From Thermoanaerobacteraceae bacterium (GTDB lineage Bacteria > Bacillota > JADQBR01): a stretch of 64,000 nucleotides of DNA. The notes under the pieces were generated by a model, which ran no database searches, had not been told where the DNA came from, and saw only the letters and a list, made by a program, of their open reading frames with translations. Positions 1 through 64,000 of this stretch are shown here, in pieces. The stretch is taken from contig JACDOG010000001.1 in NCBI GenBank assembly GCA_017656305.1, forward strand, positions 124,001 through 188,000, given 5' to 3'. Each line of letters opens with the position of its first letter. Position 1 is the stretch's first letter. Made by a program: the position numbers and the translations under genes.

Positions 1-947
1 ACAAAACTGCGTACCTGCCTGTATTTGGTCTGAAAAGAATAAACCAATGTCAGCATAAAATGGGTGAAACGGGCCACAGAACGCGATACATCACACAAAA
101 TAACCAGACGCGGCTTTCCCACCCGCCTGCGTCCCTTCACCAGTTTAATCGGCAGTCCATGGTGTTTTAAGGCCTGCTGAAACGTCGGACGCAGCAGTAT
201 CTTTCTGTGGGCACCTGTTTTGTATTTCTGCGAATAACGCACCGCCAGTTTCCTCCCCAACTTTACCACCAGTTGTTTGACCTGCTGCATTTCGACCTGA
301 GATAAGTTTATCCAATTCTTCTCCGTAACATTCCAGTGTTCTTTTAAACAATTTATCATATCACATCCCTTTTGCTCGAGGTTTAACTGTACCAGTACCA
401 GTTCTATGGCATTTTCCACGTGCCGTAATTTTTCCATGGTATTTAAGTACCGGTATTCACTGATTTGACCGGTTTCCCGCTCATGTTCCAGTTTTCGTAG
501 GACCATAAACCAGTTGTAATGCCTTTTGACTTGTTTTACCTGTTCCGTAATGGTACCGTCAAGTTGCTGGTACTGTGCAGCTACCATGCTCTTAACATGC
601 CGGAAAATATGATCCCGGGAACAGGTCAACAAATAATGCAAATCGCCGCCGGCACCACCGCTGCCCGGTTTTTCCTGACCACCGCCGTCAAGTGCAGCAG
701 TGGAAACGTTTTCGGCCTGCTTATCCGTGAAGTCTGGCAGTTTCATTAAACTTCTCAAATCTTGCAGCTTGTACCACAAGTCCCTTTTAACAGCATCCTT
801 TAATAATGTTGCACGTATAACGGTTTCATAATTCTCCTCACCCAGCAGTTGCAGGCCCGTGAGACAGTCCGCCGCTTCCGAAGGGGCAATATGCACGTCT
901 AAATCCCGCATCAGCCTAACCAGTTCAATAATTTCCTGCCACTGCAT
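1..947 (-). CDS. VWA-domain (CoxE-like) protein, 3' end outside window
   Basis: Open reading frame starting at the ATG at 947 and running off the left edge (315 codons visible). The first ~190 residues are helical with a Gly-rich linker near residue 90. Near the edge comes the start of a von Willebrand A domain with the MIDAS-like motif DVSRS after a basic stretch (KGRRRVGKPRLVILCDVS). VWA proteins of this type act with MoxR ATPases in metal insertion or complex assembly; that is family knowledge, and the target here is unknown. It starts 5 bases after the stop of the ATPase gene, so the two are surely co-transcribed. CoxE-like proteins also accompany molybdenum CO dehydrogenases, but no such enzyme is visible here. 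Confidence 0.8.
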   Translation of the reverse strand, partial: MQWQEIIELVRLMRDLDVHIAPSEAADCLTGLQLLGEENYETVIRATLLKDAVKRDLWYKLQDLRSLMKLPDFTDKQAENVSTAALDGGGQEKPGSGGAGGDLHYLLTCSRDHIFRHVKSMVAAQYQQLDGTITEQVKQVKRHYNWFMVLRKLEHERETGQISEYRYLNTMEKLRHVENAIELVLVQLNLEQKGCDMINCLKEHWNVTEKNWINLSQVEMQQVKQLVVKLGRKLAVRYSQKYKTGAHRKILLRPTFQQALKHHGLPIKLVKGRRRVGKPRLVILCDVSRSVARFTHFMLTLVYSFQTKYRQVRSF

Positions 948-952
948 AGCAG

Positions 953-1804
953 CTAACCCCACAGCCGCTTCCAGTCGGACTTTACCTTTTCCAGGTCCTT
1001 TTGTTCTTTCAGTAATGCCGCCAAAGCAGTTTTCATACTTTCCTCATCATCCTCGTCCAACCTACGTATTGCTTTAATCCAATCGATGGTTTCAGCCGTA
1101 CCGGGCGGCTTAATCAGTTCCCGCCGCCGTACCCGCTGCACAAACTGCAGCAGTTTCACGGCAAACTGCTCCTCAATTTCCGGGATATGACACCTGACCG
1201 CTGCCAGTTCTTCCGCCAATTGCGGGTAATCCAAATAGAGATAGAGGCAGCGTCTTTTTAATGCCTCACTGAGCCTTCGCTGGTTGTTACTGGTAATAAT
1301 AACATAGGGAACTGTAGCGGCATATACAGTGCCGAGCTGCGGAATACTAACCTGCCACTGGGATAACAGTTCCAACAACAAACTTTCAAACTCCTCATCA
1401 CTTTTATCAATTTCATCAATTATTAACGTCGCCTTTTGTTGAGAAGTAATGGCCTTCAACAACGGCCGCGGCAGCAAAAACTTTTCACTGTAAATCTCTG
1501 CTTCCAGCTCTTCCCACCTGCCGCTGCCCACACTCTGTATGTAAAGCAGTTGCCGGGCGTAATCCCACTCAAATAAGGCCTTACTTTCATCTATTCCCTC
1601 ATAACATTGGAGCCTGATTAAATCACTACCCATTACCCCGGCCAAAACCTCACCCAGCATGGTTTTACCCGTCCCCGCCGGACCTTCAACCAGCAGCGGC
1701 TTCTCCATTAATATGGCCAGGTACAGTACTTTGGCAGCCTCCTCATTTAACCAGTATCCCTTTTCTAAAAATTCTCTTTTCAAATTGTCCGGTGTCACCT
1801 GCAT
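953..1804 (-). CDS. MoxR-type AAA+ ATPase
   Basis: A 283-residue AAA+ ATPase of the MoxR/CoxD class. The Walker A motif is GPAGTGKT, Walker B is LIIDEID, and a sensor-1 region (YVIITSNNQRRLSEALKRRC) with Arg finger residues follows. I prefer the ATG at 1804 (MQVTPDNLKRE) because an AAGGAG ribosome site lies about 10 bases upstream; a longer frame opens at 1834 without a good site. MoxR proteins remodel or load cofactors into partner complexes together with a VWA protein, which here is the next gene. Substrate unknown. Confidence 0.88.
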   Translation of the reverse strand: MQVTPDNLKREFLEKGYWLNEEAAKVLYLAILMEKPLLVEGPAGTGKTMLGEVLAGVMGSDLIRLQCYEGIDESKALFEWDYARQLLYIQSVGSGRWEELEAEIYSEKFLLPRPLLKAITSQQKATLIIDEIDKSDEEFESLLLELLSQWQVSIPQLGTVYAATVPYVIITSNNQRRLSEALKRRCLYLYLDYPQLAEELAAVRCHIPEIEEQFAVKLLQFVQRVRRRELIKPPGTAETIDWIKAIRRLDEDDEESMKTALAALLKEQKDLEKVKSDWKRLWG

Positions 1805-1908
1805 AGAACCAGTCTCCTTTATTGTCAGCGGCAATTTCGTTTAACCCTGACACCTATACAATTAAGAAAATTATCAAAATTTCCTGCAAAAATCCGCAAA
1901 CCGCTTCT

Positions 1909-1940
1909 CAAAAAAAAAGACAGCTATTTGACGCTGTCTC
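1909..1940 (-). terminator. Intrinsic terminator downstream of guaB
   Basis: Inverted repeat GACAGC (1919-1924) and GCTGTC (1933-1938) preceded on the plus strand by nine A, so minus-strand RNA would have a hairpin followed by a U run. It also forms the outer left end of the inverted-repeat element that fills this gap, so a terminator role and an element-end role are both possible. Confidence 0.6.
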
Positions 1941-2181
1941 GGTTGTCAACAAATATTCTCCTGTGTAACAAAGACCGATGTTAACATAGTTAGACGGTTT
2001 TACTGACCCGGCACTCGGTCATGTAGACAGAAATGTATTTCACAATTTGCTGACAACCACCTGAATAACTTTTACTTATCATTTACCTGCGACTGAGTGC
2101 CGGGTTTGCGCAAGTCTCATGACAACACGTGTTAACACCGGTCGGATTTTTCCAATAATCTGAGACAGCTTTGCTACTGTC
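1919..2181. repeat. ~260 bp element with long imperfect inverted arms
   Basis: This fills most of the gap between the MoxR gene and guaB and holds no gene. The two arms match when one is reverse-complemented: GACAG and GCTGTCTC at the outer ends, GACCGRTGTTAACA (from 1974 on the left; 2130-2143 on the right) and CCCGGCACTCRGTC (from 2008 on the left; ending near 2104 on the right). The whole could fold into one long hairpin. A 25-base part of the right arm recurs at 55041-55065 with 22 matches. The pattern suggests a MITE-like or REP-like element rather than a unique regulatory site. Confidence 0.7.
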
Positions 2182-2185
2182 TTTC

Positions 2186-3669
<1,484 letters not shown>

Positions 3670-3700
3670 GCATAAAGAACTGCATCTAGCCACATGTATA

Positions 3701-4087
3701 CTAATAAATGCGCCATCGGCCGTTATAAATATAAAAGCGAAAGCGTTTCTTCAAATATTCCCGCATCAGTGCCCGGGTCAGCGGTATTAAAGTCAGAAAC
3801 CCGGTGATATCCGTCAGTAAGCCGGGGGTAATTAAAAACAAAGAACCACCTAAAATTAATAAGCCTTCAATCAGTGCATCGGATGGCATAATCCCGGCTT
3901 CCAACTGCTGCCGAATAACGCTCAGCACCATTAATCCCTGTTGTTTAGCCAGGGTAACTCCCACAACACCTGTTAGAACAATTAAAGCAAACGTACCCAG
4001 CACCCCGATTACCTGTCCCAGCTTGATCAGAAGGGCCAATTCAATTGCCGGAATTACTATAAACAGCGCAAGCAGCCAGGAAAACAT
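3701..4087 (-). CDS. fxsA: FxsA family membrane protein
   Basis: A 128-residue protein with FxsA layout: two N-terminal membrane segments (LLALFIVIPAIELALLIKLG; ALIVLTGVVGVTLAKQQG), a loop, and a hairpin LLILGGSLFLITPGLLTDITGFLTLIP ending in a basic tail. The GG-x-LLITPGLLTDxxGF signature is typical of the family. FxsA was named for suppressing phage T7 exclusion in E. coli; its normal role is unclear. ATG at 4087 is preferred over an upstream TTG because of AAGGCGGG spacing. Confidence 0.85.
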   Translation of the reverse strand: MFSWLLALFIVIPAIELALLIKLGQVIGVLGTFALIVLTGVVGVTLAKQQGLMVLSVIRQQLEAGIMPSDALIEGLLILGGSLFLITPGLLTDITGFLTLIPLTRALMREYLKKRFRFYIYNGRWRIY

Positions 4088-4144
4088 GATTACCCGCCTT
4101 TTCAATTAGTATTATTTAATTTTATCATCTCCGGAAAAAAGGAG

Positions 4145-4600
4145 TCAATAGAGATTTTCCGTCCTTCCAGCTAGCGGTATGTTGTACACTCTTATGGGAA
4201 TATCAATTTTCCTTCCCCGACAATCATACAGCTGGAAATACACCTTATGCCGGTAAAATAGACGCCGGTCCACAGTGAACAGGTAATATAATCGCGGTAT
4301 AGGCTGACCGATAGCTGTAATCTTTGTTGTACGATATTTTAAATCCTTAACATCGTAATTTAAAGATATGACGGCAAATTTTTTATTAAAATTTACTTTC
4401 CCAAGAATTTCATCTTTATTGACATGATTGGGAAAGTATGCGGCAGCTAACTGCCTTTCGGAAACAAAGAGCTGTATGCTAATGTCATCCCGGCTTAATA
4501 CACCGATGTTAAGCTGTGTCTTTACCAAATCCTTTCTGGTCAGGGTAATATACTGAACCAGCGGATATCGCAGCACCTTATTCAATAATTCCCGATCCAT
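4145..4600 (-). CDS. Hypothetical protein, 151 aa
   Basis: I do not recognise this family. The start is well supported by TAAGGAGGG before the ATG at 4600. The protein is soluble, rich in beta-forming residues (KFAVISLNYDVKDLKY; KVYFQLYDCRGRKIDIPIRVYNIP), basic, and has no signal peptide or membrane segment. It lies between fxsA and a small HTH gene with normal codon use. Confidence 0.6.
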   Translation of the reverse strand: MDRELLNKVLRYPLVQYITLTRKDLVKTQLNIGVLSRDDISIQLFVSERQLAAAYFPNHVNKDEILGKVNFNKKFAVISLNYDVKDLKYRTTKITAIGQPIPRLYYLFTVDRRLFYRHKVYFQLYDCRGRKIDIPIRVYNIPLAGRTENLY

Positions 4601-4671
4601 TACCTTCCCTCCTTAAATTCAATATACGCTTTTAAGGAGAGAAAGGTTTGCCGTACTAACCTTCTTTAAAG

Positions 4672-4694
4672 AAAAAAGCAGGAATTACTCCTGC
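4672..4694 (-). terminator. Terminator overlapping the HTH gene stop
   Basis: GCAGGA (4678-4683) and TCCTGC (4689-4694) form a stem with a six-U run on the minus strand. The TAA of the upstream small gene falls in the loop. Confidence 0.8.
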
Positions 4695-4909
4695 CCCAAC
4701 ACGCTGTGAACGCCTGTTTTTTCAAAATGTTCACGCAGATGCTCGATGGTTTTTAAAGACACACCAAATTCATCCGCCATTTCCTGGTCACTTTTCTGCT
4801 CCTGCAGGCACTGTAAAAATTCATTGTAGTCAATATTGTCCTCCTGCGCCTTTTCTTTCAGAGATAGTTCCGGACATAGCGGTGCACGGGAACTAAAATC
4901 TTCTACCAC
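4685..4909 (-). CDS. Small helix-turn-helix protein, 74 aa
   Basis: Starts at a GTG at 4909 with AAAGGAGG about 9 bases upstream. Residues 40-65 (SDQEMADEFGVSLKTIEHLREHF) read as a helix-turn-helix of the sigma-70 region 4 or LuxR kind, so it probably binds DNA. There is no ligand domain. The gene ends inside its own terminator and stands alone. Target unknown. Confidence 0.65.
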   Translation of the reverse strand: MVEDFSSRAPLCPELSLKEKAQEDNIDYNEFLQCLQEQKSDQEMADEFGVSLKTIEHLREHFEKTGVHSVLGQE

Positions 4910-5015
4910 TAAAATTACCTCCTTTAAAAAGGTACTTAGTGGTAGTTTTCCAATTCCCCAGCCTAAATAATTCTTCTTTGTCTTATCTTTTGCTAACCAA
5001 TTTTTGGCTATTGGC

Positions 5016-5282
5016 TTAGGACATCTTTTTTACCTGTTCTTCCAATTCCACAATCTTTTTATTTTTCAATATCAGGTCTTTGGCATATCTGGAGTTAGAC
5101 TGCTGCAACTTGCGATTAATCCTCTCCAGGCGTTCAAATTCCTGTTTTTTTTCTTTTTCCAATTTTTCAATTAAGTTCATCAGTACCCGGCGGCTGACAC
5201 GCAGGTGTTCCACTTTTTCCTCTAAAATGGAAATACGTTTTTTCAAAGCTTCTTTACTTTCCTTAACCAAAATTCCCACCAC
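5016..5282 (-). CDS. Small coiled-coil protein, 88 aa
   Basis: Almost the whole chain is a heptad-rich, highly charged coiled coil (LKKRISILEEKVEHLRVSRR; ILKNKKIVELEEQVKKM). It lacks a membrane segment. The start is uncertain: GTG at 5282 or an in-frame TTG four codons later, which has the better spacing to GAGGTGGTG. No function can be assigned; such proteins are often scaffolds or regulators of cell division or spore morphogenesis. Confidence 0.55.
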   Translation of the reverse strand: MVGILVKESKEALKKRISILEEKVEHLRVSRRVLMNLIEKLEKEKKQEFERLERINRKLQQSNSRYAKDLILKNKKIVELEEQVKKMS

Positions 5283-5331
5283 CTCATGATTATTATATTC
5301 AGCAGTGGGAAAATATAGTCTTCTTTATTAA

Positions 5332-6504
5332 CTACTCTGGCAAATGATAATGCCGGGCAATTCTTTCCACCGCTTCCTGCAGGCGTTGTTCAGGACATAC
5401 CAGCGCTATCCGCACGTACCGGTCCCCTTGTTTACCAAATGCGGCCCCGGGAACCACAACAACTCCCGTCCGTTTTAGAAGGTCAACGGCAAATCCCTTG
5501 GAAGATTTAAAACCGGGCGGTATGGCCGCCCAAACAAACATGGACGCCTTGGGTTTGTCAACCTGCCAACCAATCTTGTTTAAACCGTCAACCAGTACGT
5601 CCCGGCGGCGTGCATAGGTCTGCGCCAGTGATTCCACCCAGTCCTGAGGACCTGTTAATGCTGCAATGCCGGCCTGCTGTACGGGTAGAAAAACTCCATA
5701 ATCGATGTTGGATTTAATGGTTTCCAGCGCCTTGATGACCGTACTATTTCCGACAATGAATCCCAATCGGCAGCCTGCCATATTATAAGTTTTTGACAGG
5801 GAATAAAATTCAACTCCGATATCCTTGGCCCCAGGTATACTTAAAAAACTAATGGGCCGATAACCGTCAAACGCCAGTTCAGAGTAGGCAATGTCATGAC
5901 AGACCAGTATATCATACTTTTTGGCAAAGGCAACGACCTCTTCAAAGAACTCCCTTGGAGCAACGGCAGCATTGGGATTGTTGGGATAGTTTAACACCAT
6001 TATTTTGGCTCTCCAAGCTATCTCCTCAGGTATCCTCGTCAAATCAGGTAAAAAATCATTTTCCTTTACCAAAGGCATGGCATATTTTTCGCCACCGGCT
6101 AAATGGATGCCAAAGCTGTAAATAGGATAACCGGGATCCGGAACCAGCGCCACATCCCCGGGATTAACAACTGCCAGGTAAATATGCGCCAAACCATCCT
6201 GTGACCCCATTAGTGATAAAACCTCCCTATTAGGGTCCAGGAAAACGTCAAACCGTCGGCGATACATGCCGGCCACTGCTTCCCGCAATTCTTTTATTCC
6301 CTTGGTCAAAGCATAACCGTAGTTACCAGTATTTGCAACCGCTTCTTGAAGGGCTTGTACTACATGAGGCGGCGGTGGCAGGTCGGGGCTCCCAATGCTC
6401 AAATTGATAATATCTTTGCCTTTATTTTCCTCCCTGACACGCAATTCATCCATTTCAGAAAAAATAGCAGAGTCCAAACCTTCCAATCTCCGTGCTATTT
6501 CCAC
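5332..6504 (-). CDS. Class I/II aminotransferase, LL-diaminopimelate aminotransferase-like
   Basis: A 390-residue PLP enzyme. Visible marks are the N-terminal INLSIGSPDLPPP, NYPNNPNAAV, the PLP lysine in SLSKTYNMAGCRLGF and RIALVCPEQRL near the C-terminus. It resembles DapL, which converts tetrahydrodipicolinate to LL-diaminopimelate in one step and would fit with dapA, dapB, asd and dapG in this window. Closely related enzymes act on other substrates, so no gene symbol is given. Its first 10 bases overlap the end of the PHP gene, so it is co-translated with that gene. Confidence 0.75.
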   Translation of the reverse strand: MEIARRLEGLDSAIFSEMDELRVREENKGKDIINLSIGSPDLPPPPHVVQALQEAVANTGNYGYALTKGIKELREAVAGMYRRRFDVFLDPNREVLSLMGSQDGLAHIYLAVVNPGDVALVPDPGYPIYSFGIHLAGGEKYAMPLVKENDFLPDLTRIPEEIAWRAKIMVLNYPNNPNAAVAPREFFEEVVAFAKKYDILVCHDIAYSELAFDGYRPISFLSIPGAKDIGVEFYSLSKTYNMAGCRLGFIVGNSTVIKALETIKSNIDYGVFLPVQQAGIAALTGPQDWVESLAQTYARRRDVLVDGLNKIGWQVDKPKASMFVWAAIPPGFKSSKGFAVDLLKRTGVVVVPGAAFGKQGDRYVRIALVCPEQRLQEAVERIARHYHLPE

Positions 6505-7325
6505 TGTATCCTCCCCTCCCGTAGATCCAGCAGCTTTTGGACAACCTCCTTTGCTACGGTAGCTGCCCCCAAAAAATTTTTTTCCCGGGTTTCTCCATGA
6601 TAATCAGACCCGCCCGTAGCGATTAAATTGTGTTGTTCCGCCAATTTGTTAAAATATTTTGTCTGCTCTTTACTATGTTCGGGATAGTAAACTTCAATTC
6701 CTGCGAACCCCCAGGTCAATACCTCAGTCAGCTTTTCCTGTCGCTTCAATAACCCGGGATGGGCTAACACCGGTATACCGCCGGCATTCTTAACCTCCCT
6801 AACCGCATCCCGGGGGGTAAGTTTAAACCGGGGAACGTAACCGGGCCGCCCTTTACCCAGATATTTTTCAAAGGCTTCTGCGATGCTGCTGACATACCCG
6901 GCTTCAACCAAAACCTGAGCCACATGAGGGCGCCCGACCACGCCGTTTTCCGCCATGGCCGCAACTTGATTCCAGTCAACAGTTAATCCGGCATTATTTA
7001 ATTTCCTGACCATCTTCTGCCCCCGCCGCCACCGTGACTCTTCCAACTTTTCCAGCAATTGCAGCAGCCTGCTGTTCCTGTAATCAATAAAATACCCCAG
7101 CACATGTACTTCTTCATCGTTCCAGTCCGTACTGAATTCAATCCCGGGAATTACTATGAAGGATTTTCCCCGGGCAGCCGCCAGTGCTTCTTCCACGCCG
7201 CCTATAGTATCATGGTCAGTAATAGCGATACCCTCCAAGCCGCAATTGATGGCTTTCGCCACCAACTGCTTGGGACTCAGGGCACCATCAGAAGCAGTCG
7301 TATGTGTATGCAAGTCTACTGCCAT
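6495..7325 (-). CDS. PHP-domain phosphoesterase/exonuclease
   Basis: A 276-residue PHP protein with the full metal set: DLHTHTTASDG, ITDHDT, IPGIEFST, VLAHPG and GGSDYHG. This is the layout of the YciV/RNase AM and 3',5'-nucleotide bisphosphate phosphatase group, which trims short RNA or pAp. I prefer the ATG at 7325 for its spacing to GCGGGGA; an ATG at 7334 overlaps the upstream stop as ATGA. It is sandwiched between the dipeptidase and the aminotransferase with overlaps on both sides. Confidence 0.85.
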   Translation of the reverse strand: MAVDLHTHTTASDGALSPKQLVAKAINCGLEGIAITDHDTIGGVEEALAAARGKSFIVIPGIEFSTDWNDEEVHVLGYFIDYRNSRLLQLLEKLEESRWRRGQKMVRKLNNAGLTVDWNQVAAMAENGVVGRPHVAQVLVEAGYVSSIAEAFEKYLGKGRPGYVPRFKLTPRDAVREVKNAGGIPVLAHPGLLKRQEKLTEVLTWGFAGIEVYYPEHSKEQTKYFNKLAEQHNLIATGGSDYHGETREKNFLGAATVAKEVVQKLLDLREGRIQWK

Positions 7326-7330
7326 GTAAA

Positions 7331-8284
7331 TCATTCCCCGCTTTGATTTTTGGGTAATACTTTGGCCAGCAGCTTTAGTACGTTACCCCCGCAGATGGCG
7401 TCTATTTCCTGTTGGGTAAAACCTCTTTCGGAAAGACCCTTGGGGATCTTATAGTAATCCTGCACGCCGTCAATGCCGCCGGGCAGCGCGTCCACACCGT
7501 CAAAGTCCGACCCGAGACCGACATGCTCCACTCCTATCCGGTAGCAAGCATACTCTATGTGGTGCAAGATATTCTCCAGCGAAGCCTCTCCTTCAGTCAA
7601 AAACTGCGGGGCAAAGGTAATACAGACCACCCCATCATGAGCGGCCAAGGCTTTCAGTTGTAAATCGGTAAGATTGCGCGGATGGTCACACAGGGCTCGA
7701 CAGTTGGCATGAGAAACAATAATTGGCTGCCTGGAAACACGCAGCACATCCCAAAATGACCGCGGTGCCATGTGTGCAGCGTCAACCAGCATGCCCAACC
7801 GATTCATTTCCAGGATAACCTGCCTGCCAAACTCGGTTAGACCCCCGCCGCGGTGGCTAATATATGCTCCATCAGCCAGGTGATTGCGCTGATTCCAGGT
7901 TAATCCCACACTTCTCACACCCAGGCGAAAAAGGTGGCGTAAGACATAAAGGTCCTTAATCCCCTCACCACCTTCAATGGATAATAACGCCCCGCATTTT
8001 GCGTTATCAGACCTGTCCAGCTGCTGCAGGTCATCCTGAGACCGGACCAGTGTTAGCAGTTCTTCATTCTCGCTTAACTGGTGCAAAAACTTGTCCAACA
8101 ATTCCAGGGTCCGTTCCAGAGCCAAATCGGGCTTAAATTGCGTTTCCACAAACAGGGCAAAAAACTGTAATTTGATAATCCCGGCCATCCTTTCCAGGTC
8201 CAGGTGTCCCCGGTTCCTTCTTAAGCTTTCATTTTCCAATACTCGACTTATGGAGTCGCAATGCGTGTCTACAATATACGCCAA
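7331..8284 (-). CDS. Membrane-dipeptidase family (M19) peptidase
   Basis: A 317-residue zinc dipeptidase of the renal dipeptidase family. Marks include VDTHCDSI (first metal motif), ALLSIEGGEGI with the bridging Glu, GVRSVGLTWNQRN, ISHANCRALCDHPRNL and GLGSDFDGVD. A TTG start at 8284 is chosen because AAGGGGGG lies 8 bases before it and the protein then begins directly at the conserved VDTHCD. Family members hydrolyse dipeptides; a dipeptidase near spoVS is also seen in other spore formers. First gene of a three-gene overlapping operon. Confidence 0.88.
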   Translation of the reverse strand: MAYIVDTHCDSISRVLENESLRRNRGHLDLERMAGIIKLQFFALFVETQFKPDLALERTLELLDKFLHQLSENEELLTLVRSQDDLQQLDRSDNAKCGALLSIEGGEGIKDLYVLRHLFRLGVRSVGLTWNQRNHLADGAYISHRGGGLTEFGRQVILEMNRLGMLVDAAHMAPRSFWDVLRVSRQPIIVSHANCRALCDHPRNLTDLQLKALAAHDGVVCITFAPQFLTEGEASLENILHHIEYACYRIGVEHVGLGSDFDGVDALPGGIDGVQDYYKIPKGLSERGFTQQEIDAICGGNVLKLLAKVLPKNQSGE

Positions 8285-8429
8285 GCTAGTTCCCCCCTTG
8301 ATTTTTGCTGTGCAGTGACTTGATACTTTGTCAGTTATTATATGCCGCTTTGCCATTAAAATATATGTATATAACATCACGTGCTTTTATAAGTCCAGGC
8401 GGCAGCATGGACAAAACCGCCATAACAAG

Positions 8430-8470
8430 CACAAACCTGTTTGCCTACTCGCTAGACAAACAGGTTTGTG
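8430..8470 (-). terminator. 14-bp perfect hairpin downstream of spoVS
   Basis: CACAAACCTGTTTG (8430-8443) and its exact complement (8457-8470) around a 13-base loop. It lies between spoVS and the dipeptidase. The U run is weak on the minus strand, so it may be a terminator with poor tail or an mRNA-stabilising structure. Confidence 0.55.
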
Positions 8471-8511
8471 TAGATTTTACCTTCAACACCCCTGTTTCAA
8501 CCAAAAACTTT

Positions 8512-8772
8512 TTAACGAGGCTCCACTATGAGTTTTATTGCAGTCCGTTCTTCCCCGTCAATTTGGATGTCTGTAAATGCAGGAATACAAATCAAATCAA
8601 TACCGCTAGGAGCTACAAAACCTCTAGCAATTGCTACAGCTTTCACCGCTTGATTTAAAGCACCTGCCCCAATTGCCTGGATTTCTGCAGCGCCCCGCTC
8701 CCTTAAAACCCCTGCTAAAGCACCTGCAACAGAATTTGGACTCGATTTTGCTGAAACTTTCAATACTTCCAT
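8512..8772 (-). CDS. spoVS: Stage V sporulation protein S
   Basis: An 86-residue protein matching SpoVS along its length (MEVLKVSAKSSPNSVAGALAGVLRE at the start, ending KLIVEPR). SpoVS is a small Alba-like nucleic-acid-binding protein needed for normal stage V spore development. The ATG at 8772 has GGAGG upstream. It has its own sigma-H-type promoter. Confidence 0.96.
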   Translation of the reverse strand: MEVLKVSAKSSPNSVAGALAGVLRERGAAEIQAIGAGALNQAVKAVAIARGFVAPSGIDLICIPAFTDIQIDGEERTAIKLIVEPR

Positions 8773-8820
8773 GCCTCGACCTCCTTAATTGTTTCATTGT
8801 AAAGGTAAGCCCCCGTTACC

Positions 8821-8852
8821 TATGTATTCTATAATAACAAAAAAATTCCTTT
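8821..8852 (-). promoter_or_regulatory. Sigma-H-type promoter of spoVS
   Basis: On the minus strand AAAGGAATT (-35) and ATAGAATA (-10) are separated by 11 bases, fitting the sigma-H consensus RnAGGAwwW-N11/12-RnnGAAT. It lies about 50 bases before the spoVS start. B. subtilis spoVS is known to depend on sigma-H. Confidence 0.75.
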
Positions 8853-8938
8853 TTTTGTTTTTTCTTTTTACAAATATTCTTAATACTTTTTTCCACTGTT
8901 TTGTCCCTGCTAACTACATGTTTGCACTTACTTAATTG

Positions 8939-9457
8939 TTATTTATTGAATACCATAACCTTGCCTTCATCCCGGTAGGCGTACAAGCGCTTGCTGGAAA
9001 AATCCTGGGAAATGTTATCCAGAATATCGCCTATTAACTGTTCCTGATAGTCCAATTCTTCCTCCAATAAAGGTTCATTAGCATCAGCAACCAGTAGGTC
9101 CGGAAATTCCTGATGCAACAAAGAGATAATTAAAGAAATTTCATCCTGTGTCAGGCTACCAATATCTCTCTTGATTTCCAGTATTGTTACCTTCTCATGT
9201 TTCCAGCACTTTATATCCAGACTTTTAATCGTAATATCTTTGAACCAGCAAAAAGTATGTACGCTTTCACTTACAACTTCGGTCAACCTTGCAACACGAC
9301 CATCATCTATTACCTCGGGCAGCATGAACGAAAACTTGATGACCTTACTCTCAGGGTCGAAATTTATGGTTCCCACCTCGGGATAACGTACCAAAATGGA
9401 AACCAAAAGATTGATGCTATCGGAAACCCTGTCCCCATTCTCATATTTAAGCTTCAT
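8939..9457 (-). CDS. Hypothetical protein, 172 aa
   Basis: Not recognised. The N-terminal half has alternating strands (INLLVSILVRYPEVGTINFDPESKVIKFSFML) and the C-terminal half is acidic and helical (ANEPLLEEELDYQEQLIGDILDNI). No membrane segment. ATG at 9457 is preferred because AAGGCAGG is well spaced; a GTG sits slightly upstream. It lies between rny and spoVS, where small conserved genes of unknown role occur in related genomes. Confidence 0.6.
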   Translation of the reverse strand: MKLKYENGDRVSDSINLLVSILVRYPEVGTINFDPESKVIKFSFMLPEVIDDGRVARLTEVVSESVHTFCWFKDITIKSLDIKCWKHEKVTILEIKRDIGSLTQDEISLIISLLHQEFPDLLVADANEPLLEEELDYQEQLIGDILDNISQDFSSKRLYAYRDEGKVMVFNK

Positions 9458-9572
9458 CGAACACATCACCTGCCTTGATTTTTGCGACAGCTTCTAGTGT
9501 TATATAAAGTTCTTTAAACTTAACAGTATTTCCTGCCGGCCGGCTTAAAGTTTAGAAAAAAATATTGCCAGT

Positions 9573-9602
9573 AAAAAGCTAACGGCCCCTTGCGGGGCCG
9601 TT
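9573..9602 (-). terminator. Terminator of rny
   Basis: AACGGCCCC (9581-9589), tetraloop, GGGGCCGTT (9594-9602): a 9-bp GC-rich stem with AGCTTTTT after it on the minus strand. It begins 11 bases past the rny stop. Confidence 0.9.
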
Positions 9603-9612
9603 ATTTTCCTCT

Positions 9613-11241
9613 TTACTTGGCATAATCAACAGCACGAGTTTCGCGAATGACCACTACTTTTATTTGACCGGGATATTCCAGATCCTGTTCGATACGCTTC
9701 ACAATATCCCTGGCAATTTTAGCTGCAGCAACGTCATCCACCAGGTCAGGCTTAACCATAATCCTAATTTCCCGACCGGCTTGAATAGCATAAGCCTTAT
9801 CGACACCTTCAAATGAGTCAGCAATTTCTTCCAACTTTTCCAGACGCTTGATGTAGGCTTCGAGAGTTTCTCTTCTTGCACCAGGTCTGGCAGCAGATAT
9901 GGCATCAGCTGCTTGCACGAGGACTGCTTCGATACTTTGCGCCTCAACATCCCCGTGGTGCGCCTCGATGATATGCACAACCTCGGGGCTTTCGCGGTAT
10001 TTTTTCGCTAACTCCTTGCCAATTTGCACGTGCGGGCCTTCCACCTCGTGGTCAACAGCCTTGCCAATATCATGCAGCAAACCTGCCCGTTTGGCTAACT
10101 GGGAATCCACGCCCAGTTCATCGGCCATAACGGCTGCAAGATTGGCAACTTCAATGGAGTGTTTGAGAACATTTTGCCCGTAACTGCTTCTAAACTTCAA
10201 GCGACCCAATAACTTAACCAGTTCCGGGTGCAGCCCGTAAATACCTGTTTCAAAGGTAGCCTGTTCTCCTTCCTCACGAATAATTTGATCAACTTCCTTT
10301 TGGGCTTTCTGCACCATTTCTTCAATGCGCGCCGGGTGAATTCTGCCATCCAGAATCAATTTTTCCAGAGCAATTCTGGCTATCTCCCGACGTATTGGGT
10401 CAAAACCGGATAAAATAACCGCCTCGGGCGTATCATCAATAATTAAATCTATGCCGGTCAGTGTTTCCAAAGTACGGATGTTTCTGCCTTCCCGGCCGAT
10501 GATACGTCCTTTCATTTCATCGTTAGGTAGTGCTACCACGGAGACTGTCGTTTCGGCCACATGGTCTGCTGCACAGCGCTGAATAGCCAGTGTAACGATT
10601 TCTTTTGCTCTCTTGTCCGCTTCCTCTTTTGCCTGGTCTTCCATTTCCTTTATCATCATTGCAGTTTCATGTTTGATTTCCTCTTCCACGTTGGCCAAAA
10701 GTATTTCCCGCGCTTCAGCAGAGGTCAATCCGGACAGCCGCTCCAATTCGGCAACCTGCTCCTGGTGTAGCTTTTCCAATTCCGCTTTTAGTTTATCTAC
10801 TTCCTGGTGTTTTTGCTGCAACGTTTCTTCCTTTTTTTCCAAGGCATCGGCTTTTTTATCCAGGGTTTCTTCCTTTTGCACTAAACGACGTTCCAAGCGC
10901 TGCAGCTCATTACGCCGTTCGCGGTTTTCCTTCTCCATTTCGTTACGGGCACGATGAATTTCCTCTTTCGCTTCCAGCAATGCTTCACGTTTTTTAGCTT
11001 CTGCTTCCTTTTTAGCATCATCAATAATTTTTTGTGCAGCCTCTTCAGCTGAAGTAATTTTGGCTTCGGCTATATTTTTTCTGACAATATATCCTACGCC
11101 AAAGCCTACCAAACATAAGATGATTGCAACTACAATTTCTAATATAGAAATACCTTTCACCCCCTCATCCGCCAGTGTCAAGTTAGGTAATTTCACTGCC
11201 GCAAATTTCCTGTAATCAGCAACCCATGTAAAAAATGGCAA
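9613..11241 (-). CDS. rny: Ribonuclease Y
   Basis: Membrane-anchored endoribonuclease that starts mRNA decay. In order: an N-terminal membrane helix ([19 protein letters not shown]), a long charged coiled coil (~residues 55-210), a KH domain ([21 protein letters not shown]), an HD domain ([12 protein letters not shown]) and a conserved C-terminal domain ending DYAK. The start is uncertain. The TTG at 11241 gives 542 residues, longer than the usual ~515-520; in-frame GTG codons at 11196 and 11160 would give 527 or 515. The gene lies between recX and spoVS as in Bacillus. Confidence 0.95.
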
Positions 11242-11261
11242 AACAACACTGCATTAATCAT

Positions 11262-11288
11262 AAAAAAAACCGAGTCAAAGAAACTCGG
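11262..11288 (-). terminator. Terminator of recA-recX
   Basis: CCGAGT (11270-11275) and ACTCGG (11283-11288) with an eight-U run on the minus strand. It lies about 200 bases past recX and just before rny. Confidence 0.85.
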
Positions 11289-11360
11289 CTTTTACCTACA
11301 CCTCCATACGGGCATGAAAATACTTACCAACCATATTAAAGATTAAAGTATTAATTTTTG

Positions 11361-11394
11361 CATTTATATATAAATTAATTCATTTATATATAAA
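11361..11394. repeat. Two 14-bp AT-rich direct repeats, 20 bp apart
   Basis: CATTTATATATAAA occurs at 11361-11374 and 11381-11394. Each copy is itself nearly palindromic. They lie in the rny upstream region, so they may be a tandem operator or simply AT-rich promoter DNA. Confidence 0.45.
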
Positions 11395-11487
11395 CCACAA
11401 GTGACAAACACATAACTTTAATCTCTAATTCTATCTCAACCCGCACGCGGCAGTTAGCTAAACCTAGTTTCTTTCGAGTACATTTTA

Positions 11488-11943
11488 TTATTTTTCTTTA
11501 AAGATGTCAAGCTCTCTCCCCACGCGGTCTATTACCTCCCAGGGGAAACCCCTTCTCAATAAATGTGCGGCAAGCTGGTCCCAGCGCACACGTGACCTGC
11601 CAAGCTTTTTACGGGCTATCCCTAGTGCCAACAGGTATTCCTGCTCCGGCGTCAACATCTGTCCAATTTTTTCTTCCGCCAAGTTTCTCTCTATTCCTTT
11701 TTCTGCCAATTCATGCAGGAGGCGTACCCTGCCTACCGGTTTCAATTTAACCCTGTCTTGTATCCAAATTTCCGCGTAACGTTCATCATTTATATAATCC
11801 AATTCTTTTAACCTGGCAACAACCTTTTCTACTGTTTCCTGATGGTACCCTTTATCTTGCAGTTTTTGTTTCAGTTCTTTTTCAGTGTACCACCGGTAGT
11901 TTAACAAGCGAAGTGCTGCAGCCATAGCTTTGTCATCTGGCAT
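11488..11943 (-). CDS. recX: Regulatory protein RecX
   Basis: A 151-residue, mostly helical RecX with its three-helix repeats (ALRLLNYRWYTEKELKQKL; VVARLKELDYINDERYAE; LLRRGFPWEVIDRVGRE). RecX modulates RecA filaments. It starts 6 bases after recA, so the two form an SOS operon that ends at the terminator before rny. Confidence 0.92.
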   Translation of the reverse strand: MPDDKAMAAALRLLNYRWYTEKELKQKLQDKGYHQETVEKVVARLKELDYINDERYAEIWIQDRVKLKPVGRVRLLHELAEKGIERNLAEEKIGQMLTPEQEYLLALGIARKKLGRSRVRWDQLAAHLLRRGFPWEVIDRVGRELDIFKEK

Positions 11944-11949
11944 GCAGCA

Positions 11950-12987
11950 TTACCCCCGGGTTTCTTTTTCTCGTTCGGACATAGTAATACCAATACTAAG
12001 CTTTTCAGCCATGGCAGCACGAATTTTCTGTTCCAGTTCCCGGGTTACAGCAGGGTTTTCCTTCAGATATTTTCTGGCATTTTCGCGTCCTTGACCCAGC
12101 CGTTCCTCGCCATAGGCATACCAGGCACCGCTTTTGCTGATAATCCCAAATTCCACACCTAAATCCAAAATACTGCCTTCATTGGAAATACCTTCACCAT
12201 AAATAATATCAAACTCCGCCTGTTTAAACGGCGGCGCAACTTTGTTTTTTACCACCTTGACACGTGTACGGTTACCTACCAGTTCCTGCCCCTGTTTCAA
12301 AGTTTCAATTCTGCGTACTTCCATTCGCACTGAAGCGTAAAACTTTAAGGCCCGACCGCCAGTAGTAGTCTCGGGATTGCCAAACATAACACCAACTTTT
12401 TCCCTAATTTGGTTGATGAATATGGCTATAGTACGCGACCTGCTGATAGCACCGGCCAATTTCCGAAGTGCCTGAGACATCAAACGGGCTTGCAAGCCAA
12501 CATGGGCTTCGCCCATTTCTCCCTCAATTTCTGCCCGCGGCACTAAAGCAGCCACCGAATCAATAACAATAACATCTACTGCACCACTGCGCACCAGTGC
12601 TTCGGCAATTTCCAGCGCCTGTTCCCCTGTATCCGGCTGGGACACCAGGAGGTTGTCGATGTCCACCCCTAAATTTTTCGCGTAAATGGGGTCTAAAGCA
12701 TGTTCCGCGTCGATGAAAGCAGCTGTACCACCGTTACGCTGTGCTTCCGCCACCACGTGCAGGGCAACGGTAGTCTTACCCGAAGATTCCGGTCCGTATA
12801 TTTCAACTATCCTGCCTCGTGGCACGCCGCCAACACCCAGTGCCTGGTCAATTGCCAGGCAACCGGTAGAAATAGTCTCAATGTTAAGCTTGGCCGAGGC
12901 CTGTCCCAGCTTCATAATCGAGCCTTTCCCAAACTGCTTCTCAATTTGGGCCAACGCCATTTCCAAAGCTTTTTGCCTGTCACTCAC
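11950..12987 (-). CDS. recA: Recombinase RecA
   Basis: A 345-residue RecA: Walker [10 protein letters not shown] near residue 65, the conserved [20 protein letters not shown] loop 2 region, and the C-terminal lid. It drives homologous recombination and LexA self-cleavage. The start is a GTG at 12987 with AAGGAG about 10 bases upstream. A consensus promoter and a LexA box lie directly upstream, and recX follows. Confidence 0.98.
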
Positions 12988-13004
12988 TTATACCAACTCC
13001 TTGA

Positions 13005-13018
13005 AGAACATGCGTTCG
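13005..13018 (-). promoter_or_regulatory. LexA (SOS) box of recA
   Basis: CGAACGCATGTTCT on the minus strand matches the Gram-positive SOS consensus CGAACRNRYGTTYG at 13 of 14 positions. It lies just downstream of the -10 hexamer and 18 bases before the recA start, where bound LexA would block transcription. Confidence 0.9.
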
Positions 13019-13024
13019 ATAATG

Positions 13025-13053
13025 ATTATAACTTTTTTGGCAATCCCTGTCAA
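13025..13053 (-). promoter_or_regulatory. Sigma-A promoter of recA
   Basis: Perfect TTGACA (13053-13048), 17-base spacer, perfect TATAAT (13030-13025). The -35 hexamer begins 6 bases past the thpR stop. Confidence 0.93.
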
Positions 13054-13058
13054 TTGTT

Positions 13059-13604
13059 TTACGAAAAACAAAAACGTTTTTTAACCTTGTAAACCGGACC
13101 TTGAGGAGTCAAGGTGCTTTCAATCAAAACAAAACTGCTCAACGTAACATTCTCTTCAGCCACGCTTCTGATACCGGGAAAAATTTTGTTTAATGGATAA
13201 AAGTCCCTTTTTACCCGTCCTAAAGTAATGTGCGGGTGAAACCGGTCATCTTTAACACTAATACCGGTTTTCCTAACGGTCTGCACCAGCGCTTCCCGCA
13301 GCCGGTAAAGTTCACCGGGAGCCTTCACGCCCACCCACAGAACTTTTGGCTTCCTGTCATTTGGAAAAGCACCCAAGCCGCTGAGGCTGAAGGAAAACTC
13401 GCCTATATCCCGGACCGCTTCCGGAACCGTATCAAATAACCTCTTTTCCTGGGCAGGCGAAATATCCCCCAAAAACAACAAGGTAAGGTGTAAATTATCC
13501 CGTTCCACCCACTTAATATTTCTCCGGTACTGACTTTGGCGCTGTAGTGAAGCTAATTGGTCCTTAACCTTTTCCGGTAAGTCAACAGCAAAAAAGGCTC
13601 TCAC
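13059..13604 (-). CDS. thpR: RNA 2',3'-cyclic phosphodiesterase
   Basis: A 181-residue 2H phosphoesterase with both HxTx motifs: HLTLLFLG near residue 39 and HPHITLGRV near residue 125. The family opens 2',3'-cyclic phosphates on RNA and was once called 2'-5' RNA ligase. GTG start at 13604 with GGGGAG upstream. In related genomes it lies next to cinA and recA; here cinA is absent. Confidence 0.92.
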   Translation of the reverse strand: MRAFFAVDLPEKVKDQLASLQRQSQYRRNIKWVERDNLHLTLLFLGDISPAQEKRLFDTVPEAVRDIGEFSFSLSGLGAFPNDRKPKVLWVGVKAPGELYRLREALVQTVRKTGISVKDDRFHPHITLGRVKRDFYPLNKIFPGIRSVAEENVTLSSFVLIESTLTPQGPVYKVKKRFCFS

Positions 13605-13642
13605 ACTTCACACTCCCCGCCGGCTAAACCTTTAATATTGTT

Positions 13643-15067
13643 CTACCTGTTGTTATTTAATTCCTGCTTTTCCGCCAGTTCTTTAAAAACCGTGCGTTCC
13701 AAAATAAACCCACTGCGCAGGTTAAATACCTTGATGCTATCTGCGGCAATAAGTTCCAGTGACTTATCCCGCTGTTTAAAATGCAGCAGTGCCAATGAAT
13801 ACGGTACCTCATCAGCGGTCTGTAACCCTCGAATTCCGGCAGCACCAGTGGTTCCCGCGTCAATAATTTTGGATTCTTTTTCCTTCTTTATTTTAAATTG
13901 ATGGTCGTGACCGTGAAGTATAACCGGTATTCTCCCCGTAAACTGTAGTGCTATTCCCGGGTTATGCGCCATCAAAATGTCTGGTTTTTTCGTTGTTTGC
14001 CGCAACAGGTCCTCAATACAGTCAATATATTGTTTGGCAAGAGCGGCATCAGGCGGTGTCACGCTCATGCTAACAGCAGCCGGATCCCCCATCCCTAACA
14101 CGTGTAACCCAAATAAATTAATGACTGTCCCCTCTACAACCGTCACATTTGGCAGTTTTTTCAGTGCCGCCACAATATCCGGCGAATCATGATTGCCTGA
14201 CACAAATATGTAGGGAATCTTGAGTTTTTTCAGACGTGACAGCAGTTGCGCCTCCAGAGGGGTACCGAAGTCCGAAATATCACCAGTATCCAGAATTGCT
14301 GTCACTTTAAAATTTTCCACAATCTGCTGAACGAAATCAAATCCTGCCGGATTATTATGCATATCTGATATGTGTAGCAGGCGAACAGTACCTTCATTGG
14401 CGCTTAAAGGCCTGAGAGTGTCAATTTTTTCAAACAGCTGGTAAAGATTATCAGCCATTGCCTGCATCTGATTTCCCAACTTGTCCAGTTTGCCAATTGC
14501 TTCCTCGGCCAACCCAACCATCCAGGGAGCTGCCCGCAGAATTCCTTCATACCTTGGTGTCAGGAAACTGTCGCTGTTAAAAGTGCTGTAACTTCCCAAC
14601 AGTAACACACCCATAAAGACCATACCAATAATACTGCCGCGCAAATAAGTCATAGCCCGTTTTCTGCGCAACAGATATATTCCAAAGGCTCCCCCGGCAG
14701 CAGACAGCAAGAGGATTCTTAACACAAAAATCCTAACTACTCGCATAATTTTTTCTTCGGTCTTGGCGATTAGTCTTTGCTGTTCCAGGGATTCGCTCAA
14801 GATTTGCCTTATCAGATCCATATCAATATTTTTTAAACTAACGGTAAATTTTAAAGGAGTGGCGTGGGTCTTGGCACTGATTTTTCCCACCGGCGGAATG
14901 ACAATTTCCGTTATGCCGTGGTCAAATATTTGCAACGCCAGTTTAAACTCCAGGGCCTCGATGTGAAAAGTCATCTGCCCAAAGATACTGACAATAACAA
15001 TGGTACCGACAAGAGCCATCAAAAAATTGGCCCATTGACTTTTATGCAGTAACCTGATTTTTAACAT
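13643..15067 (-). CDS. Membrane-anchored metallophosphoesterase
   Basis: A 474-residue protein. The N-terminal half has three membrane segments (ANFLMALVGTIVIVSIFG; VLRILLLSAAGGAFGIYLL; IIGMVFMGVLLLGSYS) around an extracytoplasmic region. The C-terminal half is a calcineurin-like phosphoesterase with LLHISDMH, ILDTGDISD, SGNHD, MAHNPG and LHGHDHQ, so the metal site is complete. Substrate unknown. ATG at 15067 chosen for GGGGTG spacing. It lies in the pgsA-recA interval outside the conserved gene order. Confidence 0.82.
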   Translation of the reverse strand: MLKIRLLHKSQWANFLMALVGTIVIVSIFGQMTFHIEALEFKLALQIFDHGITEIVIPPVGKISAKTHATPLKFTVSLKNIDMDLIRQILSESLEQQRLIAKTEEKIMRVVRIFVLRILLLSAAGGAFGIYLLRRKRAMTYLRGSIIGMVFMGVLLLGSYSTFNSDSFLTPRYEGILRAAPWMVGLAEEAIGKLDKLGNQMQAMADNLYQLFEKIDTLRPLSANEGTVRLLHISDMHNNPAGFDFVQQIVENFKVTAILDTGDISDFGTPLEAQLLSRLKKLKIPYIFVSGNHDSPDIVAALKKLPNVTVVEGTVINLFGLHVLGMGDPAAVSMSVTPPDAALAKQYIDCIEDLLRQTTKKPDILMAHNPGIALQFTGRIPVILHGHDHQFKIKKEKESKIIDAGTTGAAGIRGLQTADEVPYSLALLHFKQRDKSLELIAADSIKVFNLRSGFILERTVFKELAEKQELNNNR

Positions 15068-15151
15068 GTCGCCGCACCCCAACAACATAAAATATTACAA
15101 GATTAACCGGTATATCTAGTATTTGTAACCAAATTCACCTTATACCAGGAC

Positions 15152-15177
15152 AAAAAAAGGCCCCATGGCCTGGGGCC
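15152..15177 (-). terminator. Terminator of the FtsH-like operon
   Basis: GGCCCCA (15159-15165) and TGGGGCC (15171-15177) with a seven-U run on the minus strand, directly past the protease stop. Confidence 0.9.
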
Positions 15178-15184
15178 CGTTTCA

Positions 15185-16666
15185 CTATCCGGCTTCCCTA
15201 TGCAAAAACTGCCGTAAGTCATCGCCGCTAACATGCTCCTCGGTTACCAGTTGCTCGGACACCTGAACCAGGATTGCCCTGTATTCTTTTAATATTGCCC
15301 GCACCAGCTGTGCCTGCTCGGTAATTATCTCGTTCAACACCTCATGAACTTTATCCTTACTGATACTGCCCTTATCGATTACACCAAGCCTGGACAAACC
15401 GGTGTTAATTATCTGGTGGGCTATTTGCACGGCCTGCTGGTAGTCATTTCCGGCACCCGTACTGCTATCGCCAAGCAGCAGTTTTTCGGCTTCAGCACCG
15501 GCAACAGAAACTTGAATCTGTTGTTCCAGCTGTTTTCTTGTATATAAATACCGGTCGTCTTTTGGTGACTGGCGCATGTAGCCCAGGGCATTACCCCGGG
15601 AAGTAATGGTCAGATGTGACACGGACCCCGGTTCTGCCAACTCGCTTATTAAGGCATGTCCCGTTTCGTGAATGGCTATGCGCCTGATTTCCTCCCTGGT
15701 CGGTTTACAATCCAGTTTTTCTCCCAGCATTACTTTATCAACGGCTTCCTGCAGGTGTGCTTGCGTGATCTTCCGCATTTTTTGCCTGAAAGCCAGAATG
15801 GCTGCTTCATTAACCACACTTTCCAAATGGGCGCCTGAAAACCCAAAGGTGTCCCGGGCTACTTTTTCTAGATCCACATCATCAGCCAACGGTTTGTTGC
15901 GGCAATGTATTTCCAATATTTCCTTTCGCCCCTCTTTGCTGGGAAGCGGTACTCTTACCTGCCGGTCAAAACGTCCGGGCCGTAATAATGCTTCATCCAG
16001 CATATCCGCCCGGTTGGTGGCACCAATAACCAGGATGCGCATGTCATCCTGCGATTTAATGCCATCCATTTCCACCAGCAGTTGGTTTAAGGTCTGGTCA
16101 TACTCCAAATGACTGGTATGACTGCCCCTTTTTCCGCCCAATACCTCTATCTCATCAATAAAGATGACTGCTCTGTTCTTGTTTTGCTTACGTGCCGCAT
16201 CACGCGCCTGTTGAAACAGTTTCCTCACTCTTTGGGCACCGACACCCGCATACATCTCAATAAATTCACTACCAGAAGCGGCTAGGTAAACAGCATCGGT
16301 ATAATTGGCAGCCGCTTTTGCCAGCAGCGTTTTACCCGTTCCCGGGGGACCTGTCAAGAGAATACCCTTCAAGAACCGGATTCCCAGTTCTTCAGCCTTT
16401 TCAGAATAAATGATAAAGTCCAGCGCTTCCTTAAGCTCCTGTTTGGCTGTCTCCTGCCCCCCGATTTGTGAAAAATCTATGTCCGTTTTCGAGGCATAAT
16501 CCAGAAACTGTGTGCGCAATATCCCCTTTTTGTCCACTAAATAATAAAACAAAAGCACCATGCCGCCCAGGAGAAGAAAGGGGAAGACTTCATACCCGGT
16601 TATCCCTAAAAACAATATAAGGGCAATGGCACTGCCCAGAAATATATCCTTAAGCAACAGGTTCAC
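15185..16666 (-). CDS. FtsH-like AAA+ zinc metalloprotease
   Basis: A 493-residue membrane AAA+ protease. Two hydrophobic segments fill residues ~7-45 with almost no extracytoplasmic loop, unlike classical FtsH, which has a ~70-residue loop there. Then come Walker A GPPGTGKT (106-113), Walker B IFIDEIE (168-174), the second region of homology ATNRADMLDEALLRPGRFDR, the zinc motif HETGH (333-337; HEAGH is usual) and the third metal ligand in GAGND near 408. Its start overlaps the preceding small membrane-protein gene by 17 bases. It is probably a specialised FtsH paralogue. Confidence 0.88.
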   Translation of the reverse strand: MNLLLKDIFLGSAIALILFLGITGYEVFPFLLLGGMVLLFYYLVDKKGILRTQFLDYASKTDIDFSQIGGQETAKQELKEALDFIIYSEKAEELGIRFLKGILLTGPPGTGKTLLAKAAANYTDAVYLAASGSEFIEMYAGVGAQRVRKLFQQARDAARKQNKNRAVIFIDEIEVLGGKRGSHTSHLEYDQTLNQLLVEMDGIKSQDDMRILVIGATNRADMLDEALLRPGRFDRQVRVPLPSKEGRKEILEIHCRNKPLADDVDLEKVARDTFGFSGAHLESVVNEAAILAFRQKMRKITQAHLQEAVDKVMLGEKLDCKPTREEIRRIAIHETGHALISELAEPGSVSHLTITSRGNALGYMRQSPKDDRYLYTRKQLEQQIQVSVAGAEAEKLLLGDSSTGAGNDYQQAVQIAHQIINTGLSRLGVIDKGSISKDKVHEVLNEIITEQAQLVRAILKEYRAILVQVSEQLVTEEHVSGDDLRQFLHREAG

Positions 16667-17180
16667 CTCCTAGTTTGCGGTCTATGACTTTATAAAGATA
16701 GTAATCCCCGTCACTTGCCTGAAAGTAAACACGCCTGTTGTCAAGAAAAACCCTGGCAGTAATTCCGTCATGTACACGGGTTAATTGTTCCAGCTTGTTT
16801 TTCATGTCCACAAACCGACCGGACTGGATGCCTTCATAAATAACGAACTGGCTTTCATACCAAAACTGCTGTAACGCGTCGTTGGGTGAGTCCTGTATCA
16901 CTATCTCCACAGGTGATTGCTTGATATTTACCAAGGCACCAGTAATTGCCGTATAAGTAGCCTGCAGGTTTGGTACTTCCTTTAGTTTAATTATTAGCTG
17001 ATCCCGCTCCCCGTGGGAGCTGAACTGGTAGCTTTCTATGCCGTTTATTTCGTCCAAAGTCTCCGCCACCGGTTTCTCATAATTAAAGTGGTTATATAAA
17101 AACTGCACACCAAACAGCAGAGCCAATGTTATCACACTAATCACCAGCACCTTGACCACATTAAAGCCGCCTACCTGCAT
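16650..17180 (-). CDS. Single-pass membrane protein paired with the FtsH-like protease
   Basis: A 176-residue protein starting at the ATG at 17180 behind GAGGTG. One N-terminal membrane helix (VLVISVITLALLFGVQFLYNHF) is followed by ~140 residues likely outside the cell. No family is recognised. The 17-base overlap with the protease gene implies translational coupling. One idea is that this protein supplies the extracytoplasmic domain the protease lacks. Confidence 0.7.
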   Translation of the reverse strand: MQVGGFNVVKVLVISVITLALLFGVQFLYNHFNYEKPVAETLDEINGIESYQFSSHGERDQLIIKLKEVPNLQATYTAITGALVNIKQSPVEIVIQDSPNDALQQFWYESQFVIYEGIQSGRFVDMKNKLEQLTRVHDGITARVFLDNRRVYFQASDGDYYLYKVIDRKLGGEPVA

Positions 17181-17277
17181 ATATATCACCTCGGTATATA
17201 CTGGTCCTTCCTCCAGTATATCATCAGAGCAGTACGTTGGCTTTATGAAATCGCTGGAAGAGCAGGTCTGCAGAATC

Positions 17278-17303
17278 AAAAAAAGAGGGGACTACCCTCT
17301 TTT
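17278..17303 (-). terminator. Terminator of the hyp operon
   Basis: AAAAGAGGG (17281-17289), 5-base loop, CCCTCTTTT (17295-17303). On the minus strand the stem runs into seven U. It closes the long coo-hyp transcript about 125 bases past hypE. Confidence 0.9.
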
Positions 17304-17320
17304 CGGAAATTAAAACTTGG

Positions 17321-17360
17321 ATGCTTTCGTTTACTTCGCCGTGATACATAACACCTTTTT
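17321..17360. repeat. 40-bp repeat, copy 1
   Basis: Begins ATGCTTTCGTTTACTTCGCC and matches 36092-36131 at 35 of 40 positions. This copy is between hypE and its terminator; the other spans the 3' end of pgsA. Together they bracket the CO island. Confidence 0.7.
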
Positions 17361-17429
17361 ACCCTCAACTTCCAGTTTTTAGGGAATCATCATTCATTAT
17401 CCCGCTACAGATGTAATATGATGACCTCA

Positions 17430-18440
17430 TTAACAAATCCGCGGCAGGTGTTCCCCCTCAAGCACTGGTAATATCCTTTTAGCCCCTAATTCAGTTTCCA
17501 CTAAAACTTTACCGGAATCATCCCTGGAAGTGACTCTGCCAATTATGCGTCCGGCTCTGCCCAGCGGGTGTTTCCTCAACACACTCATTATTTCACTTTC
17601 CTTTTCTGGCCTGGCAAAAATTAATAACTTGCCTTCATTTGCCAGGTATAAGGGATCCAAACCCAGCATGCTGCACCCGGCAGCCACTGCATGGTGTACA
17701 GGAACTGCTTCATTTAAAATTTCCATGGTCATTTTAGATTGTCTTGCAAGTTCGTAGAGGACTGAAGCAACTCCCCCGCGAGTAGGGTCCCGCATACAGG
17801 AAACTCCTCCCGTGGAAACCAGAAGTTCCGCCAAATCACTCAATGGTGCACAATCGCTAGCAATCTGCCCGCCAAGCGATAAACCTTCCCGCTGGCATAA
17901 AACGGCCATCCCATGGTCGCCAACCGTTCCACTTATTATTATCAAGTCTCCCACCGAGATTTTCGTTGGCCCCAGGGAAACCCCTTCAGGAACTATTCCA
18001 ATACCAGTTGTATTTATGAATATTTTATCGGCACTACCACGTTCCACTACCTTGGTATCACCAGTGACGACAAAAACACCGGCACTTGCTGCAGTATCCG
18101 CAAGGGAACGGAGGATTTTTTTTAAGTCTTCTACTGGAAAGCTTTCCTCTATTATTAAGCCAACGCTTAAAAATTTCGGTATCGCCCCGCAAACCGCCAA
18201 ATCATTAATGGTACCGCAGGCAGCCAGCTTTCCGATATCTCCGCCAGGAAAAAACAAGGGAGAGATAACATAACTGTCTGTTGTCATTGCAATTCTGCCG
18301 CTTTCAAGCGCTAGAAACGCCGAATCTAAAAGCTCCTGTCCGCCGTTATTGTCAAAAATAGGATAGATAATTTCTTCAATAAGCTCCCGGGACAATTCCC
18401 CCCCACTGCCGTGGGCAAGTAGAATCTTATCTCTCTTCAT
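17430..18440 (-). CDS. hypE: Hydrogenase maturation protein HypE
   Basis: A 336-residue PurM-like ATPase that dehydrates the thiocarboxamide on its own C-terminal Cys to make the cyanide ligands of the NiFe site. It begins ILLAHGSGGELSRELIEE and ends in the diagnostic PRIC, whose Cys carries the thiocyanate. ATG at 18440 behind TGGAGG, one base after the hypD stop. Last gene of the coo-hyp transcript. Confidence 0.96.
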   Translation of the reverse strand: MKRDKILLAHGSGGELSRELIEEIIYPIFDNNGGQELLDSAFLALESGRIAMTTDSYVISPLFFPGGDIGKLAACGTINDLAVCGAIPKFLSVGLIIEESFPVEDLKKILRSLADTAASAGVFVVTGDTKVVERGSADKIFINTTGIGIVPEGVSLGPTKISVGDLIIISGTVGDHGMAVLCQREGLSLGGQIASDCAPLSDLAELLVSTGGVSCMRDPTRGGVASVLYELARQSKMTMEILNEAVPVHHAVAAGCSMLGLDPLYLANEGKLLIFARPEKESEIMSVLRKHPLGRAGRIIGRVTSRDDSGKVLVETELGAKRILPVLEGEHLPRIC

Positions 18441-18441
18441 T

Positions 18442-19548
18442 TTATCGTCCTCCATTTTTAGTAAAACGGTAATATGCAGCGCAAGCTCCTTCAGAAGATA
18501 CCATACAGGGCCCTACAGGATTAAGGGGTGTGCATGCTCTACCAAACAACCTGCATTCCTGAGGCAGTTTAATTCCTTTCAAAATGTCCCCACATGCACA
18601 ATTCTTGTTGGATTCTTCTTTTTCATTAGGATATGGTTCCGGGATATTGAATTTTTTCTTAACATCATAGCCTCTAAAGTTTTCCCTTATCCTTAGACCA
18701 CTTTTAGGAATCAAACCAAGACCTCTCCACCAGGCATCCGCCGGTTCAAAAACCTTATCAATTACCTGCCTGGCAAGGGGGGCCCCCTGGGGTAAAACTC
18801 CCCTCCTGTACTGAATCTCAACGCAGGGGTTATTTTCCCTTATTTGTTCAAGAAGCATTACGAGACCCTGTAAAATGTCATGTGTTTCAAATCCTGTAAT
18901 CACACCTGCCTTATGATACTCTCGAGCAAGGAAGTAATAGGGTTCAACCCCAATAATGGTGCTAACATGTCCCGGTAAAATAAAACCATCAATCTTTACC
19001 TCTTTCTCCAACAGCAGTGCCTCCAGCACCGGAGGGACTAATTTGTGCAGAGAATAAACGGAAAAGTTTTCAATTCCTTCTTCTTGGGCCTGAATTATAG
19101 ACATTGCCACTGTCGGAGCGGTAGTTTCAAATCCGACCCCCAAAAATACCACTTCTTTACCGGGATTCTTTTTTGCCAGTTTCAGTGCATCCAGCGTTGA
19201 ATAGACTACACTTACCTTTGCCCCCTGCCCCCTGGCATCTGCTAAACTACTACCCTTTTTACCGGGAACCCGCAGCAGGTCGCCGAAGGTAGCGATAATG
19301 ACATTCCTTTGCCGAGCCAGCTCTAAATAAACCTCAATCTCACAGTCATGGGTGACACAAACCGGGCAACCGGGACCGGAAATCAATCTGATATTGTCAG
19401 GCAATAGCTGCCTGAGGCCGCTTTTACCGATGGCCATGGTATGGGCACCGCAAACTTCCATAATATTTAGCGGCTTATCCGCAGGAGCTAATCTTTCAAC
19501 CTGTTGTATTAGTTTGGCTAGTTGTTTTTTATTTGCTGTTTGCTTCAT
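18442..19548 (-). CDS. hypD: Hydrogenase maturation protein HypD
   Basis: A 368-residue iron-sulfur scaffold on which, with HypC, the Fe(CN)2CO unit is built. Visible motifs: MEVCGAHTMAIGKSG, ISGPGCPVCVT, GVGFETTAPT, LPGHVSTIIG and a C-terminal [4Fe-4S] region with Cys (NCACGDIL, ECRLFGRACTP, GPCMVSSEGACAAYY). It overlaps hypC by 20 bases. Confidence 0.97.
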   Translation of the reverse strand: MKQTANKKQLAKLIQQVERLAPADKPLNIMEVCGAHTMAIGKSGLRQLLPDNIRLISGPGCPVCVTHDCEIEVYLELARQRNVIIATFGDLLRVPGKKGSSLADARGQGAKVSVVYSTLDALKLAKKNPGKEVVFLGVGFETTAPTVAMSIIQAQEEGIENFSVYSLHKLVPPVLEALLLEKEVKIDGFILPGHVSTIIGVEPYYFLAREYHKAGVITGFETHDILQGLVMLLEQIRENNPCVEIQYRRGVLPQGAPLARQVIDKVFEPADAWWRGLGLIPKSGLRIRENFRGYDVKKKFNIPEPYPNEKEESNKNCACGDILKGIKLPQECRLFGRACTPLNPVGPCMVSSEGACAAYYRFTKNGGR

Positions 19549-19753
19549 ATAACTCCTCCAGAAAACTTATGGTTTTCTGCGCCTCCTCATTATCTATCCG
19601 TTGGATGGCATAGCCCGCATGTACCAATACCCAGTCACCTACTTTCACTTCCGGAGTTAAAGCAATTGAAATTTCCTTTGAAATCCCTTCCAGTTCAGCA
19701 ATTGCCATGGTTCCCGTTACTTTTATAACCTTAAGCGGAACTGCCAAGCACAT
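19529..19753 (-). CDS. hypC: Hydrogenase maturation chaperone HypC
   Basis: A 74-residue protein starting MCLAVPLKV; the Cys exposed after Met removal binds iron and contacts the large subunit precursor. VGDWVLVHAGYAI is the other family signature. It overlaps hypF (23 bases) and hypD (20 bases), keeping HypC and HypD production coupled. Confidence 0.96.
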   Translation of the reverse strand: MCLAVPLKVIKVTGTMAIAELEGISKEISIALTPEVKVGDWVLVHAGYAIQRIDNEEAQKTISFLEELYEANSK

Positions 19754-22058
19754 TCTTCATCACCTCGTTTCCGGCTACAGCCTGTCCCAGCGATATACCT
19801 CCGTCATTGGGAGGAATTTCCTTATGGCGGTATACCGTTATCCCCTCTTTAGCCAGTAATTCTATTACCAGTTCGGTTAATAACCTGTTTTGGAAGACGC
19901 CTCCAGATATAACCACCTTATTTAACCCGGTATTGCGGGACATATGCAGTACCCCATCCCTAATTGCCCGGGCAACCCCCATATGAAATTTATATGCCAT
20001 ACGTACAGTATCTAATCCGGATGACAAATCGGAAATAATTTGCTCCCACAATGGCGCTGTGTCCAATTCAAAGGTTAAATCTTCATTATCTTTCAGCAGT
20101 ATAGTATAAAAACCTTCCTCATGTCCGGCCATCCGGGCCCTGGCTTCCATTACCATTGGGCCCTGTCCCTCATACTTTGCTTCCTGACAGATTCCCATTA
20201 AAGCCGCAGCTGCATCAAATAACCTGCCACAGCTTGAGGTGGCTACCGAATTGATACCCTTTTTAAGCTGCACTTCCAGAACCTCAACTTCGCAAGGACT
20301 TAATCCGCTCAGCCATTTAGAAGCGTATACCCTGCCAGTTTCCCCCAGTGTGGAAAGGAGAAAGCTATATGCCATTCGCAAAGGCTTTTTTACTGAAACC
20401 TCTCCGCCCAGCAGCGGAACCTTTGCCAGGTGGCCCATACGTTCAAAAGAACTGTAGTCACCGCAGAGAAATTCAAACCCCCAAATTGTACCATCGATTC
20501 CATATCCAGTACCGTCACAGACCACTGCCATTACCCTCTCAGCTAGCCCATTTTCTGCCATACAACTGACCATATGAGAATGATGGTGCTGTACCCCTAT
20601 TACCTGCAATCCCCATTGGGACGCCAGTTCCCGAGCGTAGCGAGTGGTTTGGTAACCGGGGTGGAGATCGTGAACAAGCAATTCGGGTTTTATCCCTAGT
20701 AGAGAAATCATTTTGGAAATAGTTTTTTTGTATCTTTCAAAATTTAAGTAATTGTCCAAATCCCCTAAATGCTGACTAAGGAAAACCCGGTCTCCTTTGG
20801 CTAGGGCAAAGGTATTTTTTAGATTCCCGCCACAGGCAAGAAGCGGTGTTAACTCCCTCCTCTGCAATTGCACGGGCAACGGGACATAACCCCGGGCCCT
20901 TCTTACAGATTGCCAGGTATTTCCTACCACCATTCCTACAGAATCATCACAGGGATTTTCTATTTCCCGATTATGAAAAATGAAATAATCGGCAATACCT
21001 TTTAGTTTTTCTGCTGCTTCCTCGTTTTTAGTAATCAGCGGGTCACCGGATAAATTGGCACTTGTCATTACCAGCAAAGGAATTTCGGGAGAAAATAACA
21101 ACCAGTGAAGGGGCGTATAGGGTAACATTACTCCCAGGGTATCCAGATTGGGATTAATTTCTGTAGGAAGTTGTCCCCTGGTCTCTTCCCTTTGTTTTAA
21201 AAGCACAATTGGCCTGGCAGGACTTACCAGATACTCCTCTTCCTCAGCTGATAAATGGCAGTATTTTCTCACAGTCTCAAGGTTATAAGCCATTAAAGCA
21301 AAAGGTTTGGCATCCCTGAATTTACGCCTTCTTAACCGGGATACCGCATTTCCATCAAGAGCATTACAGGCCAGGTGAAACCCTCCTAATCCTTTTACGG
21401 CAACAATTGCACCCTCCTTAAACAGTTCCCGAAAATCTTTATTACAGAATTTACCCCGGCTATCTCTAACTTCAATTTTTGGGCCACATGCCGGGCAGGC
21501 ATTGGGCTGGGCATGAAAACGCCTGTTTGAAGGATCGTCATATTCCTGCCGGCATTGCGGGCACATGGTAAATTCCCTCATGGTGGTAAGATGCCGGTCA
21601 TAGGGAATATCTCTAATAATCGTAAACCTGGGACCGCAGTTGGTACAGTTTATAAAGGGGTAAGAAAACCTTCTGTCAGAAGGGTCCTGCAATTCAGCTA
21701 AACAGTCAGAACATATTCCCACATCCGGAGAAATTAAGACCCGTTTATCATCCTGAATACAACTTTTTTGAATAAAAAAACCAGAATACCCCTGAAAAGC
21801 AACCGGCGAGGAGTCATATCCCGTGATTTTAGCCAGCGGTGGTGGGGAAGATAACAGTTCCATTAGGGCCTGTGAAATCTTTTCCTCCTGCCCTTCCCAG
21901 TGAATAGTTACTCCCTGGCTGTTATTGAGAACCCACCCTTTTAATTGATATTTTTGGGAAAGGTTATATACATAAGGGCGAAATCCCACCCCTTGTACAA
22001 TTCCATAAACCTTTATCTCCTTCGCTGTCGCTTCCTTTCCCACTCTCTCTTTAGCCAT
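19731..22058 (-). CDS. hypF: Carbamoyltransferase HypF
   Basis: About 775 residues; makes carbamoyl-adenylate and transfers the carbamoyl group to HypE. In order: acylphosphatase domain (GIVQGVGFRPYVYN), two zinc-finger pairs (CSDCLAELQDP, CTNCGPRF, CPQCRQEYDDP, CPACGP), a YrdC-like domain and a Kae1-like domain with HHHSHM and GGVFQNRLL. The ATG at 22058 is preferred; GTG codons lie 6 and 9 bases further upstream. It overlaps hypB by 46 bases. Confidence 0.96.
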   Translation of the reverse strand: MAKERVGKEATAKEIKVYGIVQGVGFRPYVYNLSQKYQLKGWVLNNSQGVTIHWEGQEEKISQALMELLSSPPPLAKITGYDSSPVAFQGYSGFFIQKSCIQDDKRVLISPDVGICSDCLAELQDPSDRRFSYPFINCTNCGPRFTIIRDIPYDRHLTTMREFTMCPQCRQEYDDPSNRRFHAQPNACPACGPKIEVRDSRGKFCNKDFRELFKEGAIVAVKGLGGFHLACNALDGNAVSRLRRRKFRDAKPFALMAYNLETVRKYCHLSAEEEEYLVSPARPIVLLKQREETRGQLPTEINPNLDTLGVMLPYTPLHWLLFSPEIPLLVMTSANLSGDPLITKNEEAAEKLKGIADYFIFHNREIENPCDDSVGMVVGNTWQSVRRARGYVPLPVQLQRRELTPLLACGGNLKNTFALAKGDRVFLSQHLGDLDNYLNFERYKKTISKMISLLGIKPELLVHDLHPGYQTTRYARELASQWGLQVIGVQHHHSHMVSCMAENGLAERVMAVVCDGTGYGIDGTIWGFEFLCGDYSSFERMGHLAKVPLLGGEVSVKKPLRMAYSFLLSTLGETGRVYASKWLSGLSPCEVEVLEVQLKKGINSVATSSCGRLFDAAAALMGICQEAKYEGQGPMVMEARARMAGHEEGFYTILLKDNEDLTFELDTAPLWEQIISDLSSGLDTVRMAYKFHMGVARAIRDGVLHMSRNTGLNKVVISGGVFQNRLLTELVIELLAKEGITVYRHKEIPPNDGGISLGQAVAGNEVMKNVLGSSA

Positions 22059-22678
22059 AGGCACCACTCATCAATTCCCTCCCCGGAAGATGCCGACATC
22101 TGGAATATTTCAATGTTGGGATTCAAACTCAGTACATCTTCGGTAAAGTTATCCACATTAAAATTGCTATAGGGTAATAAGTCAATTTTATTTAAAATGC
22201 AAGCTTTAGCTTCTCGGAACATAACGGGGTATTTTAAAGGTTTATCATCGCCTTCGGGAACACTAATAACCACTACCTTCAAGTCATCACCCAGGTCAAA
22301 TGCGCTCGGGCATACCAGGTTACCTACATTCTCAATGATAACCAATTCTAAATTTTCAATTTCCAATTCCTGCATGGCCCGGTTAACCATATTTGCGTCC
22401 AGGTGGCAGCCACCTTCAGTATTTATCTGCACCACCGGCACCCCGTAGCGGTGAATCCTTTCCGCATCCTTGGTGGTCATCAAATCCCCTTCTATAACAC
22501 CGATTTTCAGTTCATCCTTTAATTTCGCAATAGTCCGTTCCAGAATCGTTGTTTTTCCAGCACCGGGAGAACTCATCAGGTTAATAGCAAGAATTCCATA
22601 CCTGTCAAAAAGTTCCCGGTTTACTGTCGCCAGGTCTTCGTTTCTCTTCATAATGTTTCTCAGTACCTTAATTTCCAC
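22013..22678 (-). CDS. hypB: Hydrogenase nickel-insertion GTPase HypB
   Basis: A 221-residue G3E GTPase: P-loop SSPGAGKTT, metal site residues in GGCHLD and VGNLVCPS, and base-recognition NKID. There is no His-rich nickel-storage N-terminus. The GTG at 22678 is chosen because AGGAGG sits 8 bases before it; the TTG at 22684 is too close. It works with HypA to load Ni. It lies directly after the hypA relic. Confidence 0.95.
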   Translation of the reverse strand: MEIKVLRNIMKRNEDLATVNRELFDRYGILAINLMSSPGAGKTTILERTIAKLKDELKIGVIEGDLMTTKDAERIHRYGVPVVQINTEGGCHLDANMVNRAMQELEIENLELVIIENVGNLVCPSAFDLGDDLKVVVISVPEGDDKPLKYPVMFREAKACILNKIDLLPYSNFNVDNFTEDVLSLNPNIEIFQMSASSGEGIDEWCLWLKREWERKRQRRR

Positions 22679-22690
22679 GGCCAAATCCTC

Positions 22691-22817
22691 CTACGCTCCT
22701 TCTATGGAATCCACATACAGTTCCCCATAAGATACTATCCGTTCTACCCCTCCGCCGTGCAGAGGACATGAAAGGGTTTTACTCACCTCGTATTCCGCTT
22801 CACATTTGTCTACGGAT
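22691..22817 (-). pseudogene. C-terminal relic of a second hypA
   Basis: The 125 bases between cooC and hypB hold an open stretch that cannot start normally: after an in-frame TAA overlapping the end of cooC it reads VDKCEAEYEV, then LSCPLHGGG, then ending YGELYVDSIEGA. This aligns with the zinc-ribbon tail of HypA (GKCREC..., QCPQCES, GRELYIENLEVEE in the intact copy at 26188-26532). Only one Cys of each CxxC pair remains and the Ni-binding N-terminus is gone. A GTG at 22783 could give a 31-residue peptide, but I read it as debris of hypA in an older hypAB order. Confidence 0.7.
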
Positions 22818-23604
22818 TAACACTTCCACTGCTAGTCAACCTTGCCAGTAACTGATTCTTAATTAAACTGATTTCCTCAACTATCGTGCCGCCGATATCA
22901 AAAGGAGAAACTCCTTCCAAATCAGCCTTTTTGACCTCTTCACTTAAAGAAACAAAACCCAACAATTCAAAATCAGCCAAACTATCACTTATAAATTGAA
23001 CATCCGCCTCATCACGTACTTTACTACCTACCGCAAAGACCTTTTTAATTCCAAGATCCTTAGCCAAGCTTCTGATCTGCTTAGCGGTTTGAATACTTCT
23101 CCGTCCCGGTTCTGCAACGACTATCAAAGCATCCACCGACTCAGCGGTACCTCGACCAAGATGCTCAATTCCTGCTTCCATATCCATAATTACCACATCT
23201 TCTCTTTCAATCAAGAGATGCTTCATTAATCTCTTAAGTAACGTATGTTGCGGACAAACACAACCACTACCGCCCTGTTCAACAGTGCCCATAACCAACA
23301 ATTTAACTCCCTGATGTTCCAAACAATATTTTTCGGGTAAGTCATCCACTTTAGGGTTTAAAATGAAAAAGGAACCATACCCGTCCTTTGCTCCGGTACG
23401 TTCTTCGGCTAATTTTTTCATTTTAGAAAAGGGTGTTATCTTTTTGTACTGTGCTTCAGGTATTCCCAGTGCCGAAGCCAGATTGGCATCCGGGTCAGCA
23501 TCTACAGCCAAAACCCGATATCCTTCAGAGGCTAAAAGCCGGGCTAAAGTGCCGGAAACTGTAGTTTTTCCAACTCCACCTTTACCTGTTACAGCTATTT
23601 TCAT
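22810..23604 (-). CDS. cooC: CO dehydrogenase nickel-insertion ATPase CooC
   Basis: A 264-residue MinD/ParA-type ATPase with deviant Walker A GKGGVGKTT and the metal-binding CxC in GCVCPQH (~residues 115-118). CooC dimers bind nickel and help mature the C-cluster of CooS. It follows cooS after a 67-base gap with a strong hairpin. Its stop overlaps the hypA relic, so this is the left edge of the coo block proper. Confidence 0.95.
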   Translation of the reverse strand: MKIAVTGKGGVGKTTVSGTLARLLASEGYRVLAVDADPDANLASALGIPEAQYKKITPFSKMKKLAEERTGAKDGYGSFFILNPKVDDLPEKYCLEHQGVKLLVMGTVEQGGSGCVCPQHTLLKRLMKHLLIEREDVVIMDMEAGIEHLGRGTAESVDALIVVAEPGRRSIQTAKQIRSLAKDLGIKKVFAVGSKVRDEADVQFISDSLADFELLGFVSLSEEVKKADLEGVSPFDIGGTIVEEISLIKNQLLARLTSSGSVNP

Positions 23605-23629
23605 GATCTACCCTTCCTTTCTATGATGC

Positions 23630-23659
23630 GGGATCAGGGCTCATTAGAGCCCCAATCCC
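23630..23659 (-). other. Hairpin in the cooS-cooC gap
   Basis: GGGATCAGGGCTC and GAGCCCCAATCCC around an ATTA loop form a long GC-rich stem with no U run. It could protect the cooS 3' end from exonucleases and reduce cooC expression relative to cooS rather than terminate. Confidence 0.6.
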
Positions 23660-23671
23660 TTTGTCCGGAGC

Positions 23672-25582
23672 TTAAATACCAAGTCCCTTACGTCTTTCCT
23701 TAATGGCAGCAACCAATTTAGCAGCAGCCTTTTCCGGATTGGTTTCTACTATAAAGTAACCGCCAAGCAAATCTCTTGCTTTTTCTGTTAAAAATTCAGC
23801 AACAACGGAAGAACCCATAATTTGTGGTACAATTCCTATATGGGTAGGTATTCCCAAAGTAACTGCCCAAGTCCCAATTGCTACTGCCTTCTCTGCCATA
23901 AGCTCAGGTGCAGAAGCTACTACCGGTAGTTTATCTAAATCTACTCCCAGCTTGTTAGCAATGGCTACAGCTACTTTAACTGCCCTAGTATTATCGACAC
24001 AAGATCCCATGTGCAATACTAAAGGTAGAGGTCCGTTAAGTCCGGCTGCCTTGCCTATGGTCGTGAGTACAGCTTTTAAGGAATCACCGGCATAAGCCTC
24101 AGTTGCCTCTTGAGTCATTAGACCATTCTTGGCAAAAGCACCGGCGCCACAACCTGTAGCTAACATTAAGACATTATTTTGGGCCAATTCTTTAGCAATA
24201 GTTATAAAGTTATTGTCTTGCGTTACCCGAGGATTGTTACAACCGGCAAACAATGCAATACCTTGAATATTACCGTTAACAATATTATCAATTAGTGGCT
24301 TTAACGGGTCTTTCGCATTTAATTTGCTTAGGGCATCTATGATTGCTTCAGCACTAAAACCTGCAATGGCTGTTTGCTTGTAGTCAGGAATGTTGACTTT
24401 ACGATTGTCCCGTCTTTTAAAGGCATCAATTGCCAGTTCAACAATCTTCTTAGCACTGTCTAATGCTGTATCTTCATGAAACTCAATGTGAGTAGCGCCA
24501 GTAATCTTGTTTACAGGCACAGTGGTAATTACTTCTGTATGGAAACATTCAGCCAGACTGGTAACGGCAGGCATAATACACTGCACGTCTACGACCATAG
24601 CATCTACAGCGCCCGTAATTAGGGCCAGTTCCTGGGACAGGTAGTTAGTAGCCAAAGGAATTCCTCGCCGCATCATTACTTCATTGCCCGTACAGCAAAT
24701 ACCCACTATATTAATACCTTCTTTAGCCCCGGCCTTCTTAGCTTCTTCATTCATCTTCAGCGCTACATCACAAACAATTTCACTGAGTATAGGGTTATGA
24801 CCGTGAACCGCAATGTTAACAGCATCTTCCTTCAGCACACCGAGGTTGGCTGCAGTAACTACCGGTTCAGGTGTGCCAAATAAGACATCAGACAGCTCAG
24901 TTGACAAATACATGCCGGTATAGTCAGCCAGCGCTCCCTTCAATCCACCGAGCAAAACGTTAACTGCATCGGCATCACAACCCACATGAGTACGGCTCAT
25001 AATCTCGGCGATAACAGCATCAATATTATGCGGCATAACCCCCAGTTCTACCAATTTGTCCACCCGCTCAGCGGTCATAGTCTCTTTGGCCCAATTACAA
25101 GGTATACTATAATTCTGACGTGAGAAATCCTCCAGGGAAGCTAAAGCCACTTCTTTTGCCACTTGCTTTATATCTTTACCTGCCGGTGCCAAGTTTAATT
25201 TTTCTGCTATACTTCTTAGCTTTTGCTCATCTTTGATCCGGTATGCAGGTGCATGTCCTTCGCCAACTTCCAATAAGGTTAAAGCTACGTGACGACCGTG
25301 ATCAGAATGCGCAGCAGCACCTGCAGCAATCATTCTGATCAAATTGCGGGCCACGATAGTATGAGCATCAGCTCCACAAACACCTTTCTGTGGTCCATTG
25401 CCAAAAGGATCGATACGACAGGGGCCCTTCCAACAAATGCGACAGCAGACTCCCAGCTCTCCGAAACCACATTGGGGCTTCATCGCTGCAAAACGATCCC
25501 AAGCAGTTTCAATTCCCGCCTTTTTTGCTAAAGGTAGCAAGTAATTGGCAGCAAGATCAGTGGTGTTGTTCATCTTACTCAT
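23672..25582 (-). CDS. cooS: Anaerobic Ni-Fe CO dehydrogenase catalytic subunit
   Basis: A 636-residue monofunctional CODH that oxidises CO with water to CO2, two electrons and two protons. The D- and B-cluster Cys are in CGFGELGVCCRICWKGPC (38-55) and Cys69. C-cluster ligands fit His262 (HGHNP), Cys296/297 (GICCTGN), Cys335 (DVQCIMP), Cys448 (FAGCNN), Cys478 (ATGCGAG) and Cys528 (HMGSCVD), so the site looks intact. No ACS subunit lies nearby. Its neighbours cooF and the cooMKLXUH hydrogenase mark it as a CODH-I type, H2-evolving enzyme. Confidence 0.97.
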   Translation of the reverse strand: MSKMNNTTDLAANYLLPLAKKAGIETAWDRFAAMKPQCGFGELGVCCRICWKGPCRIDPFGNGPQKGVCGADAHTIVARNLIRMIAAGAAAHSDHGRHVALTLLEVGEGHAPAYRIKDEQKLRSIAEKLNLAPAGKDIKQVAKEVALASLEDFSRQNYSIPCNWAKETMTAERVDKLVELGVMPHNIDAVIAEIMSRTHVGCDADAVNVLLGGLKGALADYTGMYLSTELSDVLFGTPEPVVTAANLGVLKEDAVNIAVHGHNPILSEIVCDVALKMNEEAKKAGAKEGINIVGICCTGNEVMMRRGIPLATNYLSQELALITGAVDAMVVDVQCIMPAVTSLAECFHTEVITTVPVNKITGATHIEFHEDTALDSAKKIVELAIDAFKRRDNRKVNIPDYKQTAIAGFSAEAIIDALSKLNAKDPLKPLIDNIVNGNIQGIALFAGCNNPRVTQDNNFITIAKELAQNNVLMLATGCGAGAFAKNGLMTQEATEAYAGDSLKAVLTTIGKAAGLNGPLPLVLHMGSCVDNTRAVKVAVAIANKLGVDLDKLPVVASAPELMAEKAVAIGTWAVTLGIPTHIGIVPQIMGSSVVAEFLTEKARDLLGGYFIVETNPEKAAAKLVAAIKERRKGLGI

Positions 25583-25606
25583 AATATCCCCCCGCTTATT
25601 TCCAAC

Positions 25607-26170
25607 TTAGGCCGTGGTTTTTGTATGAGCCCTTACAAGTTCTTTTCCTCTTTCTTCAATAAGTTTCTTACGATAACTTTCGTAATCTACCAGCATTATT
25701 GCTTTGGTAGGGCATGCCTCAACGCAGGCACAGGAAAATTCATTGTTGTCCTGTATTCTGTTGAAACAAAGATCACATTTCCGTGCTTTACCCTTTTTGG
25801 TCCTGTGATTACCTTTATCATTTATGTCTTTTGTTACAATAATAGCTCCAAAAGGGCAAACCATAGCGCAAACTTTACAGCCAACACAATTGCCCTCATT
25901 AATTTTCACAAACCCATTCTCTTGGTATATTGCTCCTGTAGGACAGGCGAGTGCACAGGGTGCATCTTCACATTGTCTACATTGAATGGGCATGACCATG
26001 TCATCAACTTGAACCACCGAGTTTCTTGGCTGTAATTGTAAACCCTGGGTTACGGCTGTTTGTAAATCACAATCTGCATGAGCAATAGCACAGGCCAGCT
26101 CACAATTCTTGCAACCCAAACACTTTCGGGGATCGGCGTAAATAAAGAAATTCTCTTTAGCTCTCTCCAT
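25607..26170 (-). CDS. cooF: CooF, iron-sulfur electron carrier of CODH
   Basis: A 187-residue ferredoxin-like protein with four [4Fe-4S] Cys groups (CLGCKNCELAC, CRQCEDAPCALAC, CVGCKVCAMVC, CDLC...CACVEAC). CooF passes electrons from CooS to the membrane hydrogenase. ATG at 26170 behind AAAGGAGG. It lies 25 bases upstream of cooS and 17 bases after hypA. Confidence 0.95.
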   Translation of the reverse strand: MERAKENFFIYADPRKCLGCKNCELACAIAHADCDLQTAVTQGLQLQPRNSVVQVDDMVMPIQCRQCEDAPCALACPTGAIYQENGFVKINEGNCVGCKVCAMVCPFGAIIVTKDINDKGNHRTKKGKARKCDLCFNRIQDNNEFSCACVEACPTKAIMLVDYESYRKKLIEERGKELVRAHTKTTA

Positions 26171-26187
26171 TGCGATTCACCTCCTTT

Positions 26188-26532
26188 CTATTCTTCTACT
26201 TCCAAATTCTCAATGTACAATTCCCTTCCGGCAACGGTCTCTATAGATCTACTCTCACATTGTGGGCATTGAAAATTATAATTGTAAACCCGGAACACAT
26301 TGGCACACTCCCGACACTTTCCCTGCAACGGAATCCGCTCAATAACCAGCTCTGCACCCTCGACAACAGTATTTTGCGCATAAACCTCAAAACACGCGGT
26401 TAAAGTCATTGGTTCCACTGCTGTCATCTCTCCAACCTTAAGCTTCACTTTTACCACTTTTTTAATTTGGTGCTCTTTCACTTTGGCATTAATAATCTTG
26501 AAAAGACTATCCACTATTGCCATCTCATGCAT
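26188..26532 (-). CDS. hypA: Hydrogenase nickel-insertion protein HypA (intact copy)
   Basis: A 114-residue HypA: N-terminal MHE for Ni binding and a zinc ribbon with Cys73, Cys76, Cys89 and Cys92. It delivers nickel with HypB. Its place between cooH and cooF copies the order known from Carboxydothermus hydrogenoformans. The 123-base gap before it shows no gene or clear operator. A second, truncated hypA lies at the cooC-hypB junction. Confidence 0.95.
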   Translation of the reverse strand: MHEMAIVDSLFKIINAKVKEHQIKKVVKVKLKVGEMTAVEPMTLTACFEVYAQNTVVEGAELVIERIPLQGKCRECANVFRVYNYNFQCPQCESRSIETVAGRELYIENLEVEE

Positions 26533-26655
26533 GGCTATCGCATCCTTTCACCACCACATAAATCAAGAAGTCTACTGCCATGTCTTTAAAGCCAAATGCA
26601 CCAAGCCAACTGAGTTTTACGGTAAGCCCGGCACCTGGTTTTCCGGATTATATTA

Positions 26656-27738
26656 CTATCTTTCGGTGCAAGAGATACAGGGATCAATACTACTAATAAT
26701 AAGCGGAATATCAGACACTTTATTTCCCGGCATCATAACATTGAGCGCTTCCCAATTCATATAAGTTGGTACTCGCCACTTAAGGCGTTCCGGCATATCA
26801 GTACCATTTGTGCGTAGATAATAAATCAATTCTCCCCGCGGAGCCTCTGACTTGGCTACAGCTTCCCCAGCAGGTATTTCCGGCAAATAATCAATACAAG
26901 TTGGACCGTTAGGTAATTTTTTTAGACATTGTTCAATAATATTGATAGCTTCTTGAATTTCCCTTAACCTAACTATGGCTCTTGCTCTAACATCACAACC
27001 ATTTTCTACATGAACATTAAACTTTATCTTGTCATAAGCGGCATAAGGACTCTTCACCCGCACATCATAATCTATACCAGACCCCCTGGCTACAGGACCA
27101 ACCACACCATATCGGATCGCTTCTTCTTTCGGTAAAATCCCTACACCTTCAGTCCGAGCTCGAACAAACTTATTGTTTATATAAATGTCAATAATTTCTT
27201 CCAATGGCTTTTTCAACCTGTCTATCTGCTTCATCAGATATTTAATCTTTTCATCAGACAGGTCATATTTTACGCCGCCAATGCAATTAGCAGCCAAGTC
27301 CATCCGGTTACCATAAATAGTCTCTTTGGTATCCTGGACTATCTCCCGTATCTCCATCACATGCATAAATAAGGAATCAAAACCAATGATATGCGCCAAC
27401 ATAGCAGCATTAAACAAGTTGGATGCAATCCTTTTTATTTCATCAGCGATAACCCTTAGATATTCAGCTCTTTCCGGAATTTCGATACCGGCAATCTTCT
27501 CGAGGGCCATACAATAAGTAAATGGATGGTTATTTGAACACAGCGAACAAAGACGCTCAGTTAAAGTTATATTTTGGTAAATATTGCGTCGCATTACCAA
27601 GAACTCCATACCCCGGTGTACATGCCCTGCCGTTATATCCAGGCCTACGATAGTCTCTCCTTCAACCTGTACCCGGAAATACATCGGTTCTTCTAGCGCT
27701 ACATGTAGTGGGCCTACTGGGATGGTATAAGTGCTCAT
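26656..27738 (-). CDS. cooH: CO-induced NiFe hydrogenase large subunit CooH
   Basis: A 360-residue group 4 NiFe hydrogenase large subunit related to NuoD. The four Ni ligands are in ERLCSLCSNNH (from ~residue 62) and the C-terminal DPCISCTER. The protein ends right at that motif, so there is no C-terminal peptide for a maturation protease to remove; CooH and EchE are known exceptions of this kind. ATG at 27738 overlaps the cooU stop as ATGA. Confidence 0.96.
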   Translation of the reverse strand: MSTYTIPVGPLHVALEEPMYFRVQVEGETIVGLDITAGHVHRGMEFLVMRRNIYQNITLTERLCSLCSNNHPFTYCMALEKIAGIEIPERAEYLRVIADEIKRIASNLFNAAMLAHIIGFDSLFMHVMEIREIVQDTKETIYGNRMDLAANCIGGVKYDLSDEKIKYLMKQIDRLKKPLEEIIDIYINNKFVRARTEGVGILPKEEAIRYGVVGPVARGSGIDYDVRVKSPYAAYDKIKFNVHVENGCDVRARAIVRLREIQEAINIIEQCLKKLPNGPTCIDYLPEIPAGEAVAKSEAPRGELIYYLRTNGTDMPERLKWRVPTYMNWEALNVMMPGNKVSDIPLIISSIDPCISCTER

Positions 27739-28277
27739 TTAGTATCCCCCTCCTTAGAGGTGGCTGCAAATACCTTCTCCCACAACGTTTTACTAGTTGC
27801 TCCGTTCATAGCAACTGATAAAGGAATTAATTTATTCATTATTCCTTCATCAATTGTTTCATCAAGAAACAACCTCTTTGGATTGGGATGGCCGACTACT
27901 TTAATACCATACAATTCTTGCAATTCACGTTCCGTCCAATCTGCACTTTTTAAAATCGGAGTAATGGAATTAACTTCACCACTATCACGGGGAATTTCAA
28001 TAGTAACCGTGCAGGTACAGCCATCCAGATCAAAATGATAAGCTATTTCATGAATCTCTCTCTGTTGGGCATCTTTAGTTTTATAAGCTGTAATAGTGAT
28101 CACCCGACCGCCCAAGCTTGACACAATCAAAGCAACATTAGTAATTTGGCTGTGGTCATTAATCCTACACCAGCCAGTAACCACTCCTTTAGAATCTGTT
28201 TCCCAACGCAAGGAGAATCCTTCGCCCACTGCCTGGGTTAGTTTCTCTGCAAAAATCCCCTGAATATTCCTCTCCAT
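27735..28277 (-). CDS. cooU: CO-induced hydrogenase subunit CooU (NuoC-like)
   Basis: A 180-residue subunit matching the NuoC/30-kDa family through DWTERELQELYGIKVVGHPNPKRL. It belongs to the peripheral arm between the Fe-S and NiFe subunits. The ATG at 28277 is chosen because AAAGGAGG is 7 bases upstream; a frame without a good site extends to 28331. Confidence 0.92.
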   Translation of the reverse strand: MERNIQGIFAEKLTQAVGEGFSLRWETDSKGVVTGWCRINDHSQITNVALIVSSLGGRVITITAYKTKDAQQREIHEIAYHFDLDGCTCTVTIEIPRDSGEVNSITPILKSADWTERELQELYGIKVVGHPNPKRLFLDETIDEGIMNKLIPLSVAMNGATSKTLWEKVFAATSKEGDTK

Positions 28278-28294
28278 CCTGTTTCCTCCTTTCC

Positions 28295-28792
28295 TCATCG
28301 AAGGGCTCGTTCCTGGCGGCATTTCGGGCATAAATGCCTTAATTTTTCAATATCCTCGTTAACTTGATCATGAGCTACATTCAGTAATTCAAAAGCTATC
28401 GGTACCATAGGTGTAGCACACCGAGCACAATTTACATATTTAATGAACCCTTTTTCCACATATCTGTACTTGTCCTCTTGCCTGTGAGCTGTATGATAAT
28501 CCTCGGTTAAACGAATTGCTTTAGTTGGGCAGTAATGTTCACAGAGACCGCAAAAGGCACACGTATTATGCCAAAGTATAAACTCCAGGCCACTTTTGTC
28601 GGCCACTTCCCTGATTTGGATTGCTCCACCGGCACAAACGTGCTCACACATTCGACAGGCAACACAAGCCTTGGCATTATATTTGATTTTACCTCTCAGT
28701 CCCTTGGGAACAAAAGTTTCACCGAAGGGATAAGGGTCGGTAGACGGACCTTTGAGCAAATTACGAATGGCTATTTTTAAAAATGAAGACAT
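28295..28792 (-). CDS. cooX: CO-induced hydrogenase Fe-S subunit CooX (NuoI-like)
   Basis: A 165-residue two-cluster ferredoxin: CVACRMCEHVC and CAFCGLCEHYC each bind [4Fe-4S]. Two further Cys pairs (CARC, CPKC) lie near the C-terminus and may bind a metal. It brings electrons from CooF to CooL. ATG at 28792 behind AAAGGAGGG. Confidence 0.93.
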   Translation of the reverse strand: MSSFLKIAIRNLLKGPSTDPYPFGETFVPKGLRGKIKYNAKACVACRMCEHVCAGGAIQIREVADKSGLEFILWHNTCAFCGLCEHYCPTKAIRLTEDYHTAHRQEDKYRYVEKGFIKYVNCARCATPMVPIAFELLNVAHDQVNEDIEKLRHLCPKCRQERALR

Positions 28793-28805
28793 GGGCAACC
28801 CTCCT

Positions 28806-29237
28806 TTACAGCCTGGTTTCCCAGATTTTGATGGCTTCAACTATCCCGTCAATAATCGCCTGTGGCCTGGGAGGACAGCCCGGTACATTTACATCTACCG
28901 GAATAAAGTTATCAATAGGCCCAGTAATAGCATAACTGTCTCTAAACACCCCTCCCGATATTGGACACACTCCTATGGCTACCGTTACTTTAGGATCAGG
29001 AATTTCATCGTAAAGACGCAAAACCTTTTCCTTAACCCGGGCAGTAAGAGGACCGGTAATCAAAACGATGTCGGCATGTTTTGGACTTCCACAATATTTA
29101 CAGCCTAATCGCTCAATATCGTAACGAGGGATACATGCCGTAGTTGCCAATTCCACATCACAACCATTACAGGATCCCGCATTGATGCGGTACAACCACG
29201 GTGACTTCTTGGCAATTTTTTGCAGTAGCTTTTTCAT
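28806..29237 (-). CDS. cooL: CO-induced hydrogenase small subunit CooL
   Basis: A 143-residue NuoB-like small subunit with one [4Fe-4S] cluster near the NiFe site: Cys in GSCNGCDVE, GVCPISGG and PGCPPRP. No signal peptide, so the enzyme faces the cytoplasm, as in other group 4 hydrogenases. Confidence 0.95.
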   Translation of the reverse strand: MKKLLQKIAKKSPWLYRINAGSCNGCDVELATTACIPRYDIERLGCKYCGSPKHADIVLITGPLTARVKEKVLRLYDEIPDPKVTVAIGVCPISGGVFRDSYAITGPIDNFIPVDVNVPGCPPRPQAIIDGIVEAIKIWETRL

Positions 29238-29252
29238 CCAGACTCCTCCCTG

Positions 29253-30218
29253 TTATCCTTGTAACAACGTCAAAATCAAGCTGATCAAAGCCAGTACTGT
29301 CGGATACTTAAGATAAAATTTAAAAGCCTGATCCATCCGTACCCGTCCTGTACTGGTGCGAACAACTGTAATAGAAATTACCATTAAAACTAAACATTTT
29401 AGGAAAAACCACAATAGGTTAAGCAAAAAATTTTCACCCATAGGTGTCGGGAAAAAGAGTGTTATGGCCAAACCCAATACCACAACCATTTTTAGGGAGG
29501 TCATTAGTTTAAATAAAGCTAAACCGGCACCGGAATATTCCAGAATAGGACCCTCGACAATTTCAGTTTCCGCCTCGGGGATATCAAAGGGAACCACCCC
29601 CATATTACCGGGAATGAAGACCAGAAAAGCCAGCAGAGCCGGCAACATGGTGTAATCAAAAAGTAATGCCCCGTTTTCCAGTTGGAACTGCACAATTTCA
29701 CTTAAAGAAAAGGTAGCTATGCCACCTGTTGCCAGTCCAACTTTCAAAGCAACGGTTACCAGCACTAGCAATAACGGCAATTCATAGGACATCATCATGA
29801 CCATTTCCCTGGAAAAGCCTATAGCCCCAAAGGGTGAACTGGAAGCAGAACCACCGATCATTAAAGCAATGGCAGGTAATGATAGCAAGTAAAGCAAAAC
29901 CAATAAATCTCCCGAATGCCCAAAACCTTGGTATACGCCAGTAATAGGTATCAGAAGCACAGCTGCCATCATCCCTGCAAACCCCAACAATGGCGCTAAC
30001 CTAAAGGCCTGTACGTGCGCGGTATCCGGTACAACCATTTCCTTCCTGATAAGTTTGACCAAGTCAATAAAGGGCTGATAGATAGGGGGGCCAATCCTCC
30101 TCTGTAATCGGGCAGCAATTTTACGGTCAATTCCTATAAGAAACAATCCAAAGAATATGGCAAACAAGCCGCCGGGAAACACCAATAAATCCAAAATTAA
30201 TTTAACAATATCCGTCAC
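29253..30218 (-). CDS. cooK: CO-induced hydrogenase membrane subunit CooK (NuoH-like)
   Basis: A 321-residue protein with about eight membrane helices. The signatures RRIGPPIYQPFIDLVKLIRKE and FDIPEAETEIVEGPILEYSG are typical of NuoH/EchB and line the junction between the hydrogenase arm and the ion pump. It lies 2 bases after cooM. Confidence 0.95.
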   Translation of the reverse strand: MTDIVKLILDLLVFPGGLFAIFFGLFLIGIDRKIAARLQRRIGPPIYQPFIDLVKLIRKEMVVPDTAHVQAFRLAPLLGFAGMMAAVLLIPITGVYQGFGHSGDLLVLLYLLSLPAIALMIGGSASSSPFGAIGFSREMVMMMSYELPLLLVLVTVALKVGLATGGIATFSLSEIVQFQLENGALLFDYTMLPALLAFLVFIPGNMGVVPFDIPEAETEIVEGPILEYSGAGLALFKLMTSLKMVVVLGLAITLFFPTPMGENFLLNLLWFFLKCLVLMVISITVVRTSTGRVRMDQAFKFYLKYPTVLALISLILTLLQG

Positions 30219-30220
30219 AG

Positions 30221-33200
30221 TTATACCCCCCTACCTAAGCCGGTAATCTGGTATAGAATTTTAATGCATTGTTTTACCAATCTTTTTGGCGATTCATAAA
30301 GATTATGCGAATTAACATGCACCTCTTCGGCTGTTAAATCAGTTACCCCACAAGTATAGATTTTTGTATATCTGATTTTCCCATTGCCAATAAAGTAGAC
30401 ACTAACACCTGCAATAAGGGCTATTGCCAATAGTACCGCGATAACTCCGGCATTCCAAGCTCCCAGACTGGAATCAACCCCGAAAAGTGAAGCTGAAACC
30501 GGTGTAAGGCCCAACCAGCTCTCTATGGCAGCAATAGTAGTTAGTGGTATTCCCGGGAATACACCGAAAACCACACACAAAACAGCCAAAATTGTCATAG
30601 GAATTTGCATTGTCCAAGGAGCTTCAGTTACATTCTCTAACTCCTCAGGTAATTGCCCGAAAAAGGCAGAATGTAAAAACTTAACAAACGAAGCTAAGGT
30701 CAAAACACTAGCCAACAAAGAGAGCAAAGCTAAAAACACATATCCTTTCTCCATGGCAGCTTCATAGATTATCCATTTAGAGGTAAATCCATTAAATGGC
30801 GGGATACCGGCAATAGAAAATGCCCCTATCGCAAAGACCCCGAGAGTTACCGGCATTTTCCTGCCAATTCCTCCCAATCTATCCAGGTTCTCAATACCGG
30901 TCTTCACCATAATGGCACCGGCAACTAAAAATAGTAGGTTCTTAAACAGCATATGGTTAACTAAATGCAATAAACCTCCGGCCACTCCTAAAGAAGATCC
31001 CAAGCTGACTCCTAAGATGATATAGCCCATTTGACTCACTGTATGATAAATAAGCAGGCGCTTCATACCACTTTGCAACAGAGCCAGTGCAGCAGCCATT
31101 ACAATAGTTAAGGCACTTATCCAGGCAACTGTATACATCAGGCTGGGCATGTCTCCTGCCAGACCAAACTTGCTTATAAGAGCAACGCCACCGAAAACAT
31201 AGAATAATTTAGCCATCCCAAAAGGCGCACTTTTTAAAAGTACAGAAGAAATATAACCACTGACCGGTGTTGGTGCAGTTGGCGGATGCATTTGATAGTC
31301 GATGCGGAAAGGTAGCATAGCTGCCTTCATTGCAAAGCCAAGCAACATCAAGATCAAGCCAAAAGCCACAAGACCTGTCGGCAAATCACTTAACCGCCCG
31401 GCCAGCTCAACCATCTCAAAGGTACCGGTCTTAGCTGTTAATACAAGTAGTCCTAAAAACATCAAACTGGCTCCAACATAATTAAAAATAAAGTATTTGA
31501 AACCTTCCCGTAATGCCTCCTGGGTTTCCTCATGAATAATCACAAAGTACAGAGTCCAGCTGCTCATGATTTCCCAGAAAGCAAAGAAACTGAAGAGATC
31601 TTTGCTCACCGCCACACCCAGAAGGCCGCCAATCATTAAAACAAAGAACGCGTAAAAACGACTTTGGGCATGTCCATGATCCATATAACCCAATGAGTAG
31701 AGTAAATTTAAAACTCCAATAAAGGCAATAAGTAAAGCAAAACTCCACGAAAAAACGTCAAGACCGGAAAATGCAGTATATACTGTTATCAATGTTGCCC
31801 CCATTGTCACAACTGCTAACCAGCCGCTGACCTTGGCCGAACGTCTTCCCAAAAGGTAAGTAACCAGAGCACCTACCATCGGAATTACCGCAACCATAGG
31901 CCAAACGATGGAAACATTGGGAATAGCAGTTACAACCATTTGTCCTTTAGCTGCAATCAAATCAGCCACCGGCTTAACCAAAGCCATGCCTGCTTGCGGG
32001 TACAAGCCATTAAAAACAGTCAAACCCGTTAGGATCCCAATTGGAATCAACATGGTAACTGGAGCTTCCTTAAGAGCAGGGCCCTCATACTTTTCAAAGA
32101 AGATAATCCTAACTAATTTCAGGTAATAAAAACCGCCAATAATACTACCCACAAGGATTAAACCTGCCAATGCCAAATGACCGGCTTGTACACTGGCATA
32201 AAGCATTAAGAATTTACTGATAAACCCGTTGAAAGGCGGCAAGCCCATAATGGCCAAAACACCAATACTAAAACATAAAGCCGTTACAGGCATTACCCGG
32301 CCGATACCTTTGAACTTAGTGATTTCCTGACTCTTTAAGCGAAAGATTAAAGCACCCACAGCCAAGAATAGGAGGTTTTTCATAATAGCATGATTCAAAA
32401 CATGATAAAGGGCACCAATAAGACTCAAATAAGTACCTATTCCCAAAGTAATTACTATCTCCCCCACCTGGGCCATAGTTGAATAAGCCAACATCTTTTT
32501 AATGTCGGTCTGCTGAAGTGCCATAATTTCACCGACCAAAAGTGTCAGCGCCCCAAGCATGGAGATAATAAATCCAATGGTAGAAAACTGACCGGTAGTA
32601 CCCAACTTAGTAAGTAAACCTATACCAAAAACACCAAAGAGAATACGTACCAAACCATAAATACCAGTTTTGGTCAAAATACCTGACATTGGCGCCGAAA
32701 TAGATGAAGGTGCCGCAGGGTGAGCATCAGGTAACCAGCTATGCAACGGCACCAAGCCTGTTTTGACACCAAGACCAATAACAAACATTCCTAACACTGC
32801 CAACATAAGACTTGGAGATAATACCTGTAAGTTTGCGGAAATTGCCGCCATATCAAAGCTTCCAAGTTTTACATGCAAAGTTAAAATTGCAAGATGCATA
32901 ATGTAAGCTCCGGAAGTACTCATAATAAAATATTTGAAACCGGCCCGCAGAGCTTTTTGAGTTTGCTCATGAATAACCAAAAAGTAAGAAGTCCAAGTCA
33001 TTAATTCCCAGAAGACATAAAAATCCCCCAACTCTTTGCTGGTTGTCAAACCCAATAAAGCACCTAACATTAAGAGTAAGAAGAAAAAGTAACGGTTTGT
33101 ATACTGCTTACCCTTAAAATAACCCACAGAGTAAAGAGTGACTAAGAAACCGATAAAGGCCATAATCAGAGCAAAAAATTTTGACAGACTGTCAAAATCG

Positions 33201-34045
33201 CCACCTTGCCAAGCCAAGTATACTGTTATACCGGTAATGATAACCGCCAACAAATTTCGCAAGTCCGGCGAAAAACGCCCTACAAGATAAACTATAAACC
33301 CACCTACATAAGGAACGAGAACCAAGGTGGACCAAGGCGATTCAAAAACAGGCAATTGTTCCAGACCCGCATTCCCTAATAATATGGCAGCAGCATGCTC
33401 TGCACTGTGAATGAAAGGCTTCGGAAATAAACCCATAAAAGCAGTCATACCGCTCAGGACCAGCAAAACTGCCATCAAAGCAGGAGAAGTTTCTCTGACT
33501 TTTTTTACTCCCGCCACCTCTTGGACTGGTTTTTCGAAACATAGCCTTTGAATTACCAGAAGGAAATACACTGCCTCAATAATACTGCCTAAAGTACCTA
33601 TAGCAGCATAAGTCCAGTAACCACCCTGAATAGCTGCATAAATAATTAAAAATTTACTAATAGAACCCTTAAATGGTGATAAGCCCATTACTGAAAACAA
33701 ACCAAAACCAAACAAGGTTGCTATAACAGGCATGGTCTTACCTATCCCTTTGAGCTTTTCGATACTATAAGAGCGCTCTCGCGCAATAAATGCTGCTGCA
33801 GCAAAAAAGACCAGCCCCCGCATTACAACTTGGTATTCCAAATGCAGCAGAGCTCCTGAGATACCTTCATAAGTACCCATACCAAGTCCCAGTAAAACAT
33901 ACCCGATTTCAGCAATACTGGAAATAATCAGTAATCGGATTAGGTTTTTCATCTGCTTCAATGCAACTAGTTCACCAACCAACAGAACTATTACACCAAA
34001 TAAAGCTATCATAGATGACCCATTAATTAGAAAACCAAAATCCAC
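30221..34045 (-). CDS. cooM: CO-induced hydrogenase giant ion-pump subunit CooM
   Basis: A ~1274-residue membrane protein made of antiporter-like (NuoL/M/N) repeats. Three PF(N/K)G(F/S)(I/T)SK motifs mark the ends of one partial and two full modules. FWELMTWTSYF and FWEIMSSWTLYF carry the conserved Glu, and VKTGLVPLHSWLPDAHPAAP gives the Lys/His path of the middle module. In the last module the corresponding stretch is MKAAMLPFRIDYQMHPPTAP. It should couple H2 formation to H+ or Na+ export. The GTG at 34045 is chosen because AGGAGG lies 5-6 bases before it. First gene of the operon, behind a CooA box. Confidence 0.95.
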   Translation of the reverse strand: MDFGFLINGSSMIALFGVIVLLVGELVALKQMKNLIRLLIISSIAEIGYVLLGLGMGTYEGISGALLHLEYQVVMRGLVFFAAAAFIARERSYSIEKLKGIGKTMPVIATLFGFGLFSVMGLSPFKGSISKFLIIYAAIQGGYWTYAAIGTLGSIIEAVYFLLVIQRLCFEKPVQEVAGVKKVRETSPALMAVLLVLSGMTAFMGLFPKPFIHSAEHAAAILLGNAGLEQLPVFESPWSTLVLVPYVGGFIVYLVGRFSPDLRNLLAVIITGITVYLAWQGGDFDSLSKFFALIMAFIGFLVTLYSVGYFKGKQYTNRYFFFLLLMLGALLGLTTSKELGDFYVFWELMTWTSYFLVIHEQTQKALRAGFKYFIMSTSGAYIMHLAILTLHVKLGSFDMAAISANLQVLSPSLMLAVLGMFVIGLGVKTGLVPLHSWLPDAHPAAPSSISAPMSGILTKTGIYGLVRILFGVFGIGLLTKLGTTGQFSTIGFIISMLGALTLLVGEIMALQQTDIKKMLAYSTMAQVGEIVITLGIGTYLSLIGALYHVLNHAIMKNLLFLAVGALIFRLKSQEITKFKGIGRVMPVTALCFSIGVLAIMGLPPFNGFISKFLMLYASVQAGHLALAGLILVGSIIGGFYYLKLVRIIFFEKYEGPALKEAPVTMLIPIGILTGLTVFNGLYPQAGMALVKPVADLIAAKGQMVVTAIPNVSIVWPMVAVIPMVGALVTYLLGRRSAKVSGWLAVVTMGATLITVYTAFSGLDVFSWSFALLIAFIGVLNLLYSLGYMDHGHAQSRFYAFFVLMIGGLLGVAVSKDLFSFFAFWEIMSSWTLYFVIIHEETQEALREGFKYFIFNYVGASLMFLGLLVLTAKTGTFEMVELAGRLSDLPTGLVAFGLILMLLGFAMKAAMLPFRIDYQMHPPTAPTPVSGYISSVLLKSAPFGMAKLFYVFGGVALISKFGLAGDMPSLMYTVAWISALTIVMAAALALLQSGMKRLLIYHTVSQMGYIILGVSLGSSLGVAGGLLHLVNHMLFKNLLFLVAGAIMVKTGIENLDRLGGIGRKMPVTLGVFAIGAFSIAGIPPFNGFTSKWIIYEAAMEKGYVFLALLSLLASVLTLASFVKFLHSAFFGQLPEELENVTEAPWTMQIPMTILAVLCVVFGVFPGIPLTTIAAIESWLGLTPVSASLFGVDSSLGAWNAGVIAVLLAIALIAGVSVYFIGNGKIRYTKIYTCGVTDLTAEEVHVNSHNLYESPKRLVKQCIKILYQITGLGRGV

Positions 34046-34112
34046 AGTACTACCTCCTACACCCAAAACATTTGTTCTTGTGTTCACTTTAACGAAAAGT
34101 AAACAAAACTTC

Positions 34113-34128
34113 TGTCGGGTAAACGATA
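34113..34128 (-). promoter_or_regulatory. CooA binding site before cooM
   Basis: TGTCG-N6-CGATA, one base from a perfect palindrome and close to the R. rubrum CooA consensus TGTCA-N6-CGACA. It lies ~68 bases before the chosen cooM start, at a distance suited to an activator overlapping the -35 region. The -10 downstream is weak (GTTAAA near 34092), as expected for an activator-dependent promoter. Confidence 0.7.
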
Positions 34129-34284
34129 TTTCTTCAAAAAATTAAATTCAACAATTTTTTTGTTTATTGCGACAATAGCCTTTTACAAATTTTTATAGCC
34201 CTTAAATCGTAAAGTTTTTGAAAAGAAATACGCTAAACACATCCAACTTAACAAGAAATTCTCTACATGGGGTGATAAAATTGA

Positions 34285-34395
34285 TCGGACTTGCTGGTTG
34301 CTGATGAGACATGGATGAAAGTGAAACGATGTCAGTTCACTTACTGCGTGCAATTAATAAACACCATTTTTAGTAAGCCCGAGGATATACGATGA
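34285..34395 (+). pseudogene. Possible fragment of a second DDE transposase
   Basis: The plus strand reads DLLVADETWMKVKR in one frame, then a stop. ADET(W/Y)xK is typical of DDE transposases of the IS6-like groups, not of the IS1182 relic that follows. Short and without a start, so this is tentative. Confidence 0.35.
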
Positions 34396-35155
34396 CTTGG
34401 TTTTATAAGTAAAAGACCTATGCAGTAAGAACAATGGAAGGCCAAGCATAGATCCAGTAGTGCTAATTAAGCTGATTAAGCCCTGTATGGAATACGATCC
34501 ATGCGGCAAACCATCAAAGAAGCGGAAGTCAACGTAGCATACCGCTGGTTTATTGGCTATGGACTGTAGGAAAAGATTATATATTTTTCAACATTTGGAG
34601 AGAATTATGAAAGGCGGTTTAAGGAAAGCGACCTGTTTGAAAAGATTTTCGTACGGGTAATGATGGAAGCTATTGAATGGGGCTTTTTCAAAATCAAATC
34701 AGATGCGGTACTATCGATGCAACTCATGTAAAAGCCAGTGCCAATAAAAAAAAGAAGAGGGCTCAAAACCGAGCCCACAAATATAAACGCGCTCTCATGA
34801 TTGAAATAAACGTTGATCGGGAAGTACACAGCAAAAAAACTTTAAAAATGATGATGATAACAAAGATGGCAGCAGTTCCGCTGGCAGTGGAGAAAAACAA
34901 ATCAAGGAAAGTACTTGTACAAAAAGCGTGGGGAAACCATAGAGCGAGTCTTTGCAGATGCCAAAGTTAAACATGAGATGCGTTACACGCATTGCAGGGC
35001 TTGAGGAAAGTACAACATTACCTCACGATTCTTTTTGCATGCATGAAAAACGCGGCATGTTGCCACCGGCAACACCCGCTTTTCGTTCTATTTTCTCTGG
35101 CTTTAATAAAATTATTAACTTCAATAAAACACCGTTTCCAAGCCATTCGGCCTAA
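34388..35155 (+). pseudogene. Decayed IS1182-family transposase
   Basis: Pieces of one transposase appear in order on the plus strand but in changing frames. These are NNGRPSIDPVVLIKLI, YGIRSMRQTIKEAEVNVAYR, FSTFGENYERRFKESDLFEKIF, IDATHVKASANKKKK, GETIERVFADAKVKHEMRYT and GLRKVQHYLTILFACM. Several frameshifts and stops break it. The central catalytic part between the EKQIKEST region (~34900) and RGETIERVF (~34930) is missing, so it is dead. It lies between cooM and cooA, on the opposite strand to every other gene here. Confidence 0.85.
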
Positions 35156-35201
35156 AAGGGGTTTTTGTCTTCAACCTGAAACGAAAACGTATTTTCGCTT
35201 C

Positions 35202-35870
35202 TTAACTAGAAACCTGATTTATCCCCTGCAATTTTTTTAAATCTTTAATCAAAATAGTTCGTCGGTTTACTTTTTCTAAAATGCCCGACTTTTGCAGATC
35301 ATTTAAAAGAACTGAAACTGTTTGACGGGTAGCTCCTACCATAAGAGCAATTTCTTCAGTAGTTAAGCCCAGCTCTAACTTAATTCCCTGCTGTACCGGT
35401 ATTCCTATGTCTTCCGCAGCCTGAACTAAAAATTCAGCCAGCCTTAAGTGAGTCTCTTTAAAAACCAAACTATTAATTATGGTAAATGAGCTTTTCAATA
35501 AATCCCCCAATACTTTAACCATATTCAAAGCAAAAACAGGAGAATTAACAACAATCTTTTGGAAATTGCGGACATCGGTAACCAATATAGTTGTATCTTC
35601 CATAGCCTGAATAACGGCTCTAGTATGTGTACTGAAGACATCACCTGGACTCAAAATAGAGAGGGTAAATTCCTTATCTTCATAAGCCAGATAAAGCCTA
35701 ACCTTCCCGTGCTTTACTAAAAATACCAAATTTTTCTCATCGTTCGGTAAATAGAGAATTTCCTTTTTAGCAAACCGACGTTCCTGAAACTCTTCCAAGA
35801 ACTCGGCATACTCCGGGGAATTCAAAGTTTCCAACAAGTCGACGTCTGTTAACCTCATTCTGGCTGGCAT
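35202..35870 (-). CDS. cooA: CO-sensing transcription activator CooA
   Basis: A 222-residue Crp/Fnr-family protein closely resembling Carboxydothermus CooA (MRLTD...LLETLNSPEY, LAYEDKEFTLSILSPGD, ...QAMEDTTIL). Heme ligand His82 lies in FSTHTRA. Position 80, a Cys in the relatives I recall and the ferric-heme ligand in R. rubrum, is Ser here. The N-terminus is MPAR, so after Met removal Pro2 could be the second ligand, as in R. rubrum. The HTH (TTEEIALMVGATRQTVSVLL) recognises the cooM operator. ATG at 35870 is chosen for GAGGGGGAAGG upstream. Confidence 0.93.
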   Translation of the reverse strand: MPARMRLTDVDLLETLNSPEYAEFLEEFQERRFAKKEILYLPNDEKNLVFLVKHGKVRLYLAYEDKEFTLSILSPGDVFSTHTRAVIQAMEDTTILVTDVRNFQKIVVNSPVFALNMVKVLGDLLKSSFTIINSLVFKETHLRLAEFLVQAAEDIGIPVQQGIKLELGLTTEEIALMVGATRQTVSVLLNDLQKSGILEKVNRRTILIKDLKKLQGINQVSS

Positions 35871-36091
35871 AATCCTTCCCCCTCTTGTATAAATGTATAT
35901 GGGGCCCGATAATTGCAAATCTACACCCTCATCTTGTTTTCAACAAAGGATCAAGTCCGACCTCTTTGGGAATAGTTAGTTGGTAACTCCCTCCGTCATT
36001 AATCCTGCCAATCTCCCAAAAAACAATAATGATAATAAAAAAATGTAGCTAAGATATTACCCTGACGTCCGCCGACTGATGACTGACGACT

Positions 36092-36131
36092 ATGCTTTCG
36101 TTCACTTCGCCGTGATGCGCAGCACCTTTTT
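36092..36131. repeat. 40-bp repeat, copy 2, spanning the pgsA stop
   Basis: Matches 17321-17360 at 35 of 40 positions. Most of it is the last codons of pgsA (KKVLRITAK), so copy 1 may be a stray copy of the pgsA 3' end. The sequence next to it (GACTGATGACTGACGAC) is a simple tandem-like run. Confidence 0.7.
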
Positions 36132-36647
36132 CGCGTTAAGGAAGTAATCAATGCCCGACCAGACGGTAAAAATAACAGCTACATATAAAGCAATTTGACC
36201 AACGGGAACATTAATTAAATTAAAAGGATAGTCATGAATCATAATTGCCACAATAGCAATTATTTGCGATACCGTTTTTAATTTACCCAATTTGCTGGCA
36301 GCAATCACTACTCCTTCACCGGCAGCAATTGTCCGCAGCCCGGTTACGGCAAACTCCCGACCGATAATTAATATCACTATCCAGGCAGGAATTTTCCCAA
36401 GCTCTACCAGTGAAATCAGCGCCGCGGTAACCAGCAGCTTATCTGCAAGAGGATCAAGTAATTTACCCAGTTTGGTAATTTGCTTTCTAGAGCGGGCAAT
36501 ATAACCGTCCAATCCATCGGTGCTGGCAGCCAGTACAAAAATACCAGCAGCAATATACTCTCCGTACTGGAGACGGGTCAAGAGAAAAATCATAAAAACC
36601 GGTACCAAAAATATTCGCGCGATAGTAAGTTTATTGGCCAGGTTCAC
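36102..36647 (-). CDS. pgsA: CDP-diacylglycerol-glycerol-3-phosphate 3-phosphatidyltransferase
   Basis: A 181-residue membrane enzyme making phosphatidylglycerol phosphate. The CDP-alcohol phosphotransferase motif is complete in DGLDGYIARSRKQITKLGK followed by LLDPLADK. About five membrane helices. It overlaps rimO by 17 bases. In many Firmicutes cinA and recA follow; here the CO island does. Confidence 0.95.
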   Translation of the reverse strand: MNLANKLTIARIFLVPVFMIFLLTRLQYGEYIAAGIFVLAASTDGLDGYIARSRKQITKLGKLLDPLADKLLVTAALISLVELGKIPAWIVILIIGREFAVTGLRTIAAGEGVVIAASKLGKLKTVSQIIAIVAIMIHDYPFNLINVPVGQIALYVAVIFTVWSGIDYFLNAKKVLRITAK

Positions 36648-37944
36648 GAGAATCCTCTCCTATCAAATCGTAATCGTCTAAAGTATCTGTAATATGAGCA
36701 ACTATAAAATGTCCTGCATCGGCATCAGTTTTTACATAGGTAATTCCATCAACCTCGGCGGCCTGCCTGGCTGACCTACCTACTTTGTATTCGGGATAAT
36801 CGGGAGATGTTCCTTCTATTAATACGGGAATTTTTTTCCCCACCAGGCTGTTATTTTTAGCCAGTGTAATACGTCGCTGTACTTCTATCAATCGGTGATA
36901 ACGTTCCTCTTTAACCTGCTGGGATATCTGGCCGGGATAAGCTGCCGCGGGAGTATCGGGCTCCGGCCAGTAGGTAAAAGCCCCGACCCAATCCAGTTTC
37001 ACCGTCTCCAAAAAGTCCAGCAACTCCATAAATTCTTCCTCCGTTTCCCCGGGAAATCCGACAATGAATGTGGACCTGATGGTGACGTCAGGAATTTTCG
37101 CACGCAGTGTGTCTATCAGCTTTAAAATCTGCTTTTTGGAACCTTTGCGCCCCATGCGCCGCAGTACGGAATCTGCCACATGCTGCAGCGGAATATCTAA
37201 ATAATTGCAAACTTTATCTTCGCGAGCAATTACCTCAATTAATTCGGGAGTAAATTCTGTAGGATAGCAGTATAATAGCCTAATCCAAAAGTCACCTTCT
37301 ATATTGGCAAGTCTTTCAACCAGTTCGGCCAGTGCATGCCTGCCATACAGGTCAACACCGTACCGGGTGACATCTTGAGCAACCAAATTCAGTTCCCTGG
37401 CTCCCTCTCTGATTAAAATCTCAGCTTCCCGCACCAGTTGTTCCATGTCTACGCTTTTATAATGCCCCGTCAGCTCGGGAATAGTACAATACGTGCAGTT
37501 GTTATTACAGCCATCGGCAATTTTCAAGTACCGCACATATTTTCCCGTTTGTGACAAACGCGTAAAATCCCGTACTTTAACCTCCCTGACGGGCATTTTA
37601 TCCCGGATCAGCCGCAGGATGCCATCCAAATCAGCGTTTTCCGCCACAGCATCAATTTCCGGCATTTCTTCCAGCAGTTCCTCACCATATTTTCCCGCCA
37701 TACAGCCGGTAACAAGCAACAGCCGGCAATTCCCCTGTTGTTTGTACAGGGCTAGTTCCAGAATGGTGTTAATGGATTCCTCTTTTGCTGGCGTAATAAA
37801 GCCACAGGTATTAACAATGATGATATCGGCCCGACTTAAATCATCTACGGGCTGCAAACCGTATTCCCTTAAATAACCAAGTATTCTCTCGCTATCCACC
37901 AGATTTTTGGCACATCCCAATGTTTCAACTGCTACAGTGGTCAT
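36631..37944 (-). CDS. rimO: Ribosomal protein S12 methylthiotransferase RimO
   Basis: A 437-residue radical-SAM enzyme that methylthiolates an Asp of protein S12. N-terminal UPF0004 domain with Cys in ETLGCAKN, VNTCGF and VTGCMA; radical SAM motif DGCNNNCTYC; C-terminal TRAM domain (GKKIPVLIEG). ATG at 37944 behind GGGAGAG. Confidence 0.95.
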   Translation of the reverse strand: MTTVAVETLGCAKNLVDSERILGYLREYGLQPVDDLSRADIIIVNTCGFITPAKEESINTILELALYKQQGNCRLLLVTGCMAGKYGEELLEEMPEIDAVAENADLDGILRLIRDKMPVREVKVRDFTRLSQTGKYVRYLKIADGCNNNCTYCTIPELTGHYKSVDMEQLVREAEILIREGARELNLVAQDVTRYGVDLYGRHALAELVERLANIEGDFWIRLLYCYPTEFTPELIEVIAREDKVCNYLDIPLQHVADSVLRRMGRKGSKKQILKLIDTLRAKIPDVTIRSTFIVGFPGETEEEFMELLDFLETVKLDWVGAFTYWPEPDTPAAAYPGQISQQVKEERYHRLIEVQRRITLAKNNSLVGKKIPVLIEGTSPDYPEYKVGRSARQAAEVDGITYVKTDADAGHFIVAHITDTLDDYDLIGEDSREPGQ

Positions 37945-37996
37945 GAGGCTCTCCCTTCCTGCATAAAAATTTCGTACATTTCCGGCAAAAATATTA

Positions 37997-38039
37997 GAAA
38001 CCCGGGTTAGCTGCACCGGGGCAGTCCAACCTGAGTTTC
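37997..38039 (-). terminator. Hairpin between rodZ and rimO
   Basis: GAAACCCGGGTT and AACCTGAGTTTC pair with two mismatches around a 19-base loop. A loose U-rich tail follows on the minus strand, so it is a weak terminator or attenuator. Confidence 0.45.
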
Positions 38040-38054
38040 TTCACTGTCAACCCT

Positions 38055-38870
38055 TTATTCTTCACTGGTAAACACCTTTACCACTCTCTCACCCATACCG
38101 CCAATAATCCCCAAATCTTCACCATTGACAGTTACCCGAACCACTCCGGCATTACCAAAAACCACTTCCATGCGCTTGTCGGCATGAAATTCCTTTACAA
38201 CTGGTCCGGTCAAAAGGCCGCGGTAAATAACCTGGTCGTCAGATTTGACCTCAATCCAGCACTTACCTTCTTCAATTAAGAATTCCACATTGACCCCTTC
38301 AGACACCAACTCTTCCTGTTTTGCCGTGTTTTCTTCTTGAACCTGCTTCTCCTCAACATGCTCCTCCTCAGCGCCGGTAACAGGCGTGCTATCCAGGCCG
38401 GTATCGTTCACCACAGACCCGGGTAGTTCCTGCTCCTGCCCCACATTTTCCTGCTCCGTGGAAACAGTGTCCGGCTGCAGTATGCCGTGATTCACTATCA
38501 TAATCCCTAAAAACGCTAGTATTAAAATGGCAACAAGAGGGACCACAATTTTGCTAATAGGGACGGCCTTTCCTCTGTGAGACCCTGTAGTTTCTGCAGT
38601 TTCTTCAGCCTTTGTTTCCGTCTCCGCCAGCTGTTGAGCCCTGGTCTGTTCCTTATATTCCCTCACAACTACGTCTGCATCCAGGCCCAGAAAACGACAG
38701 TACGTACGCAAAAATCCAATCACGTAAACTTCTCCCGGTATCTCGTCATAATCTTCGTTTTCCAACGCTTGTAAATACTTGATACGAATTTTGGTCGCCT
38801 GTTCCACATCGCGTAAAGTCAGGTCCTTTTTCTTACGAATTCTTGTTAATAATTCTCCTATTTGTCCCAC
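38055..38870 (-). CDS. rodZ: RodZ-like cell-shape protein
   Basis: A 271-residue protein with an N-terminal Xre-type HTH (GELLTRIRKKKDLTLRDVEQATKI), one membrane helix (ISKIVVPLVAILILAFLGIMIV), a long acidic linker and a C-terminal DUF4115 beta domain. RodZ links MreB to the cell-wall machinery. The place upstream of rimO and pgsA matches B. subtilis ymfM. Confidence 0.88.
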   Translation of the reverse strand: MGQIGELLTRIRKKKDLTLRDVEQATKIRIKYLQALENEDYDEIPGEVYVIGFLRTYCRFLGLDADVVVREYKEQTRAQQLAETETKAEETAETTGSHRGKAVPISKIVVPLVAILILAFLGIMIVNHGILQPDTVSTEQENVGQEQELPGSVVNDTGLDSTPVTGAEEEHVEEKQVQEENTAKQEELVSEGVNVEFLIEEGKCWIEVKSDDQVIYRGLLTGPVVKEFHADKRMEVVFGNAGVVRVTVNGEDLGIIGGMGERVVKVFTSEE

Positions 38871-38883
38871 CGGTGAACACCTC

Positions 38884-39906
38884 CTAGAGGGTGCTCAAGT
38901 ATTGTTTTAAAACTTGAGCAGCTTGTTCGGGATTGTGGCCGCTAACGGTAAATTGACATTCTTTTTCAATCTCTTCCAGATTATAAAGCGGATCATAATA
39001 ATTAACTAATAAATATTCCACAACAGCAAAAATATTTCCTGCATTTAACAATTCCTTAAGTTCATCCACCCGCTTTTTACCCAGCCGCTTAGTCAGAAAG
39101 GACAGCGACTTTATTAACTCCTGGGTGTTATCCTCCGTGCCATCTCGATACTCCTTGATAATTCTTTCTACCCGGTGGGAAAAATCATCGTAAACCAGGA
39201 CTTTGATCCCATTCTGCATTGCCCGAAACACATTATCGGGAACATAATTCCGCCCAATGCGTTTACTTTCACCTTCCACCACTACAAAACTGCCCGGTGC
39301 AAACTGTTGAAACTGGGAAAACAAGCAGGTTTCAAATCTTTTTTGCGTGGGTTGTTCACCTAACCCCACATTACCAAAAACCGAACCGCGGTTGTTGGCC
39401 AGTCCTTCCAGGTCTATTGCCGGTTCACCCATTTTAATCAATTCCCGGATTATTTCCGTCTTTCCTGTTCCGGTGAGCCCGTGCAGCACCACCATTTTAT
39501 ACGGTAAATCCTGCTGAAAGTACTCGTAAACATACCGGCGAAATGCTTTATAACCGCCTTGCAACCGGTAGTTGGGTACATTCATTAACTCCAGCACGCG
39601 CCCCATAGCCAAACTTCGCAGTCCCCCGCGCCAGCAGTAAATAACTACCGGTTTGTTCTGACCCAGTTGGCGAATCTGCCCTACCAGCCCGGGTAACTTG
39701 GGAGCAACAAACTCCAAACCCAATTCCTTTGCCTTATCACTCCCATCCTGCGCGTAAGCAGTCCCAACTACATGACGCTCTTTGTCATCTAATAGCGGTA
39801 AATTCACAGCACCAGGCAAATGGTCTTCTTGATACTCTTTTGGTGAACGCAGGTCAACAAAAACAGGATTTAATTTCAACACTTCAGCAACAGTTAAGTC
39901 TTTCAT
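38884..39906 (-). CDS. selU: tRNA 2-selenouridine synthase
   Basis: A 340-residue MnmH/SelU: N-terminal rhodanese domain with active-site Cys in YCWRGGLRS and a P-loop domain GLTGTGKTE with the SelU-specific LANNRGSVFG. It replaces sulfur by selenium in wobble 2-thiouridine, via a geranylated intermediate. It implies selenophosphate in the cell, although selD is not in this window. It lies between ftsK and rodZ, 13 bases from rodZ. Confidence 0.93.
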   Translation of the reverse strand: MKDLTVAEVLKLNPVFVDLRSPKEYQEDHLPGAVNLPLLDDKERHVVGTAYAQDGSDKAKELGLEFVAPKLPGLVGQIRQLGQNKPVVIYCWRGGLRSLAMGRVLELMNVPNYRLQGGYKAFRRYVYEYFQQDLPYKMVVLHGLTGTGKTEIIRELIKMGEPAIDLEGLANNRGSVFGNVGLGEQPTQKRFETCLFSQFQQFAPGSFVVVEGESKRIGRNYVPDNVFRAMQNGIKVLVYDDFSHRVERIIKEYRDGTEDNTQELIKSLSFLTKRLGKKRVDELKELLNAGNIFAVVEYLLVNYYDPLYNLEEIEKECQFTVSGHNPEQAAQVLKQYLSTL

Positions 39907-39944
39907 TTACGGCATCACTTCTTTCAACTACCACTAAACTATAG

Positions 39945-42245
39945 TTATTTCCCATTTTCTTCTTTGTTAAAAGTACGGTAGTATTCGTCAAGAGTCATTA
40001 ACACCGCCCTGGGTTTGCTACCTTCGTAACCGCCGACGATTCCCTTTTCTTCCATGATATCGATCAAGCGGGCGGCCCGTGTATAGCCAATGCGCAGTCT
40101 TCTCTGCAGCATGGAAATAGACGCCTGACCACTTTCAATCAACAGCTTGGCAGCTTCAGGTAACAACTCATCTTCCCATTCTTCCTCTTCCTTGCTAACC
40201 GTCTCGCTGCTAAACAATTCCTTCTGATATTGAGGACTACCCTGCTTTTTAATAAATTCCACCAGCCTGTTAACTTCCTGGTCTGAAACATAAACACCCT
40301 GTATTCTAATAGGTTTGGAAGCACCAACCGGGAAAAACAGCATATCACCGCGTCCCATTAACTTTTCGGCGCCAGCCATATCCAGAATGGTCCGTGAATC
40401 TGTTTGGGAAGACACGGCAAAGGCAATGCGCGACGGAATATTTGCTTTTATTACCCCTGTAATCACGTCCACCGACGGGCGCTGGGTGGCTACAACCAGG
40501 TGGATACCTGCCGCCCTGGCCATTTGTGCCAACCGGCAAATGGCATCCTCAACGTCGGCAGGAGCAACCATCATCAAATCAGCCAACTCGTCAATCAAAA
40601 CCACGATGTACGGTAGAGCCGGTGCCAAATCATCGGGATTCTCTTCGGCTTTAAGCCTGTTGTAACGGTCAATATCCTTGACGCCTGCACCGGCAAACAG
40701 TTCATACCGGTTTTCCATCTCATTAACCATCCACCGCAGGGCAGATGCAGACTGCTTGGCATCAGTAACAACAGGAGCAATCAGGTGGGGAATACCATTA
40801 TAATCCGTCAGTTCCACCATCTTGGGGTCAATCATTAAAAACTTTAATTCATTGGGTTTACACTTAAAGAGGAGGCTGCTTATCAGGGAATTCATACATA
40901 CACTCTTACCTGAACCAGTAGCACCTGCTATAAGCAGGTGGGGCATACGGCTCAAGTCGGCAACAACGGGTTCTCCGGCAATATTTTTACCCAGGGCAAT
41001 CGTCAGCTTGGAAGTTGACTGCTGAAATTCCGGCGTTTCCAGCACTTCGCGAAAATGAACAGTAGCAATTTCCTTATTTGGCACCTCAATACCTACAGCC
41101 GCCTTACCCGGGATGGGAGCCTCAATGCGAACGTCCGGTGCTGCCAAACTCAGCGCAATATCATCAGCCAAATTTACTATTTTACTTACTTTCACTCCGG
41201 GGGCAGGCTGCATCTCATAGCGTGTAATGGCCGGACCACGGCTTACCTCGGTAACTTTTACTTTAACCCCGAAATTGTCCAAAGTTTCCTCTAAAAGTTT
41301 AATTTTATCCAAAATATCCTTATTCATTCTGGGATTTTTTACACGCATGGAACGCTGCAGCAGGGAAGTTGGAGGCAGGACATACTCTCCCGCATTCTCC
41401 ACAACGTTGGCTGTTTCTGCAGTCCTTTGTGCGGCCTGCCCCACCTCATCCAAGCTTTTACGCGCAGGTAGCTTGATCACAGCTTCTCCCAATTGAGTTT
41501 CCCCATGCTTGCTCTCGTATTCCGGTTCTACTGCGGCGGATTGATGAGCGTGGTCGTAAATAATTGGCTGCTGCAGTTCTTTTTTCTGCTGTTGTCTATT
41601 CTTTTTCTTGCTCTTGGGGCGAGCTGCTGCCACTTCTTCCTCTTCTTCAATAACGGTAAAAATAAAATTGACCAGTTTTTCTCTCAGGCCTTTGTACAGT
41701 GCAACCACGCTGCTTAAGACTGTTTTAATTATATTTACCAGAGAAGCATTGGTTATTAGCAGCAATGCAATGACACTTGAGGTAATCAATATTACCCTGG
41801 AACCCAGCGGACCAAACAATGCATCCAAAGCAACCGCCACCAGGGCCCCGATGATGCCACCACCTACACCGCTGAGTCCCTGCTTTAACGGTAGCAGAAA
41901 TTCACCTTCAATGACAAAGGGTTCGTGCAAGAAGGCCAACACAGCAAGGTAAATAATGACACTTCCGGTTAGTCTTTGCGGTACTGCATTTATTTGCCTG
42001 TCCTTCATCAATTTCAGCCCAAAAAAACCGACGATAACCGGCACAAAAATCTTTCCCTGGCCACTCAAACCGCTTAGTATCCGTACCAGAAAGCCACCTA
42101 CGGCACCGATGGTTTTGGAGTTCCCCAAGCCTCCAGAGGAAGCTGCATAAAGGCTGACTCCAGACAAAATTGCCAGTCCCACCAGCAAAATACCAAGGAT
42201 TTCATATTTTATTTCTTCCTTAATCTGCGAAAAAAGCTTCGGCAT
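39945..42245 (-). CDS. DNA translocase FtsK/SpoIIIE
   Basis: About 766 residues. Four N-terminal membrane helices (~residues 15-175), an acidic and Lys-rich linker (~200-300), the alpha/beta motor with Walker A GATGSGKS (near 444-451 from the first possible Met) and Walker B IVVLIDELADLMM, and a C-terminal winged-helix gamma domain (LLPEAAKLLIESGQASISMLQRR). It pumps chromosomal DNA at septation or into the prespore. The gene order ylzJ-tepA nearby favours the SpoIIIE role. The ATG at 42245 has better spacing than the ATG at 42254. Confidence 0.94.
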   Translation of the reverse strand: MPKLFSQIKEEIKYEILGILLVGLAILSGVSLYAASSGGLGNSKTIGAVGGFLVRILSGLSGQGKIFVPVIVGFFGLKLMKDRQINAVPQRLTGSVIIYLAVLAFLHEPFVIEGEFLLPLKQGLSGVGGGIIGALVAVALDALFGPLGSRVILITSSVIALLLITNASLVNIIKTVLSSVVALYKGLREKLVNFIFTVIEEEEEVAAARPKSKKKNRQQQKKELQQPIIYDHAHQSAAVEPEYESKHGETQLGEAVIKLPARKSLDEVGQAAQRTAETANVVENAGEYVLPPTSLLQRSMRVKNPRMNKDILDKIKLLEETLDNFGVKVKVTEVSRGPAITRYEMQPAPGVKVSKIVNLADDIALSLAAPDVRIEAPIPGKAAVGIEVPNKEIATVHFREVLETPEFQQSTSKLTIALGKNIAGEPVVADLSRMPHLLIAGATGSGKSVCMNSLISSLLFKCKPNELKFLMIDPKMVELTDYNGIPHLIAPVVTDAKQSASALRWMVNEMENRYELFAGAGVKDIDRYNRLKAEENPDDLAPALPYIVVLIDELADLMMVAPADVEDAICRLAQMARAAGIHLVVATQRPSVDVITGVIKANIPSRIAFAVSSQTDSRTILDMAGAEKLMGRGDMLFFPVGASKPIRIQGVYVSDQEVNRLVEFIKKQGSPQYQKELFSSETVSKEEEEWEDELLPEAAKLLIESGQASISMLQRRLRIGYTRAARLIDIMEEKGIVGGYEGSKPRAVLMTLDEYYRTFNKEENGK

Positions 42246-42331
42246 TGTATCCATTCACCTCTAAAACAACAGTTCTCTATTTTCTTCTATTTTCCTTTTG
42301 GCATGAAAAACAACCTCTCCAAAACTATAAA

Positions 42332-42349
42332 GACTGCCGTAAGGCAGTC
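42332..42349 (-). terminator. Terminator of uppP
   Basis: GACTGCC-GTAA-GGCAGTC: a 7-bp stem directly past uppP with a short U-rich tail on the minus strand. Confidence 0.75.
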
Positions 42350-42357
42350 ATCAATTG

Positions 42358-43128
42358 CTAAAAAATTTGTGTTACCAGCACAGTTAAGCCCACTAGCCAG
42401 CAGTAGATGCTAAACACTTTTAAACGACCGGTATTGAGAAGCTTTAGAAGTACCGTAATGGCAAAGTAGCCACTAACTGCCGAAACAACCGTACCTACCG
42501 CGTACGGCACAATGTAAGCATTATCAACACCGGCGGTAACCAGATCGCTCACTTTCAACACGGTCGCCCCAACTATGACCGGTATCACTACCAGGAACGA
42601 ATATCTTGCCGCCGTATCCCTGTCCAGTCCTGTCAGCAGCGCGGCCGATATGGTGCTGCCTGCCCGGGAAATACCCGGTGTAATGGCCAAACTTTGAGCA
42701 AAACCGATTACCAGAGCGTCCATAACCGTCATTGTCCTGCTATCTTTTTTACCACTGGCTAGGTTTTCCGCCACCCACAGGATCAAACCCGTAATCAGAA
42801 GCATGATTGAAACCAGCGTTACCGAGCCAAACCATCTTTCGAAGGCATCTTCAAACAGGACACCAATTACTCCGGCAGGAATGACACCCACAACTATCAA
42901 CCACAAGAAGCGGTCTTGCGGATGACGCAGCAGGTGCAGAATATCTTTGCGGAAATAAACCAGTACGGCCAGCAGTGTCCCGAAATGCAGCAGCACTTCC
43001 AGTGTTACACCCGGAGTATTGATGTTCATAAAATGTTGGAGGATAACCAAATGTCCGGAACTGCTAATTGGTAGAAATTCCGTTATTCCCTGAAGAACAC
43101 CGAGCACCACGGCTTCAATAACAGTCAT
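42358..43128 (-). CDS. uppP: Undecaprenyl-diphosphatase
   Basis: A 256-residue membrane enzyme that recycles undecaprenyl pyrophosphate for cell-wall synthesis (BacA). Motifs: QGITEFLPISSSGHL near the start and AITPGISRAGSTI in the second half. Starts 15 bases after the Na/Pi cotransporter gene. Confidence 0.95.
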   Translation of the reverse strand: MTVIEAVVLGVLQGITEFLPISSSGHLVILQHFMNINTPGVTLEVLLHFGTLLAVLVYFRKDILHLLRHPQDRFLWLIVVGVIPAGVIGVLFEDAFERWFGSVTLVSIMLLITGLILWVAENLASGKKDSRTMTVMDALVIGFAQSLAITPGISRAGSTISAALLTGLDRDTAARYSFLVVIPVIVGATVLKVSDLVTAGVDNAYIVPYAVGTVVSAVSGYFAITVLLKLLNTGRLKVFSIYCWLVGLTVLVTQIF

Positions 43129-43143
43129 TTCGTTCGCTCCCGT

Positions 43144-44745
43144 TTACATATTTCCTAACACTACATTAGCCATATTATGTGAATGGTCACCTACTCTTTC
43201 CAGATTACTGATAATATCCAGGAAAATCACACCGGCAGCAGGGTAACAGCGTCCTTCGTTTAACCTACCCATATGACTGCGGCGCAGCTTTTTTTCCATG
43301 ATATCAATATCCTTTTCCAGCTGCACCACCTTCTGTGCAGCATTCTCATCCTCATTTTTCATGGCTTTAATGGCAGTCACGTAGGTGTTGAGGACAAGTT
43401 CTCCCATTTCACTGAGTTCTTTTATGGCCTTATCGGTAAATGGTATGTTGCTTTCAATGCGGCTACTGGCCATTTGCGCGATATTCTCCGCATGGTCACC
43501 TATTCTCTCAATATCATTAACTGCATGGAGCAGCCCGGTATGCCGGTTGGAAAGCGCCGGATTTAATCCTTTCTGGGAAATATCAGCGAGATACGCAGTA
43601 ATTGCTTCCTCCAAGTTATCGATAATTTTCTCCCGGTCAAACACATCTTTTAACTTTTTCTCATCCTTATTGATAAATCCTTCCATGGCATCTACAACAT
43701 TTTGCTTGGCCAACTCAGCCATGCGAATAATCTCCTTGGTTGCCAGGGACATGGCTATGGCCGGCGTCTTCAGCATTCTCGGATCCAGGTAAATGGCTCC
43801 CGGTTGCTGAGTTTCCACTTCACCCGGCAGGATCCACTGAACTGTTCGCACAAGCAGCCCGGTCAGCGGCAGGAATATCATGGTGTTGATAATATTAAAC
43901 GAAGCATGGGCATTGGCAATCTGCCTGGAAATGTCATCGGGTGATATATATACCACCAGCATCTGAAAATATTTCATGCCTGACAAAAAAATAATGCTAC
44001 CAACAACATTGAATACCACATGAGCCAACGCTGCCCGTTTGGCTGTTAGATTAGTACCAATACTGGCAAGCAACGCCGTAACGCAGGTCCCAATGTTGTC
44101 ACCCAGCAGAACGGGCAGGGCACCGTGTAACGGTATTAAGCCCTGGCTGGCCATGGCAATTAAGATACCGATGGTGGCACTGGAGCTTTGAATGGCCACT
44201 GTCATAATAATACCTACTGCCAAGCCCAGTAATGGATAATCGGAAAAATTGGTCATAAATTCTCTGAATCCCGGGTAATCGCGCAAGGGTGCCACGGCAT
44301 CCTTCATAATATCCATTCCCAGCAGCAAAATACCAAAGCCTAAAAAGACTTGTCCAATATATTTTATGCTGCGTTTTTTGGCAAAAAAATTAAGTGCAAA
44401 GCCGGCAGTAACCATAGGAAAAATAAAATGAGCCAATTTAAAGGAGATTAACTGAGCAGTAATGGTAGTCCCAATGTTAGCCCCCATAATGACGCTTACC
44501 GCCTGTTTTAGCGTCATTAGGCCGGCGTTAACAAAGCCTACAACCATGACCGTTGTAGCACTACTGGATTGAATAATGGCTGTCACCACGGTCCCCACAA
44601 GTACACCCACTACCGGGACGCTGGTCAGGATTTCCAAAATGCGCCGCATTTTATCCCCAGCAGATTTCTGGAGACCTTCCCCCATATTCTGCATGCCATA
44701 AATAAATAATGCCAATCCTCCTAACAGACCAAAAATTAAATCCAA
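43144..44745 (-). CDS. Na+/phosphate cotransporter with PhoU-like tail
   Basis: A 533-residue NptA/PitA-like protein. The two inverted QSSSATT/QSSSATI repeats and two GANIGTT / GDNIGTC motifs define the NaPi-II family, with ~8-10 membrane helices. Residues ~335-530 form a PhoU-like helical domain (GLLHAVNDIERIGDHAENIA; LDIISNLERVGDHSHNMA). It likely imports phosphate with Na+, sensing through the PhoU part. Confidence 0.92.
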   Translation of the reverse strand: MDLIFGLLGGLALFIYGMQNMGEGLQKSAGDKMRRILEILTSVPVVGVLVGTVVTAIIQSSSATTVMVVGFVNAGLMTLKQAVSVIMGANIGTTITAQLISFKLAHFIFPMVTAGFALNFFAKKRSIKYIGQVFLGFGILLLGMDIMKDAVAPLRDYPGFREFMTNFSDYPLLGLAVGIIMTVAIQSSSATIGILIAMASQGLIPLHGALPVLLGDNIGTCVTALLASIGTNLTAKRAALAHVVFNVVGSIIFLSGMKYFQMLVVYISPDDISRQIANAHASFNIINTMIFLPLTGLLVRTVQWILPGEVETQQPGAIYLDPRMLKTPAIAMSLATKEIIRMAELAKQNVVDAMEGFINKDEKKLKDVFDREKIIDNLEEAITAYLADISQKGLNPALSNRHTGLLHAVNDIERIGDHAENIAQMASSRIESNIPFTDKAIKELSEMGELVLNTYVTAIKAMKNEDENAAQKVVQLEKDIDIMEKKLRRSHMGRLNEGRCYPAAGVIFLDIISNLERVGDHSHNMANVVLGNM

Positions 44746-44770
44746 GTCTACCTCTCCCCCAAAAAAAAAT

Positions 44771-44799
44771 TTGTATACAATTTAGCTGCATACATTATA
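44771..44799 (-). promoter_or_regulatory. Promoter and operator-like palindrome of the Na/Pi gene
   Basis: A TATAAT lies at 44799-44794 on the minus strand. Downstream of it is the perfect palindrome TTGTATACAA (44771-44780), the shape of a GntR-type operator, placed where a repressor would block transcription. No such regulator is encoded nearby. Confidence 0.5.
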
Positions 44800-44835
44800 C
44801 CACAAGCATTTTTACATGACTATCCCCAATGTAGA

Positions 44836-44861
44836 AAAGCATCGGATTATACCGATGCTTT
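44836..44861 (-). terminator. Terminator of tepA-ylzJ
   Basis: AAAGCATCGG (44836-44845) and CCGATGCTTT (44852-44861), a perfect 10-bp stem ending in U on the minus strand, right past ylzJ. Confidence 0.85.
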
Positions 44862-44864
44862 AAA

Positions 44865-45065
44865 TTACAGGATATTACCCGGTTGGCATTCTGTATTGAG
44901 GTAATCCTGGGGGTCCGTGCTGATTAAACGGACAATTCTTGCGCGGTTAAAATCTATGGGTTCAACCTCAAGCAGTTGCCTGCCGCGTTGTACGTAACGG
45001 GTAGTGCTTTCGCTTTTCGGAGGAAAAATGGCTTCCAGGGGCATAGGAGTGTACAGTACCACCAT
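44865..45065 (-). CDS. ylzJ: YlzJ-like protein
   Basis: A 66-residue protein starting MVVLYTPMPLEAIFP, the hallmark of YlzJ-like proteins, which sit next to tepA in many spore formers. Role unknown. It begins 1 base after the tepA stop. Confidence 0.85.
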   Translation of the reverse strand: MVVLYTPMPLEAIFPPKSESTTRYVQRGRQLLEVEPIDFNRARIVRLISTDPQDYLNTECQPGNIL

Positions 45066-45066
45066 G

Positions 45067-45855
45067 TTAATGCCTCCGTTTCTTGTTTAGTTCAATTAAT
45101 TCCTTCAATTTATTTACTGCCTGCGACATCCCGCCAATTTCGTCAATCAACCCGTATTTCACCGCGTCAGCGCCAACCACCACCGTACCCACATCTCTGG
45201 CCAGTTCACCTGTTGTAAACATCAGCTGCCGCAGTTTTTCCTCGGAGATATTGGAGTGCCGTGTAATAAAGTTGATAACCCGATCCTGCATTTTATCCAG
45301 GTATTCGTATGTCTGCGGCACACCAATGACCAGACCGGATAATCTCACAGGGTGAATGGTCATGGTAGCCGTTTCCGCAATAAAGGAATAATCTGAAGCT
45401 ACGGCAATGGGCACACCAATACTATGTCCCCCGCCAAGCACCAGGGAGACAATAGGCTTACTCATGCTAACCAGCATTTCCGCAATGGCAAGACCTGCCT
45501 CCACATCACCACCAACCGTATTCAGTATCACTATGACGCCTTCAATGTTGTCATTCTGCTCTATGGCCACCAACTGGGGAATGATATGCTCGTATTTGGT
45601 TGTCTTGTTCTGGGCCGGCATCACCACGTGTCCTTCAACCTGCCCGATTATGGTTACACAGTGGATGTTGCTGGTATTTTCAGGAATATCGGTTGTGCCA
45701 AGTTCCTTGATGTTGCCACTCCTGGCCGTACCTTTCACCTTTCTGGTTCTCCTGTTGGGCGGTGCCTGCGTTGGCGGTTGCGGCATGGTGGACGGTGGGG
45801 TAATAGGCGTCGGGGTTGTCGGTGTCGGCATTCCTGTTAAATTATCATTTGTCAT
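45067..45855 (-). CDS. tepA: ClpP-type translocation-enhancing protease TepA
   Basis: A 262-residue ClpP-fold protein. A Pro/Thr-rich N-terminal tail of ~35 residues precedes the ClpP domain with [19 protein letters not shown], the nucleophile region GGGHSIGVP and the His in MTIHPVR. In B. subtilis TepA influences protein export and germination. The ATG at 45855 (MTNDN) is chosen because GGAGTG is well spaced. Confidence 0.92.
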
Positions 45856-45964
45856 GTTCAATCACTCCTCTACTAGAATCAGTTCTGTTAACTTAAATCA
45901 TATTTGCAATCATCATCTTAAGTTAACACTACCCTAGAATCCTATTTTAGTATTTAACTTCAGT

Positions 45965-45999
45965 ACAAAAAAAATACACAGCCACTAGGACTGTGTATT
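45965..45999 (-). terminator. Terminator of the RNase J gene
   Basis: AATACACAG (45973-45981) and CTGTGTATT (45991-45999) with a run of eight U on the minus strand. It lies 200 bases past the stop because the repeat at 46033-46177 lies between. Confidence 0.88.
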
Positions 46000-46032
46000 G
46001 CACACCAGCCAGTATGTATTTTTCAAAAAAGA

Positions 46033-46177
46033 CAGGAGTCAGACACCCATGCCCCAATGCGGCATTTATGTGAATTTGATGCCAGGCTAATGGTATCACT
46101 CGTCACCGGAGACCTGCCCGGATTGTTGTAACGTATTTTCAGGATAGAACCTGTCTTGTTCTGAATACTGACTCCTG
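46033..46177. repeat. Small inverted-repeat element
   Basis: CAGGAGTCAG (46033-46042) and its exact complement (46168-46177) bound a 145-bp stretch without a gene. Together with the terminator before it, this accounts for the 340-base gap between tepA and the RNase J gene. Similar GGAGTCAG-type repeats are common in clostridial genomes, so this may be a non-autonomous element. Confidence 0.55.
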
Positions 46178-46198
46178 CCCCTTGAATTCTGCTTTTAC

Positions 46199-47866
46199 TT
46201 ACACTTCCATAATTATGGGCAAAATCATAGGGCGCCGGTGGGTTTTTTCAAACAGAAACTTGCTTAATGTGTCCCGGACGTTGGCTTTAATAACTGACCA
46301 GTCGGAAGTATTTCTCTCACAGCATTTTTCCAGTTCCCGGGATACCCTTTCTTTTGCTTCCTCCAGCAATTCCTCAGATTCTCGCACATAAACAAACCCA
46401 CGAGAAACAATATCAGGCCCCGCTAAAATAGTCCCTTTATCCTTGTCCAAGGTTACCACCACAATTAAAATACCGTCCTGGGACAATTGCTTGCGGTCCC
46501 GCAGCACAATATTACCCACATCACCGACACCAAGGCCGTCTACCAGCACCCGTCCCGAAGGAACCCTGCCGGCTATCCGGCCGCGATTTTTTGTAAACTC
46601 CAAAATTAGCCCATTTTCAGCAACAAAAATGTTTTGTTTCGGTATGCCTACCTCAGCTGCCAATTTGGCATGTTTGATCAACATCCGGTACTCCCCGTGG
46701 ACCGGTACGAAAAATTTTGGTCGGACAAGGTTAAGCATTAATTTCAGTTCTTCCTGACTGGCATGTCCAGACACGTGGATACCGGATACTGCCTCGTGAA
46801 TTACTTCAGCCCCCTGTTTAAACAGGTGGTCCACTGTGCGGGCAACCATTTTTTCATTACCGGGAATGGGCGTGGCCGAAATGATAACGGTATCGCCTTC
46901 TACAATTTCAATTCCCTTATGCTCGGATTTTGCCATCCGGGTGAGAGCGGACATGGGCTCACCCTGGCTCCCGGTACTGATGATTACCACTCTATTTTTA
47001 GGTAAACGATTGATTTCATCCAGATCCACGAGAGTACCTTCCGGTATATCTAAATATCCCAGTTCCGAAGCAACATTGACCACATTGAGCATGCTTCTAC
47101 CTACAATGGCTACCTTGCGGTTGTAATTATATGCGGTGGTAATTATCTGCTGAATACGGTGAATGTTGGAAGCAAAACTGGCAACAATAATCCTTTCCTT
47201 AGCCATTCGAAAGATTTCATCAAAAGTGTTCCCTACCATGCGTTCGGACATTGTGTACCCGGGCCGTTCAACATTGGTACTGTCGGACATCAGTACCAAC
47301 ACACCTTTTTCCCCTAATTCCGCCAGTTTGGCAAAATCAGTGACATCATTATCAACTGGCGTTTGGTCGAACTTAAAGTCACCGGTATGCACCACCGTAC
47401 CGATGGGTGTATGAATGGCTAGGCCAACGGAATCCGCGATACTGTGACTTACTCTAAAAAACTCAACCCGAAATGGCCCAATAGTCAGTCCATCCCGTGG
47501 TTTCACCCGGTTCAACTTGACACTGCGTTCGGAAATACCACTCTCTTTCAGCTTTTTCTCCAGCAGCCCCAAAGTCAACCGGGTACCCCAAACGGGCACA
47601 TTTAAATCCTTTAAAATAAAAGGTAGGGCCCCAATATGATCTTCATGGCCGTGGGTAAGAATAATACCTTTGACAGCTTTCTTGTTATCAAGTAAATAAG
47701 TGATATCCGGAATTACCACATCAATTCCGAGCATTTCGTCTTCCGGAAAAATCAAACCGGCATCAATTACCAAAATATTGTTACCGTACTTTACGGCCAT
47801 CATATTTTTCCCTATTTCTCCAAGTCCCCCTAAGGGAATCAGCTGTAGTTTACCATCGTCTGCCAT
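46199..47866 (-). CDS. Ribonuclease J
   Basis: A 555-residue metallo-beta-lactamase/beta-CASP RNase: LTHGHEDHIGALP metal motif, HTGDFKFD, SDSTNVERPG, SGHASQEELK and the C-terminal domain. RNase J is a 5'-3' exonuclease and endonuclease in mRNA decay and rRNA maturation. Its place between dapA and tepA matches B. subtilis rnjB. It has its own promoter and a ~270-base structured leader. Confidence 0.95.
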   Translation of the reverse strand: MADDGKLQLIPLGGLGEIGKNMMAVKYGNNILVIDAGLIFPEDEMLGIDVVIPDITYLLDNKKAVKGIILTHGHEDHIGALPFILKDLNVPVWGTRLTLGLLEKKLKESGISERSVKLNRVKPRDGLTIGPFRVEFFRVSHSIADSVGLAIHTPIGTVVHTGDFKFDQTPVDNDVTDFAKLAELGEKGVLVLMSDSTNVERPGYTMSERMVGNTFDEIFRMAKERIIVASFASNIHRIQQIITTAYNYNRKVAIVGRSMLNVVNVASELGYLDIPEGTLVDLDEINRLPKNRVVIISTGSQGEPMSALTRMAKSEHKGIEIVEGDTVIISATPIPGNEKMVARTVDHLFKQGAEVIHEAVSGIHVSGHASQEELKLMLNLVRPKFFVPVHGEYRMLIKHAKLAAEVGIPKQNIFVAENGLILEFTKNRGRIAGRVPSGRVLVDGLGVGDVGNIVLRDRKQLSQDGILIVVVTLDKDKGTILAGPDIVSRGFVYVRESEELLEEAKERVSRELEKCCERNTSDWSVIKANVRDTLSKFLFEKTHRRPMILPIIMEV

Positions 47867-47916
47867 GTATGCACCTCCAATTTCTGCACGTTAAATTACC
47901 TGTCCGACCAAAATAT

Positions 47917-48037
47917 TTAAAGGTGTTTCGAAAAGAAGCCAAAGGAAAAATACCGCGCTCCAGGTCACAGCAACCGATCCTCACCTGATACACGATGGTT
48001 GCCACATTGGCCGGCTTTTCGAACAACCCCTTTAAAG
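47917..48037 (-). ncRNA. Structured 5' leader element of the RNase J mRNA
   Basis: The ends pair: TTTAAAGGTGTTTCGAAAAG on the left and, reverse-complemented, TTTAAAGGGGTTGTTCGAAA on the right. Inside, GCAACC/GGTTGC (47970-47975, 47997-48002) and CAGGT/ACCTG (47961-47965, 47983-47987) interleave, which would give a pseudoknot. It lies 50 bases before the start codon in a leader of ~265 bases. It matches no riboswitch class I know. A MITE-like insertion is the alternative. Confidence 0.5.
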
Positions 48038-48136
48038 GCAATAAAAAAAGAAAGTAATAGCTTAACCAGGCATATAATTTATAAACACTACTCACGTTAG
48101 CACTTAACTATCCGAACACTGTAGAGCCTAGTTTAT

Positions 48137-48165
48137 ATTATACTGAAAGAAAAAATAGCTTACAA
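48137..48165 (-). promoter_or_regulatory. Sigma-A promoter of the RNase J gene
   Basis: TTGTAA (48165-48160), 17-base spacer, TATAAT (48142-48137). It predicts a long 5' leader of about 265 bases before the start at 47866. Confidence 0.75.
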
Positions 48166-48234
48166 GCACCAGTTGCCACAATCCAATCAGGGCATCTGCG
48201 TCCGCCTTATTTGTAGTATTGCAATTAGTTAAAC

Positions 48235-48276
48235 AAAAAATACTCTAAGGGCATTGAGAAATACCCTTAGAGTATT
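48235..48276 (-). terminator. Terminator of the dap/asd operon
   Basis: AATACTCTAAGGG (48239-48251) and CCCTTAGAGTATT (48264-48276), a perfect 13-bp stem with a U run on the minus strand, just past dapA. Confidence 0.92.
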
Positions 48277-48299
48277 GCAATAACCGGAAACACCTATCT

Positions 48300-49184
48300 T
48301 TAGTCAAGTAATCCCAGTTCTGTCAGGGTATTTTTAATTACCTGCACTTCTTCGTCAGTGGCCTCGTGTAGCGGCAATCGCAACCCGCCCACTTTAATTC
48401 CTTTCAAGTTGAGGGCTGTTTTGATGGGTACGGGATTGGTAGTAACAAAAAGAACCTTAAATAGCGGGAATAATTTGAGGTGAATGGCAGTTGCTTTTGC
48501 AACATCACCCTGTTGAAAACTGTCAATCATTTCTTGCAGTTGGTTGCCAACTAGATGGCTGGCCACACTGACTACCCCCCGGCAGCCCAGGGCCAACATA
48601 GGTAGTGTTAAAGAATCATCCCCGCTGTAGATGGCAAAGTCCTCTGGCAAGCTCCTGCGCAGCACACTTACCTGGTCCATGTTGCCTGCCGCCTCTTTAA
48701 GAGCTACTATGTTATCAATCTCCGCCAGACGGGCTACCGTTTCCGGAGCCAAATTGGTAACTGTTCGCGAAGGAACGTTGTAAAGCATTACAGGCAGGTC
48801 TATTTCCTCTGCAATAACTTTGAAATGCTGGTACAGTCCCTCCTGCGACGGTTTGTTATAATACGGCACAACCAGCATTACACCGTGCAGCCCGATGCGC
48901 TGTGCTTCCCGGGATAATCTTATGGACAAGGCAGTATTGTTGGTGCCGGTACCGGCAATTACCTTTACCCGGTCTCCGACTGCCTCAAATACTGTTTCAA
49001 AAAGCTTGACCTTTTCCTCTTCGGACAGATTCGGAGTTTCTCCGGTAGTACCGGAAACAACAATTGCATCGCTACCATTATCCGCTAAATAATTTGCCAG
49101 TGTTTTAACCGCACCCCAGTCCACATTATTGTGCTCATCAAAGGGAGTCACCATAGCAGTAATAACTCTTCCGAAATCAACCAA
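48300..49184 (-). CDS. dapA: 4-hydroxy-tetrahydrodipicolinate synthase
   Basis: About 294 residues; condenses aspartate semialdehyde with pyruvate. Motifs: [14 protein letters not shown], the Tyr in MLYNVPSRT and the Schiff-base Lys in [10 protein letters not shown]. Start choice is open: TTG at 49184 and GTG at 49187 both fit AAAGGAG. Last gene of the dpaA-dpaB-asd-dapG-dapA run, whose product feeds both lysine/DAP and dipicolinate. Confidence 0.95.
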
Positions 49185-49215
49185 CACAATCACTCCTTTT
49201 TATGAAGCTCCCAGT

Positions 49216-50457
49216 TTAGCAAACCTTCTCTTGAACCGTCTCATGTAGATTAAACTGCTTGTGTAAAGCCTGAATAGCTTTCTTCAAATCGTCCCGGTCC
49301 ACCAGGCACCAAATACTGGTATAGGAATCGGAAGACTGTAAAATTTCTATGTCGTTACTGACCAGCGCTGAGACAATTTTGGCCATTACTCCCGGCACTC
49401 CGGTCATAGCCGCACCTACAGCTGCCACTTTGGCACAGTTGCCTCTTACCACAGGGGGCAATCCATTTTCCTCCAGCACGGAAACTGCTGTTTCTACCAC
49501 GTCATCTTTAACCGTAAAGATTACTTCTTCCGGTGACGTGTATATGAAATCAACGGAAATACTATTATCCGCCATCAGCTTAAATACCTTTAATGCCGCA
49601 CCTGCATCCCCGGTATTCTTAAATGACACTTTTATCTGACTGATATTGGTAATATGAGTAATGCCCGTAATCAGGCTGTCTTTAATTTTAGTAGGCTGTT
49701 CGTATTTTACCTCTCCGGACATCACCAGTGTGCCGGGATGGTCATTAAAAGTATTGCGCACCCTTAACGGTATGTTGCGCTGCATGGCAATCTCTACGGC
49801 CCGCGGGTGAATTACCTTGGCTCCTTCATGGGCTAACTGGCAAAGCTCGTTATAAGTGACTTTTTCCAGCGTCCGTGCCTCGCCTACCATTCTGGGGTCT
49901 GCCGTTTTTACCCCGTCAACATCAGTGTAAATTTCTATCATTTCGGCTTCCAGCGCCACACCAATGGCACTGGCTGTAGTATCGCTGCCACCTCTTCCCA
50001 ATGTAGTAATTTTACCGTCCCTTGTCTTTCCCTGAAAACCGGTTACGATCACAATTTCATCCTGATTTAATAGTTCTTGAATTTCTGCGGGATGCACTTC
50101 TAACACACGGGCATCTCCATGATTATCGTCAGTAATAATTCCGGCTTCAGGACCTGTAAGACAGCTGGCGGAAAATCCGGCTTCTTCCAGCTCAGAACAC
50201 AGGACAACTGCTGAAATAATTTCGCCGCACGAGAGAAGCAAGTCCATTTCCCTGGTTTTCATCTTCGCCCGCGAATGTTTAACCAGATCAATTAATGTAT
50301 CCGTTGCATACGGGTCACCACTGCGTCCCATTGCCGAGACCACCACTACAACTTTATAACCGTCATTCTTAGCTTTAGCAATTTTCTTGATTACTGCTTT
50401 CCGGGAATCTTTTGTAGCTACGGAAGAACCGCCAAACTTTTGTACGATAACCTTCAT
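49216..50457 (-). CDS. dapG: Aspartate kinase (DapG type)
   Basis: A 413-residue aspartokinase: KFGGSSVATKDSRKAV N-terminal motif, GFQGKTRDGKITTLGRGGSDTTA and two C-terminal ACT domains (ITHITNISQIKVSF; AAVGAAMTGVPGVMAKI). It makes aspartyl phosphate. In B. subtilis the isozyme in this operon is DapG, inhibited by meso-DAP; I take the symbol from the identical gene order. Confidence 0.93.
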   Translation of the reverse strand: MKVIVQKFGGSSVATKDSRKAVIKKIAKAKNDGYKVVVVVSAMGRSGDPYATDTLIDLVKHSRAKMKTREMDLLLSCGEIISAVVLCSELEEAGFSASCLTGPEAGIITDDNHGDARVLEVHPAEIQELLNQDEIVIVTGFQGKTRDGKITTLGRGGSDTTASAIGVALEAEMIEIYTDVDGVKTADPRMVGEARTLEKVTYNELCQLAHEGAKVIHPRAVEIAMQRNIPLRVRNTFNDHPGTLVMSGEVKYEQPTKIKDSLITGITHITNISQIKVSFKNTGDAGAALKVFKLMADNSISVDFIYTSPEEVIFTVKDDVVETAVSVLEENGLPPVVRGNCAKVAAVGAAMTGVPGVMAKIVSALVSNDIEILQSSDSYTSIWCLVDRDDLKKAIQALHKQFNLHETVQEKVC

Positions 50458-50474
50458 AGTGCACCTCGCAACTA

Positions 50475-51476
50475 CTAAAGATTTTTGATCACCAGTTCCG
50501 CTATCTGTACGGCATTGGTGGCCGCCCCCTTGCGCAGGTTATCAGCAACCACCCACATATTTAAACCGTATGGTACCGTATCGTCTTTGCGTATTCTGCC
50601 AACAAACACTTCATCCCTGCCGTCAGCATCAACGGGCATCGGATATGCCAGTTTTTCCGAATCATCAACCACAACAATTCCCGGCGCCTTCCTGAGCAGT
50701 TCCTTTGCTTCACTGACACTCAGCTCTTTTTTCAGTTCCACGTTAACTGCCTCTGAGTGTCCGTTGAATACCGGTACCCTGACAGTGGTGGCAGTTACTG
50801 CAACACTATCATCGCCAAGTATTTTTTTGGTTTCATTAACCATTTTCATTTCTTCTTTGGTATAGTCATTATCCAAAAAGACGTCCAAGTGAGGCAGCAA
50901 ATTAAAGGCTATCTGGTACGGAAATACTTCCGGGCTTACGTTCTCATTGTTCAACACCTGCCGTGACTGCCTTTCCAGCTCTTTAATTGCCTCCGCACCG
51001 GCGCCGGATACAGCTTGATAGGTAGCCACTACCACTCTTTTGATACCAGCAGCATCATACAACGGTTTTAAAGCCACCACCATCTGAATTGTAGAACAGT
51101 TGGGATTGGCAATTATCCCCTTATGCCAAGTCACATCTTCCGGGTTTACCTCAGGAACCACCAGGGGCACGTCAGGGTCCATACGGAACGTGCTGCTGTT
51201 ATCAATTACCACAGCGCCTGCTTTTACCGCATCACGAGCAAACTGCTTGCTTGCTGAGCCTCCGGCAAACAGGGCAATATCTACACCTGAAAAGGAATTA
51301 GGTGTCGTTTCTTCGATAGTATAAATCTCGCCTTTAAACTCCACCTGTTTACCCGCTGACCTGCTGGTAGCCAGCAACTTCAAGTTGCCAACGGGAAAAT
51401 TACGTTCTTCCAATACTTCCAAAAGTTTGTTACCAACAGCCCCGGTGCCAACTATAGCAACATTATATTTCTTCAT
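50475..51476 (-). CDS. asd: Aspartate-semialdehyde dehydrogenase
   Basis: A 333-residue enzyme reducing aspartyl phosphate to the semialdehyde. NADP site VGTGAVGNKLLEVLEERNFP, catalytic Cys in IANPNCSTIQMV, and His in PVFNGHSEAVNVEL. ATG at 51476 behind AGGAGGT. Confidence 0.95.
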   Translation of the reverse strand: MKKYNVAIVGTGAVGNKLLEVLEERNFPVGNLKLLATSRSAGKQVEFKGEIYTIEETTPNSFSGVDIALFAGGSASKQFARDAVKAGAVVIDNSSTFRMDPDVPLVVPEVNPEDVTWHKGIIANPNCSTIQMVVALKPLYDAAGIKRVVVATYQAVSGAGAEAIKELERQSRQVLNNENVSPEVFPYQIAFNLLPHLDVFLDNDYTKEEMKMVNETKKILGDDSVAVTATTVRVPVFNGHSEAVNVELKKELSVSEAKELLRKAPGIVVVDDSEKLAYPMPVDADGRDEVFVGRIRKDDTVPYGLNMWVVADNLRKGAATNAVQIAELVIKNL

Positions 51477-51580
51477 AGTTATACCTCCTCTATTCATAGA
51501 AAAAAGGCATATAAACCAGTGTACCCTAGCAAGATTCATTTGTCTATAAAATTAATATTTAAAGCTATGTTAAACAGAAC

Positions 51581-52165
51581 CTAATATTGTATCAGTACCG
51601 GTTGGATCTGTTTTCCTTCTAAAGCCAACTTTACTGTTTCCGGTATCAAGTCCATTTTCGCCATTAAGGAATTGGGTTTCTCCACAGGATTATCCTGTCC
51701 AAACGGCACCAAAAACACATTGAAAGTATTGACCAGAATGCCGATGTTTTTAGCGTTGAAGCCCAAACCATCATTGGTGGAAACAGCCATTACCACCGGC
51801 TTGCAGTTGCGCAATTGGGCTTTTGCCGCCATGAGCACCGCTCCGTCCGTGATGCCGTTGGCAAGTTTTGCCAGCGTATTACCACTGCACGGAGCTATGA
51901 CAAGTACATCCAGCAATGACTTGGGACCGATGGACTCTACTTCAACGATAGTAGTAAGGGGATCCTTGCCGGTCATGGCAGTGAGCTGCTCCAACCATTG
52001 TTTGGCCAGCCCAAAGCGAGTATCCGTAGTCAGCACCGAATGTGATACTATGGGAATCACATCAGCACCCAGGTTTATGAGTTCCTGAACGTAGGGCATC
52101 ACTTCTCCTAGAGTACAATGAGACCCGGTCACGGCAAAGCCAACAGTTTTTCCTTTCAAGTCCAT
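51581..52165 (-). CDS. dpaB: Dipicolinate synthase subunit B
   Basis: A 194-residue flavoprotein-like subunit (SpoVFB) with GFAVTGSHCTLGEV near the start and VIAPCSGNTLAKLANGITDG. With DpaA it makes dipicolinic acid in the mother cell for the spore core. ATG at 52165 behind GGAGGTG, 18 bases after dpaA. Confidence 0.94.
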   Translation of the reverse strand: MDLKGKTVGFAVTGSHCTLGEVMPYVQELINLGADVIPIVSHSVLTTDTRFGLAKQWLEQLTAMTGKDPLTTIVEVESIGPKSLLDVLVIAPCSGNTLAKLANGITDGAVLMAAKAQLRNCKPVVMAVSTNDGLGFNAKNIGILVNTFNVFLVPFGQDNPVEKPNSLMAKMDLIPETVKLALEGKQIQPVLIQY

Positions 52166-52183
52166 GACAAGCACCTCCAAGAA

Positions 52184-53071
52184 TTATGGCAAATTATCCA
52201 AAATAATTCGAGGAATTGTACGTGCCAGCATCTCACCGGCTGTTTTGGGCGCCACTTTGCCGGGCAGGCTCAGTGCCCAAACTGTCTTAACACCCAATTT
52301 CTCTGCCTGCGAGAAATCCACACCTCCCGGTGCACTGGCCAAATCAATAATTACAGCCGACTTAGATACGACCTTTAATTCCTCCACACCCAATACCACT
52401 GCCGGTACAGTATTGAAAATCAAGTCCATCTGTCCGAGAAGCGATTTAATCTCCTTAATATCCACCGTATTTAACCCCATTTCATACCCGCGCGCCAGGT
52501 GAGATTTGCGACGGGCAGCCACAAAGGTATTGGCCCCCATGGCTTTTAACAGGCGAGCCAAAGTTAAGCCGACTCTCCCTAATCCTATGACCATAGCATT
52601 GCTGCCGTGAATTGTGATTTCCGTTTCCTTCATAGCTATTTCTACTGCACCTTCAGCGGTGGGGATAGAATTGAGAATTGCAATCTCGTCATCATCAGCA
52701 ATCTCAACCAGCCTGAGAGAAAGACGGTATGCCCAAGTCTTTAAATACTCCTGCGCCACCCCGGTAAGCACCGGAGCATTGCTGGGCAGAACACGTAGCA
52801 ATTGAGGGGTTAACCGTAAATTTTCCTTGGCGTACATAGCACCTCGAACGTTACCTTCATTATCCGTACCGGGCATTGGTAATATTGCCGCATCAGCATT
52901 CTCCAATGCCTCTTTTAATGTCACGGAGACCAAACCACCAGGGAGCATTTCCTGGGGATAACCTACAACTTTAACCGTTGCACCCAGGCGCAGCAATTCA
53001 TCAATCACAAGAAGCTGGCGTTTATCCCCGCCGATAACCGCAACTGAAACGCCGGCTAAACTTTCAGCCAC
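52184..53071 (-). CDS. dpaA: Dipicolinate synthase subunit A
   Basis: A 295-residue subunit (SpoVFA) with an N-terminal VAVIGGDKRQL motif and a Rossmann NAD(P) site VIGLGRVGLTLARLLKAMGA. It oxidises the dapA product to dipicolinate. GTG start at 53071. A possible mother-cell promoter lies upstream, between it and dapB. Confidence 0.94.
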   Translation of the reverse strand: MAESLAGVSVAVIGGDKRQLLVIDELLRLGATVKVVGYPQEMLPGGLVSVTLKEALENADAAILPMPGTDNEGNVRGAMYAKENLRLTPQLLRVLPSNAPVLTGVAQEYLKTWAYRLSLRLVEIADDDEIAILNSIPTAEGAVEIAMKETEITIHGSNAMVIGLGRVGLTLARLLKAMGANTFVAARRKSHLARGYEMGLNTVDIKEIKSLLGQMDLIFNTVPAVVLGVEELKVVSKSAVIIDLASAPGGVDFSQAEKLGVKTVWALSLPGKVAPKTAGEMLARTIPRIILDNLP

Positions 53072-53108
53072 TTTTTTCCCTCCCTGTATTCCATAAGTGA
53101 TGTATTAT

Positions 53109-53136
53109 CACTATATGTAATACAGGTCTATTGGTG
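53109..53136 (-). promoter_or_regulatory. Possible sigma-K/E promoter of dpaAB
   Basis: CAC, 16 bases, then CATATAGTG on the minus strand, roughly like the sigma-K pattern AC-N16/17-CATAnnnTA. The match is partial; B. subtilis spoVF is known to be sigma-K-dependent. Confidence 0.3.
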
Positions 53137-53178
53137 CTTGTCATGTAACTGTTTATTTAAATTGTTTCACGGTAACAC

Positions 53179-53967
53179 TTAAAGTAAATTCTCCAAACCA
53201 ATCACCATCCTATCCAGACTTACTACTTTTTTCACAGCCAACAATACCCCCGCCTGGAAAGACTCCCGGCTGTAGGAATCATGCCGAATAGTCAGGCTTT
53301 CCCCAGTTCCGCCGAAAATAACCTCCTGGTGAGCTACCAGACCCGGGAGGCGAACGCTGTGAATAGGTATACCGTTGACTTCCGCACCACGGGCTCCGGG
53401 CGCTTTTTCATATGTTTCCGGTACTTGAGAAAAGTCCCTATGTAAATTGGTACTGATGCTTTTCGCAGTAGTCAAGGCAGTTCCCGACGGGGCATCCTGT
53501 TTTCCTGCATGGTGCAACTCAATAATTTCCACGTCGGAAAAATACCGCGCCGCCTCAGTGGCAAAACGCATCATCAGGATGGCACCTAGAGCAAAATTAG
53601 GTGCGATTACACCGCCTAACCGTCTCTCTTCACACATTACATACAGTCGCTCCACATCCTTTTCTTTTAACCCGGTGGTACCAATAACCGGGCACACACC
53701 ATTCTCAATGGCGGTTACACCGTTTTCCACTGCCGCGTCCGCCCGCGTAAAATCCACCAAGACGTCTGCAGTCGTTTTCCTGAGGGTATCCTCTAAATCC
53801 TTTTCCACAAACAGGTTCACATTACTACCTATTAACTCGGCAACAGACGCACCGTCATTTACATCCACTGCCCCAACCAGGTGAACATCGTCAGCATTAT
53901 GCAGTGCTTTCATCATGGCTCTTCCCATCTTTCCCATAGCGCCGGCAACAACCACTTTAACAGCCAT
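53179..53967 (-). CDS. dapB: 4-hydroxy-tetrahydrodipicolinate reductase
   Basis: A 262-residue reductase: GAMGKMGRAMMKAL NAD(P) motif, IIELHHAGKQDAPSGTAL with the catalytic His/Lys. It reduces the DapA product on the way to lysine and DAP. It is the first gene behind the lysine riboswitch, so lysine should lower its expression while dpaAB downstream can start from its own sporulation promoter. Confidence 0.96.
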   Translation of the reverse strand: MAVKVVVAGAMGKMGRAMMKALHNADDVHLVGAVDVNDGASVAELIGSNVNLFVEKDLEDTLRKTTADVLVDFTRADAAVENGVTAIENGVCPVIGTTGLKEKDVERLYVMCEERRLGGVIAPNFALGAILMMRFATEAARYFSDVEIIELHHAGKQDAPSGTALTTAKSISTNLHRDFSQVPETYEKAPGARGAEVNGIPIHSVRLPGLVAHQEVIFGGTGESLTIRHDSYSRESFQAGVLLAVKKVVSLDRMVIGLENLL

Positions 53968-53993
53968 TTTTTCACCCCCTTAGCAAAAATACA

Positions 53994-54026
53994 AACAAAA
54001 AAGCTACCGGAGGATATTCCAGTAGC
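53994..54026 (-). terminator. Riboswitch-controlled terminator before dapB
   Basis: On the minus strand GCTACTGGA, a short loop and TCCGGTAGC are followed by six U and more U-rich sequence. It lies 35 bases after the lysine aptamer and 27 bases before dapB, the position of an expression-platform terminator. Confidence 0.9.
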
Positions 54027-54060
54027 GTACAGCCACATAGTTTCCCCTCTCTTCCCCTTA

Positions 54061-54243
54061 GTGAGATAGTTCTCCACCACCGGCTAGGGTAACCGATGGT
54101 GACAGTGCTGCACCTATTCGATACAGCCCCAGCTCTATTGAGGAGGTCGCTCAATAGAACTTCGGCGATGGCCCCTTTCACCATAACTTCCCCTGACCTC
54201 TGGGTATTATGGCTACTGATGGCGCACCGCGCCTCTACCTCAC
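54061..54243 (-). ncRNA. Lysine riboswitch (L box)
   Basis: The 183-base aptamer is closed by P1: GTGAGGTAG (54243-54235) with CTATCTCAC (54069-54061). It contains the L-box signatures AGGTAGAGGCGC, GTGAAAGGGGC...TCGCCGAAG and GGAGAACTATCTCAC. Bound lysine should favour the terminator at 53994-54026. This accounts for most of the gap between dapB and ymxH. Confidence 0.95.
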
Positions 54244-54281
54244 CCCTAAAGAGATGAGGTATTACTATTAAGTTTTAACCA

Positions 54282-54310
54282 ATGATAACATATTTAGAAA
54301 GTTATGTCAA
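54282..54310 (-). promoter_or_regulatory. Sigma-A promoter of the riboswitch-dapB transcript
   Basis: Perfect TTGACA (54310-54305), 17-base spacer, TATCAT (54287-54282), about 40 bases before P1 of the aptamer. The -35 directly abuts the ymxH stop. Confidence 0.88.
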
Positions 54311-54580
54311 CTAAATAGAATATTTATGCATTTTCCCGTGGGATTCGTCCAATTCAACAATAATAACCTGACTGCCCACTTTTTTCACCGACTCCCACGG
54401 TATTACCATTTGCGACTTTTCAGCCCATAAATTTATAAAATTACTTTTATTGGGCAAAATTATTGACTCTATTTCACCGCTGGTATCATCAATAACCAGA
54501 TCCGATTCGCCCACCGTCCCCAGGCGTACCCCATTATAGATATTGACAATTTCTTTGCCCACCAGTTCACTTAACCGCAT
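54311..54580 (-). CDS. ymxH: YlmC/YmxH family PRC-barrel sporulation protein
   Basis: An 89-residue PRC-barrel-like protein (MRLSELVGKEIVNIYNGVRLG; IPWESVKKVGSQVIIVELDE). Members are common in spore formers and several are sporulation-induced. The position upstream of the dipicolinate and dap genes matches B. subtilis ymxH. Confidence 0.85.
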   Translation of the reverse strand: MRLSELVGKEIVNIYNGVRLGTVGESDLVIDDTSGEIESIILPNKSNFINLWAEKSQMVIPWESVKKVGSQVIIVELDESHGKMHKYSI

Positions 54581-54912
54581 TATACCCCTCCTTCATGTTT
54601 ATTGGTTTTCAGGCAAACAAACAATTTCACAACTATGGGCTGAACTACTGCAGCCACCAGTGCGACCAGAGCCATGGGGTCCAGCGAAACACCCCAAACG
54701 GCAATTTCCTTGGGTACATCTATATTTAAAAATGTGCCGAGCATGATGAGGGAAATGTATATACCTCCGGCCGAGCTGATTAACTCCACCAGTGCGTCAG
54801 CAAAAAGTCTCAGGTTGGTATCCTTTCTTACCTCTTTTAGAGATACCTGCTGTTTTTTTAATAAGGCCTTTTCCCTTACAGAAAAAAAAAACAGGCAAAC
54901 AGTAATAATCAA
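54580..54912 (-). CDS. Small membrane protein, unknown
   Basis: About 110 residues with an N-terminal hydrophobic segment and two further membrane helices (ISSAGGIYISLIMLGTFL; MALVALVAAVVQPIVVKLFVCL). Not recognised. There is no ATG: the TTG at 54912 or an upstream ATT would have to serve, so the start is uncertain. Its stop abuts the ymxH start. Confidence 0.5.
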   Translation of the reverse strand: MIITVCLFFFSVREKALLKKQQVSLKEVRKDTNLRLFADALVELISSAGGIYISLIMLGTFLNIDVPKEIAVWGVSLDPMALVALVAAVVQPIVVKLFVCLKTNKHEGGV

Positions 54913-55040
54913 TAAAACAATTCCGCTAACCGCTCATCCCTCCCTCACTTTACTTTATGACTAGACGGGCCCGAGTATGCTCTTTTTAGAAGGCAAAATC
55001 CAAAAAAGCAGCCTCACTGCCACTTGCATTACTCAGTCAC

Positions 55041-55065
55041 ATGACGACACGTGTTAACATTGGTC
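55041..55065. repeat. Partial copy of the 1.9-kb repeat arm
   Basis: ATGACGACACGTGTTAACAT and the next five bases match 2119-2143 at 22 of 25 positions, and ACTCAGTC lies just before both. It lies in the gap upstream of the small membrane gene, past dut's terminator. Confidence 0.7.
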
Positions 55066-55119
55066 CAGTTTTTTACTAAATCAACAATAGCCACTTACCA
55101 ATTTCCAGGCTAAAAAGAT

Positions 55120-55149
55120 ATAAAAAATAGACCGGCTTTAATACCGGCC
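55120..55149 (-). terminator. Terminator of dut
   Basis: GGCCGGT and GCCGGTC pair on the minus strand (with G-U pairs), followed by TATTTTTTAT, directly past dut. Confidence 0.75.
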
Positions 55150-55173
55150 ACAAATTTTCGAAAATCACTTCTT

Positions 55174-55620
55174 TTATTTGCCCGTATGCCCGAACCCACC
55201 GGCACCTCTAACGGTTTCATCCAATCTTTCAACCAGCACCGGCTTTACCCGGGCAACCGGGCAGATTACCATCTGAGCCACCCTGTCACCTCTGTTAATA
55301 GTGACACTTTCCTTACCCAGATTTATCATAATCAATTTTATCTCTCCACGATAATCGGCATCAATTGTCCCCGGAGTGTTGACCAGGGTTAAACCGTATT
55401 TCAGGGCCAAGCCGCTGCGGGGGCGAATCTGTGCTTCATAACCTGACGGTATGGCAATACTGATGCCGGTTGGTACCAGGCAGATGCTTTGCGGGTCGAT
55501 GACAATTTTATCAGCACAGGCGGCGTATAGGTCCATTCCTGCAGCTTCCGGCGACATATACTGCGGCAGGGGTAGCCCACTACCGTGTTCCAGTTGTTTT
55601 ACAGGCAGTTTCAGACTCAT
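55174..55620 (-). CDS. dut: dUTP diphosphatase
   Basis: A 148-residue trimeric dUTPase with all five motifs, including [38 protein letters not shown] and the C-terminal [10 protein letters not shown]. It removes dUTP and supplies dUMP. ATG at 55620 behind GGAGGT, 30 bases after mqnC. Confidence 0.97.
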
Positions 55621-55649
55621 ACAACAGACCTCCCAAAAACTTGGCTGGT

Positions 55650-56714
55650 TTAAAATCTTTTTACATGACTATAATCAGTGCGGCGCTGTACCGGAGTATA
55701 CCCGGCATCTTTTATGCAGCGTATAATCTCATCAATGGGTACCCGGAAATTTGCTCCTGCAGCCCGAACAACATTTTCCTCCAACATGGTACCGCCAAAA
55801 TCATTGGCGCCGAACCATAAAGAAACCTGTGCCATTTTAGCTCCCTGGGTCACCCAGGATGTCTGGATATTTGGTACATTGTCCAGCACAATACGCGAGA
55901 TAGCCAGCGTTTTCAAATAATCATGCCCAGTAGTCCCGGTACCACCCAGTTCGGTATTCTTTGGTTGAAAGCTCCAGGGTATGAATGCAGTAAATCCACC
56001 GGTTTTATCCTGCTGTTCCCTCACTCTGACCAGGTGCTTTACCCTGTCGGCCAGAGTCTCGACACTACCGAACATCATGGTAGCTGTGGTTTTCATACCT
56101 AACTTATGTGCCTCTTCCATTACCGCCATCCACTGTTGCCAGGAAATCTTACGGGGACTGATATATTTCCTCACCCTATCCACCAGAATTTCGGCACCTC
56201 CCCCGGGCAACGAATCCAGTCCGGCGGCCCGGAGCTTGAGCAGTGTCTGCCGTATGGTCAAATTGGCCTGCTCGGCGAAATGCACAATTTCCGGTGGCGA
56301 AAAGGAGTGCAGGTGAATGTCAAAATTATCTTTTATATCCCGTACCATGTTTAAAATATCTTCAAACGCCAGGTTGGGATTGAGCCCACCCTGCATCAAT
56401 AGCTGGGTACCCCCGTGGTCAATGGTTTCTCTAATTTTAGCAAACAGTACCTCGCGGTTAATCACGTACCCGTCGGGGTGGTTTTCACCGCGATAAAAGG
56501 CGCAAAACCTGCAGCCAACCTTGCAGATATTGGTATAATTAATATTTCTATCAATGACAAAGGTAACGATACGTTCAGGGTGCATCCTGTTACGAATTAA
56601 ATTGGCTGCCTGACCCAACGACAGCAAGTCACCCTCTTCAAAGAGAATTAGCGCTTCATCAGCGGAAATTCGCTGACCAGCCACCGCTTTCTCCAGGATG
56701 TTGCTAACCTTCAT
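55650..56714 (-). CDS. mqnC: Cyclic dehypoxanthinyl futalosine synthase
   Basis: A 354-residue radical-SAM enzyme of the futalosine menaquinone pathway: cluster motif [29 protein letters not shown] and [13 protein letters not shown]. It cyclises dehypoxanthine futalosine. The ATG at 56714 is preferred to a GTG at 56723. It overlaps mqnA. Confidence 0.94.
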
Positions 56715-57540
56715 TGGTTTCACCCCGAATTTTCAGAGTGGGTACTTGTGGAATTAAATCCAATTCATAAGCCTCCTGGTAGTAACGCAGTAAGGCTTCT
56801 TGATAGTAGCTGTCAAACTGGTGTTTAATGTGGGCAAAATGATCGCTGATAATCTCCCGGTCCAACTGATGGCTGGCCTGGGCGGCGTCAATTAAAGTAT
56901 CGAGATTTTCCATTCCCCAGTGTTTGGAAGCTAAAAATGCCCTGGCAATACGCTCAACCTGAGCATCATTTTGAGCAAATGAGGAACGTATCACCCACAA
57001 GGCATATACCATGGGTAGTCCAGTGTACTGTTTCCAAACTTCTCCCAAATCGTAAACCAGATATCCGTGTTCCCTGGCATTGGCCCGCAGCGCGTCATCA
57101 CCAATTAATAGTGCAGCTTCCGCTTCCTGCAGCATGGCATCCAGAACCGGTTTCATCGGGAGGTATTTTACATTCAGCTGCCAAAACTTTTTCATCAGTA
57201 TCTTAAGCATGGCCACCGACGTGGCAGAAGAGGTGGTAAGCGCCACCTTTTTTCCCTCTAAAGTTTCTACCGGTTGTTTGCAAAATAAGAGAATGCTGGT
57301 CACCCGTCCGTCTGCACTGATTGACATATCGGGTAAAATGAGGCACCGGTCCGCATTGCGTGCGTACTCAATAGACGAAATAGGAGTAATATCCAATTCC
57401 CCGGCGAGGAATTTTTTGTTTAAAGCCGTCGGCGGGCCGGGATACAAGTCCACGTCCAGGGGAACAACCCCGTTTTCAATGCCGTAATAGACCGGGAGGC
57501 AGTTTAAATAATCGACCTTACCTAAACGAATTTTCTTCAT
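56704..57540 (-). CDS. mqnA: Chorismate dehydratase
   Basis: A 278-residue periplasmic-binding-fold enzyme starting KIRLGKVDYLNCLPVYYG, with ITPISSIEYARN typical of MqnA. It makes 3-enolpyruvylbenzoate from chorismate for aminofutalosine synthase. Its ATG overlaps the mqnE stop as ATGA, so the three mqn genes are coupled. Confidence 0.94.
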   Translation of the reverse strand: MKKIRLGKVDYLNCLPVYYGIENGVVPLDVDLYPGPPTALNKKFLAGELDITPISSIEYARNADRCLILPDMSISADGRVTSILLFCKQPVETLEGKKVALTTSSATSVAMLKILMKKFWQLNVKYLPMKPVLDAMLQEAEAALLIGDDALRANAREHGYLVYDLGEVWKQYTGLPMVYALWVIRSSFAQNDAQVERIARAFLASKHWGMENLDTLIDAAQASHQLDREIISDHFAHIKHQFDSYYQEALLRYYQEAYELDLIPQVPTLKIRGETNEG

Positions 57541-58643
57541 CAAAAATCCTCCCTAATGACATTGTATAACGTATCCCTTTCCACCGGTTGTCTGCCGGCA
57601 GCCTTAATCATGGTCACAAGTTCATCCTTGGACAGCGCCTGTGCAGTATCCGCGCCGGCTGCATGTGTAATTTTTTCCTCAATAACGGTACCATCAATAT
57701 CATCCACACCAAAAGATAATGATACCTGTGCCAGTTTCGGACCGATCATAATCCAAAAAGCCTTGATGTGGTCAAAGTTATCCAAAAGCAGCCGGGAAAC
57801 AGCCAGGACTTTCAAATCCTCAAAACCGGTAGTCCGGGTGGCATTGGGCTGTTCCAAACGGGTGTTTTTCGGGTGGAAGGCTAGCGGAATAAATGATTGA
57901 AAACCACCAGTTTTATCCTGTAGCTCCCGTAGCCTCAGCAGGTGGTCCACTCGCTCTTCAATTGTTTCAATATGGCCGTAAAGCATGGTGGCATTGGTTC
58001 TCAAGCCCATATTATGTGCGGTTTCCATGACTTCCAGCCAGCGGTCACCGCTTATTTTCTTTTCACAGATCTTTTCTCTCACCCGGGGTGAAAATACTTC
58101 TGCCCCGCCTCCGGGCAGAGAACCCAGTCCGGCATCTATCAAGTCCCGGAAAACCTCTTCCAGGCTTTTTTCGGATATTTGACTCAAATAATCTATTTCC
58201 ACCGCTGTGAAAGCCTGGATATGTACATCCGGCAGGCAATCCCTGACCCTCCTCAGCATCTCCAAGTAATATTCGTATGGCAGGTCGGGATGCAAACCAC
58301 CGACAATGTGTATTTCAGAAACGCCGGTATCTTTTACCTCCAATGCCTTGGCCTCAATTTCCTCCAATGACATGGTATATGCTTGAGGATTATCTTTGTC
58401 CACCCCAAAGGCACACAAGGGACACAGGTTGACGCAAATATTGGTATGGTTGATATGCCTGTTAACAATAAAATATGCCTTGTTGCCGTTTTTGCGTTCG
58501 CGCACCAGGTTGGCCATATAGCCTAAGGCCAGTAGGTCATTACTCTGCATTAAGCGAATACCGTCCTGCCGGTTTAATCTTTCTCCCTGTCTCACCTTTT
58601 CAATGAGATCTCTTATCTCACTATTTTCAAATAACCCACTCAC
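57540..58643 (-). CDS. mqnE: Aminofutalosine synthase
   Basis: A 367-residue radical-SAM enzyme joining the MqnA product to SAM: NHTNICVNLCPLCAF cluster motif, IVGGLHPDLPYEYYLEML, LPGGGAEVFSPRVR and FIPLAFHPKNTRLE. First gene of the mqnE-mqnA-mqnC operon. It shows that menaquinone is made by the futalosine route. Confidence 0.94.
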   Translation of the reverse strand: MSGLFENSEIRDLIEKVRQGERLNRQDGIRLMQSNDLLALGYMANLVRERKNGNKAYFIVNRHINHTNICVNLCPLCAFGVDKDNPQAYTMSLEEIEAKALEVKDTGVSEIHIVGGLHPDLPYEYYLEMLRRVRDCLPDVHIQAFTAVEIDYLSQISEKSLEEVFRDLIDAGLGSLPGGGAEVFSPRVREKICEKKISGDRWLEVMETAHNMGLRTNATMLYGHIETIEERVDHLLRLRELQDKTGGFQSFIPLAFHPKNTRLEQPNATRTTGFEDLKVLAVSRLLLDNFDHIKAFWIMIGPKLAQVSLSFGVDDIDGTVIEEKITHAAGADTAQALSKDELVTMIKAAGRQPVERDTLYNVIREDF

Positions 58644-58656
58644 TTACTTCGCCTCC

Positions 58657-59922
58657 CTAAAGTTCTAAATTCACCAGCAATTTTTCCCACACAGGCCCTA
58701 CCTGTACCTTACCGATGGTTGCCAGACACATGGCATCTTTAACAAACAACCGTTGGGCTACTTTTTGCACATCTTCACTGGTAACCTTATTAACGGAATC
58801 AATAATTTCCTCCACGGTAATAATCCTGTTGTAACATAACTCCGTCTTACCCAGCCTGCTCATTCTATGACTGGTGTTTTCCTTGCCCAGCAACAGGTTA
58901 CCCTTGATCTGCTGCTTGCTTCTTTGCAGTTCTTCCTTGTCAATGCCGTACATTTTTAAAGAGTAAATCTGTTTAAATATGGTCTGGATAAGTTCTTCGA
59001 AGTTTTCCGGGCTGGTGCCCGCATAAATGGTATATAAACCGGTATCTATATAAGTTGTATGGTAGGAATAAATGGAATAGGCAAGCCCTCTTTCTTCTCT
59101 AACCTCCTGAAACAACCGGGAACTCAAACCACCTCCTAAAACATTATTCAAGACAATCAGCGCATATATATCAGGGTCTTCCTGGGACAATCCGGGTACT
59201 CCCAGACAAACCTGCAGCTGTTCGGTATCTTTAGTTAACTGCTTATAAGAAGCTTTGGAGGTAGGGGCTTTTAGAATCCGTTCCCCACCTTTCCTTTTGA
59301 AATTGCCAAACTCACCCGCCAGCTGTTCTACCACCTGCTCGTGCCTGATATTTCCCGCCACGGCTATTACCAAATTCTTTGCATTGTAACGGTTCTGATA
59401 ATAATTAATAATTTGGTCCCGGGTCAACCGCGCTACCGTCTCCTGGGTTCCCAGAATGGGCCTCCCCAGCGGGTGTTCGGGCCAGACCACCTGGGAATAC
59501 AGGTCGTGTACCAGTTCGTCGGGAGTATCGTCATACATCTTGATTTCTTCCAGTACCACTTTTTTCTCTTTTTCAATTTCCTCCCGGTTAAATAAACTGT
59601 TAAAAAACATGTCGCTCAACACGTCAATAGCCAGTCCCACATGTTCTGCAAGAACCCTGGCATAGATACACGTGTATTCCTTGGTAGTAAAGGCGTTGAG
59701 ATGCCCGCCCACAGAGTCAAAAGCCTCGGCAATCTCCTTTGCAGTCCTATTTTGGGTGCCTTTGAAAAAGAGATGTTCTAGAAAATGGGAAATCCCCTGC
59801 TGCTCTTTACTTTCGTCGCGTGACCCGCAGCCAATCCAAAGACCAATGGCTACGGAGTATACTGAAGGAATTTCTTCGATAACTACGCGCACGCCGTTAG
59901 GCAATATTTCCCTTTTAAACAT
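58657..59922 (-). CDS. mlpA: M16 family zinc peptidase (MlpA/YmxG type)
   Basis: A 421-residue pitrilysin-type peptidase with the inverted zinc motif HFLEH (46-50), the downstream Glu in VLEEIKMYDDTPDEL and the GGGLSSRLFQEVREERGLAYSIYS signature of the C-terminal domain. Gene order with ylxY and ymxH matches B. subtilis mlpA (ymxG). Role in peptide turnover is inferred. Confidence 0.9.
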   Translation of the reverse strand: MFKREILPNGVRVVIEEIPSVYSVAIGLWIGCGSRDESKEQQGISHFLEHLFFKGTQNRTAKEIAEAFDSVGGHLNAFTTKEYTCIYARVLAEHVGLAIDVLSDMFFNSLFNREEIEKEKKVVLEEIKMYDDTPDELVHDLYSQVVWPEHPLGRPILGTQETVARLTRDQIINYYQNRYNAKNLVIAVAGNIRHEQVVEQLAGEFGNFKRKGGERILKAPTSKASYKQLTKDTEQLQVCLGVPGLSQEDPDIYALIVLNNVLGGGLSSRLFQEVREERGLAYSIYSYHTTYIDTGLYTIYAGTSPENFEELIQTIFKQIYSLKMYGIDKEELQRSKQQIKGNLLLGKENTSHRMSRLGKTELCYNRIITVEEIIDSVNKVTSEDVQKVAQRLFVKDAMCLATIGKVQVGPVWEKLLVNLEL

Positions 59923-59988
59923 ACCGGACCTCCTTTAAAGAAAAAAACATATACTATTTCGTGACAAAAATCGTGAATCCCTGTTAAT

Positions 59989-60020
59989 AAAAAAAATTAA
60001 CTAGGTATCACCCTAGTTAA
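59989..60020 (-). terminator. Terminator of the DD-carboxypeptidase gene
   Basis: TTAACTAGG (59997-60005) and CCTAGTTAA (60012-60020) with eight U on the minus strand. Confidence 0.85.
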
Positions 60021-60044
60021 ATTAAAAAGCAAATCAAACTGTTC

Positions 60045-61121
60045 TTAATCCCGGGCAGGTATATCCTCAGCGGCCACCAGAGGTACAGCCCGTTTTTTAT
60101 CGTTACCCAACCACAGGGATAAAGTACCCAACTGCTGCCCCTTTTTTACCGAAGCCTCAACCTGCCTGGTTACATTCAGCCTGCGTTCAACTAACTGGGC
60201 CTGGTTCTTGGGATAAACAAGGGTCAACGGCCGGTCATTTTTTACTTCAACCCAGTTTTTTTCCCCGTTGACGACCCTGATTTTTCCCCAGGATTCACCG
60301 CTTGCAATATGTTCAATTGCATAATTTTTGAATCCGTAATCAAACAAGCGTATACAGTCGCCGTACCGGTCATTGCTCTTTAACACAACCGCAATTAACT
60401 GCATATTATTCTGTTTAGCGGCAGCTATCAGGCAGTTGCCCGCAGCCCTTGTAGTTCCGGTTTTCACTCCATTGGCACCAGGATATTTCCAAAGCAGCCT
60501 GTTGGTGTTTTTCAAGTATCTTTTCCCCGAATTCCACCAGGGTATAGAAGCAAACTTTTTCTGGACAATGTCAGCAAACAATTGATTGCTGAAAGCATAT
60601 CTGGTGATTACAGCTAAATCATATGCAGAAGAATAATGATTCTTATCCGGTAAGCCGTTGGGGTTGACAAAGTTGCTGGACCTGGCCCCCAGAAGCCGGG
60701 CCTTTTGATTCATCAGCAACGAGAAAAATTCCACACTCCCGCCAATGTGTTCAGCCAGGGCAACGGCAGCGTCATTGCCGGATTTCAGCATGGCCCCAGT
60801 AACCAGTTGTTTTACTGTCAATTTTTCTCCCGCATGCAGGTGAATGGTAGCCTCACCGGTTGCTGCCGCATTTTTGCTGACTGTAACCACTTCCTCGGGC
60901 TTGGCCAGTTCCAATGCCAGTATTGCCGTAAGCACCTTGGTAGTGCTTGCCGGCGACATGGATTGAAACGCTTCTTTGTGCAGCAGAATTTCCCCGCTTT
61001 CTGCTTCCATCAAAATGGCACTGGGTGCCGAGACTACCGGTTGGGCATAGAGTTTTCCGGGCGTTAACAGCAGTAATGTAATAGCTATAACAACTCTTAT
61101 TGCTGTTTCTAAAGCTTTCAT
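60045..61121 (-). CDS. D-alanyl-D-alanine carboxypeptidase
   Basis: A 358-residue penicillin-binding protein 5/DacF-type enzyme. Signal peptide with hydrophobic core VVIAITLLLLT ending near YAQ-PV, then SxxK (STTK, 59-62), SGN (114-116) and KTG (220-222), followed by a C-terminal beta domain. It trims the terminal D-Ala of peptidoglycan stem peptides. There is no obvious C-terminal amphipathic anchor. It lies between ylxY and mlpA, which are adjacent in Bacillus. Confidence 0.92.
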   Translation of the reverse strand: MKALETAIRVVIAITLLLLTPGKLYAQPVVSAPSAILMEAESGEILLHKEAFQSMSPASTTKVLTAILALELAKPEEVVTVSKNAAATGEATIHLHAGEKLTVKQLVTGAMLKSGNDAAVALAEHIGGSVEFFSLLMNQKARLLGARSSNFVNPNGLPDKNHYSSAYDLAVITRYAFSNQLFADIVQKKFASIPWWNSGKRYLKNTNRLLWKYPGANGVKTGTTRAAGNCLIAAAKQNNMQLIAVVLKSNDRYGDCIRLFDYGFKNYAIEHIASGESWGKIRVVNGEKNWVEVKNDRPLTLVYPKNQAQLVERRLNVTRQVEASVKKGQQLGTLSLWLGNDKKRAVPLVAAEDIPARD

Positions 61122-61179
61122 AACTTAACCGCCTCCGACATTATTATGCCTAGGCGGTAATAACTTTAACAGTAATATC

Positions 61180-61896
61180 TTAATTTGTCTCAGGCAAAAT
61201 CTGGCTGACTGTTTTCAACTGGTAGCCTTGTGCCAGCAGGTTGTCAATTATGTTGGGTAAAGCCTGTACCGTGGCTTGGGTGGGATGCATTAAAACTATA
61301 GCACCGTTATGCGCTTTATCGAGCACTTTGGAAAGTATTTGGTCCGCCGTTCTGTTCTTGCGCCAATCGATGGTATCTATACTCCAGAGAATAGTCGTGT
61401 ATCCCAAGCTATCTGCAGCGCGTAAAACATGGTCCTGCCGCTCGCCAGAAGCAGGAGCAAAAAGTTTGGTTTTTACTCCTGTCACCTCTTTGATATAGTT
61501 TTCCGCCTGTTTGATATCCTCCCTGTTTTGCTGTTCCGTCATTTGGTTAGGACTTCTATGTTTTAAACCATGGTTGCCGATTTCATGACCGGCCTCCGCT
61601 ATTTTCCGCGCATGCTCGGGATACTTTTTGGTCCAACGCCCGGTTAAAAAAAAAGTAGCCTTTACTCCTTTTTCCCTTAAAATCGATAAAATGTCCGGCA
61701 GGTATTCCTGTCCCCAATCCACGTTGAAAGTTAAGGCCATTTGTTTCTTTGACTGTTCCCCCTGGTAAATCGGTTCTACGGTAGTGGGCACCGTTACCTG
61801 CCGCCACAGATACCACCAGGCCGAAAACAGTATTACCAGTATCAATAAAGTGCTCCAGACCAGCAGTATTCTCTTGGGTACATATACGACGTACAA
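61180..61896 (-). CDS. YlxY/PdaB-like polysaccharide deacetylase-fold protein
   Basis: A 238-residue membrane-anchored NodB-fold protein. One N-terminal helix (ILLVWSTLLILVILFSAWWYLW) precedes the domain. The metal HxxxH is present (NHGLKH), but motif 1 reads TFNVDWG where relatives have TFD, so the catalytic-base Asp is Asn. It may be inactive or altered. The place next to mlpA matches ylxY of B. subtilis. Confidence 0.85.
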   Translation of the reverse strand: MYVVYVPKRILLVWSTLLILVILFSAWWYLWRQVTVPTTVEPIYQGEQSKKQMALTFNVDWGQEYLPDILSILREKGVKATFFLTGRWTKKYPEHARKIAEAGHEIGNHGLKHRSPNQMTEQQNREDIKQAENYIKEVTGVKTKLFAPASGERQDHVLRAADSLGYTTILWSIDTIDWRKNRTADQILSKVLDKAHNGAIVLMHPTQATVQALPNIIDNLLAQGYQLKTVSQILPETN

Positions 61897-61988
61897 GCAT
61901 CTCCCTCCTTAAACTCTTCCTTTAGCGAAATTTTAACTGTATTACATTTATTCCACTAAGGATAAAACTAGAACAACAATTTATCACC

Positions 61989-62214
61989 AATCACTAGCGT
62001 TGCAAAAAAACTATCCAACTAAGTCAAATAGCAACTGCAAGCCTACAGGTGTTACAGCATGATACAAATGTGTTTAAATTTAACATCACCTTTTTCCTGT
62101 TATGGTTAATGGACTAGCAACATTAAAGGGTAGCCCTCATCCACACTTTACCAATAATATAATGGGTCGTAAGTCAGATCATCCAGGTGATCTATTTTTG
62201 CAACGCTAGTGATT
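61989..62214. repeat. 226-bp MITE-like element with perfect 20-bp terminal inverted repeats
   Basis: AATCACTAGCGTTGCAAAAA at 61989-62008 is repeated exactly in reverse complement at 62195-62214. The interior has no gene. ACC occurs just outside both ends and may be a target duplication. This accounts for most of the 400-base gap between ylxY and the mutase subunit gene. Confidence 0.8.
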
Positions 62215-62218
62215 ACCA

Positions 62219-62250
62219 ATAAAAAAAAAAAACGCAGCCTAATAGCTGCA
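62219..62250 (-). terminator. Terminator of the mutase operon
   Basis: GCAGC (62234-62238) and GCTGC (62245-62249) followed on the minus strand by G and a long U run of at least twelve. It lies 50 bases past the small subunit gene. Confidence 0.8.
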
Positions 62251-62299
62251 CAGGTTATTGTTAAAACGCCTTATCTTAATACGGTGGAGAATTTAATAC

Positions 62300-62701
62300 T
62301 CAATCTACCTTTACATGCTCCTTAATCCAGTCCACAATTTTGTCCGTAGGTGTACCGGGAGTAAACAGCGCATCAGCTGACTTTTCCTCCAGCAGTTGCT
62401 GTAAATCATCCTGGGGGATAGTACCTCCCCCAATCAGCAAAATGTTTTCCCCATCATTTTCGTTTAACAACTTACGAATTTTCGGAAACAGGGTCATGTG
62501 TGCCCCGGACAGAATGCTTAGGCCCACCACGTCCACATCTTCCTGAATGGCCGCCGCTACCACCTGCTGCGGCGTTTGGTGCAACCCGGTGTAAATTACT
62601 TCCATCCCAGCATCCCGCAGTGCCCGCGCAACCACTTTAACCCCGCGGTCGTGACCATCCAGCCCGGGCTTTGCCATCAATACCCTGATTTTTCTACCCA
62701 T
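62300..62701 (-). CDS. Methylmalonyl-CoA mutase, B12-binding subunit
   Basis: A 133-residue stand-alone cobalamin-binding domain: [15 protein letters not shown] with the DxHxxG motif whose His ligates cobalt, then GLSILSGAH and IGGGTIP. It supplies B12 to the separate catalytic chain encoded just upstream. ATG at 62701 behind GGGAGGTG. Confidence 0.94.
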
Positions 62702-62714
62702 AATCGCACCTCCC

Positions 62715-64000
62715 TTAAAACATGGGTTGTTCTTTGTACTCGCCAAACACCGACTTCAACTCTTGCACAATTTCACCCAAAGTAGCATAAGCCCTTACTG
62801 CATCCAGTATATACGGAATTAAATTTTCCTTTGATTGCGCCGCCTTTTTCATGGCACTTAAGGTATTTTGCACAGCCACGTTATCCCGGGTACGTCTTAA
62901 TTCCGCGACTTTTTGTTTTTGCTTTTCTTCCACAGCTGGATCGATCTTTAAGATTTCAATTTCCAGTTCCTCGTCCGGGTTGACATACTCGTTGACACCA
63001 ACGATAATTCTTTCCTTTTTCTCGATAGCCCGCTGGTATTCGTAAGCAGCATCGGCTATCTCCTGCTGGAAGAAACCTTTCTCAATAGCCTTCAGTACGC
63101 CGCCCAGTCTTTCAATTTTCTCAAAATATTTTTCCGCTTCAGCTTCCATTTCGTTTGTCAGGCTTTCAACAAAATACGAACCGGCCAGCGGGTCGATGGT
63201 ATTTGTCACACCCGTTTCATAAGCGATAATTTGCTGCGTTCTTAAGGCAATTTGTACCGCTTTTTCGGTGGGCAGGGCCAGAACTTCATCCATGGAGTTG
63301 GTATGCAGGGACTGGGTACCTCCAAGAACTGCAGCAAGCGCCTCAAAAGCCGTACGGACAATGTTATTTTCCGGCTGCTCAGCCGTTAACGAACAACCTG
63401 CTGTTTGCGTATGGAATCGCATCAGCCAGGAGCGCGGATTCTTGGCACCGTATTTTTCCTTCATGCGTTTGGCCCAGATTCTTCTGGCTGCACGGTACTT
63501 GGCAATTTCTTCAAAGAAATCCATGTGCGAATTAAAGAAGAAGGACAACCGTGGTGCAAAATCATCCACATCCAACCCGGCCTCAATACCAGCTTCTACA
63601 TAAGCAAACCCGTCTGCCAGGGTAAATGCCAGTTCCTGAACCGCGGTTGCACCGGCTTCCCGAATGTGGTAGCCGCTAATACTGATGGTATTCCACTTGG
63701 GCACATGTTTTGAAGCATATTCAAAAATATCCGTGATAATCCGCATGGAAGGTTCCGGCGGGAAAATCCAGGATTTCTGCGCAATATATTCTTTTAAAAT
63801 GTCGTTCTGAATAGTGCCCCGTAATTTTTCCGAAGGCACCCCCTGTTTTTCGGCAGTGGCAATGTACATGGCCCATAAAATGGCCGCCGGACCGTTAATG
63901 GTCATAGAAGTACTTACTTTATCCAGCGGAATGCCATCAAACAATACTTCCATATCCGCCAGGGAATCTATGGCCACACCGCACCGGCCTACTTCCCCTT
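62715..64000 (-). CDS. Methylmalonyl-CoA mutase catalytic subunit, 5' end outside window
   Basis: The frame stays open to the right edge ([23 protein letters not shown]), so the N-terminus is missing. About 428 residues are visible: [56 protein letters not shown] and [14 protein letters not shown] match the barrel of the large chain. There is no B12 domain at its C-terminus because that is the next gene. It interconverts succinyl-CoA and (R)-methylmalonyl-CoA in propionate metabolism. Confidence 0.95.

Follow-up and report, generated by a model that had tools for sequence, protein, structure and literature searches.

Among the closest described systems, the coo locus of Carboxydocella thermautotrophica (PMC6085454) combines the gene order cooMKLXUH-hypA-cooFSC with a CooA box, and has its cooA separated from cooM by an additional cooSC operon. 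The CODH-I/ECH locus of Carboxydothermus (C. islandicus, L054) has cooA upstream of cooMKLXUH-hypA-cooFS, with cooC located between cooA and cooM. The hypB-F genes are not attached to the coo genes in either of these loci. In the proteobacterium Rubrivivax gelatinosus CBS, a second hyp set is found among the coo genes (coo-hyp1) and was proposed to mature the CO-linked hydrogenase, whereas the coo-less strain IL144 is without this block, for which the authors favoured loss in IL144 (PMC4257681).

Within the window (the whole stretch of 64,000 nucleotides that was analysed), we identified an 18.7-kb CO-to-H2 block arranged as a single minus-strand run, cooA-cooMKLXUH-hypA-cooFSC-hypBFCDE, between pgsA and the recA side. 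Its coo part resembles that of Carboxydocella, at 85-95% protein identity, but has no extra cooSC operon and is joined directly to hypB-F; the Rubrivivax locus differs from it in hyp gene order and in having RcoM instead of CooA. The best explanation, with a probability of roughly 0.8, is that the block represents an acquired CooA-controlled coo module with its own hyp set, fused once and inserted at pgsA.

Gene content of the CO-to-H2 block

Every named gene is an open reading frame in its described place on the minus strand; the run begins with the cooA start codon (ATG, 35870) and closes with hypE, which ends at 17430:

35202..35870, minus strand: cooA, CO-sensing CRP/FNR-type activator (59-96% identity to CooA of coo clusters)
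30221..34045, minus strand: cooM, antiporter-like membrane subunit (83-93% identical to the CooM proteins of Carboxydothermus, Carboxydocella and Desulforamulus putei)
29253..30218, minus strand: cooK, NuoH-like membrane subunit (homology and family models)
28806..29237, minus strand: cooL, small hydrogenase subunit (92-98% identity and family model)
28295..28840, minus strand: cooX, ferredoxin-like subunit (homology and family models)
27735..28331, minus strand: cooU, NuoC-like subunit (homology and family models)
26656..27738, minus strand: cooH, NiFe catalytic subunit (RLCSLC and C-terminal DPCISCTER motifs, the NiFe-binding CxxC pairs)
26188..26532, minus strand: hypA of the coo part (NCBIfam TIGR00100, above cut-off)
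25607..26170, minus strand: cooF, iron-sulfur electron carrier (80-87% identical to the CooF proteins of close coo clusters)
23672..25582, minus strand: cooS, Ni-CO dehydrogenase (TIGR01702, 770.8 bits; B-, C- and D-cluster cysteine motifs)
22810..23604, minus strand: cooC, nickel-insertion ATPase (88-92% identical to the CooC proteins of Carboxydocella and D. putei)
22013..22678, minus strand: hypB (TIGR00073)
19731..22067, minus strand: hypF (TIGR00143)
19529..19753, minus strand: hypC (TIGR00074)
18442..19548, minus strand: hypD (TIGR00075)
17430..18455, minus strand: hypE (TIGR02124)

These genes, together with the IS1182 remnant described below, account for all coding frames of the block. 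Most of the encoded proteins are 80-98% identical to the products of coo genes from Carboxydocella, Carboxydothermus and D. putei, and CooS, CooH, CooC and CooA all retain intact active-site motifs. CooS, HypA, HypB, HypD, HypE and HypF passed the NCBIfam equivalog cut-offs and HypC passed a subfamily model, while profile searches placed CooM, CooK, CooL, CooX, CooU and CooH in complex-I/Ech families, as expected for these subunits. The cooA product has Pfam CRP domains and both Pro2 and His82. For cooM, the longest frame opens at 34087, with the Shine-Dalgarno sequence favouring a start at 34045. CooH terminates at DPCISCTER and has no C-terminal tail; an endopeptidase gene is therefore not expected, given what is known of Ech/CooH enzymes. 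With cooMKLXUH including the CxxC pairs of CooH, cooS with its ligand motifs, cooF, cooC, and CooA accompanied by a CooA box with one mismatch before cooM, the block belongs by its gene content to a known kind of system, the coo-type CO dehydrogenase/energy-converting hydrogenase. It should be noted that six loci in the genome, on contigs C1, C14, C20, C5, C22 and C17, match the Ni-CODH/hybrid-cluster (Prismane) family, the one on C17 being short (449 aa).

The sequence-only reading had described a self-contained CO-to-H2 island flanked by rodZ-rimO-pgsA on one side and thpR-recA-recX-rny-spoVS on the other, and the genes, their order and strand and both flanks were found accordingly. It had also taken the gene order as a copy of that in Carboxydothermus. 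This holds for cooMKLXUH-hypA-cooFS; however, cooC follows cooS, as in Carboxydocella, instead of lying between cooA and cooM, so that the two orders differ in this point.

The coo-hyp junction and predicted control by CooA

A second, complete hypABFCDE set is present on contig C14 of the same genome, about 5 kb before the large subunit gene of another NiFe hydrogenase. The hypB-F genes of the two sets are 62-70% identical and the hypA genes 43%. The location of the second set near another hydrogenase suggests that the island set is probably dedicated to CooH under CO, by analogy with the proposal for Rubrivivax. The other HypA of the genome also allowed us to recognize a relic between cooC and hypB:

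22691..22786, minus strand: C-terminal remnant of hypA, the coo-hyp fusion scar (alignment to the genome's other HypA)

The 31-aa frame in question aligns to the C-terminus of the other HypA with a score of 93, compared with at most 39 in 1000 shuffles; its interpretation as an unknown peptide was rejected because of this match, Pfam being silent on the frame. In D. putei, the same remnant is found at the identical site, and a third genome, K_7_2_bin.50, has a shorter one. This common scar indicates that hypA was truncated on joining cooC, whose cluster already had a hypA gene, and thus that a hypABFCDE operon was joined to cooC, with most of its hypA lost, before the module spread. As both the junction and the scar are shared across genomes, coo and hyp appear to have fused once and moved as one unit, which would have spread in one piece and now resides in at least three genomes. 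Two separate insertions of coo and hyp at the same site could be imagined from the coo loci of Carboxydocella and Carboxydothermus, which are without hypB-F and have hypD elsewhere in the genome, but this scenario is already contradicted by the identical junction and scar at another chromosomal site in D. putei, as well as by a single repeat pair that brackets both parts together (see below), and we regard it as highly improbable.

On the HypD tree, the three island copies group together (94/98) beside the hyp genes of complete sets and at a distance from the hypC-hypD genes located behind coo in other Bacillota, indicating that coo-hyp linkage arose more than once. Some of the hypB-F genes are found near coo in 26 of the 80 named coo loci, and all five flank coo in three of them (two Rhizobiales bacteria and a Rhizobium); for the coo cluster of Sporomusa carbonis, hypB-F are named in a figure legend (PMC12003927). 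The direct join of coo to hypB-F, which had been singled out as unusual, is thus real but less exceptional than supposed, given D. putei, the Rhizobiales and Rhizobium loci and Rubrivivax.

Three further elements bear on transcription of the block:

34148..35177, plus strand: decayed IS1182-family transposase remnant, frameshifted (NCBIfam IS1182 model, E 2.6e-24)
34113..34128, minus strand: CooA-box-like site TATCG-TTTACC-CGACA before cooM (one mismatch to consensus; conserved position)
17280..17304, minus strand: terminator-like hairpin behind hypE and the right repeat (similar hairpin after pgsA in genome G001)

The 1.1-kb gap between cooA and cooM contains the IS1182 remnant, which separates the two genes and lies upstream of the CooA box of cooM, leaving the box untouched. 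The remnant was detected by a search of all frames with NCBIfam, Pfam being empty on it; it has a single copy in the genome, is absent from D. putei and corresponds to the unaligned 1.03 kb between two blocks of D. putei homology. A composite transposon was rejected, as there are no paired IS elements at the ends of the block and the sole IS trace is internal and single-copy. The CooA-box pattern was found seven times in the window versus 3.6 expected, and the pattern alone is therefore not above chance; we accepted the site before cooM because of its conserved position, its distance to cooM being about equal in D. putei, K_7_2_bin.50, Carboxydocella and two further genomes (G004 and G059). 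A search for Rex sites gave no excess. On visual comparison with the two Carboxydocella promoters, the one before cooM in the window looks closer to that of the additional cooSC operon than to that of cooM, which suggests that loss of cooSC brought cooM behind the promoter of the cooSC operon.

We infer that the block is active, induced by CO and transcribed as a single message. CO-bound CooA would activate the promoter ahead of cooM, and read-through would yield one coo-hyp transcript ending at the terminator behind hypE. CO would be oxidised by CooS, matured by CooC, and the electrons handed by CooF to the membrane hydrogenase CooMKLXUH, the NiFe site of which would be built by HypA-F, with H2 release coupled to ion pumping. 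A promoter of its own, independent of CO, would make hypBFCDE a mere neighbour of coo, and the 131-nt gap with the hypA remnant between cooC and hypB would fit with this; however, a scan of this gap, where a terminator together with a separate CO-independent promoter had been named as counter-evidence to the island, revealed neither a terminator-like nor a sigma-70-like promoter site, and K_7_2_bin.50 has a CooA-type promoter attached to cooC-hyp, all of which makes separate control of hypBFCDE improbable.

Gene transfer and the pgsA insertion site

About 17.6 kb of the module is 93-95% identical at the DNA level to the coo-hyp cluster of D. putei DSM 12395 (L053, L141), with alignment blocks at 36026-35178 (95%) and 34147-17375 (93%). 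The two clusters share their gene order and the hypA scar, whereas that of D. putei occupies another chromosomal site, has an IS5-type transposase upstream (found by NCBIfam on all frames of the flank, Pfam being empty on one frame) and contains no IS between cooA and cooM. The match to the D. putei cooA gene (L053:2801-3480) is split into two pieces that overlap, which suggests that the gene is frameshifted in that genome. RecA shares no more than 77% identity with its D. putei counterpart, compared with 85% and 82% for those of two same-family genomes, and the high DNA identity of the module despite this distance argues that it was shared with another lineage by horizontal transfer. On the CooH tree alone, the branching among the window, Carboxydocella, K_7_2_bin.50 and D. 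putei is not resolved. Our literature search returned nothing direct on a mobile coo element or on the coo genes of D. putei.

Both same-family genomes have the order selU-rodZ-rimO-pgsA-[orf209-FtsH-like-phosphoesterase]-recA-recX; coo, hyp and cinA genes are all missing from the interval, which thus displays the empty target site. Absence of cinA from the interval of the window, reported in the sequence-only reading, was confirmed (another contig carries a CinA-domain frame of 182 aa), but its connection with the island was not: cinA is located elsewhere in both coo-less relatives, so that its absence here is a family trait, uninformative on the island, and displacement of cinA by the island was rejected. 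Coo-less relatives lacking cinA and carrying hyp genes in this interval had been expected to speak against the island; the former part applies to the two genomes and the latter does not. The pair of orf209 and FtsH-like genes (15185-17279 in the window) also occurs in another genome (G085, L048:16520-18452), where it precedes an Ech-hyp cluster by about 0.6 kb, possibly by coincidence.

The module is bracketed by an imperfect direct repeat, the copies of which sit just outside the limits of D. putei homology:

36092..36131, minus strand: left copy of the 40-bp direct repeat (family D3), comprising the last pgsA codons, the stop codon and 10 nt
17321..17360, minus strand: right copy of the 40-bp direct repeat, probably the displaced pgsA 3' end

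The two copies match at 35 of 40 positions, while the best match among 2902 randomly drawn pairs of 300-nt stretches is 31 of 40, and the 25-nt core, allowing three mismatches, occurs in the genome only at these two places. A direct repeat is thus present at both ends, with one copy restoring the 3' end of the target gene. The right copy ends in TAA followed by a terminator, as behind pgsA in G001; it looks like the displaced native pgsA end, and the hairpin at 17280..17304 is probably the original pgsA terminator. These features point to insertion of the module at the pgsA 3' end, which would have left the repeat behind. An ancestral block at this site, lost in the two relatives, would explain the D. 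putei similarity by slow evolution, and the family sample of only three genomes leaves some room for it; however, 93-95% DNA identity against 77% identity of RecA proteins, the unrelated neighbours of the module in D. putei and K_7_2_bin.50, and the repeats at both ends make this scenario very unlikely.

Integrases that target gene ends restore the 3' end on one side and leave the displaced end on the other. No integrase or recombinase gene was found among the coding frames of the block, which we therefore do not classify as a mobile element but only as resembling one. A search of 399 genomes of the phylum revealed no donor of the repeat, except for one chance match inside argC, and the exact repeat core does not occur in the other loci fetched. 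With neither an integrase gene left nor a donor sequence, we infer the mechanism of integration, giving even odds to the formation of the repeat by a site-specific recombinase. Another origin of the repeat, by duplication of the pgsA end in place or by its recombination with a donor pgsA end, is a serious contender that falls just short of even odds: it agrees with the missing integrase and donor, but it does not readily account for one copy restoring the pgsA 3' end while the other is the displaced end with its terminator.

In K_7_2_bin.50 (L139, L140), where the module adjoins purF and thiamine genes, the order promoter-cooM stub-cooC-hypBFCDE-cooA-promoter-cooM...cooS is a cyclic permutation with a duplicated CooA-type promoter, such that a second CooA-box-like site heads cooC-hypBFCDE. 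Either a circular intermediate or a tandem duplication followed by complementary deletions would explain this arrangement best. One may go further and take the whole CO-to-H2 chain, together with its genes for cofactor assembly, for a mobile unit that integrates site-specifically and excises as a circle, either today or until recently; the pgsA repeats would then be its att sites, and the K_7_2_bin.50 order would have been left by an intermediate in circular or tandem form. This idea is speculative and rather unlikely.

Evolutionary anatomy of the coo-hyp unit

The biochemistry predicted for the block is ordinary for hydrogenogenic carboxydotrophs, and what is new here is the history of the unit. 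The patchy distribution of hydrogen-producing CO metabolism is usually credited to horizontal transfer, with neither the unit nor its boundaries known. The locus described here supplies precise ends for a transferred unit and an empty site in relatives, and the common fusion scar dates the joining of coo and hyp before the transfers. The whole block would thus be a horizontally acquired CooA-controlled module for CO-to-H2 respiration, illustrating how a newcomer hydrogenase may arrive with its own maturation set, and K_7_2_bin.50 provides a natural case of a CooA-type promoter attached to hyp genes. The value of the locus lies in this evolutionary anatomy: a common scar, a hyp-attached promoter in one genome and a bounded insertion at pgsA.
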